Of a stretch of DNA of 64,000 nt, positions 1 to 64,000 are shown piece by piece. The position numbers and the translations under genes were made by a program. The first letter of the stretch is position 1. Each line of letters begins with the position of its first letter. Location: positions 1,838,775 through 1,902,774 of the forward strand of contig NZ_OY781091.1 of NCBI RefSeq assembly GCF_963676275.1, read 5' to 3'. The stretch is from an uncultured Cohaesibacter sp. GTDB lineage: Bacteria; Pseudomonadota; Alphaproteobacteria; Rhizobiales; Cohaesibacteraceae. Below the pieces are notes generated by a model. It did no database searches. It saw nothing but the letters and a program-made list of their open reading frames with translations, and was not told the DNA's origin.

Positions 1-969
1 ATGAAAGCTGCGGCTTTCCCGGTCAATTTCTGGCTTCCCGCCTCCTATCATACGCCCAAGATTGTGGTGTCCGCCATTTTCGCCGGACTGCTAACCAAGG
101 TTGGCGTTTACGCCCTCATTCGCACGCTGGTGATGGTGATGCCGGAAGGGCGCGACCTGTTGAGCGACCTGATTGCATGGATCGCAGCGCTCACCATGAT
201 CGTTGGTGCCCTTGGCGCTCTGGCCCAGAATGATGTGCGTCGTTCATTCGGCTTTCTGGTGGTTGGTGGCATTGGGTCTTCCATGGTTGGTGTCGCCGTT
301 GGAACGGAAAGTGCCATCACGGGAGCCATTCTGTATGCGGTCAATTCCATATTGGTGATGACCGCCCTTTATCTGGCCTTCGGTATCCTGATGCGCAAAA
401 ATGGCGGCAAGTATAATCTTGCCGAGCTTGGTGGTGGCTACAGGGCCTCCAGCTGGCTTTCCATCCTGTTTCTTGCGCTGGTCTTTGCCGCCTCCGGGCT
501 GCCACCATTCTCCGGCTTCTGGCCCAAGATGGTGCTGGTGGAATCCAGCCTCAAGGAAGGCTATGGCTGGCTCGCCTTTGCGCTTTTGCTCTCCGGCTTC
601 ATCACCACCATCGCCATGGGGCGCATCTGGACCCACGCCTTCTGGCGCGGCGGCCCGATCGGTACGCAGGATGGGCGAGACGGTGCGCCGCTGCACCAAT
701 TGTCCGAGATTGTGCGCCAGCGTGTCTTTGTGCCGGTTCTCGCACTTGTGGCGCTGATCGTCTATATCGGGATCAACCCCGCTCCGGTCTACTCTGTTTC
801 ACAATATGGTGCGGCAACGCTGCTTCAACCGGATGAATATTTCGATGCAGTCTTCGGACCGGTGCGCGAGCAGGAACAGGCGCGCGCCGCAGAGAAGGCG
901 GGGCAGCAAACAAATACCGGCAGCGCCGAAATGCCGCATGCCGCTGAGAAACCGGAAGGAGCGCACTGA
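1..969 (+). CDS. mnhD: Mrp-type Na+/H+ antiporter subunit D, 3' part
   Basis: This is the C-terminal 322 residues of a proton-conducting antiporter subunit; the gene begins before the window, and the ATG at base 1 is an internal methionine. The visible part starts in the FPVNFWLPASYHTPK segment typical of MrpD/NuoN-like subunits and continues as a series of hydrophobic membrane helices, then an alanine- and glutamate-rich cytoplasmic tail of about 40 residues. MrpD belongs to a multi-subunit inner-membrane complex that exchanges cytoplasmic Na+ (or K+) for external H+ and supports pH and salt tolerance. Its stop codon overlaps the mnhE start by four bases, so D, E, F and G are translationally coupled. 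Subunit D rather than A is inferred from the order D-E-F-G. Confidence 0.9.
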   Translation: MKAAAFPVNFWLPASYHTPKIVVSAIFAGLLTKVGVYALIRTLVMVMPEGRDLLSDLIAWIAALTMIVGALGALAQNDVRRSFGFLVVGGIGSSMVGVAVGTESAITGAILYAVNSILVMTALYLAFGILMRKNGGKYNLAELGGGYRASSWLSILFLALVFAASGLPPFSGFWPKMVLVESSLKEGYGWLAFALLLSGFITTIAMGRIWTHAFWRGGPIGTQDGRDGAPLHQLSEIVRQRVFVPVLALVALIVYIGINPAPVYSVSQYGAATLLQPDEYFDAVFGPVREQEQARAAEKAGQQTNTGSAEMPHAAEKPEGAH

Positions 970-1445
970 TGAAATATCTTTTTCTGATCAACGTTCTTCT
1001 CGCCATCATCTGGGCCGCTGTTGGCGGCACCTTCACGGTGCCCAACCTGCTGTTCGGCTTTGCGCTTGGCACCATCGTGCTGTTCATCATCAGGGAGAAA
1101 GCAGGTACGTTGCGCTATTTTCAGCGCGTCAAACGGATTGTCGCGCTGTTGTTCCTGTTTATCTTCGAGCTGATCAAGTCAGCTGCCAAAGTGGCCATTC
1201 TTGCCGTTTGCCCCAATATCAAGCTCAAACCCGGCTTTTTTGCCTATGAGCTGAAAACGGATCGGGATCTGGAAATCACCATTCTGGCAAATCTCATCAC
1301 GCTGACACCGGGGACCTTGTCCGTCGATGTGTCCGACGACAAGAAATATCTCTATATTCACGCCATTACCATCGATGATCTGGAAGATATGCGTGAAGAC
1401 ATCGAAACCGGCTTTGAACGCAAGATCATGGAGGCCTTCCGCTGA
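969..1445 (+). CDS. mnhE: Mrp-type Na+/H+ antiporter subunit E
   Basis: A 158-residue membrane protein with hydrophobic helices in the first 60 residues, followed by a soluble C-terminal half containing the conserved stretch [21 protein letters not shown], which is characteristic of MrpE/MnhE. It is an accessory subunit of the Mrp antiporter complex, needed for assembly rather than being the ion channel itself. The start overlaps the mnhD stop in an ATGA arrangement, and its stop overlaps the mnhF start in the same way. Length is normal for the family. Confidence 0.93.
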
Positions 1446-1810
1446 TGGAGCCACTGATGAACATATATTCCTTTCTGGATGTCGCCGTCTTGCTGACATT
1501 GATGATTCTGTCGCTGTCCTTCCTTTTTACGGCCTATCGCATCATCAAGGGGCCAACATTGGGAGACCGCATCATCGGCCTTGATATGCTGGTGGCGGTC
1601 GGGATCGGTTTCATCGCGGTGATCGGCGTGAAAACGGATTTCTATCTCTACACGGATATCGCGATTGCGCTTGGACTGGTGGGCTTCCTGTCAACTCTGG
1701 CTTTTGCCCGCTTCATACTCCATCACGGTGACAGTTCTGAGTTTTTTGATGAGGAAGAAAAGGCCAGAGCAGAGGCTGATGCCCAGAAGGCACTGGAGGG
1801 ACTGAAATGA
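1445..1810 (+). CDS. mnhF: Mrp-type Na+/H+ antiporter subunit F
   Basis: A 121-residue protein with three predicted membrane helices and the family signature [20 protein letters not shown] between helices one and two. MrpF is a small subunit of the cation/proton antiporter complex. The charged C-terminal tail ([17 protein letters not shown]) is longer than in many homologues. The ATG at 1445 overlaps the mnhE stop; a second in-frame ATG at 1457 is also possible and would shorten the protein by four residues. It overlaps mnhG by four bases. Confidence 0.92.
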
Positions 1811-2175
1811 TCGGTATGACCCTAACAATGATTTCAGATGTGTTTGTTGGGCTTTTGCTCTTGCTTGGAGCGGTTTTTGTGCTTACAGCTTCCATCGGAA
1901 TGCTTCGCTTTCCAGATGTCTATACCCGGATGCATTCTGCCTCCAAGGCCGGAACGCTGGGATCGGGCATCGCTCTTCTTGCATTGGCGCTGCATTCGGC
2001 TGAATTTGATGTCTTCTCCCGCGCTATTGCGGGTATTATCTTCTTCCTGTTGACCACGCCGGTCACAGCCCATCTGGTTGCAAAAGCTGCTTACTCTACC
2101 GGAACAAAACCCTGGAAAGGTACAGTAATTGACGAATATGCGGAAAGTATGGAAAAGAATTCGAAAAATAAGTGA
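1807..2175 (+). CDS. mnhG: Mrp-type Na+/H+ antiporter subunit G
   Basis: A 122-residue three-helix membrane protein with the MrpG hallmarks [22 protein letters not shown] and a C-terminal [14 protein letters not shown] segment. It is the last gene of the antiporter operon; its ATG overlaps the mnhF stop. A perfect-stem intrinsic terminator follows 36 bases after the stop, which fixes the operon end. Confidence 0.93.
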
Positions 2176-2210
2176 TTTTTCTATATCTGACCGTTCAGTG
2201 AATGTTAACC

Positions 2211-2245
2211 AGGGAGTTTCTTAGTGAAACTCCCTTTTCTTATTT
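2211..2245 (+). terminator. Intrinsic terminator of the mnh operon
   Basis: A perfect 10-base-pair stem (agggagtttc / gaaactccct) with a 5-nt loop is followed by a U-rich tract. It lies just after mnhG. The rest of the 305-nt gap up to mucR is A/T-rich, notably around 2327-2345 (several TpA steps), which is the kind of DNA MucR/Ros proteins bind; no gene is seen there. Confidence 0.9.
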
Positions 2246-2480
2246 TTGTTTCTGCGCGCATACATAATCTTGCTTTACTACGACATTTGGGCGTCATCAA
2301 TTCGTTTCCCACAAGCAAATAGAGAAAAATATATTATTTCTTGAAGTAAAAACACAGATACATTACCAATGTCGTCAATGGATTTTGAAACTGGTGACTC
2401 TAGAATCCAACAGTTGGGTGCCAGATTGTTCAGGTGATCCCCAATCATCTTGAACCTCAATTGGAAAGAATGTCCGGATT

Positions 2481-2894
2481 ATGTCAGAAAACACAGAAAA
2501 CAACGTACTGATTGAGCTTACCGCTGATATCGTTTCCGCTTATGTTAGCAACAATGCCGTGCCTGTAAATGATCTTTCAGGCCTCATCGGCGATATCTAC
2601 AAGGCTTTGGAAGATACCAGAACTCCTGTCTCTGAAGAAGTCGTAGAAGCTCCGAAACCAGCAGTCTCGGTCAAGAAATCGATCACATCAGACTATATTA
2701 TCTGTCTGGAAGATGGGAAGAAATTCAAATCGCTTAAGCGCCATCTGCGGACCCATTACAATCTCTCGCCTGAAGAATATCGCGAGAAATGGGGCCTGCC
2801 AGCCGATTATCCGATGGTTGCGCCAAGCTATGCTGAAGCTCGTTCCAGCCTTGCCAAGAAAATGGGTCTGGGCCAGCAGCGCCGCAAAAAATAA
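2481..2894 (+). CDS. mucR: MucR/Ros-family zinc-finger transcriptional regulator
   Basis: A 137-residue member of the Ros/MucR family, which are global, often H-NS-like repressors controlling exopolysaccharide, motility and cell-cycle genes in Rhizobiales. Residues 1-50 form the N-terminal part thought to mediate oligomerisation; the DNA-binding domain spans about 70-125 with [20 protein letters not shown] and YREKWGLP. Expected zinc ligands are C75, D78, H88 and H92: the second cysteine of Ros is replaced by aspartate, a variation known in some MucR homologues. It is monocistronic, ending at an intrinsic terminator at 2951-2976. Autoregulation through the A/T-rich upstream DNA is likely but inferred. 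Confidence 0.92.
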
Positions 2895-2950
2895 TGCCTT
2901 GCGCTTATCGTAAGGTGAGGGCACGCCAGCGGTGTGTCTCGCAAACAGAA

Positions 2951-2976
2951 AGGCAGCCTTGATGGCTGCCTTTTTT
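2951..2976 (+). terminator. Intrinsic terminator after mucR
   Basis: An 8-base-pair stem aggcagcc / ggctgcct with a 5-nt loop, followed directly by six T. It lies 56 bases after the mucR stop in a convergent gap with the next minus-strand gene. Confidence 0.88.
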
Positions 2977-3018
2977 GTGTCGGATAGGGGCTCGCGGGTT
3001 ACAGGAATGAAATGCGAA

Positions 3019-3516
3019 TCACTTGCATCTTGCTTGTCGTGTTCTTTTCCATGCTGGGCAATGAGAGAGTTGCGCTGATCTGCTTTTCTCGGCTGCCAGA
3101 GCCTGCATAAGGCCTATATGACGCTGCAAGGAATAACGGTAATGTCCCGAGCGTCCCCGACGCCTTTCCGCGCGTAACGCCGCAGACAGCTTTTTGACGA
3201 TGATTGCCGCATCATCTCGTTCCATTCTTTGCAATTCCGAGGGGAAGATGTGAAGCAGGCCGGGCAAGTCCCGCATGCGTTCATAGTCTCTTTCCCCGCA
3301 GCGTATCATTTCGCGCAAAAATGCCGGGCTCTGCAACAGCTGTGATGGCTGTGGCTGACCATCCTTTGCATGTGCAGGATCATCCTTCATTTTGAAAAGC
3401 TGATTGGTTCTGTGGCGCTGCCCAGCTTCGCCTAACGCGAAATACCCCGAGCGCCCGGCCTGTCTCGGCCGATGCATGGTCGCTGTCATGGATATATTCT
3501 CCGCCAGTTCGCGCAT
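3019..3516 (-). CDS. DUF6477-like hypothetical protein
   Basis: A 165-residue basic protein. The central part (about residues 55-140) contains SPAFLREMIRCGERDYERMRDLPG and, later, RRGRSGHYRYSLQRHIGLMQAL. This resembles the DUF6477 family of alphaproteobacteria (aligned arginines, R-DL-LL core and a C-terminal H-E/G-L-AL helix), though I judge this from memory of the family. No membrane segment or signal peptide is seen. It is transcribed divergently from the gafY-like gene, sharing a 222-bp regulatory region, which makes shared control with the GafYZ-type pair plausible. Function is unknown. In-frame alternative starts exist at M10 and M14. Confidence 0.6.
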   Translation of the reverse strand: MRELAENISMTATMHRPRQAGRSGYFALGEAGQRHRTNQLFKMKDDPAHAKDGQPQPSQLLQSPAFLREMIRCGERDYERMRDLPGLLHIFPSELQRMERDDAAIIVKKLSAALRAERRRGRSGHYRYSLQRHIGLMQALAAEKSRSAQLSHCPAWKRTRQARCK

Positions 3517-3650
3517 GGCTGAGTAACGAGCATAAGGGGAGTTTCTGGAACGGGTCAGCGGGCTGTTGAAGACTTTTCTTTGCTGGGAAAAAGACTGAAA
3601 TTTGGTAGCCTTAGGTCATCCGTCACTAAAAACCGGAGTAGATTTTTTGT

Positions 3651-3711
3651 GAGGAATTTATTCCTGATTCACGCAAAGGTTGTATAAGTTGCAAATACAA
3701 CAAAATGCAAC
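3651..3711. promoter_or_regulatory. Interleaved palindromes upstream of the gafY-like gene
   Basis: The divergent region contains AGGAAT-TT-ATTCCT (3652-3665), GTTGTAT-N9-ATACAAC (3679-3701), and an interleaved GTTGCA-N12-TGCAAC (3688-3711). The last half-site is 27 bases before the ATG at 3739, a usual place for a repressor or autoregulator operator. The protein that binds is unknown. Confidence 0.5.
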
Positions 3712-3738
3712 CATAAAGCTTGGCTCATGGAGTGAATA

Positions 3739-4152
3739 ATGGAAACTGCTGAAATTATTGAAAGAGATGGGGCCTGCCACCTAGCCTGGGCGGGAAATAA
3801 AGCGCCACATGTGGTGATGCAAAATGATTTGAATGCTCTCGCACTGGTTGATGAATTGGTGTCTCGAACATATAGGCTGCCGCGCAGCGCATTGCATGCA
3901 GGAACCCGTTGCAGAAAGAGCGTTGCCTTTGCCCGTCAGGTCGCAATGTATTTGTGCCATGTTTGCCTGAGCTACCCATTGAAAGACATTGCCGAATATT
4001 ATCAGAGGGATCGGACCACCGTCGCTTATGCCTGCCGGGTCGTGGAGGATCGTCGCGAGGAAGAAGAAACCGAATTGTTGATCAACAGCCTCGAAAGCGC
4101 ATTGGAAACAATGATGCTGGTTACGCCGCTAACCCGAATGAGGGCAAGATGA
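3739..4152 (+). CDS. gafY: GafY-like regulator with a DnaA domain IV-type HTH
   Basis: A 137-residue protein whose second half (about residues 55-110) is a DnaA domain-IV-like helix-turn-helix: RKSVAFARQVAMYLCHV followed by LKDIAEYYQRDRTTVAYACR. It lacks the AAA+ ATPase of DnaA, so it is a DNA-binding regulator, not the replication initiator. Its stop overlaps the start of a DUF6456 protein by four bases. A DnaA-type HTH followed by DUF6456 is the domain order of Rhodobacter GafA, the direct GTA activator; in Caulobacter these parts are two proteins, GafY and GafZ (recalled literature). A full GTA cluster lies 16 kb downstream. Family assignment is strong; the GTA role here is inferred. Related genes of this type are widespread in Rhizobiales, so it could have other targets. 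Confidence 0.75.
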   Translation: METAEIIERDGACHLAWAGNKAPHVVMQNDLNALALVDELVSRTYRLPRSALHAGTRCRKSVAFARQVAMYLCHVCLSYPLKDIAEYYQRDRTTVAYACRVVEDRREEEETELLINSLESALETMMLVTPLTRMRAR

Positions 4153-4964
4153 AGAACGAGAATGGAAATCCCTCAAATCCTGACGAGCAGGGACCAGACA
4201 TTGATGAGACGCTATTGGCAGTTGCCAGATCCGCAGGCAAGAGCTTGGATCGTTGGCCGGCTTCTCATATTCGCGAACTCATTCAGCGTGGCTGGCTTCG
4301 CCAAGAAGGGGAGCGGCTGATGCTGACAACCAGCGGAAAGGGCAGATTGCGGCGTTCCAGACTGGAAGAGGAAGCCATCCGTATATCTTCTTGTGATCAT
4401 CCATTACGGGCAAGGCAAGGTGCGCGCGTGTCGAAAGCGAAACACACATATGATGCGCCACAAGGAGAAGCAAGCCCTTTGCAGCAACTGGCAAAACGCA
4501 AGAAAAGTGACGGCAAGCCCTATCTGGGAGCAAGCGAGGTTGAAGCCGGAGAAAGGCTCTATCGCGATTTCGAAAGGGGCCAATTGGTCCGCGCGCTAGG
4601 CATAAACTGGCAGCGTCTTGGGCAACGCGAAGGTGCCATTTCAAAAAATGCCAGAGGTTCAAGGGCCAGGGAAGGGCATAGTGAAGCGGCACTTGATGCA
4701 CAGGATCGGTTCCGCGCCGCAATCAAATATGTCGGCGAAGAATTCGCCGATCCATTGATTGACTTCTGTTGTTTCCTGAAAGGACTGGAGGAGTTGGAGC
4801 GGACGCGAAGCTGGCCGGCACGATCAGCAAAGCTGGTCATGTCGCTGGCGCTGAAAAGGCTGGCTCGATATTATGGTTTGTCCAATGTCGCCAATGGTCC
4901 GGAAAAAAATTCCATGCGCCATTGGGGTACGGAAGACTATCGGCCAGATTTCTCCTCTTCGTAA
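4149..4964 (+). CDS. gafZ: GafZ-like DUF6456 protein, putative GTA anti-terminator
   Basis: A 271-residue protein. The start chosen is the ATG overlapping the gafY stop (ATGA), giving translational coupling; the reading frame extends further upstream but only antisense to sense in gafY. Residues 1-75 resemble a small winged-helix-like segment (IRELIQRGWLRQEGERLMLT); residues 112-245 are a DUF6456 domain with EAGERLYRDFERGQL, DPLIDFCCFLKGLEELER and WPARSAKLVMSLALKRLARYYG. In Caulobacter the homologue GafZ is reported to let RNA polymerase pass terminators inside the GTA cluster; this window's GTA has several. The 60-residue basic linker (about 76-111 and 155-180) is low complexity. Function here is inferred from family and genome context. 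Confidence 0.75.
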   Translation: MKNENGNPSNPDEQGPDIDETLLAVARSAGKSLDRWPASHIRELIQRGWLRQEGERLMLTTSGKGRLRRSRLEEEAIRISSCDHPLRARQGARVSKAKHTYDAPQGEASPLQQLAKRKKSDGKPYLGASEVEAGERLYRDFERGQLVRALGINWQRLGQREGAISKNARGSRAREGHSEAALDAQDRFRAAIKYVGEEFADPLIDFCCFLKGLEELERTRSWPARSAKLVMSLALKRLARYYGLSNVANGPEKNSMRHWGTEDYRPDFSSS

Positions 4965-5041
4965 TGAATGCTGTGATATGGCGCGTAAAATCGGATGCTG
5001 CACCGTCATGAGGCAAAGCATCACGGATGCAACGAAGGCCT

Positions 5042-5470
5042 TCAGGCTTGATCCAAAGCTTTGCGGGCATCTGCCTTGATGCGGCCGATCATTGCGGACA
5101 AACCGTTTGAACGCTGAGGCGTCAAATGGTCCCGCAGGCCGATCTGGTCAAAAATGGCATCTGCATCTGTCGCGAGAATCTCTTTGGCCGCTTTGCCCGA
5201 AAAGGTTGCCAGTGCGACGGCCACCAGCCCCTTGACGATATGAGCATCACTATCACCCTTGAAGGTGAGGACCGGGTTATCGCTGTCTCCGCTGACTTCA
5301 GTCGTGAGCCAGACTTGAGAAACGCAACCTTCGACCTTGTTTTGCGCATTCATCGCGTCGGCGGGCAGCTCTTCCAGCTCGCGCCCAAGTTCAATGACAT
5401 AGCGGTAACGCTCTTCCCAGTCGTCAATAAAGGAAAAATTCTCGATGATTTCATCAATGGTCAAAGGCAT
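5042..5470 (-). CDS. sufE: SufE-family sulfur acceptor
   Basis: A 142-residue cytosolic protein that accepts persulfide sulfur from the cysteine desulfurase SufS and hands it to the SufBCD scaffold in Fe-S cluster assembly. Family motifs are IDEIIENFSFIDDWEERYRYVIELGR at the N-terminus (read as consecutive short blocks) and the active-site loop VEGCVSQVW with the catalytic Cys at residue 49; the C-terminal LTPQRSNGLSAMIGRIK is also typical. Length is normal. It stands alone, away from a suf operon, as is common in Rhizobiales. Confidence 0.93.
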   Translation of the reverse strand: MPLTIDEIIENFSFIDDWEERYRYVIELGRELEELPADAMNAQNKVEGCVSQVWLTTEVSGDSDNPVLTFKGDSDAHIVKGLVAVALATFSGKAAKEILATDADAIFDQIGLRDHLTPQRSNGLSAMIGRIKADARKALDQA

Positions 5471-5625
5471 TTGAGTCTCGATTTATTGAGTAGTCCATTT
5501 TGTATGTGGCTACAGTAATCAAGGCAAACATCCGGAGCAAGCATTCTGTTCAAACTGTTTATCGCCAAAGGCCAAGCCCGATTGACAGAGGCTGATTTGG
5601 GGGGGTGAGGTATGGACGAAAGAAA

Positions 5626-5657
5626 GCGCCGAAATGAAGTGCTGTTCATTTCGGCGC
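5626..5657 (-). terminator. Perfect 13-bp hairpin, likely minus-strand terminator
   Basis: Bases 5626-5638 and 5645-5657 are perfect reverse complements (gcgccgaaatgaa / ttcatttcggcgc) with a 6-nt loop. Read on the minus strand the stem is followed by a T-rich stretch (ctttctttcg), so it would terminate transcripts coming from the DUF5330 gene or from a small RNA in the gap. Confidence 0.6.
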
Positions 5658-5790
5658 GGCCACTGGCCCAGTGGGGACGAGTATGGTCAGTTGCTTGATG
5701 CAATCGCGGGTGATGAGGCCGTTGTCAGTGACTAACAATTGAGACCGCATCAAGCTTCCGACCTGGAGTTCGGACCGCCCCTGGGGAAGG
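5658..5790 (-). ncRNA. Candidate structured RNA between sufE and the DUF5330 gene
   Basis: The 375-nt gap between the sufE start and the DUF5330 stop has no gene but strong pairing. gcttgatgc (5693-5701) pairs with gcatcaagc (5747-5755); the stem extends outwards over a symmetric TT/TT loop through ggtcag (5685-5690) and ccgacc (5758-5763). A ccactg-gcc-cagtgg hairpin (about 5660-5674) follows on the minus strand, then the terminator at 5657-5626. This is what a small RNA of about 150 nt with its own terminator, or a structured 3' UTR, would look like. No clear promoter was found. Identity (for example 6S-like) is not established. Confidence 0.35.
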
Positions 5791-5845
5791 ACAAGACCGA
5801 AATTCACATACCTTTCACTGTTCTTGCTTTGTCATGCCTTGCGTC

Positions 5846-6253
5846 TCATTCCGCACTGCGGACGATCTCTGCCAAGACCTGACGTTCCTGCTGCAGTTGG
5901 CTGACCGTGGGGTCATTCATGGCCAGCTTTTCATCAGCAGGTGTGCTTTCCTGAATGGCGTTTTCCTGTGGCGCGGAGCCGTCGCTGTCTCTATCGAGAT
6001 AAAGATAAAGCTGCTTTGCGCCGTAGCGGGCTTTTGCCGAAAAATTGTCGATCGCAACTTCTCCCGCAGCGCAAACATCTGGCTGTCGCGAGCAGAATGA
6101 AGTGAAATCCTTCAATGTTGCCTGCGCTGCAACCAGAGCTTCTGTGGTCGACAATCTAGCTCCATTGGCTGAGTCAGATTGACTTTCCTGATCGGCTGGC
6201 AAAATCAGAATGACCAGCGATAGCCAAAAAGCTGCTCTGATAAGAAATGACAT
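5846..6253 (-). CDS. DUF5330 exported protein
   Basis: A 135-residue protein with an N-terminal hydrophobic segment (about residues 1-20, likely signal peptide or anchor). The conserved core reads VAAQATLKDFTSFCSRQPDVCAAGEVAIDNFSAKARYGAKQLY, given here as adjoining family blocks; the cysteine pair in FCSRQPDVC probably forms a disulfide in the periplasm. This is the DUF5330 family, common in Rhizobiales and of unknown function. The C-terminus is acidic and low complexity. Confidence 0.8.
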   Translation of the reverse strand: MSFLIRAAFWLSLVILILPADQESQSDSANGARLSTTEALVAAQATLKDFTSFCSRQPDVCAAGEVAIDNFSAKARYGAKQLYLYLDRDSDGSAPQENAIQESTPADEKLAMNDPTVSQLQQERQVLAEIVRSAE

Positions 6254-6866
6254 TCCCGTGCCCTTTCAATTCCCACTTACGCCCCGAAATTTCCACGGCG
6301 GCTTCCGTCCATTCATCAATATCAGGCGCAATCTCTTGTCGGATCATTGGATTTTCAATCAATTGCCTGAGCTGATAACTGCAATATATCCCTATGGTGT
6401 CAAAAGCAGTTTGAAAGAAAGAGTCAAAATAGATTCAAATTTGAGCTATCCAAAAAGCCTTTCTTTACCATGCCGCTCAGCCGCAGAATTCTGCGCCTTT
6501 AACCTTAACCGCAGCGGTGGAATGCAGGGCGGAAAATGTCGGAAATGGTACCCGAAAGGCTTCTATGAACAGCTGTGGACATTGCATAAGGCTATGAAAT
6601 CATGAGGGTATTCGACTTGGCAAAAGGGTTTTATTGGCAAAGTGTTAACCATAACGATCATTTCTGGCCGTGAAATCACGAAAACCAATTGTTCATCATA
6701 AGAAGGTGTGTCCAGAGCCCGTGTTTTTTAGCGTTCCTTAAAAGTCTGCGTGGCAATCTGGTCCCAACGCTGCCTGCCGGCCAGAAGGTCGACAACCTGT
6801 GTTTGTATTGCGTAACTTTATGGACTCTCTGAAGTCGGAGGGCCATAAACCAGGTGAGGTTAAATC
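6254..6866. other. Gene-free stretch upstream of the DivJ-like kinase gene
   Basis: About 610 nt with no convincing coding region; open frames here have no recognisable product or ribosome binding site. It must hold the promoters of the divergent DUF5330 and kinase genes. A GTTAACC half-site (6644-6650) resembles half of a CtrA site, but no partner half-site at the right spacing was seen. Confidence 0.6.
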
Positions 6867-8825
6867 GTGCTCGACGCCTTTTGGGACAAATCGCCCCTTC
6901 GGTCAGTTATCGACGGCTTTCTACATGAACCCGGCAAGCTTTGTGAAAAGGACAGGGCACGGCACGCCTTGTTCATCGGGGTCCATCTGGCCGTCGGGCT
7001 TCTGGCTCTGGCAACTTTGCCATTGGTCGTCCTCGCCTCCGGTGGGGGCTTCAATGCGTCGGTTCCCGGTTTGGCTTTGCTTCCCGTCTGGATGCTGGCA
7101 CCGCTCATTTCGGTCTTGTATTTGTCCAAGACCGGCAATCTGGGCAATGCGTTTCTGTTGACTGCAGCAACGACGGCCGCATTTGTGATCTGGGTTGCGA
7201 CAATGACCGGCGGCATAAAGTCGCCGCATCTGATCTGGCTGGGTGTTATCCCGCTCGAAGTCGCTCTTTCCGGCAATCAGAAGATCATCAAGCAGGCCCT
7301 GCTTGTCTGCCTTGCGGCTTTGGCAGCGCTTGGCGCTATGGAAGCTGCGCAAATTCTCGATCACGCTGCGATGGGCGAAGAGGGCATCTCAATGATTGGT
7401 GCTTTCTCCATAATGGCTGCGATTGTCTATGGAGGTGCGCTGGCTGTCCGCATCGACCTGCTGCATCGCGAGCGTCTTTGCATGCTGCAAGCCGAGGAAA
7501 TGCGCTATCGCTCCATCGCCGATACCATTTCTGACATGATTACCAGACATGATCGTAGCGGCGATGTCACATTTGCCTCCGCGACTGCTTCCTGTTTGCT
7601 CAATGTTCAACAGGAAGCACTGCTCGGCAGCGGGCTTTTCCAGATGATTCACATTCCGGATAGGCCAAAATTCCTTCAGGCGCTGTCCGATTGCATGAAC
7701 CGGGCCGACGAGGATCAGAAACCTGTGACCGTGGAAGTGCGCATCATGGCGGAGGCTGACGAAATCGACGGGCAGGGCGGCAACGGAACAAAAGGCACAA
7801 GCCTGTGCTGGTGCGAGATGAAATGCGCTCCGGAGCGGGATGAACAGGGCATGGTCATTGGCGCAATCGCGGCCACCCGAGACATCAGCAAGCGCAAGCA
7901 GCAGCAATTTGCGATGGAAGATGCACGCAGCGAAGCCGAGCAGGCAAATGAGAGCAAGACCCGCTTTTTGGCCAATGTTACCCACGAGCTGCGCACACCA
8001 TTGAACACCATTATCGGATTTTCTGAAATTCTCTGTCATCCCGAGCTCATTCAGAATAATCAGGATAAAAGCGTTGAATATGCCGAGTTGATCCACAAAG
8101 GCGGCAATCACCTTCTTCAGCTTGTGAATGCGCTGCTGGACATGTCCCGCATCGAGTCCGGAAATTTCGAGGTCGTACCGCAGAAATTCGATATTGTGGA
8201 TCTGTCTGAAAGCTGCTGCAAAATGATGCAGGCGGACGCCGCATCGCGTGGCATTGCGCTCTTTAGCAAGAATGAAGAAAGCATTGCGGAAACCTGTCTG
8301 GATCCGCGCGCCTGTCGTCAGATTCTGCTCAACCTCATCAGCAATGCGCTGAAATTCAGCGATAAGGGCGACAAGGTCATGGTGTCGGTCAAATGGGCCC
8401 GCGACAAGCGCGGCATCAAGCTTGACGATATGATTGATCTGATTGTGTCCGACAATGGGATAGGCATTGACAAAGAGGATATTCCCAAATTAGGAAAGCC
8501 ATTCGTTCAGGCTGAGAATAGCTTGCAGCGCCGCTTCGAAGGAACCGGGATCGGGCTGTCCATCGTGCACGGTCTGGCGAACCTTCAAAATGGCCAACTG
8601 TCCATCGATAGCGAACTGGGTATAGGAACAACCGTCAAGGTTACGTTGCCCGTTGATATGCTCAAGGGGGGCACCAAGTCGCGAGACATCGCCTCGGAAC
8701 CCGTGATTGCAATCAACAAACACGCGCCGGAAACGGCTTTAGGGGAGATAGCAGAAGGGGTCGCAAATGCGGTCTCCGAGCAAGACAGGAAATCTGGAAA
8801 CAACAAGGCGAACAGGGTCGCCTGA
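6867..8825 (+). CDS. DivJ-like PAS sensor histidine kinase
   Basis: A 652-residue inner-membrane kinase. About residues 30-200 hold five or six membrane helices; residues about 205-345 form a PAS sensor domain (YRSIADTISDMITRHDRSG); the HisKA box FLANVTHELRTPLNTIIGF has its phosphorylatable His at 373; the ATPase domain carries N box LNLISNALKFS and G boxes DNGIGID and GTGIGLSIV. A multi-helix N-terminus, PAS and this H-box class are those of DivJ/PleC/PdhS kinases that control DivK and the CtrA cell-cycle pathway. No receiver domain is fused. The GTG start at 6867 is supported by an AGGTGAGG ribosome site. The peptidoglycan-binding and DUF1491 genes follow in the same direction. The DivJ assignment is probable, not proven. 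Confidence 0.75.
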   Translation: MLDAFWDKSPLRSVIDGFLHEPGKLCEKDRARHALFIGVHLAVGLLALATLPLVVLASGGGFNASVPGLALLPVWMLAPLISVLYLSKTGNLGNAFLLTAATTAAFVIWVATMTGGIKSPHLIWLGVIPLEVALSGNQKIIKQALLVCLAALAALGAMEAAQILDHAAMGEEGISMIGAFSIMAAIVYGGALAVRIDLLHRERLCMLQAEEMRYRSIADTISDMITRHDRSGDVTFASATASCLLNVQQEALLGSGLFQMIHIPDRPKFLQALSDCMNRADEDQKPVTVEVRIMAEADEIDGQGGNGTKGTSLCWCEMKCAPERDEQGMVIGAIAATRDISKRKQQQFAMEDARSEAEQANESKTRFLANVTHELRTPLNTIIGFSEILCHPELIQNNQDKSVEYAELIHKGGNHLLQLVNALLDMSRIESGNFEVVPQKFDIVDLSESCCKMMQADAASRGIALFSKNEESIAETCLDPRACRQILLNLISNALKFSDKGDKVMVSVKWARDKRGIKLDDMIDLIVSDNGIGIDKEDIPKLGKPFVQAENSLQRRFEGTGIGLSIVHGLANLQNGQLSIDSELGIGTTVKVTLPVDMLKGGTKSRDIASEPVIAINKHAPETALGEIAEGVANAVSEQDRKSGNNKANRVA

Positions 8826-8904
8826 GATCGATTTTCAGCGATTGAAAATCAGCAAGACCGAAAACAGGTTCGGATGCAGTGCAACCGTATAAGAGGCAAG
8901 AATA

Positions 8905-9846
8905 ATGTCAGAGACATATGACGATTATGAAAACTGGGAAGAGGAGCGGAAGGTAAGCCCGCTCACCCTGGTTGGCATTCTGGTCATGACGCTTACGAGC
9001 GCCTCCATTATTGGCAATGCCCTGTGGAGGCAGCCCAAGTCTGCCGAAATCGAAATGATGAACAGCGTGCGCAATGACCATCTGAAGCTTCAGAATGGCA
9101 CGGCCAGAGATGGCCTTTCTGCGGTTCAGGCAAACAGGATTGCCATGACGCTGACCATTCAGAATGCCCTGACCATAGCGGGATATTATGCCGGCCCGAT
9201 TGATGGCCTTGAAGGAAACCAGACCAAGGAAGCCATCTCTGCCTATCAGGACTATATCGGCTTGCCGGTGACCGGCAAAGTGTCTCAGGAGCTTTATGAT
9301 ATCCTGACCCGTCGCAAGGATTTGCCGACAGGAAGCGTGGCCAGCGTGCACAGCGTAAGGGTGAGCCCTTCCATTCAGAATGTCATGCCGGGTGAGATCT
9401 TGCAGGCAACACCGCAACCGCAGCCGGAACAGTCTGCCGGGGCAATGGAGCAGGCTCAAGCTCAAGCCGAACTGGACGCCCTGCCGCGTATCAAACCAGC
9501 GACCATGCCTGCGCCGGTAAGTCTTACGCCGCGCAAGTCAGAGCGGCTCGCGGTCGCTCCGATGCCAGCCTCGAGCAATGTGGATCTCAGCGGGCCAGTG
9601 CCGCCGGAAAGCATTCCGGCTGCCACAACTCTGGCCAACGCCTCCGGAGATCCGGTTCTTGCCAAGGTACAACGGGCATTGAAAAATATTGGATATCAGA
9701 ATCTGTCTGTTGATGGTGTCATGGGCAGGCAAACCAGTTCCGCCATTGCAAGTTTCCAGCGCAGCAGAGGGCATCCTGTTACCGGACAGGTGAATGATCG
9801 CCTTCTTCAGGAAATGATGGTAATGGGTTATCTCGATCTGGGATAA
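8905..9846 (+). CDS. Membrane-anchored protein with two peptidoglycan-binding domains
   Basis: A 313-residue protein with a cytoplasmic acidic N-terminus, one membrane helix at about residues 18-40, and two PG_binding_1 repeats in the periplasm: one at about 72-135 (IQNALTIAGYYAGPIDGLEG, then TKEAISAYQDYIGLPVTGKV) and one at about 250-312 (VQRALKNIGYQNLSVDGVMG, then TSSAIASFQRSRGHPVTGQV). The region between is proline- and alanine-rich and probably disordered. It should bind the cell wall non-catalytically; no hydrolase domain is present. It sits between the DivJ-like kinase and DUF1491, a grouping I recall from other Rhizobiales. Confidence 0.85.
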   Translation: MSETYDDYENWEEERKVSPLTLVGILVMTLTSASIIGNALWRQPKSAEIEMMNSVRNDHLKLQNGTARDGLSAVQANRIAMTLTIQNALTIAGYYAGPIDGLEGNQTKEAISAYQDYIGLPVTGKVSQELYDILTRRKDLPTGSVASVHSVRVSPSIQNVMPGEILQATPQPQPEQSAGAMEQAQAQAELDALPRIKPATMPAPVSLTPRKSERLAVAPMPASSNVDLSGPVPPESIPAATTLANASGDPVLAKVQRALKNIGYQNLSVDGVMGRQTSSAIASFQRSRGHPVTGQVNDRLLQEMMVMGYLDLG

Positions 9847-9872
9847 CAACAATTCTTTCAAGTAGATTATCA

Positions 9873-10220
9873 ATGCGCCTAACATCTGACCTTTGGGTCT
9901 CAACCTATCTGCGTCGCCGCAATGCCAAGGGCAAGCCGTCGTTTCTCATTCGTCGTGGTGCGAAAGAGGCCGGGGCCATTTTCATTCGCGTCGACAGGCT
10001 GGACGGAACGCACGATCTTTATGAACCGGCCAGCCAGCTATCCTATTCCGAGGAGCATGAAAGGCTTGGAGACCGTCTCTTCCATCGCAGTCTGGAGGCG
10101 GTATCGACATTCGACATCATGGATCGGCTGGAAAAAGAAGCCAAATTTGACAGCGATTTCTGGGTGGTTGAAACAGAATGCGCGCAGGCAAGTAGCGATA
10201 TCATGCTGGCAGATGACTGA
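9873..10220 (+). CDS. DUF1491 family protein
   Basis: A 115-residue cytosolic protein starting MRLTSDLWVSTYLRRRNAKG, which matches DUF1491, followed by RRGAKEAGAIFIRVDRLDG and a WVVE near the C-terminus. Function is unknown; the family is alphaproteobacterial. It is 26 bases after the peptidoglycan-binding gene and probably cotranscribed. A strong bidirectional terminator follows at 10254-10290. Confidence 0.88.
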   Translation: MRLTSDLWVSTYLRRRNAKGKPSFLIRRGAKEAGAIFIRVDRLDGTHDLYEPASQLSYSEEHERLGDRLFHRSLEAVSTFDIMDRLEKEAKFDSDFWVVETECAQASSDIMLADD

Positions 10221-10253
10221 ACATAAAATGCCAGAGCATGGCAGGAACCAAAG

Positions 10254-10290
10254 AAAACCCCGCAGATCATTCAAGATCTTGCGGGGTTTT
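10254..10290. terminator. Bidirectional intrinsic terminator
   Basis: An 11-bp stem aaaaccccgca / tgcggggtttt with an inner gatc/gatc pairing; an A run precedes and a T run follows, so it can end both the DUF1491 transcript (plus) and the convergent DUF2336 gene (minus). Confidence 0.9.
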
Positions 10291-10315
10291 TGATGTCAAA
10301 TTGGCAAAGGTACAA

Positions 10316-13300
10316 TCAGCTCTTTTCCGGGCCGGGATTTCTGCGGCCAAACTCTATGGTGATACGCTCGGCTTCCTTGAAACGGCCTGTGCCAGTGCTC
10401 GGATGCGGCTTGTTGCCCCTCAGGCGTGGCGAGGCAAGGCCGGCCCCATCATCATGCTGGGACAGATGCTGATGCGATGTGGTACTGCGCGGCTCTCCGA
10501 ACAGCTGGCTGACGATTGTCCTCGCTGCCGCAGGATAGAGCTGGTGATAGAGGGTTATCAATTGCGTGATTTTTTCATAATCATGGGCGATTGCATCCGG
10601 GCCATGCAGAAGAATGGACAGGGTACTGCTCTCGTCCACGCCGATTGAATAGAGATAGACAACCAGTGCTTCGCCACCTCTATCCTGCAATAGCTGCGTC
10701 ATGTCGAGGCGTCGATGGCCTGAAATGTCATGCATAAGATCAGCTGCCCCAATGCGATCATTGCTGAAACGGGCAGCGACCAGCTGTCTGATCTGGCTTT
10801 CATTCAGAAGCTTGCGGTTGGCATCTTCTTCCGCCTGCTGCGCCACATCCTTGATGGTCTCTGCGAGGATGGATTGCAGGATTGCCAGTCTGGTTGCTGC
10901 GTCATAGGCATAAAAACTCTCCGCGATACCGTGATCGCCCGCAGCGTGCAGCAGACTATGCGCAAGGCCTATGGCGGATCCTGCTTCGCTCGCAACGGCA
11001 TCAGGCTGGGAAAGCATCTCGCTCTGGGCTGCGGCAGGCTCGGCCAACACCTCAACCTCGGCTTCTTTCAGCGCCTGATAGTCCTCGACATCAACCAGCT
11101 TGTGTTCCGAAAGTTCGGGCAAGCTGGAAATATCCTCGATCTCATCAACAGGGGAATGCTCGAACGGGGCAGGGGCATTCAAATCAGAGAGAGGCTTTGC
11201 CGCCAGCCTGCTGGCGTCTTCATAGTCCCGCATTTTTTGGCGCAAGGCATTCAGTGCCTCGCGTTGGGCCTCGAGCTGCCTTGTAATCACCTGCATCGGT
11301 GTTGCTTCGAGATCTTCCAGCGCGGTAATCTTGCCATTCTCCAGAATGTCGATCTCGACGGGCTCGACCAGTTCAACATGCGGGAGCGCATGGCCAGCCT
11401 GACGCAGCAGAAGGTCTGAGGCTGACGGCATGTCGGGCAGCGCTTCAACCAGCTCCAGCCCCTTGAAGCCGATCATGTCGGGCATGAAACCCAAGGGGAC
11501 ATGGGCGTGAATGAGGGGCTCGGATTCATCACCAGTCTGGGCGGATGTAGCATCGGGCTCGCCGCGCGGAATTGGCAATGCTTCGGCAAAGACCGGCAGC
11601 TCAAGCGGCGTGACGGACGGCGGATCGAGGGGTTCCTCTGTGCTTGCTCCATCCTCTGCCGTTTCATCGAAGGCGAGAGGCAAATCAGGCTTTGCGTCAC
11701 TTGGCTCGGGAGCAAAAGTATCTTCGCCATCGGTTGGAATGGGATCGAAATCCAACTCATTCTCGATCGCTTCGACCACCTTGTTCAAACCGTCAGACTC
11801 CATATTGGCAAATGGATTGGCTGCGGCTATCCCCTTATCGCCCTGTTTGTCCTCTGGCCGGACTGCGTTGTCCGAGCGAGGCACCGTAAACAGACGCGAG
11901 CTTGCATCTGCGCTGTCAGCGAAGGGAAGGTCTCCATTCAGATGCGCCAGCGCCCGTTTCCAGTCATCCTCTGTGGCCGAGGTCATGTGAATGTTGGTTC
12001 TGGCAGTTTCCGGTTCGGGCCTTGCTGTCGCTACAGCATCGGGCTGAGGCTCAGAATGGATCGGCGCATCTGGGCGCCGATCCGTATCGCTTTGCTCGGT
12101 TATGTCCTCGCCGGACGACTTGCGAATGGTAAGGGTAATCTTGGGCTTGCGCTCGGCCTGAGACTGAGACTGACTATCGGTCGCCCAGACGCTTTCTTCG
12201 CTTGCTGCCCCGGCCTCAAGTTTTCTGCTCGTCTGGGAAAGAAGCTGAGCTTCCTGCTCGTCAAGAGGGCGTTTGAGGGCGGCTTGAAATGGTTCAAGTG
12301 ATGAGCTGTCAAAGGAAGGCAACGGCTCTGATGAAGCAACATTAATCGCTATTCCGGCAGCAAAATCAGCGTTGCAGTCCGATTGCAAAGACATGTCATA
12401 TGGCTCTGGCAAGTCGTATTGCGCTGGCTCCGTTGCTGAAATCGTAAAGGAGCCTGCCGAGCGTGAAGCGCTTTCTTCCTCCCCGGTTGCTTGCGGCAAA
12501 GGTGAAGGAGTGTCAACCGTCGCTTCGGGCTCGCTTTCTGCTTCAATCTTGCCTGAGACAAAATGAGCATCATCCGTTTGGATGTCCAGCTCAGCAATTG
12601 CTTCGATTGTGTCATCGCTGGAGATTTGGTCTGAGCCAAAGACCACCCGTGCTTGCCGTTCATTGGCAGCCAGATCGATCTCAAGCGGAGGAATAGGCGC
12701 ATTGGCACCATCCAGAGCACCGATCAGAAATGAGGCGGGGCCGGTCTCCTCTTCAAATTCAAAGGCAGAAGGAGCATCAATCGCCGGACTGTCAGAGACG
12801 GGCTCATCTGCCTGCATTTCTGGCAAGTCGGAAGGCTCCATCAGTGACGGCGTCAATGCCAAAGCCTCAGGCTGTGTCGTTGCCACCTCATCATAAGCTT
12901 GTTCTGACATGGCAGGAACAATTTCAACCGACGGCGCAAAACTGACAGAGGCCTCGTTTGTCTCGATTTGAGGCAAACCGTAAACCGTTTCATCGGCCAC
13001 GTCGCCCACAAGGTCCTGATCCAGTGTCTGGCGGTCCACTTCCGCCAGCTGTCTCGCAAGCGCTTCAATGGCATCATCATCAAGAGCATCCCAATCCGCT
13101 TCGGAAAGCTGATCTAGAATCTTCATGTCTTCATCATTGAGCAGGAGCGTTTCATCTTTGGGGGAGGAAAGAGAGGGAACGGGCGTTTCAGAATCAAAAG
13201 TCATCGGGTCTTGCTGCGTCACAGGGTCGATAATGGAATGGTCTGTTTCCAGCGCTGGAAGAGAATCACATGCATTGGAACTTTCATCCTTCTGCATGGC

Positions 13301-13912
13301 AATAGTGGCGGCAACATGAGGGCGAGCAGGCTCAAACACTTCGGGTTTGTAATGTGCGCACCAATCTTGTTCCATGGAAGAAACCAGCGCATCAAGCATA
13401 TCTTTGTCTTGAGACATTCCCTTGGACTCCGCCTGTTCGAAATCTACCGCGCCAACATGTTCAATCTTTCTTCGCAAGGGCTCGGAAATCTGATCCCTTA
13501 TCTCGCAATTCTCCGCCAGTCTGCGCGCAACGGATGCCTCGCCAAACAGCATCAACTGGGAAATCAGCATCGCAGTCAAATCGCTACGGCTGGCTATGGC
13601 TTCCCGCTTGGCGCAGCTGCCCTGCATGATCTGAATTGTCAGGTCTGCCGCAATCAACAGCGGAGATCTGGCAAAGACAGGTGCGGCAACCGCATCCACA
13701 TCACAACAAAGCGACAACACGACATCGCGCGGAACTGTCCGCATGGATCCGAGCTTTTGCGCGATATCGATGCGGTCTGCGAGAGGTGTGGATCCATAAA
13801 AACAATTGAAAATTTTGACAAATCGAACTTGTGCAGGACGATCAAACTGACCGGATAGTAGATAATTGTCCGTTTCTTTTGCCAGACGCGATTGTGCAAC
13901 AGGCGATTTCAC
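10316..13912 (-). CDS. Very long DUF2336-type protein with a disordered acidic middle
   Basis: 1198 residues. The first 170 residues (QVRFVKIFNCFYGSTPLADR, VPRDVVLSLCCDVDAVAAPV, DLTAMLISQLMLFGEASVAR) and about residues 975-1145 (ATRLAILQSILAETIKDVAQ, RIGAADLMHDISGHRRLDMT, GGEALVVYLYSIGVDESSTL) look like the helical repeats of DUF2336 proteins. Between them lie about 800 residues rich in D, E, S, P and A with low complexity, probably disordered, plus a short coiled coil at about 880-910 (QLEAQREALNALRQKMRDYE). Usual DUF2336 proteins are a few hundred residues, so the insertion is extreme. No signal peptide or membrane helix is seen. A perfect CtrA-type site lies 118 bp upstream of the start. 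The function is unknown; a scaffold is a guess from shape only. Confidence 0.75.
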   Translation of the reverse strand: MKSPVAQSRLAKETDNYLLSGQFDRPAQVRFVKIFNCFYGSTPLADRIDIAQKLGSMRTVPRDVVLSLCCDVDAVAAPVFARSPLLIAADLTIQIMQGSCAKREAIASRSDLTAMLISQLMLFGEASVARRLAENCEIRDQISEPLRRKIEHVGAVDFEQAESKGMSQDKDMLDALVSSMEQDWCAHYKPEVFEPARPHVAATIAMQKDESSNACDSLPALETDHSIIDPVTQQDPMTFDSETPVPSLSSPKDETLLLNDEDMKILDQLSEADWDALDDDAIEALARQLAEVDRQTLDQDLVGDVADETVYGLPQIETNEASVSFAPSVEIVPAMSEQAYDEVATTQPEALALTPSLMEPSDLPEMQADEPVSDSPAIDAPSAFEFEEETGPASFLIGALDGANAPIPPLEIDLAANERQARVVFGSDQISSDDTIEAIAELDIQTDDAHFVSGKIEAESEPEATVDTPSPLPQATGEEESASRSAGSFTISATEPAQYDLPEPYDMSLQSDCNADFAAGIAINVASSEPLPSFDSSSLEPFQAALKRPLDEQEAQLLSQTSRKLEAGAASEESVWATDSQSQSQAERKPKITLTIRKSSGEDITEQSDTDRRPDAPIHSEPQPDAVATARPEPETARTNIHMTSATEDDWKRALAHLNGDLPFADSADASSRLFTVPRSDNAVRPEDKQGDKGIAAANPFANMESDGLNKVVEAIENELDFDPIPTDGEDTFAPEPSDAKPDLPLAFDETAEDGASTEEPLDPPSVTPLELPVFAEALPIPRGEPDATSAQTGDESEPLIHAHVPLGFMPDMIGFKGLELVEALPDMPSASDLLLRQAGHALPHVELVEPVEIDILENGKITALEDLEATPMQVITRQLEAQREALNALRQKMRDYEDASRLAAKPLSDLNAPAPFEHSPVDEIEDISSLPELSEHKLVDVEDYQALKEAEVEVLAEPAAAQSEMLSQPDAVASEAGSAIGLAHSLLHAAGDHGIAESFYAYDAATRLAILQSILAETIKDVAQQAEEDANRKLLNESQIRQLVAARFSNDRIGAADLMHDISGHRRLDMTQLLQDRGGEALVVYLYSIGVDESSTLSILLHGPDAIAHDYEKITQLITLYHQLYPAAARTIVSQLFGEPRSTTSHQHLSQHDDGAGLASPRLRGNKPHPSTGTGRFKEAERITIEFGRRNPGPEKS

Positions 13913-14029
13913 GTCAGAAACCCCTTGCCATATTTGCGGCTAGAGCATTGGAAACAGGCGTTTCCATCCAGTCGACCTCTTGTTTAAACCCACATCCCAA
14001 CTGTTTGCCTACATCTTCGTTTCTATTCT

Positions 14030-14044
14030 TTAACATCCTGTTAA
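14030..14044. promoter_or_regulatory. CtrA-type site TTAA-N7-TTAA
   Basis: TTAA at 14030-14033 and TTAACC at 14041-14046 are separated by exactly seven bases, the full CtrA consensus. It lies in the 342-nt gap between the minus-strand DUF2336 gene (start 13912) and the plus-strand lipoprotein gene (start 14255), and could act on either. Nothing else was recognised in the gap. Confidence 0.6.
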
Positions 14045-14254
14045 CCATAGACATTCTGACCCGGATTATCATGGACAGAATGAAGCTTGAGGCTTTGAGT
14101 CTGGCAACAGGTGCGCTGTTTGCTTATCGAACTCTTGGCTTCTGCATTCTTATGCTGAACAATGGACCAAATCGATTCGAGAGATATCGAAGAATAGTAA
14201 TATCATGATGGTTCGTGATCAACACTCACCAGCCGCTTCAGGACTGCAAGACCG

Positions 14255-15148
14255 TTGAAAAAGAGACATTATTTCACAGACTTACTTGCATCAGTCAGAC
14301 GTGACAGCAAGGCTGGGCTGTTGCTTGGCTGCGCGCTGGTATTTGCCCTTGCCGGATGCAGTTCGCGAGTGGGAGATCTGGGCCGGCCCGAAAGCAACAG
14401 CTTCACCGAGGGCCTGATGCTGGGCACCGGACGCCTGAAAGCGAAAATGACCGGTGAACTGGTCTCTGACTTCAACTTCACGGATGAAGAAACGACCATG
14501 CGCGATGCGGCGTGGAACCTGATCCGCCCACCGCATGCTCAGGATTGGATGTCTGATGATCTCTGGCGGGTCTTCCAGTCCTTCCAGAATACCGGGCTAC
14601 ATCTTCTGACTGAAACCCAGGCAGCAAGGCTGACGCCCTTGATCGACATGGGCTTTGATCCGAAACGCTACTATTGGGTTTTGCGGTCAGACAAATATGC
14701 CTCCCATCATGTGCGCTATGAGAGGATCATCGAAGACACGCGACAAGACAGGGAAGCGCTGGCTGCATTCGTGCCGGTGGCCGAACGGGTGGTCGCCATG
14801 GATCGCGAACGCATGGCGGCGCTGGAGCGAAAGGCCGATCTCGACCCCAGAGAGATGAAGAATGCCTATGCTCGTGTGGATGAGAATAAGCGATATATCG
14901 CCTGGGTCTGGCGGTCTTTGCAATATCGCATGACAGCTTATGCCTATGCGATCAAGAAGCTCGAAGTGGAAACGCCATCACCTCTGGTCAAGGATGCAAA
15001 TGATGCCCTGCAAATGCTGTTAAGAGACTTTCAGGAGCAGAATGGCGATATCGTCAGTTCGAATGCGGGCGCGATGGCCAACACCCCGTTACCCTCGCGC
15101 TACACCCGCCGCCAGTGGGATGAGGTGGATCGCACATTGATCAAGTAA
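14255..15148 (+). CDS. Conserved outer-membrane-type lipoprotein
   Basis: A 297-residue protein with an N-terminal signal sequence ending in the lipobox LAGC (about residues 32-35), so the mature protein is lipid-anchored. The mature part is helical and charged, with DERTM-like blocks (ERVVAMDRERMAALERKADL, YIAWVWRSLQYRMTAYAYAI) and no known catalytic motif. It resembles conserved Rhizobiales lipoproteins without assigned function. The start is a TTG at 14255; no ATG lies in frame close by and the ribosome site is weak, so the start is the least certain part. Confidence 0.7.
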   Translation: MKKRHYFTDLLASVRRDSKAGLLLGCALVFALAGCSSRVGDLGRPESNSFTEGLMLGTGRLKAKMTGELVSDFNFTDEETTMRDAAWNLIRPPHAQDWMSDDLWRVFQSFQNTGLHLLTETQAARLTPLIDMGFDPKRYYWVLRSDKYASHHVRYERIIEDTRQDREALAAFVPVAERVVAMDRERMAALERKADLDPREMKNAYARVDENKRYIAWVWRSLQYRMTAYAYAIKKLEVETPSPLVKDANDALQMLLRDFQEQNGDIVSSNAGAMANTPLPSRYTRRQWDEVDRTLIK

Positions 15149-15234
15149 CGCTCCAGCTCTAGAGGGCAAAAGCGTTCGAAAATTCCTCAAGGATCGCAGA
15201 AAGAAACCACGAAGAAGGGGGGCATTCTATCGGA

Positions 15235-15810
15235 CTATCGGAAGGTTTCTTCATTCCAGAGCGGACCGCAAGAAAGCTGCCCGAGTGCTTCTGCAATATT
15301 GCCCCGATCCCGCTCGGAATTGACAAGCGCCCGCACTGCCAGAATTCCCTTATTCTGCTTGGCCGTAACGACAATAGCGGTCTCATCCGTCAGGTCTGGA
15401 CGTTCTGCCAGAAGGCGCTGCTGGCCTGTGGTTGCCAGCACCACATTCAGTTTGGAGCCTGAAATCTGGTTGGTCAGGCTGAATTGGCTGCGTCCATTCC
15501 TGTCGATATAATCAAGGCTCCAGAAACTGCTTGGCAACGTGCCCTTGAAAAGCACCGGGGCATTAGACACATCGGTTCGGCACAGGCCATAGGCAAAGCC
15601 GGGATCCAGATCCTTCGAGAAGGATAGCGCTTTATCGGGATCTGAAATGATGTGGATCTTGTGCATCGGACCAAGAGCCAGCAATTTGTGCCAGAGGTCA
15701 TTCTCAGCAAAATAGGGCAGGGCGAAAATCGTGGCGATGTGAATGATCGCGGCGACAATAAGGGCTGCACAGAATACCAGAGCTTCACGGATCATTGGCA
15801 ACTCATCCAT
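15235..15810 (-). CDS. DUF1254 domain membrane protein
   Basis: A 191-residue protein with one N-terminal membrane helix (about residues 10-32) followed by a periplasmic DUF1254-type domain (WHKLLALGPMHKIHIISDPD, PGFAYGLCRTDVSNAPVLFK, WSLDYIDRNGRSQFSLTNQI). Its start overlaps the end of the DUF1214 gene by 19 bases, so the two are translationally coupled. In other bacteria DUF1254 and DUF1214 are fused in one protein; here they are a split pair. Biochemical function is not known. Confidence 0.82.
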   Translation of the reverse strand: MDELPMIREALVFCAALIVAAIIHIATIFALPYFAENDLWHKLLALGPMHKIHIISDPDKALSFSKDLDPGFAYGLCRTDVSNAPVLFKGTLPSSFWSLDYIDRNGRSQFSLTNQISGSKLNVVLATTGQQRLLAERPDLTDETAIVVTAKQNKGILAVRALVNSERDRGNIAEALGQLSCGPLWNEETFR

Positions 15811-16367
15811 GCAATAGAAGGGAGGTTGATTTCGGAATAACCCCCGCCACTGGTGTGCGGCGTTTCATAAAGCCGAAGGATCAGCCGGAATGGAACATCC
15901 GCGGCGCTCTTGAGCCAGTCTCCACCCATGACATCAGGCCCGGTTACCACTTCAAACCGGTTGCCTCCAACGCGCGAAATATTCTGGCTTTGCAGGCTGT
16001 AACGGCGTGACGGATTGTCGATAAGCTCACCCTTGTCAGTCGTCAGGGTCAATGTCCAGATCCGGGAGGGCAGTTCACCGCCGACGATGCGATATTGACA
16101 GGCCCCGTCCAGCGGAGTGCCCTCGTCATCGGTCGTGGCGATAAAGGCGATGCCTTCGCCGGAGGCCAGCTTCAAAGACACACGCCTTGCCTGATCTGCC
16201 TTGGAATAGGGATTGACATCGGGGCCAGCGGCATCCGGCCACGCGCTCCATGGGCCAATCCGGAAAATATCGAGATGATCGGCGTGATTGACGCCAAAAT
16301 ATGCGCTGCCAATGCCCAGACCGATGGCTACGATGGCAAAAAGAAATATGTCAGCGATCAGGCGCAC
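15792..16367 (-). CDS. DUF1214 domain membrane protein
   Basis: A 191-residue protein with an N-terminal membrane helix (about residues 5-25) and a DUF1214 domain: WPDAAGPDVNPYSKADQARR, LDGACQYRIVGGELPSRIWT, TDKGELIDNPSRRYSLQSQN. It is the upstream partner of the overlapping DUF1254 gene. Both probably act as a complex at the periplasmic face of the inner membrane, which is inferred from the frequent fusion of the two domains. Confidence 0.84.
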   Translation of the reverse strand: MRLIADIFLFAIVAIGLGIGSAYFGVNHADHLDIFRIGPWSAWPDAAGPDVNPYSKADQARRVSLKLASGEGIAFIATTDDEGTPLDGACQYRIVGGELPSRIWTLTLTTDKGELIDNPSRRYSLQSQNISRVGGNRFEVVTGPDVMGGDWLKSAADVPFRLILRLYETPHTSGGGYSEINLPSIAWMSCQ

Positions 16368-16663
16368 GCGTCTTTGCTTTCGTTTGTTTCGCTCAAATAT
16401 AGCTCAAGCGACTTCGGCATGGAATCGATCTGGCTTTCGCTCGATGAATAAAGAAGCGGGAACCGCTGCCCATGTCCAGCATATTGAGACAAGATTTTTG
16501 CTTCTCTCCCCCAAAATTCAACCTTTTGCCAGCAAATCAGGAGGCAATTCATTCGTTTCAAATCTTCAGTAGGCCCGATGCCAGAGACAGTATGTCTTCA
16601 AAATGATCGAGAAATATTTGACCCCTGGATGAATAGATCCCTGCCACCCCTATCTCGCGCGAT

Positions 16664-18931
16664 CTAGCGACTGATAATCGTGGTCTGTCCTCTTTGCCAT
16701 GCGGTTTTAAGCTCCTGAATACCTCTCGCCTTCGGACGTTCCAGTTTCGTCAAGCCGGGAGCATTCCCGTCGCGACTGTCCGGTGCTTCTGGAATAGGAA
16801 GCAATTGCGGCGCCAACGGGGCTGATCTGGCTGGGCTCTTGGCCGACTGAAACAGGGCCGACATTTCATCAAGCTGTTTGACGACATTAGGCGCCAGTCG
16901 CTGGGATGAGCGTTGATCCTTTATATCCTTTATGCGCCCTGCGGCCGCCATTTGAATGGCTGCATGACTTTTCTCGAAAAGAATCGGATCCTCGATATAG
17001 GGCATCGGCTTGAGCTCGACCTGCTGATGGGCCGCAGTCATGATCTTTTGCCAGGCCATGGCTGGCAGGGTGCCACCTGTAACGCGGCGGGTATCGTGAT
17101 TGTCGTCATTGCCGAACCAGACGGCAGCCGAATAATTGCCCGTAAAGCCGCAGAACCATGCATCCTTGTAGGAGGAGGTCGTGCCGGTCTTGCCTGCTGC
17201 CTTGATGCCTTCCAATTGGGCCCGCCGCCCCGTTCCTGCTTCAACGACCGATACCATCATCTCATTCATGCCGGCTATGGTTTCCGGCGGTATGATCTGT
17301 TCCGGCTGGTGGGCGCGTTTGAAGTCATAAATGACTTGCCCCTTGGAATCGAGGATCTGAGTGACACCATGCGCAATGGCTTCTTTGCCACCAGACGCAA
17401 AAACCGCATAGCCGGTTGCCATATCCATGACCGACACTTCTGCCGCACCAAGAGGGAGAGAGCGCGTGATTTTGAGCTCTGAATGGATACCCATTTTGTG
17501 GGCCACTTCGACGATCTTGTCGCGACCGATGGCCTGAGCCAGACGCACGGGAACCGTGTTGATCGAGCGACGCAAGGCATTGAGCAGGGTTACCGGGCCG
17601 GAATAGGAGCGGCCATAATTTTTCGGCGACCAGTTGCCAATGGTGATTGGCGCATCCTGTATGACCGACTGCGGCGTATAACCATTCATCAAGGCAGTCG
17701 TATAGACAAAGGGTTTGAAGGAAGAACCCGGCTGGCGCAGGGCGTCTGTCGCCCGGTTGAACTGGCTCTTGCCATAATCGCTGCCGCCGATGATCGCTAC
17801 CACCGCACCGTCCGGCTCCATCAGAACAGCCGCCGCTTCACTGACATCATATTGCTTGCCATTCTCGCGCAGAATGCTGTCGATTGCCTGCTCTGACTGG
17901 CGCTGCACGGTCATGTCGATGGAGGTTTTCACCGTCAAAACCCGATGCTTGCCGCCCACAATGCGCTTGACCTCCTCAAAGGCCCAGTCAAGGAAGAAGT
18001 TTGGCGTATCCTTTTCGGCCTGATCCACCGGAGTGGCCGGATTGCGCAGGGCTCCGACAATCTGTCCTTCGGTCAGAAAACCGGCCTGAACCATGTTGAT
18101 CAGCACTTCCTTGGCGCGCGCACGAGCGCGGGGCAGGTTGACATGGGGGGCATATTTGGTCGGCGCCTTGAACAGACCCGCCAGCATGGCGGATTCGGCC
18201 AGTGTCAGATTTTTCGCCGATTTGCCAAAATAATATTCAGCCGCAGCTGCAATGCCATATGTGCCCCCGCCCATATAGGCGCGGTCGAGATAGAGCTTGA
18301 GAATCTGCCGTTTGGTAAGACGGGCTTCCAGCCATAGAGAGAGAAAGGCCTCGTCGATTTTTCGCGTCAATGTGCGCTCGTTGGTCAGAAACAGATTCTT
18401 GGCCAGCTGCTGGGTGAGGGTAGACCCCCCCTGCACAACGCCACCCGCTCGGGCATTCTCCACGATTGCGCGGCCCAGACCGAGGAAATCGATCCCGAAA
18501 TGTTCAAAAAAGCGCCGGTCTTCGGTCGCAAGGACAGCCTTGATGAAATTGTCCGGCAGGTCCTGCAGTTCAAAGGAATCATCCTGAAGAATACCGCGCT
18601 TGCCGATCTCGTTGCCAAAGCGATCCAGAAAGGTAACCGCATAATCTTCCTGTTCGGGCAGTCCGCCAACGGTGCGATCCATATCGTTCAACGCCCAGGA
18701 AAGGGCGAAAAGCGCACCGAACACCCCCATGGTCAAACCACCGGAAAGCATCTGCACCAGCCAGTAGCGCCATCCTGTCACGCGCAAATGGCGCATGACC
18801 GCGTTGACGCTTTCCAGCGCGCGCAGCAGGCCTTCCCGCAACTGATACATGCCGGTATCGACCGCCGCATCAAACGCCAGGAATCGGTATTTCCATTTGT
18901 TTTTTGTGTTATTTTGAAACGGATCTTTCAC
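16664..18931 (-). CDS. Class A penicillin-binding protein (PBP1 family)
   Basis: A 755-residue bifunctional murein synthase. After a cytoplasmic N-terminus a membrane helix lies at about residues 60-80. The GT51 glycosyltransferase domain carries ATEDRRFFEHFGIDFLG (catalytic Glu near 133) and GGSTLTQQLAKNLFL. The transpeptidase domain has SSFKP (nucleophile Ser near 402), SINT and KTGTTSSYKDAWFCGFTG (near 582). It polymerises and cross-links peptidoglycan in the periplasm. The C-terminal 100 residues are proline-rich and variable. Length and motif set are normal; several paralogues exist in Rhizobiales, so no gene symbol is given. Confidence 0.93.
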   Translation of the reverse strand: MKDPFQNNTKNKWKYRFLAFDAAVDTGMYQLREGLLRALESVNAVMRHLRVTGWRYWLVQMLSGGLTMGVFGALFALSWALNDMDRTVGGLPEQEDYAVTFLDRFGNEIGKRGILQDDSFELQDLPDNFIKAVLATEDRRFFEHFGIDFLGLGRAIVENARAGGVVQGGSTLTQQLAKNLFLTNERTLTRKIDEAFLSLWLEARLTKRQILKLYLDRAYMGGGTYGIAAAAEYYFGKSAKNLTLAESAMLAGLFKAPTKYAPHVNLPRARARAKEVLINMVQAGFLTEGQIVGALRNPATPVDQAEKDTPNFFLDWAFEEVKRIVGGKHRVLTVKTSIDMTVQRQSEQAIDSILRENGKQYDVSEAAAVLMEPDGAVVAIIGGSDYGKSQFNRATDALRQPGSSFKPFVYTTALMNGYTPQSVIQDAPITIGNWSPKNYGRSYSGPVTLLNALRRSINTVPVRLAQAIGRDKIVEVAHKMGIHSELKITRSLPLGAAEVSVMDMATGYAVFASGGKEAIAHGVTQILDSKGQVIYDFKRAHQPEQIIPPETIAGMNEMMVSVVEAGTGRRAQLEGIKAAGKTGTTSSYKDAWFCGFTGNYSAAVWFGNDDNHDTRRVTGGTLPAMAWQKIMTAAHQQVELKPMPYIEDPILFEKSHAAIQMAAAGRIKDIKDQRSSQRLAPNVVKQLDEMSALFQSAKSPARSAPLAPQLLPIPEAPDSRDGNAPGLTKLERPKARGIQELKTAWQRGQTTIISR

Positions 18932-19225
18932 GGCTCTGACACTTTGACTTCCAAACAGATGCGATTAGCAATACTTTGTTAATTCCGTTGCTTCAAGCCG
19001 CAAGTCCCGATGCAGCCATAAAATTTAATTTATTAGGTCCTGAGGCTCTTTGCTGCGGTGATTAATCCCTTTTGTCGCATCAGGGGGCTTGACGAAGCAT
19101 TCGCTTATGGTCGACAGATCGCATCAACTGCCCTTTGGCAGGACAGAATATTTACTGAGAACCAAGCCCGGCACGAAATGATCGATGCCGCAAGGACCAG
19201 CTTGATCTCTTCAAGGGCCAGACAC

Positions 19226-19756
19226 ATGACCGACAAGACCCCCGATGCTATCGCCACGCTCGATGCAACCGCCTCCGATGATAAACCATTCTGGCGCACC
19301 AAGCGACTGGACGAAATGACCAGAGCAGAATGGGAATCCCTGTGCGATGGCTGCGCGCGCTGTTGTCTCAACAAGCTGGAAGACTGGGATACCGGGGAGA
19401 TCATCTGGACCAATGTGGCCTGTAGCCTGTTGGATTCGGGTAGTTGTCGCTGCAAGGATTATGACAACCGGCTTGCCACTGTTCCCGATTGTGTTCCTCT
19501 GGACCCGGAAACCGTATCCTCTCTTTCCTGGTTGCCCCCCACTTGTGCCTACCGGCTGCTGGACGAGGGCTATGATCTTTACTGGTGGCATCCTCTGGTG
19601 TCCGGAGATCCTGATACAATCCATCAGGCCGGTATTTCAGTACGCGGGCGCGTTGTCTCCGAGGACGGTATGGAAGTGGAAGATTATGAGAATCATCTGG
19701 CAAGCTGGCCCGGAGAAGATGCCGATGACGAGCCCGTTCTGCTTAAACGGGACTGA
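19226..19756 (+). CDS. YcgN/UPF0260 family cysteine-cluster protein
   Basis: A 176-residue cytosolic protein with the family hallmarks [29 protein letters not shown] and [10 protein letters not shown], giving a set of conserved cysteines that suggests metal or Fe-S binding; the family is also called YcgN. Function is unknown. The ATG at 19226 was chosen because the family starts shortly before the [10 protein letters not shown] block; the frame is open to 19058 and an ATG at 19178 is possible. It is divergent from the penicillin-binding protein gene. Confidence 0.85.
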
Positions 19757-19797
19757 GGGATGATGATTTCCCCAAGCGCAAGTGACTGAAAAATCGA

Positions 19798-19846
19798 ACA
19801 GAAAAATAATTTAAGATAGAAAAATACAACTTAAAATAGAAAATAT
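19798..19846 (+). promoter_or_regulatory. A/T-rich direct repeats upstream of the GTA promoter
   Basis: Two near-identical 16-mers, ttaagatagaaaaata (19811-19826) and ttaaaatagaaaatat (19831-19846), lie 20 bp apart, about two helical turns, and a partial third copy (acagaaaaata) sits at 19798-19808. They abut the -35 box. They could be an UP element, bent A-tract DNA, or binding sites for an activator such as GafY or IHF. Confidence 0.5.
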
Positions 19847-19847
19847 A

Positions 19848-19876
19848 TTGACCACCGAACGGTTCTGGGCTACATA
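19848..19876 (+). promoter_or_regulatory. Sigma70-type promoter of the GTA leader
   Basis: TTGACC (19848-19853) and TACATA (19871-19876) are separated by exactly 17 bases. Transcription should start near 19883, about 230 bases before the small terminase gene. Confidence 0.7.
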
Positions 19877-19882
19877 TTAGCT

Positions 19883-20005
19883 ACAGTCGGAAAGATGTGA
19901 GCAACTTTGGCTCCTGACGACCGTTTTATGTTCTATTTGGGCTTGATGGCCCTTTCAAGTGATCTGCCGCTCGGTTTGCCGAAGCGGCTTTTTTTATGCC
20001 TTTGA
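19883..20005 (+). ncRNA. GTA leader RNA (about 110 nt) or attenuator, with a possible leader peptide
   Basis: A transcript from the promoter at 19848-19876 would run about 110 nt to the terminator at 19966-19995, before the first GTA gene. It is therefore either a free small RNA or an attenuated leader. A 25-codon frame (19928-20005, ATG to TGA, rich in Leu) spans the hairpin and could couple translation to read-through; it has no clear ribosome site, so this is weakly supported. The rest of the 358-nt gap from 19757 to 20114 holds nothing else recognisable. Confidence 0.45.
19966..19995 (+). terminator. Intrinsic terminator in front of the GTA cluster
   Basis: Stem gccgct (19966-19971) / agcggc (19983-19988), extended by an inner cgg/ccg pairing with one bulge, and followed by seven T. 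It lies between the promoter and the first GTA gene, so expression of the cluster from this promoter needs read-through. Confidence 0.8.
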
Positions 20006-20114
20006 AAAAAGCGGCCCTGCTTCGGTTCAATTGCTTCTCTTGGGTAAACACTGGGAAGAACGCTTTTGGACAGCATGTCGCAAGATCCATCTAGATAACA
20101 AATCAGGAAATCGC

Positions 20115-20693
20115 ATGCCAAAGAAACGGTCAAGGCAACCGGACTGGAGCGCAGTTCGGCGGGATTGTGAGCGGGGAGGCAAAACCTTCAAGGCAATTGC
20201 AGCAGCCCATGGCATCAGTGTCAGCACGCTTGGCAAGAAGCGCAAGGTCTGGGAGGGGCTGTCGAACAGGCGAGGGGCAACAGCGCCGCAAGGTGGCTGC
20301 GCTGAAGGACAGCCCTCGATCGACGATCCTTGCTCAACCCCGGACATGGGCATCGATCATCTGGCGCTGGTGCAGCGCCTCTATCATGCCACGGATCAGC
20401 AGATCCGCCATCTTGAACAGCAGTTGCAAAATGGCAGCGCGGCCTTTGATGAAAAGGAAGCGCGCATGCTGGGCACCATCGCCCGAACACTCGACAAGAT
20501 CATGGAACTCACCCCGCAGATATCGGATGACGGCGGCGACAACAAAGAGGCGAGCGACGGCAATGACAATGGTGAACATGGCAGCGAAGACTGCGGCTCC
20601 CTTGACCTCCTCCGCGAAGAACTTGCGCGCCGCCTTGATGGGCTCAAGCAAGGAAAATCAGGCCCAGTTTCTGGCGAGCCTGAGCCACAATGA
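20115..20693 (+). CDS. GTA small terminase subunit (g1-like)
   Basis: A 192-residue protein beginning MPKKRSRQPDW with an N-terminal HTH (about residues 8-45: VRRDCERGGKTFKAIAAAHGISVSTLGKKR) in which the recognition helix is basic, then an oligomerisation region with HATDQQIRHLEQQL and an acidic tail. By position and HTH type it is the GTA g1/TerS, which in Rhodobacter packages host DNA with TerL. The ATG at 20115 follows AGGAAATCGC. The frame is open upstream to 19959 but without family similarity. Its 3' end overlaps terL by 56 bases in another frame. Confidence 0.8.
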   Translation: MPKKRSRQPDWSAVRRDCERGGKTFKAIAAAHGISVSTLGKKRKVWEGLSNRRGATAPQGGCAEGQPSIDDPCSTPDMGIDHLALVQRLYHATDQQIRHLEQQLQNGSAAFDEKEARMLGTIARTLDKIMELTPQISDDGGDNKEASDGNDNGEHGSEDCGSLDLLREELARRLDGLKQGKSGPVSGEPEPQ

Positions 20694-21936
20694 ACTGCAC
20701 AGGCTTTTCTATGACTGGGAACTCTGGGCAAGGCCCGACCAACTGCCCCCAGCGGGCAACTGGACCACATGGCTGGTCATGGGGGGGCGCGGAGCGGGCA
20801 AAACCCGCACCGGTGCAGAATGGGTCAAGGCTCTGGTCGAGGGGCGGTCATCCTTCGCAGTAAGGCCGTATGGTCGCATCGCACTGATTGGAGAAACCTT
20901 GCAGGATGCCCGCGACGTGATGGTTGAAGGTGTTTCGGGGCTGTTGGCCATTCATGCCAAACAGGACCGCCCGATTTGGCAACCCTCGCGCCGGAGGCTG
21001 GAATGGCCCAATGGGGCCGTCGCCCAGATCTTTTCCGCCGAGGATCCCGAGAGCCTGCGCGGTCCGCAATTTGATGCGGCATGGGGCGATGAACTGGCGA
21101 AATGGCGGCAGGCCGAAGCGACCTGGGACATGCTGCAATTCGGTTTGCGTCTGGGCCAGCTGCCCCGCCAGATCGTGACAACTACGCCCAAGCCTACGGC
21201 GTTGCTCAAGCGTTTGATGGCCGAACCTTCGACAGCCATCAGCCATGCGCCGACCCGTGCCAATCTGGCCAATCTGGCTCCGGGGTTCCTCGATACCATC
21301 GTGCGCCGTTACGAAGGCTCTCGTCTGGGACGACAGGAGCTTGACGGTGAGCTTATTGAAGACAGGGCCGACGCGCTTTGGAAGCGCGATCAGCTCGACC
21401 GGCTGAGGGTTGATGATCCTCCCGCAACCCTCAGCCGGATTGTGGTCGCCATCGATCCGCCCGCCACATCAGGCAAGAATGCCGATGCTTGCGGATTGAT
21501 TGTTGCCGGAATTGACGGGGACGGACTGTGTTTTATCCTGCGTGACAGCTCGCTTGCCAGTGCAAGCCCCACAGCCTGGGCCAACAAGGCAATCGCGCTT
21601 TACAATCGCTTTGAAGCAGATTGCGTGGTGGCCGAAGTCAATCAGGGCGGCGAGATGGTCACCACCATTCTCGGCAATATCGATGCCACCGTTCCGGTTC
21701 GGCCGGTCCGCGCGACACGCGGCAAATATCTGCGCGCCGAACCCGTCAGCGCTCTTTATGAGCAGGGCAGGGTTCGCCATGTCGGCAACATGGCCGAACT
21801 GGAAGATGAAATGTGTGACTTCGGGCTGGATGGTCTGACGTCCGGTAAAAGTCCTGACAGGCTCGACGCCATGGTCTGGGCCGTGACCCATCTGTGTCTT
21901 GGCGATCGGTCGCAACCGAAAGTTCGGGCAATCTGA
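20638..21936 (+). CDS. GTA large terminase subunit (g2)
   Basis: A 432-residue DNA-packaging motor. Walker A is GGRGAGKT (residues 49-56), Walker B region AAWGDELAKW (147-156), and the C-terminal RNase H-like nuclease begins with VVAIDPPAT (Asp 273) and ends with SPDRLDAMVWAVTHL. This is the terminase-6/GTA large subunit that fills capsids with about 4-5 kb of host DNA in other GTAs. The ATG at 20638 gives the usual family length; the frame runs much further upstream through terS but that part is out-of-frame terS sequence. It overlaps terS by 56 bases. Confidence 0.93.
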   Translation: MGSSKENQAQFLASLSHNELHRLFYDWELWARPDQLPPAGNWTTWLVMGGRGAGKTRTGAEWVKALVEGRSSFAVRPYGRIALIGETLQDARDVMVEGVSGLLAIHAKQDRPIWQPSRRRLEWPNGAVAQIFSAEDPESLRGPQFDAAWGDELAKWRQAEATWDMLQFGLRLGQLPRQIVTTTPKPTALLKRLMAEPSTAISHAPTRANLANLAPGFLDTIVRRYEGSRLGRQELDGELIEDRADALWKRDQLDRLRVDDPPATLSRIVVAIDPPATSGKNADACGLIVAGIDGDGLCFILRDSSLASASPTAWANKAIALYNRFEADCVVAEVNQGGEMVTTILGNIDATVPVRPVRATRGKYLRAEPVSALYEQGRVRHVGNMAELEDEMCDFGLDGLTSGKSPDRLDAMVWAVTHLCLGDRSQPKVRAI

Positions 21937-21963
21937 CATATCAAGAAAGGAAGGAAGAAGCAC

Positions 21964-23220
21964 ATGCTTCGCTGGACCTTGAAAGGGCCGGTGCGCTCGC
22001 GCTCGCCCCAGACGAACTCACAAAAACAATCCCATGCCAATCCGGATCTGGAAGGCAAGGCCTCACGCACGGGGGCATTGATCGCCATGCACCAAACCGG
22101 CCGCCCGCGCTGGACCCCGAGAGATTACGCCGCGCTGGCCATGCAGGGCTATGCCCGCAATCCGATTGTCTATCGCTCGATCAGGATGATCTCGGAAGCG
22201 GCCGCTTCTGCTTCCTTCTATTGCCTCGTGGATGGTGCGCGCCTGAGCGACCATCCTGTGCTTGATCTGTTGCGCCAGCCCAATCCGCGACAGGATGCAG
22301 CCAGCTGGCTTGAAAATCTCTACGGGCATCTGCTGGTTTCCGGCAATGCCTATATCGAGGCGGTATATGGGACTAGCAGCCTGAAGGAGCTGCATTGCCT
22401 GAGACCCGACCGGATGAAGGTCGTTCCCGGCCCCGAAGGGTGGCCCGATGCCTATGATTATACAATTGGCAACAAGTCGGTGCGCTTTCTCCAGAATGAC
22501 GATGCATCGCCTCTGCCGCCCGTTCTGCATATAACGCTGTTTCATCCTCATGACGATCATTATGGTCTCAGCCCTCTTGAAGCAGCCCAAGTCAGTCTTG
22601 ACGTGCATAACGCCGCAGCCAGCTGGAACAAGGCACTGCTCGACAATTCCGCCCGCCCGTCCGGCGCCCTTGTCTATGCCGCCTCAGAGGCAGGGAATCT
22701 GAGCGAAGAGCAGTTCGAGCGCCTCAAGAGGGAACTTGAAGAAGGCTATCAGGGTGCAATGAATGCAGGCCGACCGCTGCTGCTGGAAGGGGGGCTTGAC
22801 TGGAAGAGTATGAGCCTGTCGCCGCGCGACATGGATTTCATCGATGCCAAGAACAGCGCTGCCAGAGAAATCGCTCTTGCATTCGGGGTGCCGCCGATGC
22901 TGCTCGGCATTCCCGGCGATAACACCTATTCCAACTATGCCGAGGCAAACCGTGCCTTCTGGCGGCAAACCGTTCTGCCGCTGGCGAGCCGTTGTCTGCA
23001 AAATCTGGCGCGCTGGTTGTCGCCTGCTTTCAATGAAGCATTCGACCTCAGGATCGACCTTGACCTCGTCACCGCGTTGGCAGGTGAACGCGAAGCGCTC
23101 TGGAACCGCGTCGGCAATGCATCCTTCCTGACGGAAAATGAAAAGCGCATGGCAGTCGGCTACAGCCCGCTCGCAGAACCCGCCAATGAGATGCCGAGCC
23201 GAAAAGAAGAGGGAAAATGA
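21964..23220 (+). CDS. HK97-family portal protein (GTA g3)
   Basis: A 418-residue portal that forms the dodecameric channel at one capsid vertex. Family features include RDYAALAMQGYARNPIVYRS, the clip/stem block FHPHDDHYGLSPLEAAQVSL, and FGVPPMLLGIPGDNTYSNYA near residue 310, followed by FWRQTVLPLASRCLQNLARW. Length fits. It follows terL by 27 bases and is followed at once by the g3.5 gene. Confidence 0.95.
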   Translation: MLRWTLKGPVRSRSPQTNSQKQSHANPDLEGKASRTGALIAMHQTGRPRWTPRDYAALAMQGYARNPIVYRSIRMISEAAASASFYCLVDGARLSDHPVLDLLRQPNPRQDAASWLENLYGHLLVSGNAYIEAVYGTSSLKELHCLRPDRMKVVPGPEGWPDAYDYTIGNKSVRFLQNDDASPLPPVLHITLFHPHDDHYGLSPLEAAQVSLDVHNAAASWNKALLDNSARPSGALVYAASEAGNLSEEQFERLKRELEEGYQGAMNAGRPLLLEGGLDWKSMSLSPRDMDFIDAKNSAAREIALAFGVPPMLLGIPGDNTYSNYAEANRAFWRQTVLPLASRCLQNLARWLSPAFNEAFDLRIDLDLVTALAGEREALWNRVGNASFLTENEKRMAVGYSPLAEPANEMPSRKEEGK

Positions 23221-23221
23221 T

Positions 23222-23401
23222 GTGGCAGATGCTTTGCAGATTTTTGCCTCGAAAGGGGACCTTGCCCATGTGGCTCTCTTCTTGTGGGCTAGTGCCGCCA
23301 GTGGCCTCTTGGTTTGGAGCCTGCGAGAGCAGGCCGCTTCCAACAAGCGCTTTCAGGATTTCGTCGAAGAGATCGCCCGGCTCACCAGTCTGTTTGAGTG
23401 A
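23222..23401 (+). CDS. Small single-helix membrane protein (GTA g3.5-like)
   Basis: A 59-residue protein from a GTG at 23222, which overlaps the portal stop region and has a GAGG ribosome site; the frame is open further upstream only as portal antiframe. One membrane helix (about residues 15-34, HVALFLWASAASGLLVWSL) is followed by a soluble helix ending FVEEIARLTSLFE. A small membrane protein at this position is a constant of GTA clusters (g3.5). Its role is unknown. The longer ATG frame at 23217 in another phase is not family-like and was rejected. Confidence 0.7.
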   Translation: MADALQIFASKGDLAHVALFLWASAASGLLVWSLREQAASNKRFQDFVEEIARLTSLFE

Positions 23402-23561
23402 TCAACCGGATTTCGGTTTATCCGGGGTGGGAAGGGAAAGCCTGAAGCATAAAGAGGTCTTTGCCCGTTTCTCCCGCACCCTCCAGTCCCACATCGGACA
23501 TGAGAGCGTTGCTCGCATCCGCCTTATTTCGACTTCAATGTGAAGAAACAGATGTAAGATC

Positions 23562-24302
23562 ATGAAAAATTTGCATTATCATACCGCTTCAAAAAACTGC
23601 GATATTCACGAGACTGAAAAAAAGGCATTGCCTTCGGCGCTGGAAGCCGTGGGGGATGACGGGCTCTTCGAGGGGTATGCCTGCCTGTTTGGCAAGGAGG
23701 ATCTCGGTCATGATGTCATCCGCTCGGGGGCCTTCTCGAACAGTCTGGGCAAGCGCGGCCTTGATGGCATCAAGCTGCTCTATCAGCATGATCCTGCCCA
23801 ACCCATCGGACAATGGCTGACCATCCGCGAGGATGAAAAGGGGCTGTTCGTCCGCGGCAAGCTGGCAACCGAAGTTGCCAAGGCGCGAGAGATCCTCTCG
23901 ATGATGAAGGCCGGAATACTTGATGGCCTTTCTATCGGCTTTCGCACCATTCGTGGACAGAAGGATGCAAAGAGCGGCATCCGCTATCTTATGGAACTTG
24001 ATTTGTGGGAAATCTCCGTTGTGACATTCCCGATGCAGCCGGACGCACGCATATCCTCGGTCAAGTCCGAGCAGGGCCTCATTGCTTGCCTTCAGCAAGA
24101 TGAGGCACCCTTCAGCAAAAGAGAATTGGAACGCAAGCTCATGCAGGACGCTGGGCTCAGTCGTTCCCAGGCCCGGGCTCTCATGGCCCATGGTCTATCC
24201 GGTCTCAGCGGCAAGCAGGACGCTGCCTTTTTTGAGCCTTCATACGAGCTTTCCAGCCTGCGCCAACTGACCCGAGCCATGCTTCGGGCAGCAAATAACT
24301 AG
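23562..24302 (+). CDS. HK97-family prohead protease (GTA g4)
   Basis: A 246-residue maturation protease. The N-terminal half holds the U35-type fold: FEGYACLFGKEDLGHDVIRS, the LLYQHDPAQPIGQW His block and GILDGLSIGFRTI with the Ser; the C-terminal extension of about 90 residues is basic and ends in SQARALMAHGLSGLSG, as in several Rhizobiales GTAs. It cleaves the capsid N-terminal scaffold during head maturation. It directly precedes the capsid gene. Confidence 0.93.
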   Translation: MKNLHYHTASKNCDIHETEKKALPSALEAVGDDGLFEGYACLFGKEDLGHDVIRSGAFSNSLGKRGLDGIKLLYQHDPAQPIGQWLTIREDEKGLFVRGKLATEVAKAREILSMMKAGILDGLSIGFRTIRGQKDAKSGIRYLMELDLWEISVVTFPMQPDARISSVKSEQGLIACLQQDEAPFSKRELERKLMQDAGLSRSQARALMAHGLSGLSGKQDAAFFEPSYELSSLRQLTRAMLRAANN

Positions 24303-24352
24303 GCTGACTGCTCCATCACACCTTACTCATTTCAAACGAAAAGAGTTATCTC

Positions 24353-25621
24353 ATGAAAGAAATGACCATTCCGTCCCCTGAGACGAAATCCCTTGTCAGC
24401 GGTGAGCTCGGCTCTGCCTTTGATGATTTTCTGGTTTCCTTCGAAGCCTTCAAGCGCGCCAATGATGACCGTCTGGACGAGATCGAAAAGCGCTCTGCCG
24501 ATGTGCTGACCGAGCATAAGGTGGACCGTATTTCCAAGGCTCTGGATGAACAGAAGTCCGCACTTGATAACCTGATCCTCAAGGCTCGCCGTCCTTCTCT
24601 GGCCGGTGATCTGGCCTCAATTCGCCACTCGGCACCCATGTCCATGCGGGCCATGGAACACAAGGCCGCATTTGATCGCTATATCCGCTCTGGTGTGGAG
24701 CAGGACTTGCGCGATCTGGAAGCCAAGGCCATGTCCATCAGCTCCGACCCTGACGGCGGCTATCTGGTGCCTGAGCTGGTTGAGGCTGAAGTGGGCAAGC
24801 GCCTTGCTGCCATTTCTCCCATTCGTGCCATTGCCGATGTTCGGGAGATTTCCGGTTCGACCCTGAAAAAGCCTTTTGCCAAATCCGGCCCGGAAGTCGG
24901 CTGGGTGGGTGAAACGGCGTCTCGTCCCCAGACCAGCGCTTCCTCTCTGGCCGAATTGTCCTACACGGCGATGGAACTCTATGCGATGCCAGCGGCTACG
25001 CCGAGCCTGCTCGAAGATGCCGCCATCAATGTCGATGAATGGATCGCCTCGGAAGTGGAAACCGCCTTTGCCGAGCAGGAAGGGGCAGCCTTCGTCAATG
25101 GTGATGGTGTCAACAAACCGAAGGGCTTCATGGCCGAGACAGTGGTCACAGAAGACAGCTGGGCGTGGGGCAATCTCGGTGCGGTCGTGACCGGCACTGC
25201 CGGTGGGTTCGGATCCACCAATCCGGGCGATCCGCTGATTGAGTTGGTCTATAGCCTCAAGGCAGGTTATCGCCAGAATGCGCAATTCGTGATGAACCGC
25301 ACCACGCAGGCAGAAATCCGCAAGCTCAAGGATAGCGATGGCAATTATCTCTGGCAGCCACCGGCAGCCATTGGTGCCAAGGCATCCTTGCTGAATTATG
25401 CCATCACCGAAGCCGAAGACATGCCGGATATCGATGCCGACGCATGTGCCATTGCCTTTGGTGACTTCAAGCGCGGTTACCTGATTGTCGACCGCCTTGG
25501 CCTCAGCATCCTGCGCGATCCCTATTCCTCCAAACCCTATGTCCTGTTCTATGTCACCAAACGTGTTGGTGGTGGCGTGCAGGATTATGACGCCATCAAG
25601 CTGTTGCAGTTCTCAGCCTGA
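24353..25621 (+). CDS. HK97-fold major capsid protein (GTA g5)
   Basis: A 422-residue major capsid protein. Residues 1-110 form a helical delta/scaffold region (FDDFLVSFEAFKRANDDRLD, DEQKSALDNLILKARRPSLA), followed by the HK97 fold with GGYLVPELVEAEVGKRLAAI, ETASRPQTSASSLAELSYTA, FVNGDGVNKPKGFM and FGDFKRGYLIVDRLGLSILR. It builds the GTA head after cleavage by g4. It is followed by a strong terminator-like hairpin, unusual inside a head-tail operon. Confidence 0.95.
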   Translation: MKEMTIPSPETKSLVSGELGSAFDDFLVSFEAFKRANDDRLDEIEKRSADVLTEHKVDRISKALDEQKSALDNLILKARRPSLAGDLASIRHSAPMSMRAMEHKAAFDRYIRSGVEQDLRDLEAKAMSISSDPDGGYLVPELVEAEVGKRLAAISPIRAIADVREISGSTLKKPFAKSGPEVGWVGETASRPQTSASSLAELSYTAMELYAMPAATPSLLEDAAINVDEWIASEVETAFAEQEGAAFVNGDGVNKPKGFMAETVVTEDSWAWGNLGAVVTGTAGGFGSTNPGDPLIELVYSLKAGYRQNAQFVMNRTTQAEIRKLKDSDGNYLWQPPAAIGAKASLLNYAITEAEDMPDIDADACAIAFGDFKRGYLIVDRLGLSILRDPYSSKPYVLFYVTKRVGGGVQDYDAIKLLQFSA

Positions 25622-25667
25622 TCGATGATCTGACCCCACGGGTGGAGCAAGCTCCACCCCACCTTGC

Positions 25668-25705
25668 GCCTTTGTCGGCTTTCTCCCGCCGGCAAAGGCT
25701 TTTTA
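25668..25705 (+). terminator. Intrinsic terminator after the GTA capsid gene
   Basis: Stem gcctttg (25668-25674) / caaaggc (25693-25699) with inner cggc/gccg pairing, then a T run (25700-25705). A second G/C-rich hairpin (gggtgga / tccaccc, 25640-25659) lacks a T run. Read-through is needed for all tail genes if there is no internal promoter. Confidence 0.82.
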
Positions 25706-25763
25706 TTCATAAAAGCAACGGCATCCAGGGATGTGCAGTTGTTTCATATGCAATGGTATAGCT

Positions 25764-26324
25764 ATGCCTGCGATCCTTTTGACAGCACCGGCCATCGAGC
25801 CGGTCAGCCTTTCCGAAATCAAGGCCTATCTGAAAATCGATCAGGACGCGGAAGACGATCTGCTGCGTGCCTTTATCAGTGCGGCCAGAGTTCATCTCGA
25901 ACATATAACCGGTTGTCACCTGATTACACAAAGCTGGCGGATTCTTCTGGAAGGTCCGTTGGGGGAGACATTCCGTCTGCCTTTGCAACCGGTATCCGAG
26001 CTGCTGGCGCTTCACATTCTCGAAGTCGACGGAACATCAACCGAGATTGATATTGCGGGACTTTCCATCTTCCAGACCGGCAATCCGGCCATCATTGCCA
26101 ATCTCGATGGTTTTCTCCTGTCCTACAGGCAACGCCTTCAGATCGATGTCGAAACCGGCTTTGGCCCCGCTGAGGAAGATGTTCCCGAGCCATTGCGGCT
26201 GGCCATGAAGATGATCGTGGCGGAATGGTATGAGCGGCGCCTTATCGCCGACCCAGCCCAGATCGCCACCCTGAACAAGGCCCTTCAGCCGATGATCGCT
26301 CCCTACAGATCGATCCATCTATAG
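25764..26324 (+). CDS. Head-tail connector/adaptor protein (GTA g6)
   Basis: A 186-residue protein of the phage connector family (HK97 gp6/phiE125 gp8 type). The opening EPVSLSEIKAYLKIDQDAED and LLRAFISAARVHLEHITG are the typical helical core, and RLAMKMIVAEWYERR the C-terminal helix. It forms the ring under the portal. The ATG at 25764 was chosen over 25731 because the family begins near PAILLTAPA. Confidence 0.88.
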   Translation: MPAILLTAPAIEPVSLSEIKAYLKIDQDAEDDLLRAFISAARVHLEHITGCHLITQSWRILLEGPLGETFRLPLQPVSELLALHILEVDGTSTEIDIAGLSIFQTGNPAIIANLDGFLLSYRQRLQIDVETGFGPAEEDVPEPLRLAMKMIVAEWYERRLIADPAQIATLNKALQPMIAPYRSIHL

Positions 26325-26374
26325 ATCGTCTCAAAGGAAACGATCCTGTCATTTCCAAACCAGAGGAGGGTTCC

Positions 26375-26734
26375 TTGACACAATCAGGGCTCGACCCCTT
26401 TCAATTCGATCCGGCAGGCTTGCGCCACCAGATAGCCTTGCTTGTGCCGGTTCTTGACGATGAAGCCCCCTGGCTGGGCGCTACAGATTTCGAAATACTG
26501 GCCGAGGTCTGGGCTGGTGTGGTGGCGAGCGATGCCAGCAACCGCTCTGAAGCAGAACAAAGCGCCAATAGCCAGTTGCTGCGGTTCGTCATTCGCCATC
26601 GCGATGATCTCGAGCAGGTTACTGCGCTGAGTTTCAAGGGAGCGACATATGACTGCCTGAGACATTGGGATCCCGATTGCACGGAACGATGGCTGATGGT
26701 CGAAGCGCGCACCAAATTGGGAGCCTCGGCATGA
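26375..26734 (+). CDS. Head-tail stopper/adaptor (GTA g7-like)
   Basis: A 119-residue protein starting with TTG at 26375 after an AGGAGGG ribosome site. Motifs FDPAGLRHQIALLVPV and EVWAGVVASDASNRSEAEQS are those of phage head-tail adaptor (stopper) proteins, which close the portal channel. It overlaps the next small gene by four bases. Confidence 0.82.
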   Translation: MTQSGLDPFQFDPAGLRHQIALLVPVLDDEAPWLGATDFEILAEVWAGVVASDASNRSEAEQSANSQLLRFVIRHRDDLEQVTALSFKGATYDCLRHWDPDCTERWLMVEARTKLGASA

Positions 26735-26988
26735 GCAATCGCCTCCAAGCGCTGGCCAAGCGCATTCTTTCGGCTCGTCTGGATCAATATGCCGAAACAC
26801 TCGCCAAAACAGCTTCTGCTCAGGGAGTGAACTTGACCGTTACCTCCGGGCTTTCCGGTAATACTGGCAGCCTTCATCTCTCCGGCGAGGGGCTCATACG
26901 AGCGCATTATGGCGATCAGACAACCGCGCCATCCGCAATCGTCGCCAGACTTCTGCAGGATTTGGCTCAAGAGAGGAAGAGAGCATGA
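26731..26988 (+). CDS. Small basic protein between g7 and g8
   Basis: An 85-residue protein starting at the ATG that overlaps the g7 stop (ATGA) and itself overlapping g8 by four bases. It begins NRLQALAKRILSARLDQYAE and has a C-terminal basic tail; the length and position suggest an HK97 gp10-like joining protein fragment, but I cannot confirm a family. Tight overlap on both sides shows it is a real GTA gene. Confidence 0.65.
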   Translation: MSNRLQALAKRILSARLDQYAETLAKTASAQGVNLTVTSGLSGNTGSLHLSGEGLIRAHYGDQTTAPSAIVARLLQDLAQERKRA

Positions 26989-27401
26989 CGGAATTGGCAT
27001 CAAGAGCTCTTGAACAGTCTCTGCTGGATTATCTCAAGAGCGATGCGACCCTGATCGCGCTGCTTGGCGGGCTCAGACTCTATGACGAACCTAGCAGAAA
27101 TGCACGCTTCCCCTATCTGACTGTGATCACCAGCTATTCACGCGACTGGAGTACCGGGACCGAGGTGGGAGAGGAGCATCGCATCATCATCACCGCATGG
27201 ACTGCTTCTGAGGACAAGGCCCGGCAACAGAGCATCTTTGCCCGTCTTCAGGAACTGCTCACCGATCCGGCTCTCGTTCTGGCGGACCATATTCTGGTCA
27301 ATCTGCAAACTGAGCGGATCGAATTGCGCCCTGATCGCAAGAACCATCTGCTGCAAGGTGTCATGCAGATAAGGGCTGTTACCGAAGTACAAACCAGCTG
27401 A
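26985..27401 (+). CDS. Tail terminator, DUF3168 family (GTA g8)
   Basis: A 138-residue protein with the DUF3168 pattern: SRALEQSLLDYLKSDATLIA, LRLYDEPSRNARFPYLTV and EHRIIITAWTASEDKARQQS. It caps the tail tube and joins it to the head. Start overlaps the preceding gene. Confidence 0.88.
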   Translation: MTELASRALEQSLLDYLKSDATLIALLGGLRLYDEPSRNARFPYLTVITSYSRDWSTGTEVGEEHRIIITAWTASEDKARQQSIFARLQELLTDPALVLADHILVNLQTERIELRPDRKNHLLQGVMQIRAVTEVQTS

Positions 27402-27455
27402 AGCGGTGCGCAACAAGGCACGCCGATATCCTTTTGACTCCAAGGAGATAAATTC

Positions 27456-27869
27456 ATGACTGCACAGAAAGGCAAGGACCTTCTGCTCAAAGTACGCAAT
27501 ACAGATGACGACAGTTTTATCACGGTCGCAGGATTGCGTGCCCGTTCGCTCTCTTTCAATGCCGAGAGCGTCGATATCAGCCATGCCGAATCCGACGGCC
27601 GCTGGCGCGAACTGCTGGAAGGGGCTGGCAGCCGCCGCGCCAGTCTTTCGGGCAGTGGTCTGTTCAAGGATGGTGAGAGTGACGAGCGTATCCGGGCTCT
27701 CTTTTTTGACGGAACCATTGCGAGCTGGCAGATCGTCATACCCAATTTCGGCACGTTGGAGGGACGCTTCCAGATAACGGCGCTGGAATATTCCGGTCAG
27801 CATGACAATGAGCTGTCATTTGAGATGGCTCTGGAATCCGCCGGTATTCTGACCTTCACCGCATCCTGA
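27456..27869 (+). CDS. Major tail tube protein (GTA g9, TP901-1-like)
   Basis: A 137-residue protein: QKGKDLLLKVRNTDDDSFIT, SVDISHAESDGRWRELLEGA and ALEYSGQHDNELSFEMALES are the classic phage major tail protein motifs of the TP901-1 family. It polymerises into the GTA tail tube. An AAGGAGAT ribosome site lies 8 bases before the ATG, in keeping with high expression. Confidence 0.93.
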   Translation: MTAQKGKDLLLKVRNTDDDSFITVAGLRARSLSFNAESVDISHAESDGRWRELLEGAGSRRASLSGSGLFKDGESDERIRALFFDGTIASWQIVIPNFGTLEGRFQITALEYSGQHDNELSFEMALESAGILTFTAS

Positions 27870-27882
27870 GGGAGCATGGGCA

Positions 27883-28269
27883 ATGGCGAATAAAAGACGG
27901 GGCGAGATATCGATTTGCCTGAATGACAGGCCCTACAGGCTTTGTCTGACCCTTGCGGCTCTTGCTGAACTTGAAGACAGCATGGAGCTTGATGATATCG
28001 GAGCGCTCGCCGGGCGCTTCTCTGACGGCAAGGTCAGAAGCAAGGATCTCGTAAAAATTCTGGGAACTGCGCTGAGAGCTGGCGGCGCGGATATTTCCGA
28101 TCAGGAAGCGGCTGCCATGCGATGCAAGGGTGGGGCAGTGGCGCTCACGCATGCACTCGTTGAATTGCTGCGCGAAACATTCAACCCCGAAGAACCGGAA
28201 GCGGATGCCTCGTCAACCAGACAGGCGGCAACGCCAGAGCAGGATACTGCTACGGCAAACCCCATTTAG
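27883..28269 (+). CDS. GTA g10 tail assembly protein
   Basis: A 128-residue GTA-family protein with LNDRPYRLCLTLAALAELED and VKILGTALRAGGADISDQEA, the gene transfer agent g10 signature; it is the upstream partner of the g10.1 chaperone, like gpG in lambda. The last 25 residues are low-complexity acidic. Its stop codon sits at the foot of a terminator-like hairpin. Confidence 0.9.
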   Translation: MANKRRGEISICLNDRPYRLCLTLAALAELEDSMELDDIGALAGRFSDGKVRSKDLVKILGTALRAGGADISDQEAAAMRCKGGAVALTHALVELLRETFNPEEPEADASSTRQAATPEQDTATANPI

Positions 28270-28300
28270 GCCGATCTGCTGATAGCGGATCGGCCTTTTT
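28268..28300 (+). terminator. Terminator-like hairpin between g10 and g10.1
   Basis: Stem aggccgatc (28268-28276) / gatcggcct (28288-28296) with inner gct/agc pairing and a short loop, then TTTTT. The g10 stop overlaps its left foot and the TTG start of g10.1 begins in the T run, so transcription termination, translation and start-site use are physically linked here. Confidence 0.75.
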
Positions 28301-28568
28301 GCAGAAACGGTTTCCCTGGCATCTGCTGTTCGCGCTGACGAGCCAACGGCTCGGCTGGTCGCCGCAGACCATTTGGGCTGCAACCCCCAAGGAAATTGTC
28401 ATGGCATTGTTTTTGCCCATTGCGCGAGAGCCGAAAATGAACCGCAAGGATTTTGATCTTCTTTGTGAAGCATTTCCGGATCTCAAAGCTCCGCATGGCC
28501 ATCGCGTCATTGGCACGACTTTTGTGCCTGCAAAGCAAATCAAATTGGAAAGGGAAAGACATGGCTGA
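28299..28568 (+). CDS. Phage tail assembly chaperone (GTA g10.1, TIGR02216-like)
   Basis: An 89-residue protein matching the GTA-type tail chaperone: FPWHLLFALTSQRLGWSP followed by TIWAATPKEIVMALF. The only start compatible with the motif is a TTG at 28299, inside the T run of the preceding hairpin; no independent ribosome site is visible, which suggests reinitiation after g10 (29 bases upstream). The C-terminal 45 residues (MNRKDFDLLCEAFPDLKAPH) extend beyond the usual domain. It overlaps g11 by eight bases. Confidence 0.78.
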   Translation: MQKRFPWHLLFALTSQRLGWSPQTIWAATPKEIVMALFLPIAREPKMNRKDFDLLCEAFPDLKAPHGHRVIGTTFVPAKQIKLERERHG

Positions 28569-29163
28569 TGAAGTCGTAGAGACGGCGGTGGTCAAGGTGG
28601 AAGCGGACATGAAGGCTTTCACAAAGGATCTGTCAGCCGCAAGCAAACAGGCCGAACGCCTAGGTGACAAGGTGTCCGACGCTTTCGAGGATGCGATCTT
28701 GGGTGGCAAGAGCCTTGAAGATATTTTCAGCAATCTGGCTCTGGATCTGAGCAAGAATGCGTTGTCTTCCGGGCTGGAACCGCTCAAGAGCCTTTTGTCG
28801 GGGTCGGTTTCCAGTCTCGCTTCAGGATTGTTTTCGTCGCTGGCATCTTCAAGTAGCTCTGGCCTCTCGTCATTGCTGAGCGGATTGACCCCTTTTGCCA
28901 AGGGTGGCGTGGTTTCTTCTCCCTCTCTTTTCTCCACCGGATCCGGAACCGGATTGATGGGAGAAGCGGGGGCAGAGGCGATTTTGCCACTGCAGCGCGG
29001 ATCGGATGGCAGTCTGGGGGTATCGATGCCCGGAGCGACGGGGCAACCGGTCAGCATCGTAATGAATGTGAGCACCCCGGACGCAAAATCCTTTTCGAAA
29101 TCGGAAAACCAGATTGCCACCAAACTTGCTCGCGCAGTCGGGCGGGGGCGTCGCGGGCTCTGA
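28561..29163 (+). CDS. Short tail tape-measure protein (GTA g11)
   Basis: A 200-residue protein from the ATG at 28561 that overlaps the g10.1 stop. It contains VKVEADMKAFTKDLSAASKQ, FEDAILGGKSLEDIFSNLAL, a hydrophobic serine/leucine-rich middle (about 70-115), and the conserved GGVVSSPSLF and GLMGEAGAEAILPLQRG motifs. Those motifs mark lambda-type tape measures; GTA versions are short, matching short tails. A strong terminator-like hairpin follows. Confidence 0.88.
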   Translation: MADEVVETAVVKVEADMKAFTKDLSAASKQAERLGDKVSDAFEDAILGGKSLEDIFSNLALDLSKNALSSGLEPLKSLLSGSVSSLASGLFSSLASSSSSGLSSLLSGLTPFAKGGVVSSPSLFSTGSGTGLMGEAGAEAILPLQRGSDGSLGVSMPGATGQPVSIVMNVSTPDAKSFSKSENQIATKLARAVGRGRRGL

Positions 29164-29252
29164 TGCTGATCGCAGCCATTGGGTGGGTGAAGGCCGTCTT
29201 AGTCAGTTGATCTGACTTCGCCTTTTGGCTCCGTGCAACGAAGAATGTGCAG

Positions 29253-29285
29253 AGCTGCATTTCCATGCCGAAATGCAGCTTTTTT
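29253..29285 (+). terminator. Intrinsic terminator after the GTA tape-measure gene
   Basis: Perfect 10-bp stem agctgcattt (29253-29262) / aaatgcagct (29271-29280) with an 8-nt loop and six T. It lies between g11 and g12. Confidence 0.88.
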
Positions 29286-29309
29286 CAAATGAATAATCAG
29301 GACAAGTCA

Positions 29310-29936
29310 ATGAATGGATTCCATGAAATACGTTTTCCGCTCGATGTTGGCTTTGGGGCAACCGGAGGCCCCGAAAGACGCACGGACATCGTGACGCTGG
29401 CTTCTGGATTTGAAGAGCGTAACGCCCGCTGGTCGGATTCACGACGCAGTTATGATGCCGGGCTCGGTGTCCGCTCATTTGCTGATTTGCAAAGGGTGCT
29501 GCGTTTCTTCGAAGAACGACGGGGACGCCTTTACGGCTTTCGCTTTCGCGATCCCTTCGATCATGCCTCCTGCAACACCGGAAGCAAAATAGTAGCGACA
29601 GACCAGCTTATTGGCACGGGGGATGGTGAAACAACGGTCTTCGCTCTGAAGAAAACCTATGGTGACGACTTTGCTCCCTACAGCCGCGCGATTGTCAAAC
29701 CCGTTGAGGAGACGGTGATACTCGCTCTGGATGGCGAAGAGACAACAAGCTTCCAAATGGATTGGTCAACAGGGCAAGTGACCTTTGACGAGGCTCCCGA
29801 TGCGGGAACGAGCATCACCGCCGGTTTCCAGTTTGACGTGCCGGTACGCTTTGATACCGACAAGCTGGAATTCTCGATCAGCGCATTTGAAGCCGGAGAC
29901 TTGCCATCCATTCCATTGGTGGAGATCAGACTGTGA
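29310..29936 (+). CDS. Distal tail protein, DUF2460 family (GTA g12)
   Basis: A 208-residue protein from the ATG at 29310: NGFHEIRFPLDVGFGATGGP, WSDSRRSYDAGLGVRSFADL and FFEERRGRLYGFRFRDPFDH are the DUF2460/TIGR02217 signature of the GTA distal tail ring. It overlaps g13 by four bases. Confidence 0.93.
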   Translation: MNGFHEIRFPLDVGFGATGGPERRTDIVTLASGFEERNARWSDSRRSYDAGLGVRSFADLQRVLRFFEERRGRLYGFRFRDPFDHASCNTGSKIVATDQLIGTGDGETTVFALKKTYGDDFAPYSRAIVKPVEETVILALDGEETTSFQMDWSTGQVTFDEAPDAGTSITAGFQFDVPVRFDTDKLEFSISAFEAGDLPSIPLVEIRL

Positions 29937-30826
29937 GAACACTTTCCGATGCATTTGCTACCCATCTGGCGCAAGGAGTGACAACGCTTGCCACCTGCTG
30001 GATCTTGAAACGCGCCGATGGTGTGAGTTTTGGTTTCACCGATCATGACCGTGCAATTGACCTTAACGGTGTGAGCTGTGAACCAAATACCGGCTTTACC
30101 GGATCAGAAATCCGCCAGAGTGACAGCTTTGCCAGCGATGATCAGGATATTTCGGGCGTCCTTGCTTCGGACCGTATCAAGGAAACGGACCTGACAAGCG
30201 GGCGATATGATGCCGCGACCATTGAAACCTGGTGTGTCAATTGGCAAGACCCGGACCAGTCGCTGCTGTTGCGCACGGGCTATTTGGGGGAAATCAAACG
30301 TGACAAGCAGAATTTTCAGGCCGAAATCCGTTCTCTGTCCATCGACATGGAGCAGGATCAGGGACGGGTTTACCAATATCGTTGTGATGCCAATCTGGGC
30401 GACAGTCGCTGCGGACTGGATCTGGAGACCGCAGGCCTGACCTGTGAAGGATCTGTGAGCGCCATAAAATCGAAGAATTGGCTCGCAGTCTCCTTGACCA
30501 GCCGACCGGAAGCGGGCCGATTGGCTATGGGGCGGCTGGAAATGACGAGTGGGGCAGCCGAAGGAATGGCCTTCGATATTCTGTCCCATCAGTCATTGAG
30601 CCAGACAGACGAAATCGAACTGTGGCTGCCCTTGCATGAGGAAATTGCTGAAGGAGACGCAGTCAAGGTTTCGGTTGGTTGCGACAAGTGCTTTTCAACC
30701 TGCCGCAAGATTTTTGCCAATCAGCTGAACTTTCGTGGCTTCCCCCATATGCCGGGCAATGACTTTCTGCTCACCTATCCCGAGCTTACGCAAAATTGCG
30801 ATGGCTCGGCGTTGTTCGAGGACTAG
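29933..30826 (+). CDS. Tail hub N-terminal part, DUF2163 family (GTA g13)
   Basis: A 297-residue protein starting at GTG 29933 overlapping the g12 stop (GTGA). Motifs TTLATCWILKRADGVSFGFT, CDANLGDSRCGLDLE and CDKCFSTCRKIFANQLNFRG, the last with a cysteine cluster (about residues 248-255) that in the Rhodobacter GTA structure can bind an Fe-S cluster (recalled). It is the hub base of the tail tip. Confidence 0.92.
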   Translation: MRTLSDAFATHLAQGVTTLATCWILKRADGVSFGFTDHDRAIDLNGVSCEPNTGFTGSEIRQSDSFASDDQDISGVLASDRIKETDLTSGRYDAATIETWCVNWQDPDQSLLLRTGYLGEIKRDKQNFQAEIRSLSIDMEQDQGRVYQYRCDANLGDSRCGLDLETAGLTCEGSVSAIKSKNWLAVSLTSRPEAGRLAMGRLEMTSGAAEGMAFDILSHQSLSQTDEIELWLPLHEEIAEGDAVKVSVGCDKCFSTCRKIFANQLNFRGFPHMPGNDFLLTYPELTQNCDGSALFED

Positions 30827-30829
30827 GGC

Positions 30830-31297
30830 ATGGATATTGCACACAAAAAAGTTGTTTCCAGCGAAATGATAATCTCTGAGGCCCTTGGTTGGATCGGAAC
30901 GCCTTATAAGCATCAGGCCTGTTGCAAAGGCGTCGGATGCGATTGTCTGGGCCTGATCCGCGGTGTTTACAGCGCCTTCTGGCCCGAGCCAGAACAGCCT
31001 CCATCCTATAATCCGGATTGGGCTGACGCTAATGGGCAGGAAAATCTGGTTGATGCGGCAATGCGTCACCTTCTGCCCGTTGATCTGAAGGATCGCCAGC
31101 CTGCCAACATACTTCTGTTTCGCTATAAAAGAGGCTTTCCTGCCAAGCATGCCGGCATCCTGATTGATGATGCCCGCTTTTTGCACGCTCAGGCGGGAGG
31201 GACGGCAAGTCTGGTTTTCCTCAGCCCTTGGTGGCTGCGGCATCTCTCCCATGTTTTCGCCTTTCCATCACTTCCCCGCATAGTATCAACGGAATAA
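30830..31297 (+). CDS. NlpC/P60-type tail peptidase (GTA g14)
   Basis: A 155-residue cysteine peptidase of the GTA NlpC/P60 family (TIGR02219). The catalytic Cys is C39 in GCDCLGLIRGVY and the catalytic His H107 in KHAGILIDD. It is carried in the tail tip and is thought to open peptidoglycan during DNA entry. Spacing to g13 is three bases. Confidence 0.93.
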   Translation: MDIAHKKVVSSEMIISEALGWIGTPYKHQACCKGVGCDCLGLIRGVYSAFWPEPEQPPSYNPDWADANGQENLVDAAMRHLLPVDLKDRQPANILLFRYKRGFPAKHAGILIDDARFLHAQAGGTASLVFLSPWWLRHLSHVFAFPSLPRIVSTE

Positions 31298-31304
31298 TAA
31301 ACCC

Positions 31305-34300
31305 ATGACTACACTTGTCTTGAAAACAGCTGGCAGCGTCATCGGCGGGGCGTTGTTCGGGCCGTTGGGGGCCGCAGTCGGTGGCGCACTTGGTGCTGTC
31401 GGTGGCTACTATGTCGATCAGCAGCTGTTTGGCAGCTCCCAATCTGTCGAGGGCTCCAGCCTTTCCGATCTGACAGTTCAAACCTCAACCGAAGGCACCG
31501 CCATTCCACGCCTCTATGGGCGCGCGCGCCTGACCGGGCAGGTTATCTGGTCGACCAATCTGGTGGAGGAAGTTACCACGCGCAAACAGCGCACAGGGGC
31601 TTCAAAAGGTGGATCAGGCTCATCAACCACGACAACGACTTATAGCTATTTTGCCAATTTTGCGGTTGGGCTGTGTGAAGGCGAAATCGCTTATATCGGT
31701 CGCGTCTGGGCCAATGGCTCGATCCTCGACATGGAGGACATCACCTATCGGGTTTATTGCGGAACGGAGGATCAAACACCCGATAGCTTGATCGAGGCCA
31801 AGCAGGGCACAGGCAAAGCACCAGCCTATCGTGGTCTGGCCTATGTGGTTTTTGAAGATCTGCCGCTTGAGGATTTTGGTAACCGGATTCCGCAATTGTC
31901 CTTTGAAGTGGTGCGCCCGATCGGGCGCCTGGAAAAGCAGATCCAATCAGTCGTCATGATCCCCGGAGCAACGGAATTCGGCTATGATAGCACCGAGATT
32001 TCACGCAAGGACAGCGAAGGAGAGTGGAGTTCGGAAAACAGGCACTCCTATGAGTCGGGAACCGATTTTGAAGTCTCGCTGGATCACCTTATCTCATTGT
32101 GCCCGAATTTGAGCACGATTGCGCTCGTTGTCTCATGGTTCGGCTCAGACCTGCGCGCCGGTGAATGCTCCATTCGTCCCAAGACTGACAATAGCGAAAA
32201 GGTGACGACCGGGGATAGCTGGGCCGTGGCAGGACTGGCGCGGTCTGAGGCGCAGTGCGTCACTTTGCTGGACGGACGGGCGTCATATGGAGGCACCCCC
32301 TCGGACGCTTCTGTTCTCAGGGCCATTGCAGCCATACGGGAGCGGGGGCTGAAGGTGGTCCTTTATCCATTCATCATGATGGATATCGCATCCGGCAATG
32401 CCTTGCCTGATCCGTATGGAGAAGAAGAGCAGGCCGCTTTCCCATGGCGCGGGCGGATCACCTGTTATCCGGGGCCAGATGAAGAGGATACTGCGGATCT
32501 GTCCTCTGACGCCGCCTCTCAGGTGAACAGTTTCTACACCGGAGGGGACTGGAGTTATCGCCGTTTCATCATGCATTATGCGCAATTGGCAAGCGATGCT
32601 GGCGGGGTCGATGGCTTTCTTCTTGGATCTGAATTGCGCGGCATGACCTGTCTGCGCGATGCATCAGGTGACTATCCCTTTGTGACCTGTCTGCAAAGCC
32701 TCGCTTCAGAGGTCCGAGCGCTTGTTGGAGATGCAACAAAACTGACCTATGGGGCGGACTGGAGCGAATATTTCGGTCATCACCCGCAAGATGGTTCGGT
32801 GACTTTTCATCTCGATCCCCTGTGGTCAGACAGCAATATCGATGCAATCGGCATCGACAATTACATGCCGCAATCCGACTGGCGGGCTGGTGAGGATCAT
32901 CTCGATGCCAACCTTGCCGATACCGGCTTGGAAGCGGACTATCTTCAGGCCAATATCGCCGGAGGTGAGGGCTTTGACTGGTATTATGCTTCTGATGAGG
33001 ATCGGGACAGCCAGACAAGGACAGCCATAACCGATGGATTGGCAGGAAAACCCTGGGTTTTCCGCTATAAGGATCTGGTCAGTTGGTGGTCCAATGAGCA
33101 CTATAATCGCGATGTTTCAGGCGAAAGTGATACGCCGACAAGTTGGGAGCCATGTTCCAAACCCATCTGGTTTACCGAGATCGGTTGTCCCGCGGTGCAT
33201 TTGGGGCCTAATCAGCCGAATGTCTTTCCCGACGCCAAGTCATCGGAAAGCGCTTTACCATATCACTCCTCGGGAGCCCGCTGCGATGCGGCCCAGCGTG
33301 CCATGCTCACTGCCAGCCTCGACTATTGGCAAAGCGGTGATGAGAGCCTAAATCCGACATCGCCAATTTATGACGATAGAATGGTTGCCGACGATCAGAT
33401 CTACCTCTGGGCATGGGATGCAAGACCGTTTCCCGCATTTCCCCTATCCAGTGACATATGGTCGGATGGTGATGCCTGGCACACCGGACATTGGCTCAAT
33501 GGTCGTCTCGGAAATGCACCTCTGCAGGATATCGTGCGCACGGTGATGAGTGATTTCGGTCTTGATGCGCCACTATTCACGTCAGTTCCTGCGGTCATCG
33601 ATGGTTTTGTTATCGATCAGCGCACGTCGGTTCGTTCGGCCTTGGAAAGCCTTTGCGATGCATTCAATATCTCTTTTGTCGCAAGCCAGAACCGGTTGCT
33701 GTTCGAGTTGCAGGGACGCAGGACTGTCGCTGAAATCGAAGAAGGTCAACTGGTTGATGAAGAGGATGAAGCTCTGCTGAGCAAGCAACTCGATCCTTGG
33801 GAAGAAGAGCCTTCCAGCGTGACCTTCTCATTCAACGAGTTGTTTCAGGACTACCGCCAGTCGGTGGCCCGTTATGACCAGCCGAGCAGCCGCACCCGGC
33901 AGGAGAGTTCCAAATCGCTTTCGGTTATTTCTTCCGAACCCATCATGGTTGATGCCGCCAGAAACTGGCTGCGTCAACGCAATTACTCCCGTCATACGAT
34001 CAAGTTCAATCTCCCATTGTCAATGCTTTCACTTGAGGCGGGAGATCTGGTTACCTTGCAGGAAGGAGAATATGACAAAAGCTACCGCATTGATGAAATC
34101 GAAGATGGAACAATGCGAGAGGTCTCGGCGAGCCTTATAGCTCCGCGCAATAGCGCGCCATTGGCACAAACAACCCGATTGGTGAAATCTGCATTGCCGC
34201 AGGTTGTGAGGCCCGTTTGCTTCGCTATGGATTTGCCATTGATCCCAAGTAAATCCGAATATCCTCACGCCCCTTATCTGGCGAGCTATTCTTCGCCATG

Positions 34301-35177
34301 GCCTGGAAGTTTTGAGCTGTATCAGGGTAGCAGTGATGTTGGTTTTGTGCATCGGCAAAGTCTGGATGTTCCTGCAATCATGGGGACGTTGCAAACCGAA
34401 CTTGCCGCCATCGAGTGCTACAGCTGGGACAGAGGTTCCTCGCTGGAAGTCAAGCTCAACAAAGGCGATCTGTCATCAATTGAAAAAAGCAGTCTTCTGT
34501 CCGGATCCAATGCTGCAGCCGTGCAAACGGAAAATGGCGAATGGGAGATCATCCAGTTTGCCAATGCCGAACTGATTGGAACCAATCTTTGGCGACTGAG
34601 CCTGCTATTGCGAGGGCAATTGGGAACCGAAGAAGCTGCTCAGAATGGGGCTCTGGCTGGTGCAAGATTTGTTCTTCTTGATGAGGCAATCGTGCCGCTA
34701 AAAGTGGATGGCGGACAACTGCAAAAGTCCTTGCCATTTCGTGTTGTCGCCAATGGAGCGGCCATTTCTGACGCCAACAATATCGATATTTCGATTGATA
34801 TTGTCGGGCGCGGATTGAGGCCGCTGGCACCTGTCCATCTCAAGGCTGTCCGAAATAAAGAAGATGCCAGCCTGCAATTTAGCTGGATCAGGCGAGACCG
34901 TCTGGAAGCCGATAGCTGGGTTGATAGCACCATTCCGCTGAGTGAGGCCGAAGAACTCTATCAAATTAGGATTGTTGATCCTCAGTCGGGAAGCACCTTG
35001 CGGAGCGAAGACGTGAGCGCTCCGTACTGGCTCTACTCTCTCGAAGAACAGGCCAATGATGGAATATCACAAATTTCCAAAGTGCAAATCGAAATAGAAC
35101 AGGTGAGCCGCCGATATGGAAGCGGCGCAACGCTGAGCCGACAGGTCTTGCTCGACAGTCTGCGCATTCAAGCCTGA
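31305..35177 (+). CDS. Megatron tail-tip protein (GTA g15)
   Basis: A 1290-residue protein that completes the tail baseplate and host contact. It opens with a glycine-rich amphipathic/membrane-like segment (about residues 10-40, GGALFGPLGAAVGGALGAVG), then YGRARLTGQVIWSTNLVEEV, a TIM-barrel-like domain (about 240-580) with FLLGSELRGMTCLRD and SWWSNEHYNRDVSGE, the phage-tail domain around 700-800, and a C-terminal fold ending in DSLRIQA. Length and order agree with the GTA TIM-barrel-like host-specificity family. Ten bases separate it from g14. Confidence 0.93.
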   Translation: MTTLVLKTAGSVIGGALFGPLGAAVGGALGAVGGYYVDQQLFGSSQSVEGSSLSDLTVQTSTEGTAIPRLYGRARLTGQVIWSTNLVEEVTTRKQRTGASKGGSGSSTTTTTYSYFANFAVGLCEGEIAYIGRVWANGSILDMEDITYRVYCGTEDQTPDSLIEAKQGTGKAPAYRGLAYVVFEDLPLEDFGNRIPQLSFEVVRPIGRLEKQIQSVVMIPGATEFGYDSTEISRKDSEGEWSSENRHSYESGTDFEVSLDHLISLCPNLSTIALVVSWFGSDLRAGECSIRPKTDNSEKVTTGDSWAVAGLARSEAQCVTLLDGRASYGGTPSDASVLRAIAAIRERGLKVVLYPFIMMDIASGNALPDPYGEEEQAAFPWRGRITCYPGPDEEDTADLSSDAASQVNSFYTGGDWSYRRFIMHYAQLASDAGGVDGFLLGSELRGMTCLRDASGDYPFVTCLQSLASEVRALVGDATKLTYGADWSEYFGHHPQDGSVTFHLDPLWSDSNIDAIGIDNYMPQSDWRAGEDHLDANLADTGLEADYLQANIAGGEGFDWYYASDEDRDSQTRTAITDGLAGKPWVFRYKDLVSWWSNEHYNRDVSGESDTPTSWEPCSKPIWFTEIGCPAVHLGPNQPNVFPDAKSSESALPYHSSGARCDAAQRAMLTASLDYWQSGDESLNPTSPIYDDRMVADDQIYLWAWDARPFPAFPLSSDIWSDGDAWHTGHWLNGRLGNAPLQDIVRTVMSDFGLDAPLFTSVPAVIDGFVIDQRTSVRSALESLCDAFNISFVASQNRLLFELQGRRTVAEIEEGQLVDEEDEALLSKQLDPWEEEPSSVTFSFNELFQDYRQSVARYDQPSSRTRQESSKSLSVISSEPIMVDAARNWLRQRNYSRHTIKFNLPLSMLSLEAGDLVTLQEGEYDKSYRIDEIEDGTMREVSASLIAPRNSAPLAQTTRLVKSALPQVVRPVCFAMDLPLIPSKSEYPHAPYLASYSSPWPGSFELYQGSSDVGFVHRQSLDVPAIMGTLQTELAAIECYSWDRGSSLEVKLNKGDLSSIEKSSLLSGSNAAAVQTENGEWEIIQFANAELIGTNLWRLSLLLRGQLGTEEAAQNGALAGARFVLLDEAIVPLKVDGGQLQKSLPFRVVANGAAISDANNIDISIDIVGRGLRPLAPVHLKAVRNKEDASLQFSWIRRDRLEADSWVDSTIPLSEAEELYQIRIVDPQSGSTLRSEDVSAPYWLYSLEEQANDGISQISKVQIEIEQVSRRYGSGATLSRQVLLDSLRIQA

Positions 35178-35248
35178 GCGCAAAACACGGATTGCCTCAT
35201 CTGAAACAAATCCATCTAGACCATCAACCTCGATAAAAGGAGAAAGCC

Positions 35249-35458
35249 ATGAGCCTTTCTGACAATGAGCCGAAACAGGCATGGGAATCCAAGATCAACT
35301 GGACCCAGATCGTCGCCGTTTTGGCCATGGGATTGACCATGTTCGGAATTGATCTTGATCCGGACATCCAGCAGCGGCTGGCTGTTACGATCTCAAGCCT
35401 TGCCGCAGCGATCACGATCATCTGGAGAACCTGGTACACATCAAAGAAGATTGTCTGA
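35249..35458 (+). CDS. Holin-like small membrane protein downstream of the GTA
   Basis: A 69-residue protein with a hydrophilic N-terminus (SLSDNEPKQAWESKIN), two membrane helices (about 19-35 and 43-60) joined by FGIDLDPDIQQR, and a lysine tail. This layout, including SK-xxW at the entry to helix one and a D-x-D/xx-Q turn, resembles many annotated phage holins or holin-like proteins. An AAAGGAG ribosome site precedes the ATG. It starts 72 bases after g15 with no terminator between, so cotranscription with the GTA is likely. Function as a holin is inferred. Confidence 0.6.
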   Translation: MSLSDNEPKQAWESKINWTQIVAVLAMGLTMFGIDLDPDIQQRLAVTISSLAAAITIIWRTWYTSKKIV

Positions 35459-35463
35459 GCTGC

Positions 35464-35766
35464 ATGATGACCTTCATTTTGAAATCGATTGCTCTTCTGG
35501 TGAAGCTGGCCCCTGTGCTGGCTTCACTTCTGGCCCAATTATCGAATGCTTCAGCAAAGGTGATTGGCCAAAAGAAGGGGCGCACACAAACGCAAAGCGA
35601 TGCAGGCGATGCATTTCGTAAGCTTCTTCAAGCAGCCCACGCAGCGAAATGGGAACAAAATGCGCGAAAAGAATCGGACCCACAATCGCATCAGTCTTCT
35701 GCTGACGGTGCTGATGGCGCTCTGTCTGAACGGCTGCGCTATACAGACGGCTTCAAAAGGGATTGA
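35464..35766 (+). CDS. Inner-membrane spanin-like protein (candidate)
   Basis: A 100-residue protein, five bases after the holin-like gene. It has an N-terminal hydrophobic segment (about residues 3-25) and a hydrophilic, mostly helical and low-complexity remainder. A lipoprotein gene starts inside it in the +1 frame, the Rz/Rz1-type arrangement of phage spanins. Sequence similarity to Rz itself was not recognised, so this rests on layout. Confidence 0.45.
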   Translation: MMTFILKSIALLVKLAPVLASLLAQLSNASAKVIGQKKGRTQTQSDAGDAFRKLLQAAHAAKWEQNARKESDPQSHQSSADGADGALSERLRYTDGFKRD

Positions 35767-35938
35767 CGCAAAGGCGACCGGTTCTTTTGACCGCAAGCAG
35801 GATGAAACACCGACTGGAGCCAGTATGACGGCATGTCTGCTATTCGATCCTATCAGCTGGTCCGAAAAAGATACCGATCAGACGATTGCAGAAGTCAAGG
35901 AGCATAATCGCAAGATTGTGCGATATTGCAGCGGATAG
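35660..35938 (+). CDS. Phage-type small lipoprotein, Rz1/o-spanin-like
   Basis: A 92-residue lipoprotein: signal sequence ISLLLTVLMALCLNGC with lipobox Cys 26, then a mature part with ACLLFDPISWSEKDTDQTIA and VKEHNRKIVRYC. The C-x-x-F-x-P-I-x-W-S-x-x-D-T...HN...C pattern is common in small proteins next to phage holins and lysins. The start ATG at 35660 is inside the preceding gene (overlap to 35766, +1 frame). It likely helps outer-membrane disruption during GTA release, which is inference. Confidence 0.65.
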   Translation: MREKNRTHNRISLLLTVLMALCLNGCAIQTASKGIDAKATGSFDRKQDETPTGASMTACLLFDPISWSEKDTDQTIAEVKEHNRKIVRYCSG

Positions 35939-35990
35939 TAAAAGCTGAAGCATCGTTCTGCTTTCGCAAATTCATTGTAAAAAATGCAGC

Positions 35991-36025
35991 CGTTCAGTTT
36001 TCGTTCAGCGACGATTGGTTAGATT
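35991..36025 (+). promoter_or_regulatory. CGTTCAG direct repeat and -10 box of the pepSY gene
   Basis: CGTTCAG at 35991-35997 and 36002-36008 are 11 bp apart (one helical turn), the geometry of OmpR/PhoP-class operators. TAGATT (36020-36025) sits 11 bp further on as a likely -10. The predicted start of transcription, about 36032, coincides with the ATG of the PepSY gene, and no ribosome site is seen, so the mRNA may be leaderless. Confidence 0.55.
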
Positions 36026-36031
36026 GTCGCC

Positions 36032-36355
36032 ATGAAAAAACATCTCAACATACATGCCCTACGGTTATTGGCTCTCGTAACACTGGCCTACATGTTGCCA
36101 AGTCACACAGCGCTTTCTGCGCAATGTCTTGGTTCAGGCGAGATGAGGGAGGCTATTTCCGCTGGTCGGGCTCAAAGTCTGGTGGCAATCACGCAGGCGG
36201 CAACTGCTGTCGTCGCTGGTGATGTCATCAAGTCCAACCTGTGTCTTGATGGGGGGCGGCTTGTCTATGATTTGGTCGTCCTCTCCAGACAAGGCAAGGT
36301 TTCTCGTGTCACGCTGGATGCAAAAAGCGGTAAGGTACTGTCCGTCAAAGGGTGA
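36032..36355 (+). CDS. PepSY domain periplasmic protein
   Basis: A 107-residue secreted protein: signal peptide to about residue 30 (ALRLLALVTLAYMLPSHTALSAQ), then a PepSY domain (AISAGRAQSLVAITQAATAV, GGRLVYDLVVLSRQGKVSRV, LDAKSGKVLSVKG). It has a Cys pair (QCLGSG and SNLCLDG) likely in a disulfide. PepSY proteins next to two-component systems are often periplasmic partners of the sensor; the FeuPQ pair follows 87 bases later. Confidence 0.88.
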   Translation: MKKHLNIHALRLLALVTLAYMLPSHTALSAQCLGSGEMREAISAGRAQSLVAITQAATAVVAGDVIKSNLCLDGGRLVYDLVVLSRQGKVSRVTLDAKSGKVLSVKG

Positions 36356-36442
36356 GTGGTGGTTGCAAAGCCATCCGCCTATGAATAGGCTCTCAATGGA
36401 GTCATCCTAGGGTATACCCGCAAAAACGGAACGAGGATCTAT

Positions 36443-37117
36443 ATGCGCATCTTGGTGGTTGAAGACGAGAAAGAGCTTAACCGTCAGCTCAAGGAAGAAA
36501 TGGAAGAAAACGGCTTTGTCGTCGATTGCGCATTCGACGGGGAAGAGGGCCATTTTCTGGGTGATACCGAGCCTTACGATGCAGTCATTCTGGATATCGG
36601 CCTGCCCAAGATGGATGGCATCCGGGTGCTGGAAAACTGGCGGCAGGATGGGCGAACGATGCCCGTTTTGATTCTGACTGCACGTGACCGGTGGAGCGAC
36701 AAGGTGCAGGGCATAGATGCTGGTGCAGATGACTATGTCGCAAAGCCATTTCACATGGAGGAAGTGGTAGCCCGTATTCGTGCCCTCGTCAGACGATCAG
36801 CAGGATTGGCTTCAAACGAAATCACATGCGGCCCCGTTCGTCTCGATGCGCGCTCCGGCCGCGTCACCGTCGATGGCCTTACTGTCAAACTGACCTCGCA
36901 TGAATTTCGCCTGCTTTCCTATTTGATGCATCATCAGGGCAAGGTCATCTCGCGCACCGAGCTTGTCGAGCATCTTTATGATCAGGATTTTGATCGAGAT
37001 TCCAATACGATCGAAGTCTTTGTCGGGCGTCTGCGCAAGAAACTCGGCGTTGACGTTATTCAGACGGTCAGAGGCTTGGGCTACAATATGCTTGCCCCTG
37101 AAGCGACGAAACAATGA
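36443..37117 (+). CDS. feuP: Response regulator FeuP
   Basis: A 224-residue OmpR-family regulator: receiver domain with the phospho-acceptor D51 in VILDIGLPKMDG and conserved K in YVAKPFHMEEV; C-terminal winged helix with LTSHEFRLLSYLMHHQGKVI and DRDSNTIEVFVGRLRKKL. The sequence is very close to rhizobial FeuP, which with FeuQ controls ndvA and cyclic glucan export in Sinorhizobium. The stop overlaps the feuQ start by four bases. A PhoP-like direct repeat upstream of the pepSY gene could be its site. Confidence 0.88.
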   Translation: MRILVVEDEKELNRQLKEEMEENGFVVDCAFDGEEGHFLGDTEPYDAVILDIGLPKMDGIRVLENWRQDGRTMPVLILTARDRWSDKVQGIDAGADDYVAKPFHMEEVVARIRALVRRSAGLASNEITCGPVRLDARSGRVTVDGLTVKLTSHEFRLLSYLMHHQGKVISRTELVEHLYDQDFDRDSNTIEVFVGRLRKKLGVDVIQTVRGLGYNMLAPEATKQ

Positions 37118-38517
37118 AGTCGATCACCCGGTATCTTGTTGTCAATATATCGATTTGGGCGCTCTTGTCTGCGTTGGGCGCGGGCATCGTTCTGACCTCT
37201 CTTTTCCGCGTTTCGGCCGAAGATTCTTTTGATGACCAGCTTGATATGGTTCTGAAGATGCTTGTCGGGGAACTGGCCACTGAGCTTTTTAGCTCGGAAA
37301 CACTCGCAAAGCCGGGAAATCTTGGTCAACCGCGATTTGAACTGCCTCTATCGGGGTGGTATTGGACTGTCAGCCGAGATGACACTGATGAAGTCATCTT
37401 TTCCTCTCTCTCGTTGGCTGGTGACGATTTTTCTGTCCTGTCCGAGATCGATAAGCAATATCGGGGTGGCATAGGCCGCTATCTGTTAGGCCAAGGCCCA
37501 GATGGCAAAGAGATTAGAATTCTCGAACGCGAAATCTCCTTTGGACCAGATCAGAATTATCATTTCAGAGTGACCGGCAATGCAGCCGAACTCAAAGCGC
37601 AGATAGATGGTTTCGAGAATAAAGCCTGGTTGCTAGTGGTAGCCTTCGGGGTTATTTTGCTTGTTGTCTCCCTGTATCTCGTGCGCACGGCGTTGCGACC
37701 GCTTGGTCTATTGCAACGCAGGGTTCGGGAGGTTGCTATAGGCACTAGCACATCGATTGCTGGCGATTATCCGGTAGAAGTCTCCGGCCTCGTCGAAGAG
37801 GCAAATATCCTGATCGCCTCAAATAAGGAAACGCTCGAACGCGCGCGTACCCAGCTCGGCAATTTGGCCCACGCCCTGAAAACTCCCTTGTCTGTCATCA
37901 CTAATGAAGTGAGATCGTCAGACGCTAAAAATGCCGACATGCTGATACAGCAAGTGGACACCATGCGCGATCAGATCCAGCTTTATCTTGACAGGGCGAG
38001 ATTTGCAGCCAGACACAACACAATCGGAACCGTGACAAAAATCGACCCGGTTCTGAACAAGCTGGCCAGTGTCATGCGCAAGATCCATCCGGACAAGACT
38101 GTCGATTATCAAACCGAAACAACGCATGACGTCTGTTTTCGCGGGGAAGAGCAGGATCTGGAAGAAATGGTAGGCAACCTCGTTGACAACGCTTGCAAAT
38201 GGGCCCGTGACCGTGTGGTACTTAAGCTATTTGACGGCCTTCCTGAAGCTGCGGCTCCCGCTGATTTCAGTTCCCGGGGATTAAGTCGCATCTGGTTGAC
38301 GATCAGCATCGAGGATGACGGCCCGGGGCTTTCTGAAAAAGAGATGGTTGAGGCCCTCAAGAGAGGACACCGCCTTGATGAAAGTAAACCGGGGTCTGGT
38401 TTGGGCCTCTCCATCGTTTCGGAGATGGCGAGCCTTTATCAGGGAAGCTTTACTCTGGGGCGGTCAGAGCTGGGGGGATTAAAGGCACAACTGATCCTGC
38501 CAGCACTAAAAGAGTAA
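37114..38517 (+). CDS. feuQ: Sensor histidine kinase FeuQ
   Basis: A 467-residue inner-membrane kinase with helices at about 7-30 and 167-190, a periplasmic sensor between them, a short HAMP region, H-box LAHALKTPLSVITNEV (phospho-His 253), and ATPase boxes VGNLVDNACKWA, DDGPGLS and GSGLGLSIVSEM. It is the cognate kinase of FeuP by overlap and family. PhoQ-class features agree with sensing an envelope or osmotic signal. Confidence 0.87.
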   Translation: MKSITRYLVVNISIWALLSALGAGIVLTSLFRVSAEDSFDDQLDMVLKMLVGELATELFSSETLAKPGNLGQPRFELPLSGWYWTVSRDDTDEVIFSSLSLAGDDFSVLSEIDKQYRGGIGRYLLGQGPDGKEIRILEREISFGPDQNYHFRVTGNAAELKAQIDGFENKAWLLVVAFGVILLVVSLYLVRTALRPLGLLQRRVREVAIGTSTSIAGDYPVEVSGLVEEANILIASNKETLERARTQLGNLAHALKTPLSVITNEVRSSDAKNADMLIQQVDTMRDQIQLYLDRARFAARHNTIGTVTKIDPVLNKLASVMRKIHPDKTVDYQTETTHDVCFRGEEQDLEEMVGNLVDNACKWARDRVVLKLFDGLPEAAAPADFSSRGLSRIWLTISIEDDGPGLSEKEMVEALKRGHRLDESKPGSGLGLSIVSEMASLYQGSFTLGRSELGGLKAQLILPALKE

Positions 38518-38799
38518 ATTAACGCTTTGGTCCGATGCTCTGGATCTTGTTAGGATAAAAAGGCATGACGACTCAGGTTTTTCGCCAAAATTTCGACATT
38601 TTCGAAACATAAAAGCTATCTGAAGCGTTGTGTATGCATGTGTGACTTGATTGAATTTGATAGACGGGATCCGGGACGGAATTCAGCAAGGGCACACACG
38701 TTGTTTGAAGACGGCTTACAAACTCGATGCCGAAAAGCAAATCGCAGGAAACACGCAGGCTATCCTTTGGGGATTGCCATATTGAATAGGGGCTAAAAA

Positions 38800-39263
38800 A
38801 TGAATTTCAAATCAGTCGCGATTGTTGCAGTCATGGGCGCAGCGCTGGCCGGATGTCAGGGTGGACCAAAAGAGACATTTGGCGGATTGACGGGTGCAGT
38901 GGCCGGTGGCGTCATTGGTTCCCAGATTGGTAGTGGAGAAGGCCGTTTGGTGGCAACAGCCGCCGGTGCCGCTCTTGGCGCTCTGGCTGATCTTCCATTG
39001 GCCGTATGCTTGACCAGAATGATCAGAGAATGGCCGCTGAAGCACAATATCGTGCGCTGGAATATGGTCGCTCAGGTGCTCCTGTATCCTGGACAAACCC
39101 GGATTCGGGCCATCATGGACAGATTGTTCCAACCCAACCTTACACTGTCAATGACCTGAATTGTCGTGACTATACGCACACGATTTACATTGATGGTCAG
39201 CCGCAGACAGCCCGTGGACGCGCTTGCCGTCAGGGTGATGGGACCTGGCGTCCGGTTGACTAA
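38800..39263 (+). pseudogene. 17-kDa surface-antigen lipoprotein, frameshifted
   Basis: The first frame (from ATG 38800) gives a lipoprotein signal MNFKSVAIVAVMGAALAGC and a glycine-zipper region (GGLTGAVAGGVIGSQIGSGE). It then loses frame near 38989; the matching continuation (LGRMLDQNDQRMAAEAQYRALE written from the family, visible from 39006 as MLDQNDQRMAAEAQYRALEY, ending in RQGDGTWRPVD) is in another frame. Adding a single G in the ctggctg-atcttcc stretch restores a 154-residue protein of the RT0821/Lpp0805 (17-kDa surface antigen) type. Either a true recent inactivation or a one-base assembly error. Confidence 0.75.
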
Positions 39264-39317
39264 TTTGGTCGCCGGATTGTTCTGAGACTATTAATTCTCG
39301 CATTCATGTGGGATTGG

Positions 39318-39350
39318 AGAGGAAGCTGAACTATTCAGCTTCCTCTTTTT
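39318..39350 (+). terminator. Intrinsic terminator after the antigen gene
   Basis: A 13-bp perfect stem agaggaagctgaa / ttcagcttcctct with a 3-nt loop (paired ends may open further) followed by five T. Confidence 0.88.
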
Positions 39351-39459
39351 GTATCTGAATATTTCTAAAAAACTTTGTGATTGGCAGGGGATGTTAACAG
39401 TTTGATAGGTTTAAATTGAAATTGTATTTAGAACCTATGAATCAGGTCGGAGTGTCCGT

Positions 39460-40857
39460 ATGGACAACATGGAAAAGCTTAAGGATAAATTGAAGCTTTA
39501 TCTGTCGACGTTGTCTGAAAATGCCCAAAATCTGCTGCATCGAAATCTCGAAAAGGCATTGAAGGAGGGCAATAGCGACGCCGCGTCAGAGCTGATTCTT
39601 GCTGTCTTGCGCGATATCCTCAAAGTCGAAGAAAAGATTGTCCCTCTGGAAGAATTCGTAAAAAAGGATTTCTTCCGCGAAGCGCGCTTTTTTGCATCCG
39701 ATATTGATTTGCTTCGCAAGGTCGAAGGAAGAATCAGCCCGTCCTCATTTGATGCCATTTGGACATGGATAAAGCGTGATGTTGCCTCGCCAGAGTTGCT
39801 TCAAAAGCTTGCCATGGATTGTGCCCAACTCGAGAAACGGGAAATCTCCAAGCATTCAAGCGAAATTTGTGCAGAACTGGTGGCTGCAATCAAGAAGAAT
39901 CTCAAACTGGTTCTGCGAGATTTCGGAGGCGAACAGAAGCTTTCCAATCATCTGGGCGGTGAGGTCGTCTATAATGATCTGCTGGATGTGCTTATCAGCG
40001 CTGAAAGACTGATGCCGTTCAAGCCGATTCTGACGAGGATGCCCAAGGAGCTGGCCAGTTGGGCTACACCGGAAGGAGAGGAGAGCTACAAGCTCATCTC
40101 GCGTTATGTGCAGCAGGCTCCCTTGCGCACTTCATGGCTATTCTCTGCGGTCTCGAAAAATCTGACATCTGCGCGCACCCTGATACAACTCTCGACCAAG
40201 CTTTCAGGATCTGACGATGCGGTGCAGGTGGCCGCTACGGTCTATGCACCTGCCATCCATCAGATACTTGCAGAGATGGAAGCGCATGCTGGTATCGTTG
40301 ATGCGCGGTTGAGAGAATATTCCGGTCTTAACGTGGCGCTGGAGCATATCTGGACCTGGCATATGATGGCAAAAGCCCTGAAAGTCGAACTCGAATTGCC
40401 AACACAATGTGCCTGGGGCAAATCTCTCGCCGAAATGAAAAAGAAAATGACAGATATTCTGAAGCGCGAGATCGAGCCAACTCCGGGCCTTGTCCGCAAG
40501 GCATTGCGCGCTCCCAAGAATGGTGAGAAGGAAGTCTTTGACGAAAATCTGGTGGCTGACGCCATTCGGGCTGCCAAAATTTTCGAGAAAACAGAGCTTG
40601 CCAAAGACAGCCTTGCGATGAACGGCCCGATTAGTGATGTGCGCAAGGAGCTTGATCAGGCATTTGAAATTCTGACGAAGTCACTTGTTGATCGAACCAG
40701 ACAGGCTGCTGGTCTGGAAGATGAGAATATAAAGAAGCTTCATACGGCCGCCATTGATATTGCCAAGAGCATTTTTGACGAAGATTTCTCCGAGGCCTTC
40801 CGGCGTCAATTGAAAGCTGCTTCTACTGTCAAGGAACTTCAGGCCGCTGAAGCCTGA
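39460..40857 (+). CDS. Conserved hypothetical protein, mostly helical
   Basis: A 465-residue cytosolic protein without signal peptide, membrane helix or catalytic motif that I recognise. It is predicted almost entirely helical with heptad-like stretches (MEKLKDKLKLYLSTLSENAQ, DAIRAAKIFEKTELAKDSLA). Acidic and basic residues alternate, and the C-terminus reads FSEAFRRQLKAASTVKELQA. Codon use matches neighbours, which suggests an old resident. No operon partner: 200-nt gaps lie on both sides. Function unknown. Confidence 0.65.
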   Translation: MDNMEKLKDKLKLYLSTLSENAQNLLHRNLEKALKEGNSDAASELILAVLRDILKVEEKIVPLEEFVKKDFFREARFFASDIDLLRKVEGRISPSSFDAIWTWIKRDVASPELLQKLAMDCAQLEKREISKHSSEICAELVAAIKKNLKLVLRDFGGEQKLSNHLGGEVVYNDLLDVLISAERLMPFKPILTRMPKELASWATPEGEESYKLISRYVQQAPLRTSWLFSAVSKNLTSARTLIQLSTKLSGSDDAVQVAATVYAPAIHQILAEMEAHAGIVDARLREYSGLNVALEHIWTWHMMAKALKVELELPTQCAWGKSLAEMKKKMTDILKREIEPTPGLVRKALRAPKNGEKEVFDENLVADAIRAAKIFEKTELAKDSLAMNGPISDVRKELDQAFEILTKSLVDRTRQAAGLEDENIKKLHTAAIDIAKSIFDEDFSEAFRRQLKAASTVKELQAAEA

Positions 40858-41057
40858 ACTTGGGTTCGTTCTGTTCGTCTCCCTCCTTTCCCTTTCCCCA
40901 ATCTATCCCTCCAATTATATGGTTCAATATGTGTCCGTGTCCGAAAAATGGTTCGGGGATACAGCCTCATCCTATCGTTAGATGAACATGAGTTAATTTG
41001 ACATCTTGGTGAAATCAGAAATGCTCATGCTTGGACTAGTGTGAGAGTTGGACCTGT

Positions 41058-42272
41058 ATGTTTTGGACTATCGCTGTTGTTTTGACGCTCGTAACCATTG
41101 TGTTCGCGATCTACCCGCTCATGCGCAAAGAGCGCAAGCTGGAGAGTGCGAGCGCCTATGATCTGACGATTTACAAATCCCAGTTGAAGGAAATCGATGG
41201 GGATGTCGAGCGGGGATTAATCGATGAGGCCGAGGCGGAATCGGCTCGTGCCGAGGTTGCCCGACGGGTCATTGGTGCGCAGGACGCCCTCGACAAGGAG
41301 CGCACTGCCACACGCAGTGACGGTTCATCTGGCGTGGGAAGTCAGCCTGAGAGGGATCGGGTCAGTTTGCGTGTCGCCGTCACAACAATCGCGCTTTTTA
41401 TCCCGCTTTTATCACTGGGCATTTATTTCGCTCTCGGGTCTCCCGATCTGGAGGGCCAGCCATTGCAGGCCCGTCTCTCCAAACCACCCGAGCAGCAGAG
41501 TCTCACCGAACTGGTCGCCTCAGCCGAGAGAAAACTGGCAGCCAATCCAGATGATCTGGAAGGCTGGAAAAAGATGGCACCGGTCTATGCAAGAATGCGC
41601 CGAACAGAAGATGCCATTCTTGCCTATAGAAATATTCTGCGCCTTGAGGGAGAGAGCGTTGATGCTCTTTCCGATCTTGGAGAGGTGCTGGTCATTCGCG
41701 ATGCTGGCGTGGTCAAGGACGAAGCCAGAGCTTTGTTCCAACGCGCCAATATGCTCGACGCGACGGCTCCCAAACCGCGCTTCTTTATCGCCATTGCGCT
41801 GGGGCAAACCGGAGAGGAGCGCGAGGCTATCCTCAGATGGCAGGCGCTGGTTGATGATTCCGCCGAAGGAGCTCCCTGGATTCCATTTGCAAATGAACAG
41901 ATTGCTGCCTTGCAAAAGCGCATCGCTTCGAAATCTGTTGCAGATGCCAACCCGAGCAACGCCCCGCAAACAGAGGGGGCGGCCCTTCCCAATCCAAGCA
42001 AGGAAGATGTTGATAGTGCCTCTGAGATGTCTGCCGAAGATCGGCAGCAAATGATCGCAGGCATGGTCGCCAATCTGGCCGAGCGTTTGAAAACCGAAGG
42101 CGGCACCGCAGATGAATGGGTGCGTCTGATCAGGGCGGAGCTTGTGCTCAATCGTCCCGACATGGCCGCCAAGACAGTAACCCGTGCCCTTGATGCGCTC
42201 CAGTCAGATATCGATGGATTGGAGAAGGTGAAGGCTGCGGCGCGCTCTCTGGGTGTCTCTATCGATCAGTAG
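41058..42272 (+). CDS. ccmI: Cytochrome c maturation protein CcmI (CycH)
   Basis: A 404-residue inner-membrane protein that presents apocytochrome c to the haem lyase CcmFH. Two N-terminal membrane helices (about 2-20 and 104-126) flank a cytoplasmic helical loop (YKSQLKEIDGDVERGLIDEA); the periplasmic part holds TPR-like repeats (MAPVYARMRRTEDAILAYRN, GEVLVIRDAGVVKDEARALF, AIALGQTGEEREAILRWQAL). It leads the ccmIEFH operon; a TTGACA at 40998-41003 may be part of its promoter but lacks a good -10. Confidence 0.93.
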   Translation: MFWTIAVVLTLVTIVFAIYPLMRKERKLESASAYDLTIYKSQLKEIDGDVERGLIDEAEAESARAEVARRVIGAQDALDKERTATRSDGSSGVGSQPERDRVSLRVAVTTIALFIPLLSLGIYFALGSPDLEGQPLQARLSKPPEQQSLTELVASAERKLAANPDDLEGWKKMAPVYARMRRTEDAILAYRNILRLEGESVDALSDLGEVLVIRDAGVVKDEARALFQRANMLDATAPKPRFFIAIALGQTGEEREAILRWQALVDDSAEGAPWIPFANEQIAALQKRIASKSVADANPSNAPQTEGAALPNPSKEDVDSASEMSAEDRQQMIAGMVANLAERLKTEGGTADEWVRLIRAELVLNRPDMAAKTVTRALDALQSDIDGLEKVKAAARSLGVSIDQ

Positions 42273-42364
42273 AGGGTAGACACAGGCCAGCGCGCGGCCG
42301 GGGTGCTGGAGTGCCAGCAATATACAAGCAACATATTTGACTGAAGACCTGAGAGGATCTGTGA

Positions 42365-42820
42365 ATGTCAAGAAAACAAAAGAGGATGATGTTGATCGGA
42401 GCCGCCGGTTTCGTCCTTTTTGCCGCTGTCGGCCTGATATTGTTTGCTTTGCAAAATCAGATCACCTTCTTTATGAGCCCTTCGGAGATTGCGGAAAAGG
42501 GTGTCGCTCCGGGGCAACGCATCCGCCTTGGCGGGCTGGTCAAGGAAGAATCTGTCATCCGATCCGATACAGCACATGTGTCTTTTGTGGTGACCGATGG
42601 TGGCGCAGAAATCAAGGTTGCCTATGCAGGCATTCTGCCAGATCTGTTTCGTGAAGGGCAGGGGGTGGTTACCGAAGGGGCACTCAATCCGGACGGTTCC
42701 TTTCAGGCAGATACCGTTCTTGCAAAGCATGACGAGAATTACATGCCGCGTGAAGTGGCTGATGCGCTAAAGGAGCAGGGGCATTGGCAGGATAGCTATG
42801 GCAAGGTGCAATCAAACTGA
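42365..42820 (+). CDS. ccmE: Haem chaperone CcmE (CycJ)
   Basis: A 151-residue membrane-anchored haem chaperone. Helix at about 8-30; the periplasmic OB-fold carries [14 protein letters not shown] and [20 protein letters not shown], and the haem-binding His 122 with Tyr 126 in KHDENYMP. It carries haem covalently from CcmC to CcmFH. Confidence 0.95.
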
Positions 42821-42908
42821 CCGCTTCCAGCAAATGCAATATCAGAAGACATTCAGATGATGCTTTTGCATCAAAAGCGCGAGGCGCTCACGTAAGGGGA
42901 AAGAATAG

Positions 42909-44894
42909 ATGATCATAGAGCTGGGCCATTTTATGCTCGTGTTGGCGCTCGTCTTGGCATTGATTCAGTCTGTCGTTCCAATCTGGGGCGCTCAGGTCAA
43001 TGACAGCCGTCTTATGGCGGTTGCCAGCCCGCTGGCCATTTTGCAGTTTCTGTTTGTCGGACTTGCTTTTGCTGCACTGACACAGGCCTATGTGACGTCG
43101 GATTTCTCCGTGCAGAATGTCTGGGAAAACAGCCATTCCACCATGCCGCTATTGTATAAATTCACCTCTGTGTGGGGCAACCATGAAGGCTCGATGTTGC
43201 TTTGGGTCTTCATTCTGGTGATCTTCAGCGCCATGGTCGGAGCCTTCGGGCGCAATCTTCCTCCCAAGCTCAAGGCCAATACTCTTGCGGTTCAGGGATG
43301 GATCACGGTTGCTTTCCTGCTCTTCGTGCTATTCACTTCCAATCCCTTCCACCGCATCGCCAATGCGCCCATTGAAGGCCGGGATCTCAATCCCATTCTT
43401 CAGGATGTCGGCCTCGCTATTCATCCGCCGCTTTTATATCTTGGCTATGTCGGCTTCTCGATCGCCTTTGCCTTTTCCATTGCAGCGTTGCTGGAGGGGC
43501 GGATCGATGCTGCCTGGGCCCGTTGGGTGCGGCCTTGGGTGCTCGCTGCCTGGGGGCTGTTGACCCTTGGCATCGCAATGGGATCTTACTGGGCCTATTA
43601 TGAATTGGGCTGGGGCGGATACTGGTTCTGGGATCCGGTGGAGAATGCTTCCTTCATGCCATGGCTTAGCGGAACTGCGTTGCTGCATTCCGCTATCGTT
43701 ATGGAAAAGCGGGGCGCGCTGAAGGTCTGGACCATTCTTTTGTCCATCCTGACATTCTCCCTGTCGCTGCTGGGCACATTCCTTGTCCGTTCGGGGGTGC
43801 TCACATCCGTTCATGCCTTCGCAACGGATCCTTCCCGTGGTGTGTTCATTCTGGTGCTGCTTGTCGCCTTCATCGGAGGAGGCTTGTCGCTTTTTGCGTG
43901 GCGCGCACCGATGCTCAAACAGGGAGGGATATTCTCGCCCATCTCGCGCGAAGGCTCCTTGGTGCTGAACAATCTGTTCCTTTCGGCCGCAACGGCAGCT
44001 GTGCTGGTGGGCACGCTCTACCCACTGGCGCTTGAGGCCACCACAGGCGCCAAGATTTCCGTTGGCGCACCCTTCTTCAATGCCACCTTCGGTCCGATGA
44101 TGATCCCGCTGCTCGTTGCTGTCCCTCTGGGGCCTTTGCTCGCCTGGAAAAGAGGAGATCTTTTTGCAGCCCTGCAACGGCTCTTCATTGCTTTGGGAGC
44201 TGCCATATTCGTTACCCTGCTCTGTTATGCCTTCATCCATGGAGGCAGCGCTCTGGCGCCGCTCGGCATCGGCCTTGCTGTCTGGGTCATGGTTGGGGCG
44301 TTGGCTGAAATCCATCTGCGTATTGGCCTTTTCAAAATGCCGTTGAGCAAGTCCTTTTCGCGGTTTGTCGGGCTGCCGCGTACCGTTTTCGGCGCAGCTC
44401 TTGGGCATTTCGGTCTTGGCATGACATTGCTCGGGCTGATTGTCGCCAGCGCCTATCAGACCGAGCAGATATTGGTGATGAAGCCGGGAGATCAGACCAC
44501 GGTTGCCGGATATAGCTTTCATCTCAACGGTTTTCGTGAGCATGGCGAGTTCAACTATGTTGATCTAATTGGGTCCTTCAAAGTCACCAAAGGTGATCAG
44601 GACATCGCTATTCTGCATCCGGCCAAACGCGTCTACACATCCCGCAATATGCCCACCACAGAAACCGCCATTCACACAATTGGCGGCGTGACACAGCTTT
44701 ATATTTCTTTGGGTGATGCACAGAATGAAGATGGAATTGGTGTGCGGATCTATTACAAACCATGGGTGACCTTCATCTGGCTTGGTTGCGTCGTGATGTT
44801 TATTGGTGGATGCCTCTCCCTCTCGGATCGGCGATTGCGCATTGGTGCCCCAGCGCGCAAAGGGCGCGCAAAACAAGCTGCCGGTACGGCTTGA
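42909..44894 (+). CDS. ccmF: Haem lyase subunit CcmF (CycK)
   Basis: A 661-residue polytopic membrane protein with many helices. The WWD-type haem-handling motif is WGGYWFWDPVENASFMPWL (about residues 235-255), and conserved periplasmic histidines include those in IHPPLLYLGY and SVHAFATDP. It ligates haem to apocytochrome c with CcmH and CcmI. Confidence 0.96.
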   Translation: MIIELGHFMLVLALVLALIQSVVPIWGAQVNDSRLMAVASPLAILQFLFVGLAFAALTQAYVTSDFSVQNVWENSHSTMPLLYKFTSVWGNHEGSMLLWVFILVIFSAMVGAFGRNLPPKLKANTLAVQGWITVAFLLFVLFTSNPFHRIANAPIEGRDLNPILQDVGLAIHPPLLYLGYVGFSIAFAFSIAALLEGRIDAAWARWVRPWVLAAWGLLTLGIAMGSYWAYYELGWGGYWFWDPVENASFMPWLSGTALLHSAIVMEKRGALKVWTILLSILTFSLSLLGTFLVRSGVLTSVHAFATDPSRGVFILVLLVAFIGGGLSLFAWRAPMLKQGGIFSPISREGSLVLNNLFLSAATAAVLVGTLYPLALEATTGAKISVGAPFFNATFGPMMIPLLVAVPLGPLLAWKRGDLFAALQRLFIALGAAIFVTLLCYAFIHGGSALAPLGIGLAVWVMVGALAEIHLRIGLFKMPLSKSFSRFVGLPRTVFGAALGHFGLGMTLLGLIVASAYQTEQILVMKPGDQTTVAGYSFHLNGFREHGEFNYVDLIGSFKVTKGDQDIAILHPAKRVYTSRNMPTTETAIHTIGGVTQLYISLGDAQNEDGIGVRIYYKPWVTFIWLGCVVMFIGGCLSLSDRRLRIGAPARKGRAKQAAGTA

Positions 44895-44932
44895 TGGTTT
44901 TGCCACCCTGCATTTGAAACAGGATAAAGAAA

Positions 44933-45448
44933 ATGTCTATACAGCCTCGCACTATTTCGCGTTTGCTCGCTGTCTTTCTGCTGCTCCTGTCCGCACAGTT
45001 TGTGATGGCGCCGGCCTATGCCGTCAAGCCTGATGAAATGCTCAAGGATCCCAAGCTGGAATCGCGGGCCAGAGACATTTCTGAAGGGCTGCGCTGTCTG
45101 GTTTGTCAGAACCAGTCCATCGACGATTCCGATGCACCATTGGCGCGGGACTTGCGGATACTGGTGCGAGAACGCCTCTCCAAAGGGGATAGTGACAAGC
45201 AGGTCAAAGACTTCCTTGTGGATCGCTATGGCGAATTTGTGCTGCTCAAGCCTACATTTTCGACAAAGAACATCCTGCTTTGGGCATTTGGTCCATTGGT
45301 CCTGATCTTGGGCGTGATGGGGATATTTCTCTTTTATCAGCGCAACCGGATCATCGCCCAGAAGGCGGAAGCGCAGGGAGAGACACATCTCAGCGCAGAC
45401 GAAAAGGAACGGCTGGAGCGCATTCTCTCCGACGAAAGCAAGGAATAG
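44933..45448 (+). CDS. ccmH: Haem lyase subunit CcmH (CycL)
   Basis: A 171-residue protein with a signal/anchor helix (about 8-28), the redox motif LRCLVCQNQSI that reduces the haem-binding cysteines of apocytochrome c, the block SDKQVKDFLVDRYGEFVLLK, and a second helix at about 120-140. Charged cytoplasmic tail. It is the last gene of the ccm operon; degP-class genes follow, a gene order I recall from Sinorhizobium. Confidence 0.94.
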   Translation: MSIQPRTISRLLAVFLLLLSAQFVMAPAYAVKPDEMLKDPKLESRARDISEGLRCLVCQNQSIDDSDAPLARDLRILVRERLSKGDSDKQVKDFLVDRYGEFVLLKPTFSTKNILLWAFGPLVLILGVMGIFLFYQRNRIIAQKAEAQGETHLSADEKERLERILSDESKE

Positions 45449-45686
45449 GCGAACCCGGTTCGGCTTTTACTGACAAAAGACATCCGATGCCGGTTCTCTC
45501 CGTTCAGTTTGTGCACACTCTACGCATACTCCGCCCATTGCATGTCGGTCTTGCCTTTATGGCAATTCGCGCTTTTCAATTCTTCGACTTCATGCTAATC
45601 CCGCCAGCTCCGGCACCCGTAGGTCATTCACGGGTGCCTGTTTGTTTGGATGTCTGTTCGGATAATGCATGAGGAAGGATGAGGCG

Positions 45687-46952
45687 ATGGCGGAAGCGAT
45701 TTGTTGCGGGCTGGATTTTGGAACATCAAACTCGACACTGGGCCTCATGGAGAAGGGAAAGGCTACGCTCGTTCCCATGGAAGGTGAGGAAGTGACCATC
45801 CCTTCAGCATTATTCTTCGATTTCGAAGAGCATGCTGTCCATTATGGTCGTGATGCCATTCAGACTTATCTGGAGGGCGGGGAAGGGCGCATGATGCGTG
45901 CCCTCAAATCCATTCTGGGAACGCCTACCATGCAGGAATTCACCATGGTGGGAAGTGAACGCAAACCTTTCACCGCAGTGCTGGGCCTGTTTCTTCAGCA
46001 GATGAAGGCACGGGCAGAGGCTCGGATTGGTGAAGAGCTGACGCATGTTGTCATGGGGCGTCCGGTTCAGTTCGTCGACAACAATCCCGGAGCCGACAGA
46101 GAAGCTGAACAGACGATGCGAGCAATCGCGCAGGATGTCGGCTTTACCGAGATCGAGTTCGAGTTTGAACCTGTCGCCGCCGCTCGGGACTTCCAGCAGC
46201 TTGCCACGCAGGAAGAAATCGCGCTCATCATCGATATTGGCGGCGGTACTTCGGATTTCACCATACTCAAGGTCTCTCCATCAGATTTGCTGGAACATCC
46301 GGGCAATTCCCGCGATCAGATTCTTGCCAATACTGGCATTCATATTGGCGGGACGGATTTTGACCGCTGGTTGTCTCTGGCCAGCGTCATGCCCTTGCTT
46401 GGCTATCAAAGCCCCATGAGCAAGGAAGGCCGCCTGATGCCGGTCGGCTATTATCACGATCTGGCCACCTGGCAGAAAATTAACTTCCTTTATGACCACA
46501 AGACCCATAGCGAGCTGCGCTATCTGCGCAAGGAAGCGCGCGAGCCTATGCTGCTTGATCGCCTGATCAAGCTGCTCGAATTGCGTGAAGGGCACCGTCT
46601 TGCCCTGTCTGTAGAGCAAAGCAAGGTTACCCTGTCTGATCAGCAAGAGACCGAACTGCTGCTTTCTTTCATTGAACAGGGATTGCGGGCAGGCATCTCG
46701 CGCGACGATCTGATCTCAAGCCTTGAGGATGGGACCGAGCGCATCAAGCGTACGATTGCAGAGGCGCTTGCGATGGCTTCTGTCTCCGGCGAGGCGATCA
46801 CCGCGGTTTTCCTCACCGGAGGGTCAACCAAGGTTCCCTATATCCGTCAGAGCCTTACCGGCATGGTTCCAAATGCAAAAGTCATCGAGGGCGATGCTTT
46901 CGGTTCGGTGGGAATCGGGTTGGCACTCGAGGCTCAAAGGCGCTTCCAGTAG
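45687..46952 (+). CDS. Hsp70-family protein (YegD-like)
   Basis: A 421-residue actin-fold ATPase: phosphate-1 motif CGLDFGTSNSTLGLM, IDIGGGTSDFTIL (phosphate 2), and the adenosine motif FLTGGSTKVPYIRQSL. It lacks the substrate-binding domain of DnaK, like E. coli YegD. The ATG at 45687 has a good GAGGAAGGATGAGG ribosome site; an in-frame ATG at 45669 has none. Chaperone-like role unproven. Confidence 0.88.
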   Translation: MAEAICCGLDFGTSNSTLGLMEKGKATLVPMEGEEVTIPSALFFDFEEHAVHYGRDAIQTYLEGGEGRMMRALKSILGTPTMQEFTMVGSERKPFTAVLGLFLQQMKARAEARIGEELTHVVMGRPVQFVDNNPGADREAEQTMRAIAQDVGFTEIEFEFEPVAAARDFQQLATQEEIALIIDIGGGTSDFTILKVSPSDLLEHPGNSRDQILANTGIHIGGTDFDRWLSLASVMPLLGYQSPMSKEGRLMPVGYYHDLATWQKINFLYDHKTHSELRYLRKEAREPMLLDRLIKLLELREGHRLALSVEQSKVTLSDQQETELLLSFIEQGLRAGISRDDLISSLEDGTERIKRTIAEALAMASVSGEAITAVFLTGGSTKVPYIRQSLTGMVPNAKVIEGDAFGSVGIGLALEAQRRFQ

Positions 46953-47303
46953 CAGCTTTCAGGCTGCAAATCGTTAAGAATTGTGGCGAAAGCATGCCCG
47001 AATTCGCCTCCCGCCCACCAGCATGATCGCACCATATTTGCGAGCGATTGTCGAAAACTAATTTAAGTATCTGATGTTAAATGGGAAACCGTCTTTCTTC
47101 AACATTACGCATCTTTAATTCAAATGGCTCGCATCTGGCCAATTTTACCCCATATAAAATAAGTCATCGCAATCAAGCGCTAGAAGCGCGGCATCATTCT
47201 GATGGATTGCCAGCGCTTTGCGCCTTTGAATAAAATAGTTCACTAGGATACTCTGACCCCTGCCTTGACGGGCGCCAGAGCAGAAAATGAGCGGAGACCC
47301 TTG
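46953..47303. other. Gene-free stretch upstream of degP
   Basis: About 350 nt with no recognisable gene, RNA or terminator. It presumably holds the degP promoter; no standard sigma70 or heat-shock box was confidently seen. Confidence 0.55.
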
Positions 47304-48821
47304 ATGATGAAGTCCAAGTTTAAACATGTCTCGGTAAAGACCACCTTGTTGGCGTCCGCCCTGTGCCTGGGCGTCGTTGCCGGAGCCACTGTGCCGACCC
47401 TGATTACCGGGCAGCCTGCAGCTCAGGCTCAGCCAGTGGAAGTGACGGCTCCAGCCCAGCCGGTTGACTTTACCAATGTGGTGAAGGCGGTCAAACCTGC
47501 CGTTGTTTCGGTTCAGGTAAAAACCGAAATCGAGCCGCAGACCATTCAGAATTTCTCGATTCCGGGCTTTCCCGAATTCCGTGATCTGCCAAAAGATCAC
47601 CCGTTCAATCGCTTCTTCCGTCGCTTTGGCGAGCAGGAACAAGAGGGCGATCAGGGCAACAAGAAGCCAGTGCCGCATTATGCGCAGGCTCAGGGCTCCG
47701 GTTTCTTCATTTCCGAGGACGGCTATGTCGTGACCAACCATCACGTGGTCGACAAGGGCGTTGAATTCGTTCTGGTCATGGATGATGGCACCAAGCTGGA
47801 TGCAGATCTCGTCGGCTCGGATGAAAAATCCGATCTGGCTCTGCTCAAGGTCAAGGATACGGATCGCAAGTTCCAATATGTGAAATTCGCAGACAGCGTG
47901 CCCGCTGTTGGTTCATGGGTTCTTGCCGTGGGTAATCCGTTTGGTCTGGGTGGAACGGTAACAGCCGGTATCGTTTCGGCTGATGGCCGTGATATCAGCG
48001 CCCAGAATTATGAAAGCTTCATTCAGATTGACGCTGCCGTGAACAAGGGCAACTCTGGTGGCCCGACCTTCAACCTCAATGGTGAAGTGATCGGTATCAA
48101 CACCGCGATCTACTCCCCGTCCGGTGGCAACGTAGGCATCGCCTTCGCCATTCCGGCCGAAGTGGCGCAGGATGTCATCAACGATCTCCAACATGGCGGC
48201 AAGGTGAAACGCGGCTGGCTCGGCGTCCATATTCAGAATGTCACCGAAGATATTGCCGATAGTCTCGGGCTCGCCGAAGCATCCGGCGCCATGGTAACCA
48301 GCACCGATGAAACCGCTCCGGCGTTCAAATCCGGGGTCAAGGTCGGTGACGTGATCCTCGCGGTTGATGGGGACGAGGTCAAGAATACTCGCGAACTGGC
48401 CCGTCATATCGGCCGTGCAGATCCTGAGTCCGACGTTGAACTGACCATCTGGCGTGAAGACAAGGAAATCAAGGTTACGGTTCATCTGGGCACCTATCCA
48501 GATCAGACCGCTTCCAGCGACGGATCCGATGACGACAGCCAGCAGCCGGGCGAACCGGCCGCCTTTGATGATTTCGGCATGACCTTGCAGGCTGGCGAAG
48601 AGGGATTGGTCATCACCAACATTGACCCGGATGGCGTGGCCGCTGAAAAGGGCCTTACCCGTGGTGATATCATCCAGTCTGTCGGCGGCAAGGATGTCAA
48701 GACGATTGAGGATATCAATAAGGGTGTTGCCGCAGCCAAGGACAACGGTCGCAAGACCATCCTTATGCGTATCAAGACCGATGGCGGCATTCGCTTTGTT
48801 GGTCTGCCAGTAAAGAAATAG
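47304..48821 (+). CDS. degP: Periplasmic serine protease DegP/HtrA (Do family)
   Basis: A 505-residue envelope quality-control protease. Signal peptide about 1-40 (VSVKTTLLASALCLGVVAGA). Catalytic triad: His near 146 in VVTNHHVVDKG, Asp near 177 in SDLALLKV, Ser near 252 in KGNSGGPTFN. Two PDZ domains follow (about 285-385 and 415-505). The ATG at 47304 was chosen because it gives a normal signal peptide; the frame opens earlier at 47265. A terminator lies after the gene. Confidence 0.94.
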   Translation: MMKSKFKHVSVKTTLLASALCLGVVAGATVPTLITGQPAAQAQPVEVTAPAQPVDFTNVVKAVKPAVVSVQVKTEIEPQTIQNFSIPGFPEFRDLPKDHPFNRFFRRFGEQEQEGDQGNKKPVPHYAQAQGSGFFISEDGYVVTNHHVVDKGVEFVLVMDDGTKLDADLVGSDEKSDLALLKVKDTDRKFQYVKFADSVPAVGSWVLAVGNPFGLGGTVTAGIVSADGRDISAQNYESFIQIDAAVNKGNSGGPTFNLNGEVIGINTAIYSPSGGNVGIAFAIPAEVAQDVINDLQHGGKVKRGWLGVHIQNVTEDIADSLGLAEASGAMVTSTDETAPAFKSGVKVGDVILAVDGDEVKNTRELARHIGRADPESDVELTIWREDKEIKVTVHLGTYPDQTASSDGSDDDSQQPGEPAAFDDFGMTLQAGEEGLVITNIDPDGVAAEKGLTRGDIIQSVGGKDVKTIEDINKGVAAAKDNGRKTILMRIKTDGGIRFVGLPVKK

Positions 48822-48861
48822 TCTGCGCCTGTTTCACTCGATTATTTCGTGAAAATCGACG

Positions 48862-48886
48862 AAGGGGGCCTGCGTGCCCCCTTTTT
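48862..48886 (+). terminator. Intrinsic terminator after degP
   Basis: An 8-bp G/C-rich stem aagggggc / gccccctt with a 6-nt loop and a T run. Confidence 0.85.
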
Positions 48887-49053
48887 CGCAAATGCTTCTG
48901 CAAGCCTGTGATTTGGCAGACTTTTCCCCGTAAACGACCTTTGCTGAATGGCAAAGACCGCTATAATCCCCTAGACCAACCATGAGACGTGGTTTTGACC
49001 TTCCATCCCGGACCGCATCGAAGATGGATGGGCCAAACACAAAGAGGCTGATT

Positions 49054-49731
49054 ATGCGCATCCTGATCATTGAAGACGACATTGAGGCAGCCGCCTATCT
49101 TGCCAAGGGACTAAAGGAAGCCGGGCACCATTGTGAACATGCCGCCGATGGCGATCAGGGCTATGACATGGCCGCAAGAAGCGGCTATGACGTTATGATC
49201 ATTGACCGCATGTTGCCCAAACGCGATGGCCTTTCCGTTATCGAACAGCGGCGCAAGGAGGGCGATGAAACCCCGGTCCTGATCCTGTCGGCGCTGGGCG
49301 AGGTGGATGATCGCGTGACCGGGCTGCGAGCTGGAGGCGATGATTATCTCACCAAGCCTTATGCCTTTACCGAGCTTCTGGCCCGTATTGAGGTCATGGC
49401 AAGAAGGCGCAATCCCGGTGAGGTGGAAACCGTCTATCGTGTTGCGGATCTTGAACTGGATCGCCTCTCCCATAGTGTCAAGCGCGCAGGCGAGACCATT
49501 CTGCTTCAGCCGCGAGAATTTCGCCTTCTGGAATATCTCATGAAGAATGCCGGGCAGGTTGTGACCCGAACCATGCTGCTCGAAAATGTCTGGGATTATC
49601 ATTTCGATCCGCAGACAAATGTTATCGACGTGCATATTTCGCGGCTCCGGTCCAAGATTGACAAGGGCTTCGATCCTGCATTGCTGCAAACTGTGCGTGG
49701 CTCCGGCTATAGTCTGCGTGAGCCAGACTAG
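49054..49731 (+). CDS. OmpR-family response regulator
   Basis: A 225-residue regulator from the ATG at 49054 (the start of the canonical MRILIIEDD; the frame is open to 48982). Receiver with D51 in MIIDRMLPKRDGL and K in YLTKPYAFTELL; C-terminal winged helix with LQPREFRLLEYLMKNAGQVV and NVIDVHISRLRSKID. It pairs with the kinase 91 bases later. Position between degP and glnE is conserved in Rhizobiales by my recollection; likely an envelope-stress or related system. Confidence 0.88.
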   Translation: MRILIIEDDIEAAAYLAKGLKEAGHHCEHAADGDQGYDMAARSGYDVMIIDRMLPKRDGLSVIEQRRKEGDETPVLILSALGEVDDRVTGLRAGGDDYLTKPYAFTELLARIEVMARRRNPGEVETVYRVADLELDRLSHSVKRAGETILLQPREFRLLEYLMKNAGQVVTRTMLLENVWDYHFDPQTNVIDVHISRLRSKIDKGFDPALLQTVRGSGYSLREPD

Positions 49732-49822
49732 GCTTTGCTGAAAGCTCGCCTTGCCGCCCTTGGTGGAATGGGGCCGGGGCTTTTCACTTTTTCAAGTTTT
49801 CGACTGTCTTTCAGGAGTGTGA

Positions 49823-51340
49823 ATGTCGCTTGGATCGATCAACAAGATTATGCGCACGACAGCTTTCAAGCTGAGCGCCATCTATTTGATCATTTTTTCC
49901 ATCTTCGCGATTTTCCTGATCGTCTATATTTCGATCAATACCCAGCTTCTGATGACAAGACAGCTCAATTCCACCATTGAGGCGGAGGTGCGCGGGCTGG
50001 TCGAACAATATCGCTCCGGCGGCATGCCCGGTCTGGTCAAGATCATTGAGGACCGGTCGCGTCGTCCCGGTGCCAGTCTCTATCTGGTCACCGATAGCCG
50101 TGGGCACTATGTTGCGGGCAACGTTGCCGCCCTTCCCAAATGGGTGCTTGATGAGCGGGGTGCGCTGGAGCAGTCGGTCACCTACCAGAGGCTCGGCGAA
50201 ACCGAACGAAAGGAATATAACGCGGTCGTCAGCGTCTATGAAATGTTCGGCGGATATCGGTTGCTGGTCGGCCGGGATGTGGGCGAACGCGAAATTTTCC
50301 GCAAGGTCGTCGAGCAGGCCTTTCTTGTTTCTGCCATTCTGATGATCGTTCTGGCGCTGTTGTCATGGATGTTTGTCTCCAGAAAAGTGCTCAAACGCAT
50401 CGACGCGATAGCGGGCGCATCCAGCAATATCATGCGCGGGCGGTTGGATGAGCGACTTCCCGTAACGCAGGCGGGGGATGAATTTGACCGACTGTCGGAA
50501 AATCTCAACACCATGCTGTCGCGGATAGAGATGCTGATGCAGGGCCTCAAGGAAGTCTCCGACAATATCGCCCATGATCTAAAGACACCGCTGACAAGAC
50601 TGCGCAATCGGGTGGAAGTGACGCTGGCATCCGGTCAGGGAGATGCCGATAGCTATCGTGAAGCGCTCGAAAAGACGTTGGAAGAATCCGATACCCTTAT
50701 CCGCACATTCGACGCCTTGCTTCGCATTGCCCGCGTCGAGGCCAAATCGACCCAGATCGAAAAGAGCGCGCTGGATATTGGTGCCATTGCTGCCGACATG
50801 GCAGAACTCTATGAACCGGTCGCTGAAGATGAAGGGGCGATCCTCACCTGGGATGCCGAACCGGGCCATGTCATTTCAGGCAACCGGGAACTGATCAGTC
50901 AGGCGGTTGCCAATCTTATAGACAATGCCCTCAAATATGCCGTGCGGCATGTTGCGGAACAAAGAGCGCAAGCGGACAGGCAGGGTGAGGGGGATCTGCC
51001 CGATGTGGCGCGAATCCATATTTCGGTCAAGCGAAGCGGCAAAGAGGAAAAAGCGGGGGCTGGCTATGATCCGCGCCCGATTATCCTTTCGGTCTGTGAT
51101 AACGGGCAGGGTATCGCCAAGGAAGATCGCGCGCGGGTCTTGCAGCGCTTTGTGCGTCTCGATAAAAGCCGTAGTCAACCGGGTTCGGGGCTCGGCCTCA
51201 GTCTGGTTAACGCAGTGGCAAGCTTGCATGAGGCAAAGATTGAGCTGGGAGACAATGAGCCGGGTCTGGTTTTTTCTATCCAATTTCCATCGGTTGAAAG
51301 AACGACCATTGCTCATGATGAGCGGGATGAAACGTCCTGA
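49823..51340 (+). CDS. HAMP sensor histidine kinase
   Basis: A 505-residue kinase: membrane helices at about 14-38 and 165-190, a periplasmic region between them, HAMP (about 190-240, DRLSENLNTMLSRIEMLMQG), H-box NIAHDLKTPLTRLRNRVE with phospho-His 251, and ATPase boxes VANLIDNALKYA, DNGQGI and GSGLGLSLVNAV. It is the probable partner of the response regulator upstream. Confidence 0.88.
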   Translation: MSLGSINKIMRTTAFKLSAIYLIIFSIFAIFLIVYISINTQLLMTRQLNSTIEAEVRGLVEQYRSGGMPGLVKIIEDRSRRPGASLYLVTDSRGHYVAGNVAALPKWVLDERGALEQSVTYQRLGETERKEYNAVVSVYEMFGGYRLLVGRDVGEREIFRKVVEQAFLVSAILMIVLALLSWMFVSRKVLKRIDAIAGASSNIMRGRLDERLPVTQAGDEFDRLSENLNTMLSRIEMLMQGLKEVSDNIAHDLKTPLTRLRNRVEVTLASGQGDADSYREALEKTLEESDTLIRTFDALLRIARVEAKSTQIEKSALDIGAIAADMAELYEPVAEDEGAILTWDAEPGHVISGNRELISQAVANLIDNALKYAVRHVAEQRAQADRQGEGDLPDVARIHISVKRSGKEEKAGAGYDPRPIILSVCDNGQGIAKEDRARVLQRFVRLDKSRSQPGSGLGLSLVNAVASLHEAKIELGDNEPGLVFSIQFPSVERTTIAHDERDETS

Positions 51341-51387
51341 TATTGGCTGAAATGGCCAGCAAAGACGATTGAAGAAGGGGAGAGAGA

Positions 51388-54300
51388 ATGAGTGTGGCAA
51401 CGAACAGGGGCGCCGTGGATGAATTCTGGCAGAATGGCGAAGCCTTGCCTCTCACCGCAGATCCCGATGAACAACTCGCTCCTCTGTTCGAGAGCTGCCA
51501 GAAATTGCAGGAAAAGGACGAGCAAGCTGCCGAGAAGCTCGCCAATCTGCATTTAGCCCTCAGCTCGGACCCCTTGAAAGGATTGCTCGCCGGCATTTTC
51601 AACACCTCTTCCTACCTGCGCGATCTGATGGTGCAGAAGCCGCAGAGGCTCTCGGAAATTCTGGCAGAGAGGCCCGAGGCGCGCATTGAGGCGCTGGCCA
51701 ATAGCGCCATTGAGGAGGCGCAGGAGAGCGAAGCTGCCATTATGCGGCATCTGCGCCTGATCAAGCAGGATGCTGCCCTGACGATCGCACTGGCCGATCT
51801 GGCCGGGCTCTGGAACGTCAAGCAGGTTACCAATGCTCTCACCACCATCGCGGATGCGACCCTGCGCGGCGCATTGCGCCATGTTTTGCGCGATTACCAC
51901 CAGCGCGGCAAGGTGACACTACCCCATCCCGATGATCCGGAGAGAGACTGCGGCTATGTCGCTCTCGCCATGGGCAAGCATGGGGCCGGAGAGTTGAATT
52001 ACTCATCCGATATCGACTTGATCATCCTTTATGATTCCGCAAATGGCTGTTGCGATGATCCCTATGAAATGAACCGAACCTATGTCCGCTTCACCCGGCA
52101 GCTCGTCAAGATCATGCAGGAGCGCACAGCCGACGGCTATGTCTTCCGTACCGATCTGCGCCTGCGTCCGGATCCGGGGTCGACTCCTCCGGCAGTGTCG
52201 ATTCTGGCGGCTCTGCAATATTACGAGAGCATGGGACAGAATTGGGAACGGGCCGCTCTGATCAAGGCGCGGCCCTGTGCCGGAGACATCGCTGCCGGAG
52301 ATTCATTCCTGCAGGAAATCATTCCCTTCATCTGGCGGAAATATTTCGACTATGCCGCGCTCGCCGATGTACATTCCATCAAGCGACAGATCCATGCCCA
52401 TAAAGGCCATGGATCGATTGCCATTAATGGTCACAATGTGAAGCTGGGGCGCGGCGGTATCCGGGAAATCGAGTTTTTCGTTCAGACCCAGCAATTGATT
52501 GCGGGCGGGCGCAATCCGGATTTGCGCGGCAGGGAAACCATCCCGATGCTCGGTGAACTGGTCGGCCTGACCTGGATTTCCGAACAGGCACAAAAAGACC
52601 TGACCCGCTCATACGAATTTCTGCGCAAGGTGGAACATCGCATCCAGATGCAGCGCGACGAGCAGACCCATATGCTGCCTCAAAGCGAGGAGGGCGTGGC
52701 TGAAATCGGCCGGATGATGGGATATGCTTCCGTAATCTCCTTCAAGAAGGATTTGCGCGATACCCTTGAATGTGTCCAGTCCCATTACTCCAACCTGTTC
52801 AAGGAAGAGCAGGCTCTTGGGGCAGAGGGCGGCGGCAATCTCGTCTTCACCGGCGAGGACTATGACCCCAGCACGATTGAAACCCTGACCGATATGGGCT
52901 TTCAGAATCCCAAGGAAGTGATCAATACGGTCCGTAGTTGGCATTTTGGTCGTTATCCCGCCATGCGTTCGACCAAGGCGCGGGAGCGTCTGACGGAGTT
53001 CACCCCGGATCTGCTGGCCGCTCTGGGCAAGACAGACAATCCCGACACATCCTTCCTGTCTTTTCATGCATTTTTGAAGGCGCTGCCATCCGGCGTGCAG
53101 GTCTTTTCGCTGTTGCGCAACAATCCGCAATTGTTTGAAACGCTGATCATCATTCTGGGTGCTGCGCCACGGCTGGCTCGCACCATGGGCCGCCGCCCCC
53201 GAGTGATCGACGCGCTGCTCGATCCTGCTTTTCTGGGCGATATTCTGGAGCGGGACTATCTCGACGCCCAATTGACAAAGGTGCTGACAGAAGCAACCTG
53301 CTTTGAAGATGCTCTGGATATTGCCCGCGTCTTCGGGCAGGAACAGCTCTTCCTGATCGGTGTGCGCATTTTGATGGGTGTCATCTCGGCTTCTCAGGCG
53401 GGAGCCGCCTATGCAATGCTGGCGGGCGTCATCATCCGTCACATGTTGCTCCATTCCAAAAAGGAACTGGAAGAACGCCACGGCAAAATGCCGGGAGGCA
53501 AGGTGGCCGTGATTGCCATGGGCAAACTCGGCGGGCGCGAAATGACCGCCTCCTCGGATCTGGATCTGATGTTGATCTATGACTATGACGAGGAAGCCAA
53601 ATTCTCCGACGGCAAGAAGCCTCTGGCTGCCAGTCAATATTATGCGCGCCTGACCCAACGCCTCATCACAGCCCTGTCCGCACCAACCGCTGAAGGGGAG
53701 TTGTATGAGGTGGATTTCCGTCTGCGCCCATCCGGTAATTCAGGTCCTCTGGCAACATCCTTCAATTCCTTCAAGAGTTACCACGCTTCCGAATCCTGGA
53801 CATGGGAGCATATGGCCCTGACCCGAGCCCGGATCATTGCCGGCGAAGACGGTTTTTGCACCCAGATCCGCGAAGAGATCGTTTCCATACTCTCTCGCGA
53901 CAGAGATGAAGCCAGCATCAAGAGCGATATTGCTCAAATGCGCGCCCGCATCGAGCGCGAGAAACGCACCAGCGACATCTGGAATATCAAGCAGATACCG
54001 GGCGGCTTGGTCGATGTTGAATTCATCGCGCAGGGGCTTCAGCTTATGCATGCCCACGCTCATCCCGAGATCCTGCATACAAATACCTCCCAATGCCTGA
54101 GGCTATGCGTTGATCGCGGTTTGATTGGCAAATCCGATGCCGAGATCCTGCAACCGGCAATCCGGCTCTATCATGACGTCACCCAGATATTACGCGTATG
54201 CCTGTCCGAGAGCTTTGATCCCAATCAGGCGGCTCATGCGCTCAAGGCGGTTGTCGTGCGTGCGTCCGAAGAGATCGACATGAGGAGCCTTGAGGAAAAG

Positions 54301-54405
54301 CTGACCGAATATCAGTCTCAGGCCCGCGCCTGTTTCGAGCGTTTGATCGGCCCGGTGAGGGAAGAAGATAAAGGCGACAAGGGCGATAATGGCGACAAGG
54401 CATAA
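51388..54405 (+). CDS. glnE: Bifunctional glutamine synthetase adenylyltransferase/deadenylase
   Basis: A 1005-residue enzyme that adenylylates and deadenylylates glutamine synthetase in response to PII. Two nucleotidyltransferase domains: the N-terminal one with MGKHGAGELNYSSDIDLI (about 195-212) for removal and the C-terminal one with MGKLGGREMTASSDLDLM (about 711-728) for addition. The last ten residues are a repetitive DKGDKGDNGDK tail of short tandem repeats, unusual for GlnE. It is followed by a GC-rich hairpin without a T run (54429-54446) before the convergent pleC. Confidence 0.95.
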   Translation: MSVATNRGAVDEFWQNGEALPLTADPDEQLAPLFESCQKLQEKDEQAAEKLANLHLALSSDPLKGLLAGIFNTSSYLRDLMVQKPQRLSEILAERPEARIEALANSAIEEAQESEAAIMRHLRLIKQDAALTIALADLAGLWNVKQVTNALTTIADATLRGALRHVLRDYHQRGKVTLPHPDDPERDCGYVALAMGKHGAGELNYSSDIDLIILYDSANGCCDDPYEMNRTYVRFTRQLVKIMQERTADGYVFRTDLRLRPDPGSTPPAVSILAALQYYESMGQNWERAALIKARPCAGDIAAGDSFLQEIIPFIWRKYFDYAALADVHSIKRQIHAHKGHGSIAINGHNVKLGRGGIREIEFFVQTQQLIAGGRNPDLRGRETIPMLGELVGLTWISEQAQKDLTRSYEFLRKVEHRIQMQRDEQTHMLPQSEEGVAEIGRMMGYASVISFKKDLRDTLECVQSHYSNLFKEEQALGAEGGGNLVFTGEDYDPSTIETLTDMGFQNPKEVINTVRSWHFGRYPAMRSTKARERLTEFTPDLLAALGKTDNPDTSFLSFHAFLKALPSGVQVFSLLRNNPQLFETLIIILGAAPRLARTMGRRPRVIDALLDPAFLGDILERDYLDAQLTKVLTEATCFEDALDIARVFGQEQLFLIGVRILMGVISASQAGAAYAMLAGVIIRHMLLHSKKELEERHGKMPGGKVAVIAMGKLGGREMTASSDLDLMLIYDYDEEAKFSDGKKPLAASQYYARLTQRLITALSAPTAEGELYEVDFRLRPSGNSGPLATSFNSFKSYHASESWTWEHMALTRARIIAGEDGFCTQIREEIVSILSRDRDEASIKSDIAQMRARIEREKRTSDIWNIKQIPGGLVDVEFIAQGLQLMHAHAHPEILHTNTSQCLRLCVDRGLIGKSDAEILQPAIRLYHDVTQILRVCLSESFDPNQAAHALKAVVVRASEEIDMRSLEEKLTEYQSQARACFERLIGPVREEDKGDKGDNGDKA

Positions 54406-54555
54406 AGCGTTGCCAGTGGTCCTGTTGGGAGGAGCGCCAGCTCCTCTCAAATGCAAGTCAATATCGATCTATTTTGAAAAACAAAAATCTATTTGAAAAT
54501 CAAATGGAATGGTGGCCATTTCTCCCTTGCCGTCCCATATAGAGCTTGCTCGCGA

Positions 54556-57141
54556 CTAGTGCGCGGTGGCGCTTATCTGTTGGGCTGAAAGTTCGTTATC
54601 AGCATGAGGAAGGTCTGGCGTGCTGCCGCGCATCTTGCTGGGCAGGCAAATGGTGATGCGCGTGCCCTGACCAATTCTTGAGCGGATTTTCATCGTTCCA
54701 CCGGACAGGCAGATGATGGTACGCGAGATGGACAATCCGAGGCCCGAGCCCTTGTGGCTCTTGGTGAACTGGTTCTGAACCTGCTCAAATGGGCTGCCGA
54801 CACGATCGATTGCATCCTGAGGAATGCCGACGCCTGTATCGGAAATGGTCAGATAGCTGTAACCATCCTTGATCTCGCCACGAAGGGCAATCTGGCCACC
54901 TTCCAGCGTGAATTTGACAGCATTGTCGAGCAGGTTGAGCAGAACCTGCTCGATGAGGTTGGAATCGGCATAGGCACTGAGGCTGTCAGGAAGCTCATCC
55001 TTGAGAGTGAGGTGGCGTTCTTCAGCCAATGTGTCGATGCCGTTGGAATAGGTTTGTCTGATCAGCGAGACCAGATCGAGATCGGATGGCTTGAGATCAA
55101 CTTCGCCATCTTCCAGACGGGACATATTCAAAATGTCGTCGATCAGCCCGAGCAGATAGGAACCGCTTGAGTGGATATCCTTTGAATAGTCCTTGTATTT
55201 CTGGGTTGAATGCTCGCCGAAAATTTCCTGCTTCATGACTTCCGAGAAGCCGATGATGGCATTGAGCGGGGTCCGCAATTCATGAGAAATATTGGCAAGG
55301 AATTGCGATTTGGCACGGTTGGCTATCTCGGCATTCTCTTTTTCCTTGGCATATTGTTCGGTCAGAACAACTAGCTGCTGAGCCTGCATTTCAAGCGTTT
55401 GGCGAGACTTGCGCAAGTCGGAGATGGAAGCGATCAGCTGTTGTTCGCTTTCCAGAAGACGATGTTCCTGCTGCTTGAGATTGGAAATGTCCGTACCAAC
55501 AGAAACGAAGCCGCCGTCCCGTGTGCGCCGTTCGCTGATTTGCAGCCAGCGGCCATCGGCGAGGCGAACCTTGTAGCTGCGTGCAGCCTTGGGCGAACTG
55601 CTGACCCGGTCCAGTAGCAACTGGCTCTCGTCTATATTGTTGTCATCCTCGATGTCGACCACATGCGGCTGACCGCAATCCATGATCTCACTGTAGCTGC
55701 GACCGATGATCTCGTCGTCTTCTGGCAGATTGTGCAGCGTGCGATAGGGACGGTTGCACAATACCAGTCTGCTTTCCTTGTCCCAAAGGACAAAGGCTTC
55801 GGAAATCGTGTCCACGGCATCGCGCAGCCGGATATCGGCCATCTTGTCCTGCTCGGCCTGTTCGATCTGTTGCGTGACATCCATCACCACGCCCATCAGA
55901 TGCAGGCGCTCCTTGGGCGTGACAGTGAGCTCCGCCCGGATCTGGATCCATATCCAGCGTCCATCCTGATGACGCATGCGGAACCGTCGATCCATCATGG
56001 ATTGTTCTGAATTGAGGAGTTCCTGCACATGCTCATGCAGATTGCCATCATCGGGATGCATGCGCTCATTGATCGCGGCGAAACTGAGCAATTCATCGGA
56101 ATCGGCCATGCCCAGCAGCTCGAACATCGAGGGCGACCAATAAATATGGCCATTTGCAAGATCCCAGTCCCAAAGACCCGAGCGGGAATGACGCAAGGCA
56201 GCATCCATGCGCTGTACTGTGGCTTCGAAGATGCTGTCGGCTTCACGTGCCCGCGCGCCCTGACTGAAGAAGGCATAGACGATCAGGAGTATGATGGCGC
56301 TCATCGCAACGAAAATGATCGCATTCAGCGCCACATCAGCCCGCCAGCTTTTGAACAAGGCATCCGTCGGCACCAGAATAGTGATCGCGCCACGACCTCC
56401 ACCCAGATGATGAACCGTCGCCAAAGCGTCCTTGTTGTCGCTGGTGGTGACATCAAAGACGCCTGCGCTGGCTCCAATGGCCGAAAAGGCCTGAGCCCTT
56501 CCCAGCAGATCAATTTGCGTCTTGCGCATATCATTGGTGATGGCCGGAATGGAGGCGATGATCATTCCTGTGCTGTCAGTCTGATAAATCTGATAGTGCG
56601 AGAGCAGATCTGTTGCGGGCATCGCAGCCAGAAGCCAGTCCTGCATTTCTTCTCTGCTCGGGCGGGATGTGGTCTGAGGCCAATATGTCCCGTCTTTGGC
56701 ATATTCCACGTCCGCTTCGGAAGGCGTTGCAGCATCGGATGTCTGAATGTCGCCAGAGGCAGAGCCTGCTGTCGGGGCAATGCTATCCGGTTTGGCAGCC
56801 TTTGCCGCGGCGTCCCGATCAATCTGATCGAGCTGATGAGCAACGCGCTCGGTTACCAGCGAAGCGACAAGCTGCAATTGCTGACTGGTCGTGGATTGAA
56901 TCGTTTCGCGTTCGCCGATCATGTTGGCAGCACGCATAATACCCACAGCTGTGATAAACACCAGAATAACGGCAGGTATGATGCGCCGTAGCCAAGGCTC
57001 TTCTCTTACGAGCTGGAAATAGGAGGGATCGGCCAAAAGGCGCGCAGGACCGGTCACATGAGGCTCCACGTTATGCGACGATGTGCCGAATAACCTGAAT
57101 CTTGCTTCTTTGGGCGCGCTGGCTATGTCCGCCTGCGACAT
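54556..57141 (-). CDS. pleC: PleC-type sensor histidine kinase/phosphatase
   Basis: An 861-residue inner-membrane kinase: helices at about 53-72 and 283-303 flank a large periplasmic sensor; PAS domains lie at about 320-570 (MDAALRHSRSGLWDWDLANG, ISEAFVLWDKESRLVLCNRP); a coiled coil leads to H-box FLANISHELRTPLNAIIGFSEVM with phospho-His 620 and ATPase boxes LLNLLDNAVKFT, DTGVGIP and GSGLGLSISRTI. This domain set and the glnE neighbourhood fit PleC, which controls DivK and the CtrA pathway (SMc02369 in Sinorhizobium by recollection). A perfect CtrA-type site lies 120 bp upstream. Confidence 0.85.
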   Translation of the reverse strand: MSQADIASAPKEARFRLFGTSSHNVEPHVTGPARLLADPSYFQLVREEPWLRRIIPAVILVFITAVGIMRAANMIGERETIQSTTSQQLQLVASLVTERVAHQLDQIDRDAAAKAAKPDSIAPTAGSASGDIQTSDAATPSEADVEYAKDGTYWPQTTSRPSREEMQDWLLAAMPATDLLSHYQIYQTDSTGMIIASIPAITNDMRKTQIDLLGRAQAFSAIGASAGVFDVTTSDNKDALATVHHLGGGRGAITILVPTDALFKSWRADVALNAIIFVAMSAIILLIVYAFFSQGARAREADSIFEATVQRMDAALRHSRSGLWDWDLANGHIYWSPSMFELLGMADSDELLSFAAINERMHPDDGNLHEHVQELLNSEQSMMDRRFRMRHQDGRWIWIQIRAELTVTPKERLHLMGVVMDVTQQIEQAEQDKMADIRLRDAVDTISEAFVLWDKESRLVLCNRPYRTLHNLPEDDEIIGRSYSEIMDCGQPHVVDIEDDNNIDESQLLLDRVSSSPKAARSYKVRLADGRWLQISERRTRDGGFVSVGTDISNLKQQEHRLLESEQQLIASISDLRKSRQTLEMQAQQLVVLTEQYAKEKENAEIANRAKSQFLANISHELRTPLNAIIGFSEVMKQEIFGEHSTQKYKDYSKDIHSSGSYLLGLIDDILNMSRLEDGEVDLKPSDLDLVSLIRQTYSNGIDTLAEERHLTLKDELPDSLSAYADSNLIEQVLLNLLDNAVKFTLEGGQIALRGEIKDGYSYLTISDTGVGIPQDAIDRVGSPFEQVQNQFTKSHKGSGLGLSISRTIICLSGGTMKIRSRIGQGTRITICLPSKMRGSTPDLPHADNELSAQQISATAH

Positions 57142-57260
57142 GCCCGACCTCCTTAATATCCTTTTGTCAAATTTCGGAGGTAGTTTGCCGCATCTCCGAT
57201 GTCGACTTCATTTGAATCGACATCAGGGTGTTTGTCTAGAGTCTCTGAGGAATTTTTTGG

Positions 57261-57275
57261 TTAACGAGAGGTTAA
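57261..57275. promoter_or_regulatory. CtrA-type site upstream of pleC
   Basis: TTAA (57261-57264), seven bases, TTAA (57272-57275): a perfect full CtrA consensus with extended TTAAC half-sites. It is the only recognisable signal in the 192-nt gap between the pepN stop and the pleC start; both genes point left, so it can only act on pleC. A third TTAACG at 57291-57296 could be an accessory half-site. Confidence 0.72.
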
Positions 57276-57333
57276 CGAGCCTATATTCGCTTTAACGAAT
57301 GAATGATTCTGTTAAAGACTCAGGCCTTTATCG

Positions 57334-60027
57334 TCATTGCAAGCACCGATTGGCGATATCAGCAACATCTTTTGAGAGGCGCTCGGTTGCGGCGATTCTC
57401 TTCAGTTCTCTTTGTGCCAAAGCCTGCCTGACCGGTTCAAGCGCTTTCCACGACCGGAAATTGTTCGCCAGACGCGCAGCCGTTTGCGGGTTTTTCCTGT
57501 CCAGTTCAATGATGATATCGGCAACCAGCCTGAAGCCTTCACCATCCTTGCGATTGAACTGCACCTGATTATTCATGGCAAAGGCCCCGATGAGCGAACG
57601 GACGCGATTGGGGTTGTTCATCGAGAAAGAGGGATGCTTGAGCAGTTCCTTGACCCGCTGAAGACAGGTATCCTGCGGTGCGGATGCCTGCAGTGACAGC
57701 CACTTGTCGATAACCAGTGCATCATTTGTGAATTCTGCGTGGAAATCTTCCAGCAGCGCATTTGCTGCCGGCATTTCATTGCGGGTGAGGCTGGCAAGCG
57801 CCGCGAAGCGGTCCGTCATGTTGGTTGCATGTCTATAATGACTGACCGCAAGTTCGGATATGGCCTCTTCTTTTCTTGCCAGAGCCAAATCCAGAAGACC
57901 ATTGCGCAAGGCACGTCGACCCGCTGAGGCTGCATCTGCCTTGAATGGCTCGCCGCTATCATCCAGCTTCTTGTAAAGCGCGACAAGGCTGTCACCCAGA
58001 CCTTTCGAGAGGGCAATCCGCATCTCCTCGCGAGCCTGATGGATCGCATCCGGGTCCACATTGGTTCCAATCTCACGCGCCACATCGGATTCGATTGGCA
58101 ATTGCAGCAGCTGCGCCCTGAAGGCATGCTCCAGACTATCATCCATCAGGCAGGCTTTGAGAGCCTCCAGGATGCTGCCGTCAAGGCCGTTGGTTGCCTC
58201 ATTGGAGCCGGATTGAATCGCCTTTGTCTGCTGCACCAGATGATCCATCAGAATGAATTGGGCCGCTTCCCAGCGATTGAACGGATCGGTGTCATGGCCC
58301 ATCAGACAAAGATAATCGTCACGGGTCAGATTGGTGCGCAGATGCACTGGAGCCGAGAAGCCGCGCAACAGGGAGGGAATGGCGTCCTTCTCAACGCCGG
58401 TCAGCAGAAACTTGTGCTGACGCTCCCGGATTTCCAGCACCGTGCAATCGGCCCCGCCGATCTGCTTGCCAATCGTCTCGTCCTTTACCGCGCTGAAGCT
58501 GACCGGCTGGCCATCTCGGCCCACAAGTCCGAAGCGGACGGGAATATGCATCACCTGCTTGGTCGGCTGTCCCGGTGTTGGCGGGCAGGATTGCTCAATG
58601 GACAGGGAAAGCTGATGCCGGGCTGCGTCATAGCTATAGGTCGCGACCAGATTTGGCGTTCCGGCCTGCCTATACCACAGAGAGAATTGCGAAAGATCGA
58701 CCTTGCAGGCGTCCTCGAACGACTTGACGAAATCTTCAATCGTTACGGCCTGACCATCGAAACGGTCGAAATAGAGATCGAGCCCCGATTTGAAGCCCTC
58801 CTTGCCGAGCAGGGTTTCCAGCATCCGGCAAACTTCAGCGCCTTTCTCATAGACGGTCGAGGTATAGAAATTGTTGATTTCCGAGTAGACCTCGGGGCGA
58901 ACCTGATGGGCGAGGGGGCCGCTGTCCTCGGGGAACTGCCGGGCGCGCAACTGCTGCACATCGGAGATGCGCTTGACCGGACGCGAGCGCATGTCGGAGG
59001 AAAATTCCTGATCGCGATAAACCGTCAGCCCTTCCTTCAGGCAAAGCTGGAACCAGTCGCGACAGGTGATGCGATTGCCGGTCCAGTTATGGAAATATTC
59101 GTGCGCGATCACGCCCTCGATCAGTCCATAATCCGTATCGGTCGCCGTTTCGGGTTTGGCCAGCACATATTTGTCATTGAAGACATTGAGCCCCTTATTC
59201 TCCATGGCGCCCATATTGAAGTCGGATACCGCCACGATCATGAAGATATCGAGGTCATATTCGCGATCAAACACCTCTTCATCCCATTTCATCGAACGCT
59301 TGAGCGAATCCATGGCGTGATCGACACGATCCTCCTTGCCATGTTCTACATATATATGCAGCAGGATGTCGCGCCCCGAGCGGGTGGTGAAATGATCTTC
59401 AACGCGGGCCAGATCGCCTGCGACCAGAGCAAACAGATAGGAGGGTTTGGGGAAGGGGTCCTGCCAGCAGGCATAGTGCCAGGGCTGTTCGGCCGGATAA
59501 CCCTCTGGTGTTGGCATTGCGCCACTCTCTATCAGATTGCCGTTGGCCAGCAGATGCTTCACTTCCTGAGGTGCTTCGATGCGCACATCATAGACGCATA
59601 GAATGTCCGGTCGGTCATAGAAATAGGTGATCCGGCGGAAACCTTCCGCCTCGCACTGGGTGCAATAGGCGCCATTGGAGCGATAAAGACCCATCAGTTG
59701 GGTATTCTCTTGCGGAGCGAGTTTGGTGACGATTTCCAGCGTGAAAGCTTGCCGGGGGGGCTGCTTCAACGTGAAACTGTTGCCGCAAACAGCATAGAGT
59801 GAGCCATCCAGAACGACCCCATCAAGACGGGCCGAGACAAACACGAGTTCATCTCCATCCAATATAAGCGCCTCGTCCTGTTCGCTTCCCTCTCTCGGCG
59901 CGATCGACAATGTCGACGTCACGATGGTCTCCAGAGGATCGAGCCGCACATTCAGTGCGACATGATCAATCGAGTAGGGAGTGGCTTTATAATCTTCCAG
60001 TCTTACGAGGTTATTATCTTGGGGCAT
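57334..60027 (-). CDS. pepN: Aminopeptidase N (M1 metallopeptidase)
   Basis: An 897-residue zinc aminopeptidase. Residues 1-190 are the N-terminal beta domain; the catalytic domain has GAMENKGLNVFNDKYVLA (about 271-288) and the zinc motif HEYFHN (about 309-314) with downstream LKEGLTVYRDQEFSSD; the C-terminal helical domain begins near 540. It trims peptides in the cytosol. Length matches E. coli PepN-type enzymes. Confidence 0.95.
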   Translation of the reverse strand: MPQDNNLVRLEDYKATPYSIDHVALNVRLDPLETIVTSTLSIAPREGSEQDEALILDGDELVFVSARLDGVVLDGSLYAVCGNSFTLKQPPRQAFTLEIVTKLAPQENTQLMGLYRSNGAYCTQCEAEGFRRITYFYDRPDILCVYDVRIEAPQEVKHLLANGNLIESGAMPTPEGYPAEQPWHYACWQDPFPKPSYLFALVAGDLARVEDHFTTRSGRDILLHIYVEHGKEDRVDHAMDSLKRSMKWDEEVFDREYDLDIFMIVAVSDFNMGAMENKGLNVFNDKYVLAKPETATDTDYGLIEGVIAHEYFHNWTGNRITCRDWFQLCLKEGLTVYRDQEFSSDMRSRPVKRISDVQQLRARQFPEDSGPLAHQVRPEVYSEINNFYTSTVYEKGAEVCRMLETLLGKEGFKSGLDLYFDRFDGQAVTIEDFVKSFEDACKVDLSQFSLWYRQAGTPNLVATYSYDAARHQLSLSIEQSCPPTPGQPTKQVMHIPVRFGLVGRDGQPVSFSAVKDETIGKQIGGADCTVLEIRERQHKFLLTGVEKDAIPSLLRGFSAPVHLRTNLTRDDYLCLMGHDTDPFNRWEAAQFILMDHLVQQTKAIQSGSNEATNGLDGSILEALKACLMDDSLEHAFRAQLLQLPIESDVAREIGTNVDPDAIHQAREEMRIALSKGLGDSLVALYKKLDDSGEPFKADAASAGRRALRNGLLDLALARKEEAISELAVSHYRHATNMTDRFAALASLTRNEMPAANALLEDFHAEFTNDALVIDKWLSLQASAPQDTCLQRVKELLKHPSFSMNNPNRVRSLIGAFAMNNQVQFNRKDGEGFRLVADIIIELDRKNPQTAARLANNFRSWKALEPVRQALAQRELKRIAATERLSKDVADIANRCLQ

Positions 60028-60342
60028 GTCCGGACTTCTTAGTAGAGAAGAGAAATGGTTGTTCAGAGCCTATCTGCGACACTGTTGCAAAAGCAAGTTA
60101 GATACATGGTGCAGTCCTTCTCGCAACTGCAGCGATAGCATCTTTGTGTCCTCAGGATGTGGGCAGGATTGCATGCAGCCATGAGAAGGCAGCTTTTGCA
60201 AACTTTACAAGATTACTGTGGATTAAACTTTCGTGCAAGGCAGCCATGATTGAAGTGCATAATGTGATGCAATCATTGACGAAAATGGCACTGTATTTTC
60301 GGGATAAATGCGCATTCCTCCATCTTGCCGGAAGGAAGGGGA
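60028..60342. other. Gene-free stretch between pepN and the fatty-acyl regulator
   Basis: About 315 nt without a recognisable gene, RNA or terminator. It contains the pepN promoter region (minus strand); no clear -35/-10 pair was picked out. Confidence 0.5.
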
Positions 60343-61785
60343 TCATTCGTCCCAATTGTTGTTCGCCAATTCAAAGGGCACAAACTGGCGGAAATGCGGG
60401 TTGACGATGAGGCGACGGTCAACGGGCGGAGCGGCGCGCTGATGGCATTTCTGGCGTTCGCAAATGCGGCAGGAAACCCCGATTTCCGTAACACCGGCAT
60501 CGCTTTTCAGGTTGAGACCATCCGAATAGATGACTTCATCCGCATAGGAAATTTCGCAACCCAGCCCGATGGCATAGCGGCGCACTGGTGCGTGATAGCC
60601 GGAACCGAGCTTGGTGATACTTGTTGCCACGCACAAATAGCGGATACCGTCAGGCATTTCTGCGACCTGAACCAGAAAGCGCCCCGGCGCTTCAAAGGCT
60701 TCATGCACATTCCATAGCGGGCAGGCCCCGCCGAAACGGGCAAACTGGAACCGCGTTGCCGAATGGCGCTTGGTGACATTGCCCGCCCTGTCCACGCGCA
60801 GAAAATAGAAGGGCACCCCACGCGCGCCGGGCCGCTGCATGGACGAGAGGCGGTGGCAGACCTGTTCCTGTGATGCGCCAAAATGATGCCGCATCCGGTC
60901 GATATCATGTCTGGTCTCCCGGGCAACTTCCAGAAAGCGTTGATATGGCAGGCATAATGCGCCTGCGAAATAGTTGGCGAGCCCCAGCCTTGCAATGGCT
61001 TCAGCGGCCTCGGAGCGCAAATTGGCCTTGCTGACCCGCGCATCGATCAGATCCTTATATTCCATGATTGCGATCTGGTGGGCGAGAAGAAAGGACAGGG
61101 AAGCGGAATCCAGCGACCCGTTCAGATTTAGGATGCGATTATTCTCGTCAAAGCGGCGCAAAGTCTGATCATTTGCAGGATTTTCAGTCAGGCGAATGCG
61201 GACGGCATGCCGGTTCTCCAGATAGGACTGGAGCTGGGAAATCCGGTTTCCCTCCTGCATTCCGTGGCGCCGTGCCAGATCTTCCGCCGCGACATCCAGT
61301 TCATCGATATAATTGTCGTGATAGTGGAAATAGTCGCGGACTTCCTCATAGGGCAAAATGGCCCGAGCCGCCCCTTCGTAGGACTGTGCAGTGAGGGCGT
61401 CATCCATTACCATAAGGCGTTCATTGGCGCGCCTGTGTGCCTGATGCAGTGTCAGAAATGCTTGTGTGAGCCAGGGAGAGTTGGACGCAGCCATCTTCAA
61501 TTCCTGCAAGCCCGGATTGGTGTCGCGAAAAAGAGGTTCAGCCAGAGCTTCCTTCATGTCGGCAAGTACTCTGCTGGTATCGGCCGAGGCGAAATCATTG
61601 AGCGAGAGATTGAAATTATGGCTGAGCGAAAGCAGCACCGGCGCGGTCAGGGGGCGTTGGTTATTCTCGATCTGGTTGAGATAAGACGTTGATATGCCAA
61701 TGCGTTCGGCAAATGTAGCCTGCGTCAGGCCATGGCTTTCGCGCAGAGTTCGCACCTTTGGGCCGACAAATAATTTTTCAGCCAT
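60343..61785 (-). CDS. Short-chain fatty acyl-CoA regulator (ScfR/PccR-like)
   Basis: A 480-residue regulator. XRE-type HTH at about 10-64 (VRTLRESHGLTQATFAERIG, ISTSYLNQIENNQRPLTAPV); an IrrE/ImmA-like middle in which the HExxH zinc motif is degenerate (LLAHQIAIMEY); and a C-terminal DUF2083-type domain ending in a cysteine cluster (CRICERQKCHQR). ScfR members such as Rhodobacter PccR sense short-chain acyl-CoA and control propionyl-CoA or glyoxylate-type genes. Five TTTGCAAA-like boxes sit just upstream, consistent with autoregulation. Confidence 0.88.
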   Translation of the reverse strand: MAEKLFVGPKVRTLRESHGLTQATFAERIGISTSYLNQIENNQRPLTAPVLLSLSHNFNLSLNDFASADTSRVLADMKEALAEPLFRDTNPGLQELKMAASNSPWLTQAFLTLHQAHRRANERLMVMDDALTAQSYEGAARAILPYEEVRDYFHYHDNYIDELDVAAEDLARRHGMQEGNRISQLQSYLENRHAVRIRLTENPANDQTLRRFDENNRILNLNGSLDSASLSFLLAHQIAIMEYKDLIDARVSKANLRSEAAEAIARLGLANYFAGALCLPYQRFLEVARETRHDIDRMRHHFGASQEQVCHRLSSMQRPGARGVPFYFLRVDRAGNVTKRHSATRFQFARFGGACPLWNVHEAFEAPGRFLVQVAEMPDGIRYLCVATSITKLGSGYHAPVRRYAIGLGCEISYADEVIYSDGLNLKSDAGVTEIGVSCRICERQKCHQRAAPPVDRRLIVNPHFRQFVPFELANNNWDE

Positions 61786-61800
61786 GCCGTTCTCCCGATG

Positions 61801-61850
61801 TTTGCAAGATTTGCAATTTGCAAAAAAATATTTGCAAAAACATTCGCAAA
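61801..61850. promoter_or_regulatory. TTTGCAA box array upstream of the ScfR-type gene
   Basis: Boxes: TTTGCAAG (61801-61808), TTTGCAAT (61810-61817), TTTGCAAA (61817-61824), TTTGCAAA (61831-61838), TTCGCAAA (61843-61850). The last two have the 4-bp spacing reported for PccR-type ScfR sites (TTTGCAAA-N4-TTTGCAAA, from memory). They start 15 bp upstream of the gene's start. The rest of the gap to 62202 includes a 9-bp hairpin (cccctttgg / ccaaagggg, 61963-61987) without a T run. Confidence 0.75.
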
Positions 61851-62202
61851 TTTACTCAATAGAATCAAGCCTTTCATTGACAAACTTGTGTATCTCCATT
61901 CAAATGCGGTTCAGTCACTGGCCTTTCGGCTAGGAAACGGAGGAAAATCTCAATGAAATCAACCCCTTTGGTATAGGTCCAAAGGGGCGGCGAAAAAGAA
62001 CTGATGTGACTGAGTAGTCTTTTTCGGGGTAAAGTTGTCAAAATTGGGCAATATTACTCATTCGGAAGCAGGATGTGTTCTAGCAGGGAGGCTGAACCAC
62101 CAGAATGTTTCCAGACAGGTTTTCCCCTGTATTCATTGGCGAGATGGCTGGTGTCGGCAAAGCGATTCAATTCTCAAAGGACCGACACAAGGGGGAGAGA
62201 TC

Positions 62203-62895
62203 ATGCTGCTGCTCGACGATATTGGAGGCGAGGTACGTCGCGGATTGGGACATTCAGCCGAACAGGGCTCTGTCACATACCGCACGGTCGTCTTGGCCGA
62301 ACCGCATCCCATCTTTACAGAATGCCTGCTCAATATGCTCGGCATCAAACGCGAATATACTCCGGTACTGGACTGCGCTGGACTTGAACAGCTCCTCAGT
62401 GCAGCACCGGACAGAGAAGACACCTTGCTGGTTCTCAATCTTGACTCAACAAGCAGTCGAGGTTCAGCCGCTCTGAATGATGTCCGCAAATCCTACAAGC
62501 ATGCGCGACTTGTTCTGATTTGTGATCATACCGACGACGGGCTTGCTCATTATGCCTTGGGCAACGGCGCTGACTGGGTGATCTACAAAACCGCTTCCGT
62601 TACCGAACTTCGCTCCATTTCCAAACGCATCAAATCCGGCATTTCCGATGAATATGTCGTTGTGGAGAGCGACGAGGTGCTGGAACGCTCAGGCCTCTAT
62701 TCAAAGCTCGCCAATCTAACGCCAAAGCAGATGACCATTCTACGTTATTTGCGTGATGGCCTTCTCAACAAGCAGATAGCCTATGAGTTGGGGCTGACCG
62801 AAGCCACCGTCAAACACCATATCTCCCTGATCCTGAAGAAGCTTAACTGCTACAGACGGACACAGGCTGTGGCAATTGCAAACCGGATGATGTAA
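62203..62895 (+). CDS. LuxR/FixJ-type response regulator with an altered receiver
   Basis: A 230-residue protein from the ATG at 62203, chosen for its GGGGGAGAG ribosome site; the frame is open to 62035 without similarity. The receiver-like domain (about 26-150) has EPH in place of the usual acidic pair, but keeps D81 (VLNLDSTSSRG) and K129 (VIYKTASVTEL). The C-terminal HTH (about 163-228) has LTPKQMTILRYLRDGLLNKQ and TVKHHISLILKKLN. No kinase is adjacent. Likely a transcription factor; phosphorylation is uncertain. Confidence 0.82.
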   Translation: MLLLDDIGGEVRRGLGHSAEQGSVTYRTVVLAEPHPIFTECLLNMLGIKREYTPVLDCAGLEQLLSAAPDREDTLLVLNLDSTSSRGSAALNDVRKSYKHARLVLICDHTDDGLAHYALGNGADWVIYKTASVTELRSISKRIKSGISDEYVVVESDEVLERSGLYSKLANLTPKQMTILRYLRDGLLNKQIAYELGLTEATVKHHISLILKKLNCYRRTQAVAIANRMM

Positions 62896-62965
62896 TCGCC
62901 AGCCCGCTTTCGAGATAGATCGAAGCAATGTGAAGTATATATTCAGATATTTTTCATTGTTTGCC

Positions 62966-62999
62966 AAAATGGGGTGTGCCTTGTGCGCCCCATTTTTGT
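62966..62999 (+). terminator. Intrinsic terminator after the LuxR-type gene
   Basis: Stem aaaatgggg / ccccatttt around a 13-nt loop (with inner pairing) followed by T-rich sequence. Confidence 0.78.
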
Positions 63000-63160
63000 T
63001 ATTTGGGGTGTTTTAAGTGATTTTGATAAAAAATTGAACAATTGCACAAAGTTGGTTCAGTATTACCGCTCTTCTCTATCGAATTTTACGGATCAGATTT
63101 ACGTTTCTGAAACGCGAATAAGTCGACTATTGATACAAATTCATATTTTTGGGTATCGAT

Positions 63161-64000
63161 ATGCGACTTTTTCCAAAACGATTATCGTTAAAAATACCAA
63201 TTATCTTGGTTTCTTCAATAACCGTGACGGTTGCCGTTCTGGTTTCTCTTGCGATGTGGAAAGGGGAATCTACATCAGTGAAACTGACGGAGACTGCCCT
63301 GATGAACGCCGCCAAGGGGCGCGCCAGTACGGTCACTGTCTATATGACCCAACTGGGAAACAAGCTTCAGGACATGGCATCCCACACAACAACGGCCGAT
63401 GCCGCAACCGAATTGAATGGTGGCTGGGGCGTTCTCAAGGATGATGCCGCACGAACCTTGCGCGAAATTTACGTCGAAAAGAATCCAAACAATAAAGACG
63501 AGCGTTTCAAGCTGGCGGCGGGCGAAGACAGCTCGATTTATTATAACAAGATCCATGGCAAGCATCAGGAGCGCGTGCAAGCACTTCTGGCTGGTGATCT
63601 GTTCAGTGACATGATCCTCGTCAATAAAGAGGGAAATATCTATTACAGCTATCTTAAGGGTGACGAGTTCGGACGCAATATTGCTGAGCCCGGTGTATTG
63701 CCACAAACCCTGCAGGCAGAGCTGTTGCCCATCGTCAAACTGGCCAGTGAAGATCCCAAAGCGAATTTCGAGGGTGAAAATTTCACCGGCTTCATCGAAA
63801 GCAATGGCCGCGTAACAGCCTATATGGTGGCGCCTGTCCTCAAATGGGGGAAGATACTGGGTGCTGTTGCATTTGAAGTGAATACCAAGACACTTACAGA
63901 AATCATGTCCGACCCGTCAGGCTTGGGCAAGACGGGCTCGATTGAGCTTGTCTCCTCTGATCTCAAGGAGATCAGTCTGGGGCAGGATACGGTGGCCGAT
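63161..64000 (+). CDS. Methyl-accepting chemotaxis protein, 5' part
   Basis: The first 280 residues of a chemoreceptor cut by the window end. After MRLFPKRLSLK a membrane helix (about 11-33) leads to a periplasmic sensor with Cache-like features (YVEKNPNNKDERFKLAAGED, GDLFSDMILVNKEGNIYYSY, VTAYMVAPVLKWGKILGAVA). HAMP and signalling domains would follow outside the window. The ligand cannot be told. The upstream 265 nt hold the terminator at 62966-62999 and nothing else recognised. Confidence 0.85.
   Translation, partial: MRLFPKRLSLKIPIILVSSITVTVAVLVSLAMWKGESTSVKLTETALMNAAKGRASTVTVYMTQLGNKLQDMASHTTTADAATELNGGWGVLKDDAARTLREIYVEKNPNNKDERFKLAAGEDSSIYYNKIHGKHQERVQALLAGDLFSDMILVNKEGNIYYSYLKGDEFGRNIAEPGVLPQTLQAELLPIVKLASEDPKANFEGENFTGFIESNGRVTAYMVAPVLKWGKILGAVAFEVNTKTLTEIMSDPSGLGKTGSIELVSSDLKEISLGQDTVAD

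Follow-up and report, generated by a model that had tools for sequence, protein, structure and literature searches.

A gene transfer agent (GTA) is a domesticated virus that moves DNA from cell to cell, and the locus described here raises the question of how transcription of a GTA cluster is held back and then released. The window, meaning the whole 64 kb stretch of DNA that was analysed, is part of a one-contig 5.03 Mb genome of an uncultured Cohaesibacter sp., to which, among named species, Cohaesibacter marisflavi and C. haloalkalitolerans come closest in the portal protein of the GTA (83%). An earlier note on this DNA had proposed that a GafYZ-like pair activates the cluster and carries RNA polymerase across one terminator in its leader and three inside it. 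The reading favoured here, with a probability of about 70%, is narrower: activation by GafY, probably together with IHF, would be followed by GafZ-dependent read-through of a gate in the leader and then of weaker internal terminators.

The regulator pair and the structural cluster

The features concerned are as follows.
3653..3664, no strand assigned: inverted repeat GGAATTTATTCC upstream of gafY, tentatively likened to the GGAA-N4-TTCC of RogA-bound Caulobacter DNA
3739..4152, plus strand: gafY, an activator with a DnaA domain IV-type HTH (Bac_DnaA_C, PF08299, E 1.1e-15)
4149..4964, plus strand: gafZ, a predicted anti-terminator (DUF6456, PF20057, E 4e-40)
20115..35177, plus strand: RcGTA-type GTA structural cluster (gp1, terL, portal, protease, capsid, gp6-gp14 and megatron)

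The overlap of a DnaA-HTH gene with a DUF6456 gene was confirmed by both family matches and by the four bases (ATGA) that the two reading frames share, and gafZ is the one gene of the 5.03 Mb genome that matches DUF6456. The pair is flanked by mucR (2481-2894, ROS_MUCR) and, on the opposite strand, by sufE (5042-5470, SufE), giving the gene order mucR-gafY-gafZ-sufE. For the split gafA of Hyphomicrobiales, passages of PMC9638019 describe mostly a small DnaA-like gene ahead, sufE downstream and mucR or an HTH gene upstream. The order in the window is this already described layout and the regulator is therefore not new; judged from its sequence, the pair is of the split GafA/GafYZ type, a known kind. 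Counts given in PMC9632790 list 759 GafZ homologues, with an adjacent GafY in 494. In Sulfitobacter (L061/L088) an N-terminal HTH is fused to DUF6456, the HTH_38 match reaching 20 bits, below the cut-off of 27, and because of this fusion and of PMC9638019 the protein was read as GafA. A single-sequence structure model of GafZ had a pLDDT of 43, which is too poor for use. Sequence search of GafZ against the PDB gave just two matches (E 0.35 and 0.65), and one scan of viral contigs confirmed no DUF6456 relatives there.

Upstream of gafY, the inverted repeat recalls the GGAA-N4-TTCC repeats that RogA-bound DNA of Caulobacter carries according to passages of PMC9632790. This pattern was found upstream of gafY in 6 of 16 family members (in the alignment of these regions the start of L005 is set too far upstream) and in 1 of 49 upstream regions outside the family, a count from which locus L148, without a match, was dropped. 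As a class-wide operator it was rejected on the latter figure. A search for RogA as repressor of gafYZ identified none; the S24 protein of L081 was rejected as a candidate, since it occurs in 7/20 family genomes and most of those with gafYZ lack it.

The GTA cluster seen earlier from 20.1 kb onwards was likewise borne out, running from 20115 to 35177 with families from terminase to megatron. Its genes from the large terminase through megatron are covered by Pfam or NCBIfam matches and stand in the RcGTA-type order of terminase, portal, protease, capsid, tail genes and megatron. The first gene, gp1, starts at the ATG at 20115; its one match, to small terminase, is weak (PHROG, E 9e-5). The tape measure matches RcGTA_tape with 157 bits, short of the 220 bits that NCBIfam sets as the cut-off. 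A ycgN-type gene (19058-19756) precedes the leader on the same strand as the cluster.

Regulator and cluster lie near each other in the family as a whole: in 16/16 family genomes having both, gafZ and portal share a strand, with gafZ 15.8-20.0 kb upstream. Among 192 genomes of the class, the window's own included, DUF6456 and GTA_TIM occur together in 16, on one contig in 11 of these and within 72 kb in 10 of the 11. The distance is 27.7 kb in the window and shorter in 3 class genomes, and the idea that the closeness is unusual was given up.

The promoter module and the leader terminator

Four features make up the leader.
19823..19843, plus strand: conserved AT-rich element ahead of the GTA promoter, from the leader alignment; possible GafY or IHF site
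19848..19876, plus strand: GTA promoter, with -35 TTGACC, CGAACGG in the spacer (predicted GafZ element) and -10 TACATA (19871-19876)
19883..19924, plus strand: conserved initial transcribed region, with predicted +1 at 19883
19966..19995, plus strand: intrinsic terminator of the leader, made of a stem (19966-19988) and T7, score 46.8, at about +84 to +113

In the leader alignment these upstream elements form one module, consisting of the AT-rich element, TTGACC, the CGAACGG spacer, the -10 and a highly conserved stretch around and after the start. The window's promoter pattern has a single exact match in the genome and 4 further ones at 3 mismatches, which does not exceed what the reversed control gives. 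A whole-genome search for more GafY targets with the 21-nt AT-rich motif gave the GTA leader as the sole exact match, and the other 4 matches, with 3 mismatches, were roughly as many as in the reversed control (3). Both IHF subunits are encoded, with one protein each above the cut-off for IHF alpha and IHF beta.

The spacer element was followed outside the family in 51 GTA-type loci (L121 omitted), using sites of the form TTGA(C/T/A)-N16-18-TA. ACG(G/C) was found in the spacer of 16/33 leader sites versus 8/270 sites in other parts of these loci (Fisher 3e-12), a comparison that is not blind, as the motif was already known from some of the leaders tested and the loci are relatives of one another. 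The motif is derivable from the Cohaesibacter set alone, as ACGG and, in L074/L075, ACGC. DUF6456 is carried by the genomes of 43 of the 51 loci and missing from those of 8 (L023-L026, L028, L124, L125 and L131); an ACG(G/C) leader site is present in 0/8 loci of the negative genomes versus 16/43 of the rest. A blind scan with a spacer matrix was weak over the 51 loci: only L122 reached p<0.01 directly behind TTGAC, L023, L025, L026, L028 and L051 score like real-looking sites, and matches in coding DNA of DUF6456-negative loci score equally well. In 25 promoters, picked by eye and aligned, a near-invariant start A is followed, some 5 nt later, by a conserved TC. The conserved ACGG element sits where the GafZ site lies in Caulobacter and is a predicted GafZ element.

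Terminators were scored by hairpin and T-run with a d'Aubenton-Carafa-type formula. The four best coding-strand scores between 19000 and 36000 were 46.8, 42.6, 41.9 and 27.4, and these are the four hairpins that had been proposed, one in the leader and three inside the cluster; the fifth-best was 8.7 and the best on the other strand 11.2. One of 20 dinucleotide shuffles of the region gave a match above 27.4 (31.0). A simpler consensus scan showed no excess over shuffles (21 sites versus 17.7 expected); its list included the capsid hairpin and gp10|TAC in shortened form, but neither the leader hairpin nor that of gp11|gp12. Over all 16 family clusters, matches above 12 numbered 47 on the coding strand and 18 on the other.

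The leader hairpin looks like an intrinsic terminator in that it combines a GC-rich hairpin with a T-run, scores above shuffles and is conserved. Scores of at least 36 were found in 16/16 Cohaesibacteraceae clusters (the window plus 15 relatives: 14 congeners and G018, a member of the family), with 2/1600 shuffled leaders scoring at least 30, and the hairpin sequences are clearly different in L074-L079.

Outside the family, 17/52 usable GTA-type leaders have such a terminator. In a named set of 45 scanned loci, 5 without a terL match and 2 without a leader left 38 usable, and a terminator stands just before gp1 in 15/38: eleven Rhodobacterales-type loci (L044 being assigned to Alphaproteobacteria only), L045-L047 (two genomes) and L022. 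It occurs in 15/33 usable loci with DUF6456 and in 0/5 without. A class sample of 20 fetched loci gave 14 usable ones and a terminator in 2/14 (L132 and L137). The leader intrinsic terminator as a universal feature was rejected on 15/38 and 2/14, and in the 51-locus set 28/43 DUF6456-carrying loci lacked it or were not resolved. None of the 11 Agrobacterium/Rhizobium loci has it; about 3 kb or more separates their terL from portal, and they may not be GTAs of the standard kind. More distant upstream hairpins, at -954 in L023 and at -878 and -641 in L053, were left out of the count; L051 was counted despite no promoter-like site being found nearby.

In 10/11 Rhodobacterales-type loci the hairpin begins 55-60 nt past the start of TTGAC. 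The distance from hairpin to first plausible gp1 start is about 7-53 nt in 16/17 leaders outside the family, with L051 as the exception, and in L078, of the window's own family, the hairpin ends 28 nt ahead of gp1. Gaps this short leave no room for a further promoter and are the best argument that polymerase from the conserved promoter must cross the leader terminator.

How the proposed leader gate would work, and other readings of the hairpins

Three further hairpins lie inside the cluster.
25668..25705, plus strand: capsid|gp6 internal terminator, 25668-25699, score 41.9
28268..28300, plus strand: gp10|TAC internal hairpin with T-run, 28269-28295, score 42.6
29253..29285, plus strand: gp11|gp12 internal terminator, 29254-29279, score 27.4

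By analogy with Caulobacter GafZ, the proposed sequence of events is that GafY, probably with IHF, switches on the sigma-70-type promoter at 19848-19876, and the element in its -35/-10 spacer would recruit GafZ, which would then stay on RNA polymerase. The modified polymerase would pass the leader intrinsic terminator, which lies some 84-113 nt beyond the start with 120 nt left to gp1, and next the weaker, lineage-specific terminators within the cluster. Without GafZ, leaky transcription would end in the leader, so that the lethal particle operon would stay silent. GafZ binding in the window, dependence on GafY and IHF, and read-through are what we infer by comparison, from the split GafA/GafYZ type of the pair, the promoter element, the IHF subunits and the leader terminator in 16/16 clusters. 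To this extent the Caulobacter-like circuit of the earlier note was supported in outline; the part that was not is the equal standing of the three internal hairpins, and the gate was narrowed to the leader.

The leader hairpin might instead be merely the terminator of the ycgN-type gene, with the GTA promoter downstream of it and no anti-termination needed. The ycgN-type gene does end at 19756 on the same strand, and in the window 120 nt separate the T-run from gp1, which would accommodate such an arrangement; moreover, only 4 of the 13 terminator matches above 25 in the entire 64 kb belong to the GTA, several of the strong ones outside the cluster coming right after gene ends. Against this stand the class-wide conserved promoter-like module upstream of the hairpin and the short gaps before gp1 in L078 and in 16/17 leaders outside the family, which make this explanation quite improbable. 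A real leader terminator could also be relieved without GafZ, through a put-like RNA element, a ligand or strong GafY-driven initiation. The initial transcribed region is strongly conserved, and in some of ten relatives tested the first 42 nt or so of the transcript fold better than shuffles (z to -5.45), but in the window this stretch folds at chance level (z -0.33), and the 5' arm is invariant; for these two reasons little weight was placed on the fold. In searches of the window and four relatives no Rfam family came up to its gathering score, and anti-termination by GafZ itself has been demonstrated in Caulobacter; relief by such other means is accordingly considered unlikely.

For the internal hairpins, a role in tuning dose or transcript ends (extra capsid, for instance) rather than as GafZ checkpoints has close to an even chance. 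They follow the capsid and tape-measure genes and vary between species. The capsid|gp6 terminator scores above 12 in 12/16 family clusters and is gone in L065 together with its spacer; gp11|gp12 exceeds 20 in 8/16, with varying stem sequences; gp10|TAC exceeds 12 in 2/16, its stem being kept in most relatives without the T-run. In the window, on the other hand, all three score as strong terminators. What is conserved is the leader terminator, the internal ones being lineage-specific. Dose tuning concerns the internal sites only and is compatible with a gate in the leader.

Comparison with known systems

In Rhodobacter capsulatus, the DUF6456 C-terminal part of GafA binds around the -10/-35 of the GTA promoter, as is predicted for GafZ here; GafA differs in being a single fused protein described as acting via the omega subunit (passages of PMC9638019 and PMC6363796). 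The words 'terminator' and 'hairpin' are absent from the main texts of both papers. A possible unrecognised anti-termination activity of GafA is raised in a passage of PMC11150451. GafZ and the C-terminal half of GafA may, tentatively and with the odds somewhat against it, be class-wide, promoter-loaded, Q-like GTA anti-terminators, loaded by one inherited promoter module of TTGAC, an ACG(G/C) element, -10 and start A with TC, and with an intrinsic terminator that begins at about +20 to +100 as the main off-switch of particle production in Rhodobacterales and part of Hyphomicrobiales. If true, this would hold also for GTAs of the GafA type, whose GafA currently passes for an activator, and it bears on whether GafZ anti-termination is a Caulobacter oddity or a general alphaproteobacterial way of silencing a lethal domesticated virus. 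With leader terminator and promoter module both conserved, the extension to GafA-type GTAs can be tested directly.

Anti-termination of the lambda Q type involves a promoter-proximal sigma-dependent pause. The lambda Q and AlpA anti-terminators resemble the proposed system in their promoter-internal loading element and in a terminator shortly past the start (passages of PMC11150451), whereas no sequence likeness to the window's system was found. Bartonella BaGTA is, by the title of a reference entry in PMC13236601, another case of anti-termination in a GTA, and by the same title differs as a chimeric GTA of diverse phage origin. Among the papers listed in literature searches, no title or abstract opening describes a GTA leader terminator beyond the Caulobacter work.

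The closest parallel is Caulobacter crescentus, for which GafZ anti-termination is published, and the circuit type is hence already known. There too GafY and GafZ are encoded by separate genes and the GafZ element lies between -35 and -10 (passages of PMC11150451 and PMC9632790), an untranslated leader of about 230-250 nt is present, and terminators stand ahead of structural genes. The start codon of gtaT is at +251, read-through is GafZ-dependent, and mutation of a half-element abolishes both GafZ enrichment and GTA production, as reported in PMC11150451. The Caulobacter palindrome GCGCCCG-CTGGCGC fits the window's ACGG only loosely. The terminator mapped in Caulobacter, a GC-rich repeat, comes after gtaT, whereas in the window an intrinsic one stands in the leader, ahead of gp1; it is this type of terminator and its place that are new within the known circuit.

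Terminators in the clusters and the predicted anti-terminator

The junction of the capsid gene and gp6 in L065, a Cohaesibacteraceae relative of the gene-transfer-agent (GTA) cluster in the window, is a natural deletion of an internal terminator. Only 5 nt separate the end of the capsid gene from the start of gp6 in this locus, and the terminator found between these two genes in most relatives is therefore absent. Strong hairpins resembling intrinsic terminators were found near the terL start in L037, L060, L061 and L137 and between terL and portal in L044, L048, L052, L060 and L132, all of these clusters being of the Rhodobacterales type apart from one of the order Hyphomicrobiales. The gafZ gene of genome G011 (L013), a homolog of the predicted anti-terminator gene, has a DUF6456 frame of just 172 aa, and the N-terminal half of its product is thus missing or out of frame.

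Genes within and beside the cluster

Three features of the window were noted:
19058-19756, YcgN-family cysteine cluster gene, immediately upstream of the GTA cluster
23217-23543, small reading frame after portal
36443-38517, response regulator and histidine kinase pair, just downstream of the cluster and on the same strand

The small reading frame was matched by tblastn in 14 of the 15 relatives (34-66% identity) and was without a Pfam or PHROG match. Reading frames with a CDGC motif that resemble the YcgN-family gene lie upstream of the GTA in L019, L021 and L026, and this gene seems to be an old GTA neighbour in distant relatives.

Candidate regulatory sequences

The AT-rich element at about 19800-19843, found at the same place in the relatives, looks in several of them like two tandem copies of TACAAYTTTAA spaced about 22 bp apart. 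TACAAC or GTTGTA is also present in the regions upstream of gafYZ, and these sequences together possibly represent a GafY motif.

The spacer between gp11 and gp12 is longer in the more distant relatives L073-L078 and L079, where it has conserved blocks and may hold an internal promoter. An Rfam search of this spacer from L073, L075, L078 and L079 gave no match. Inside it lies an inverted repeat such as TTGATCAAGATCAA, which resembles the consensus of an FNR/FixK box.
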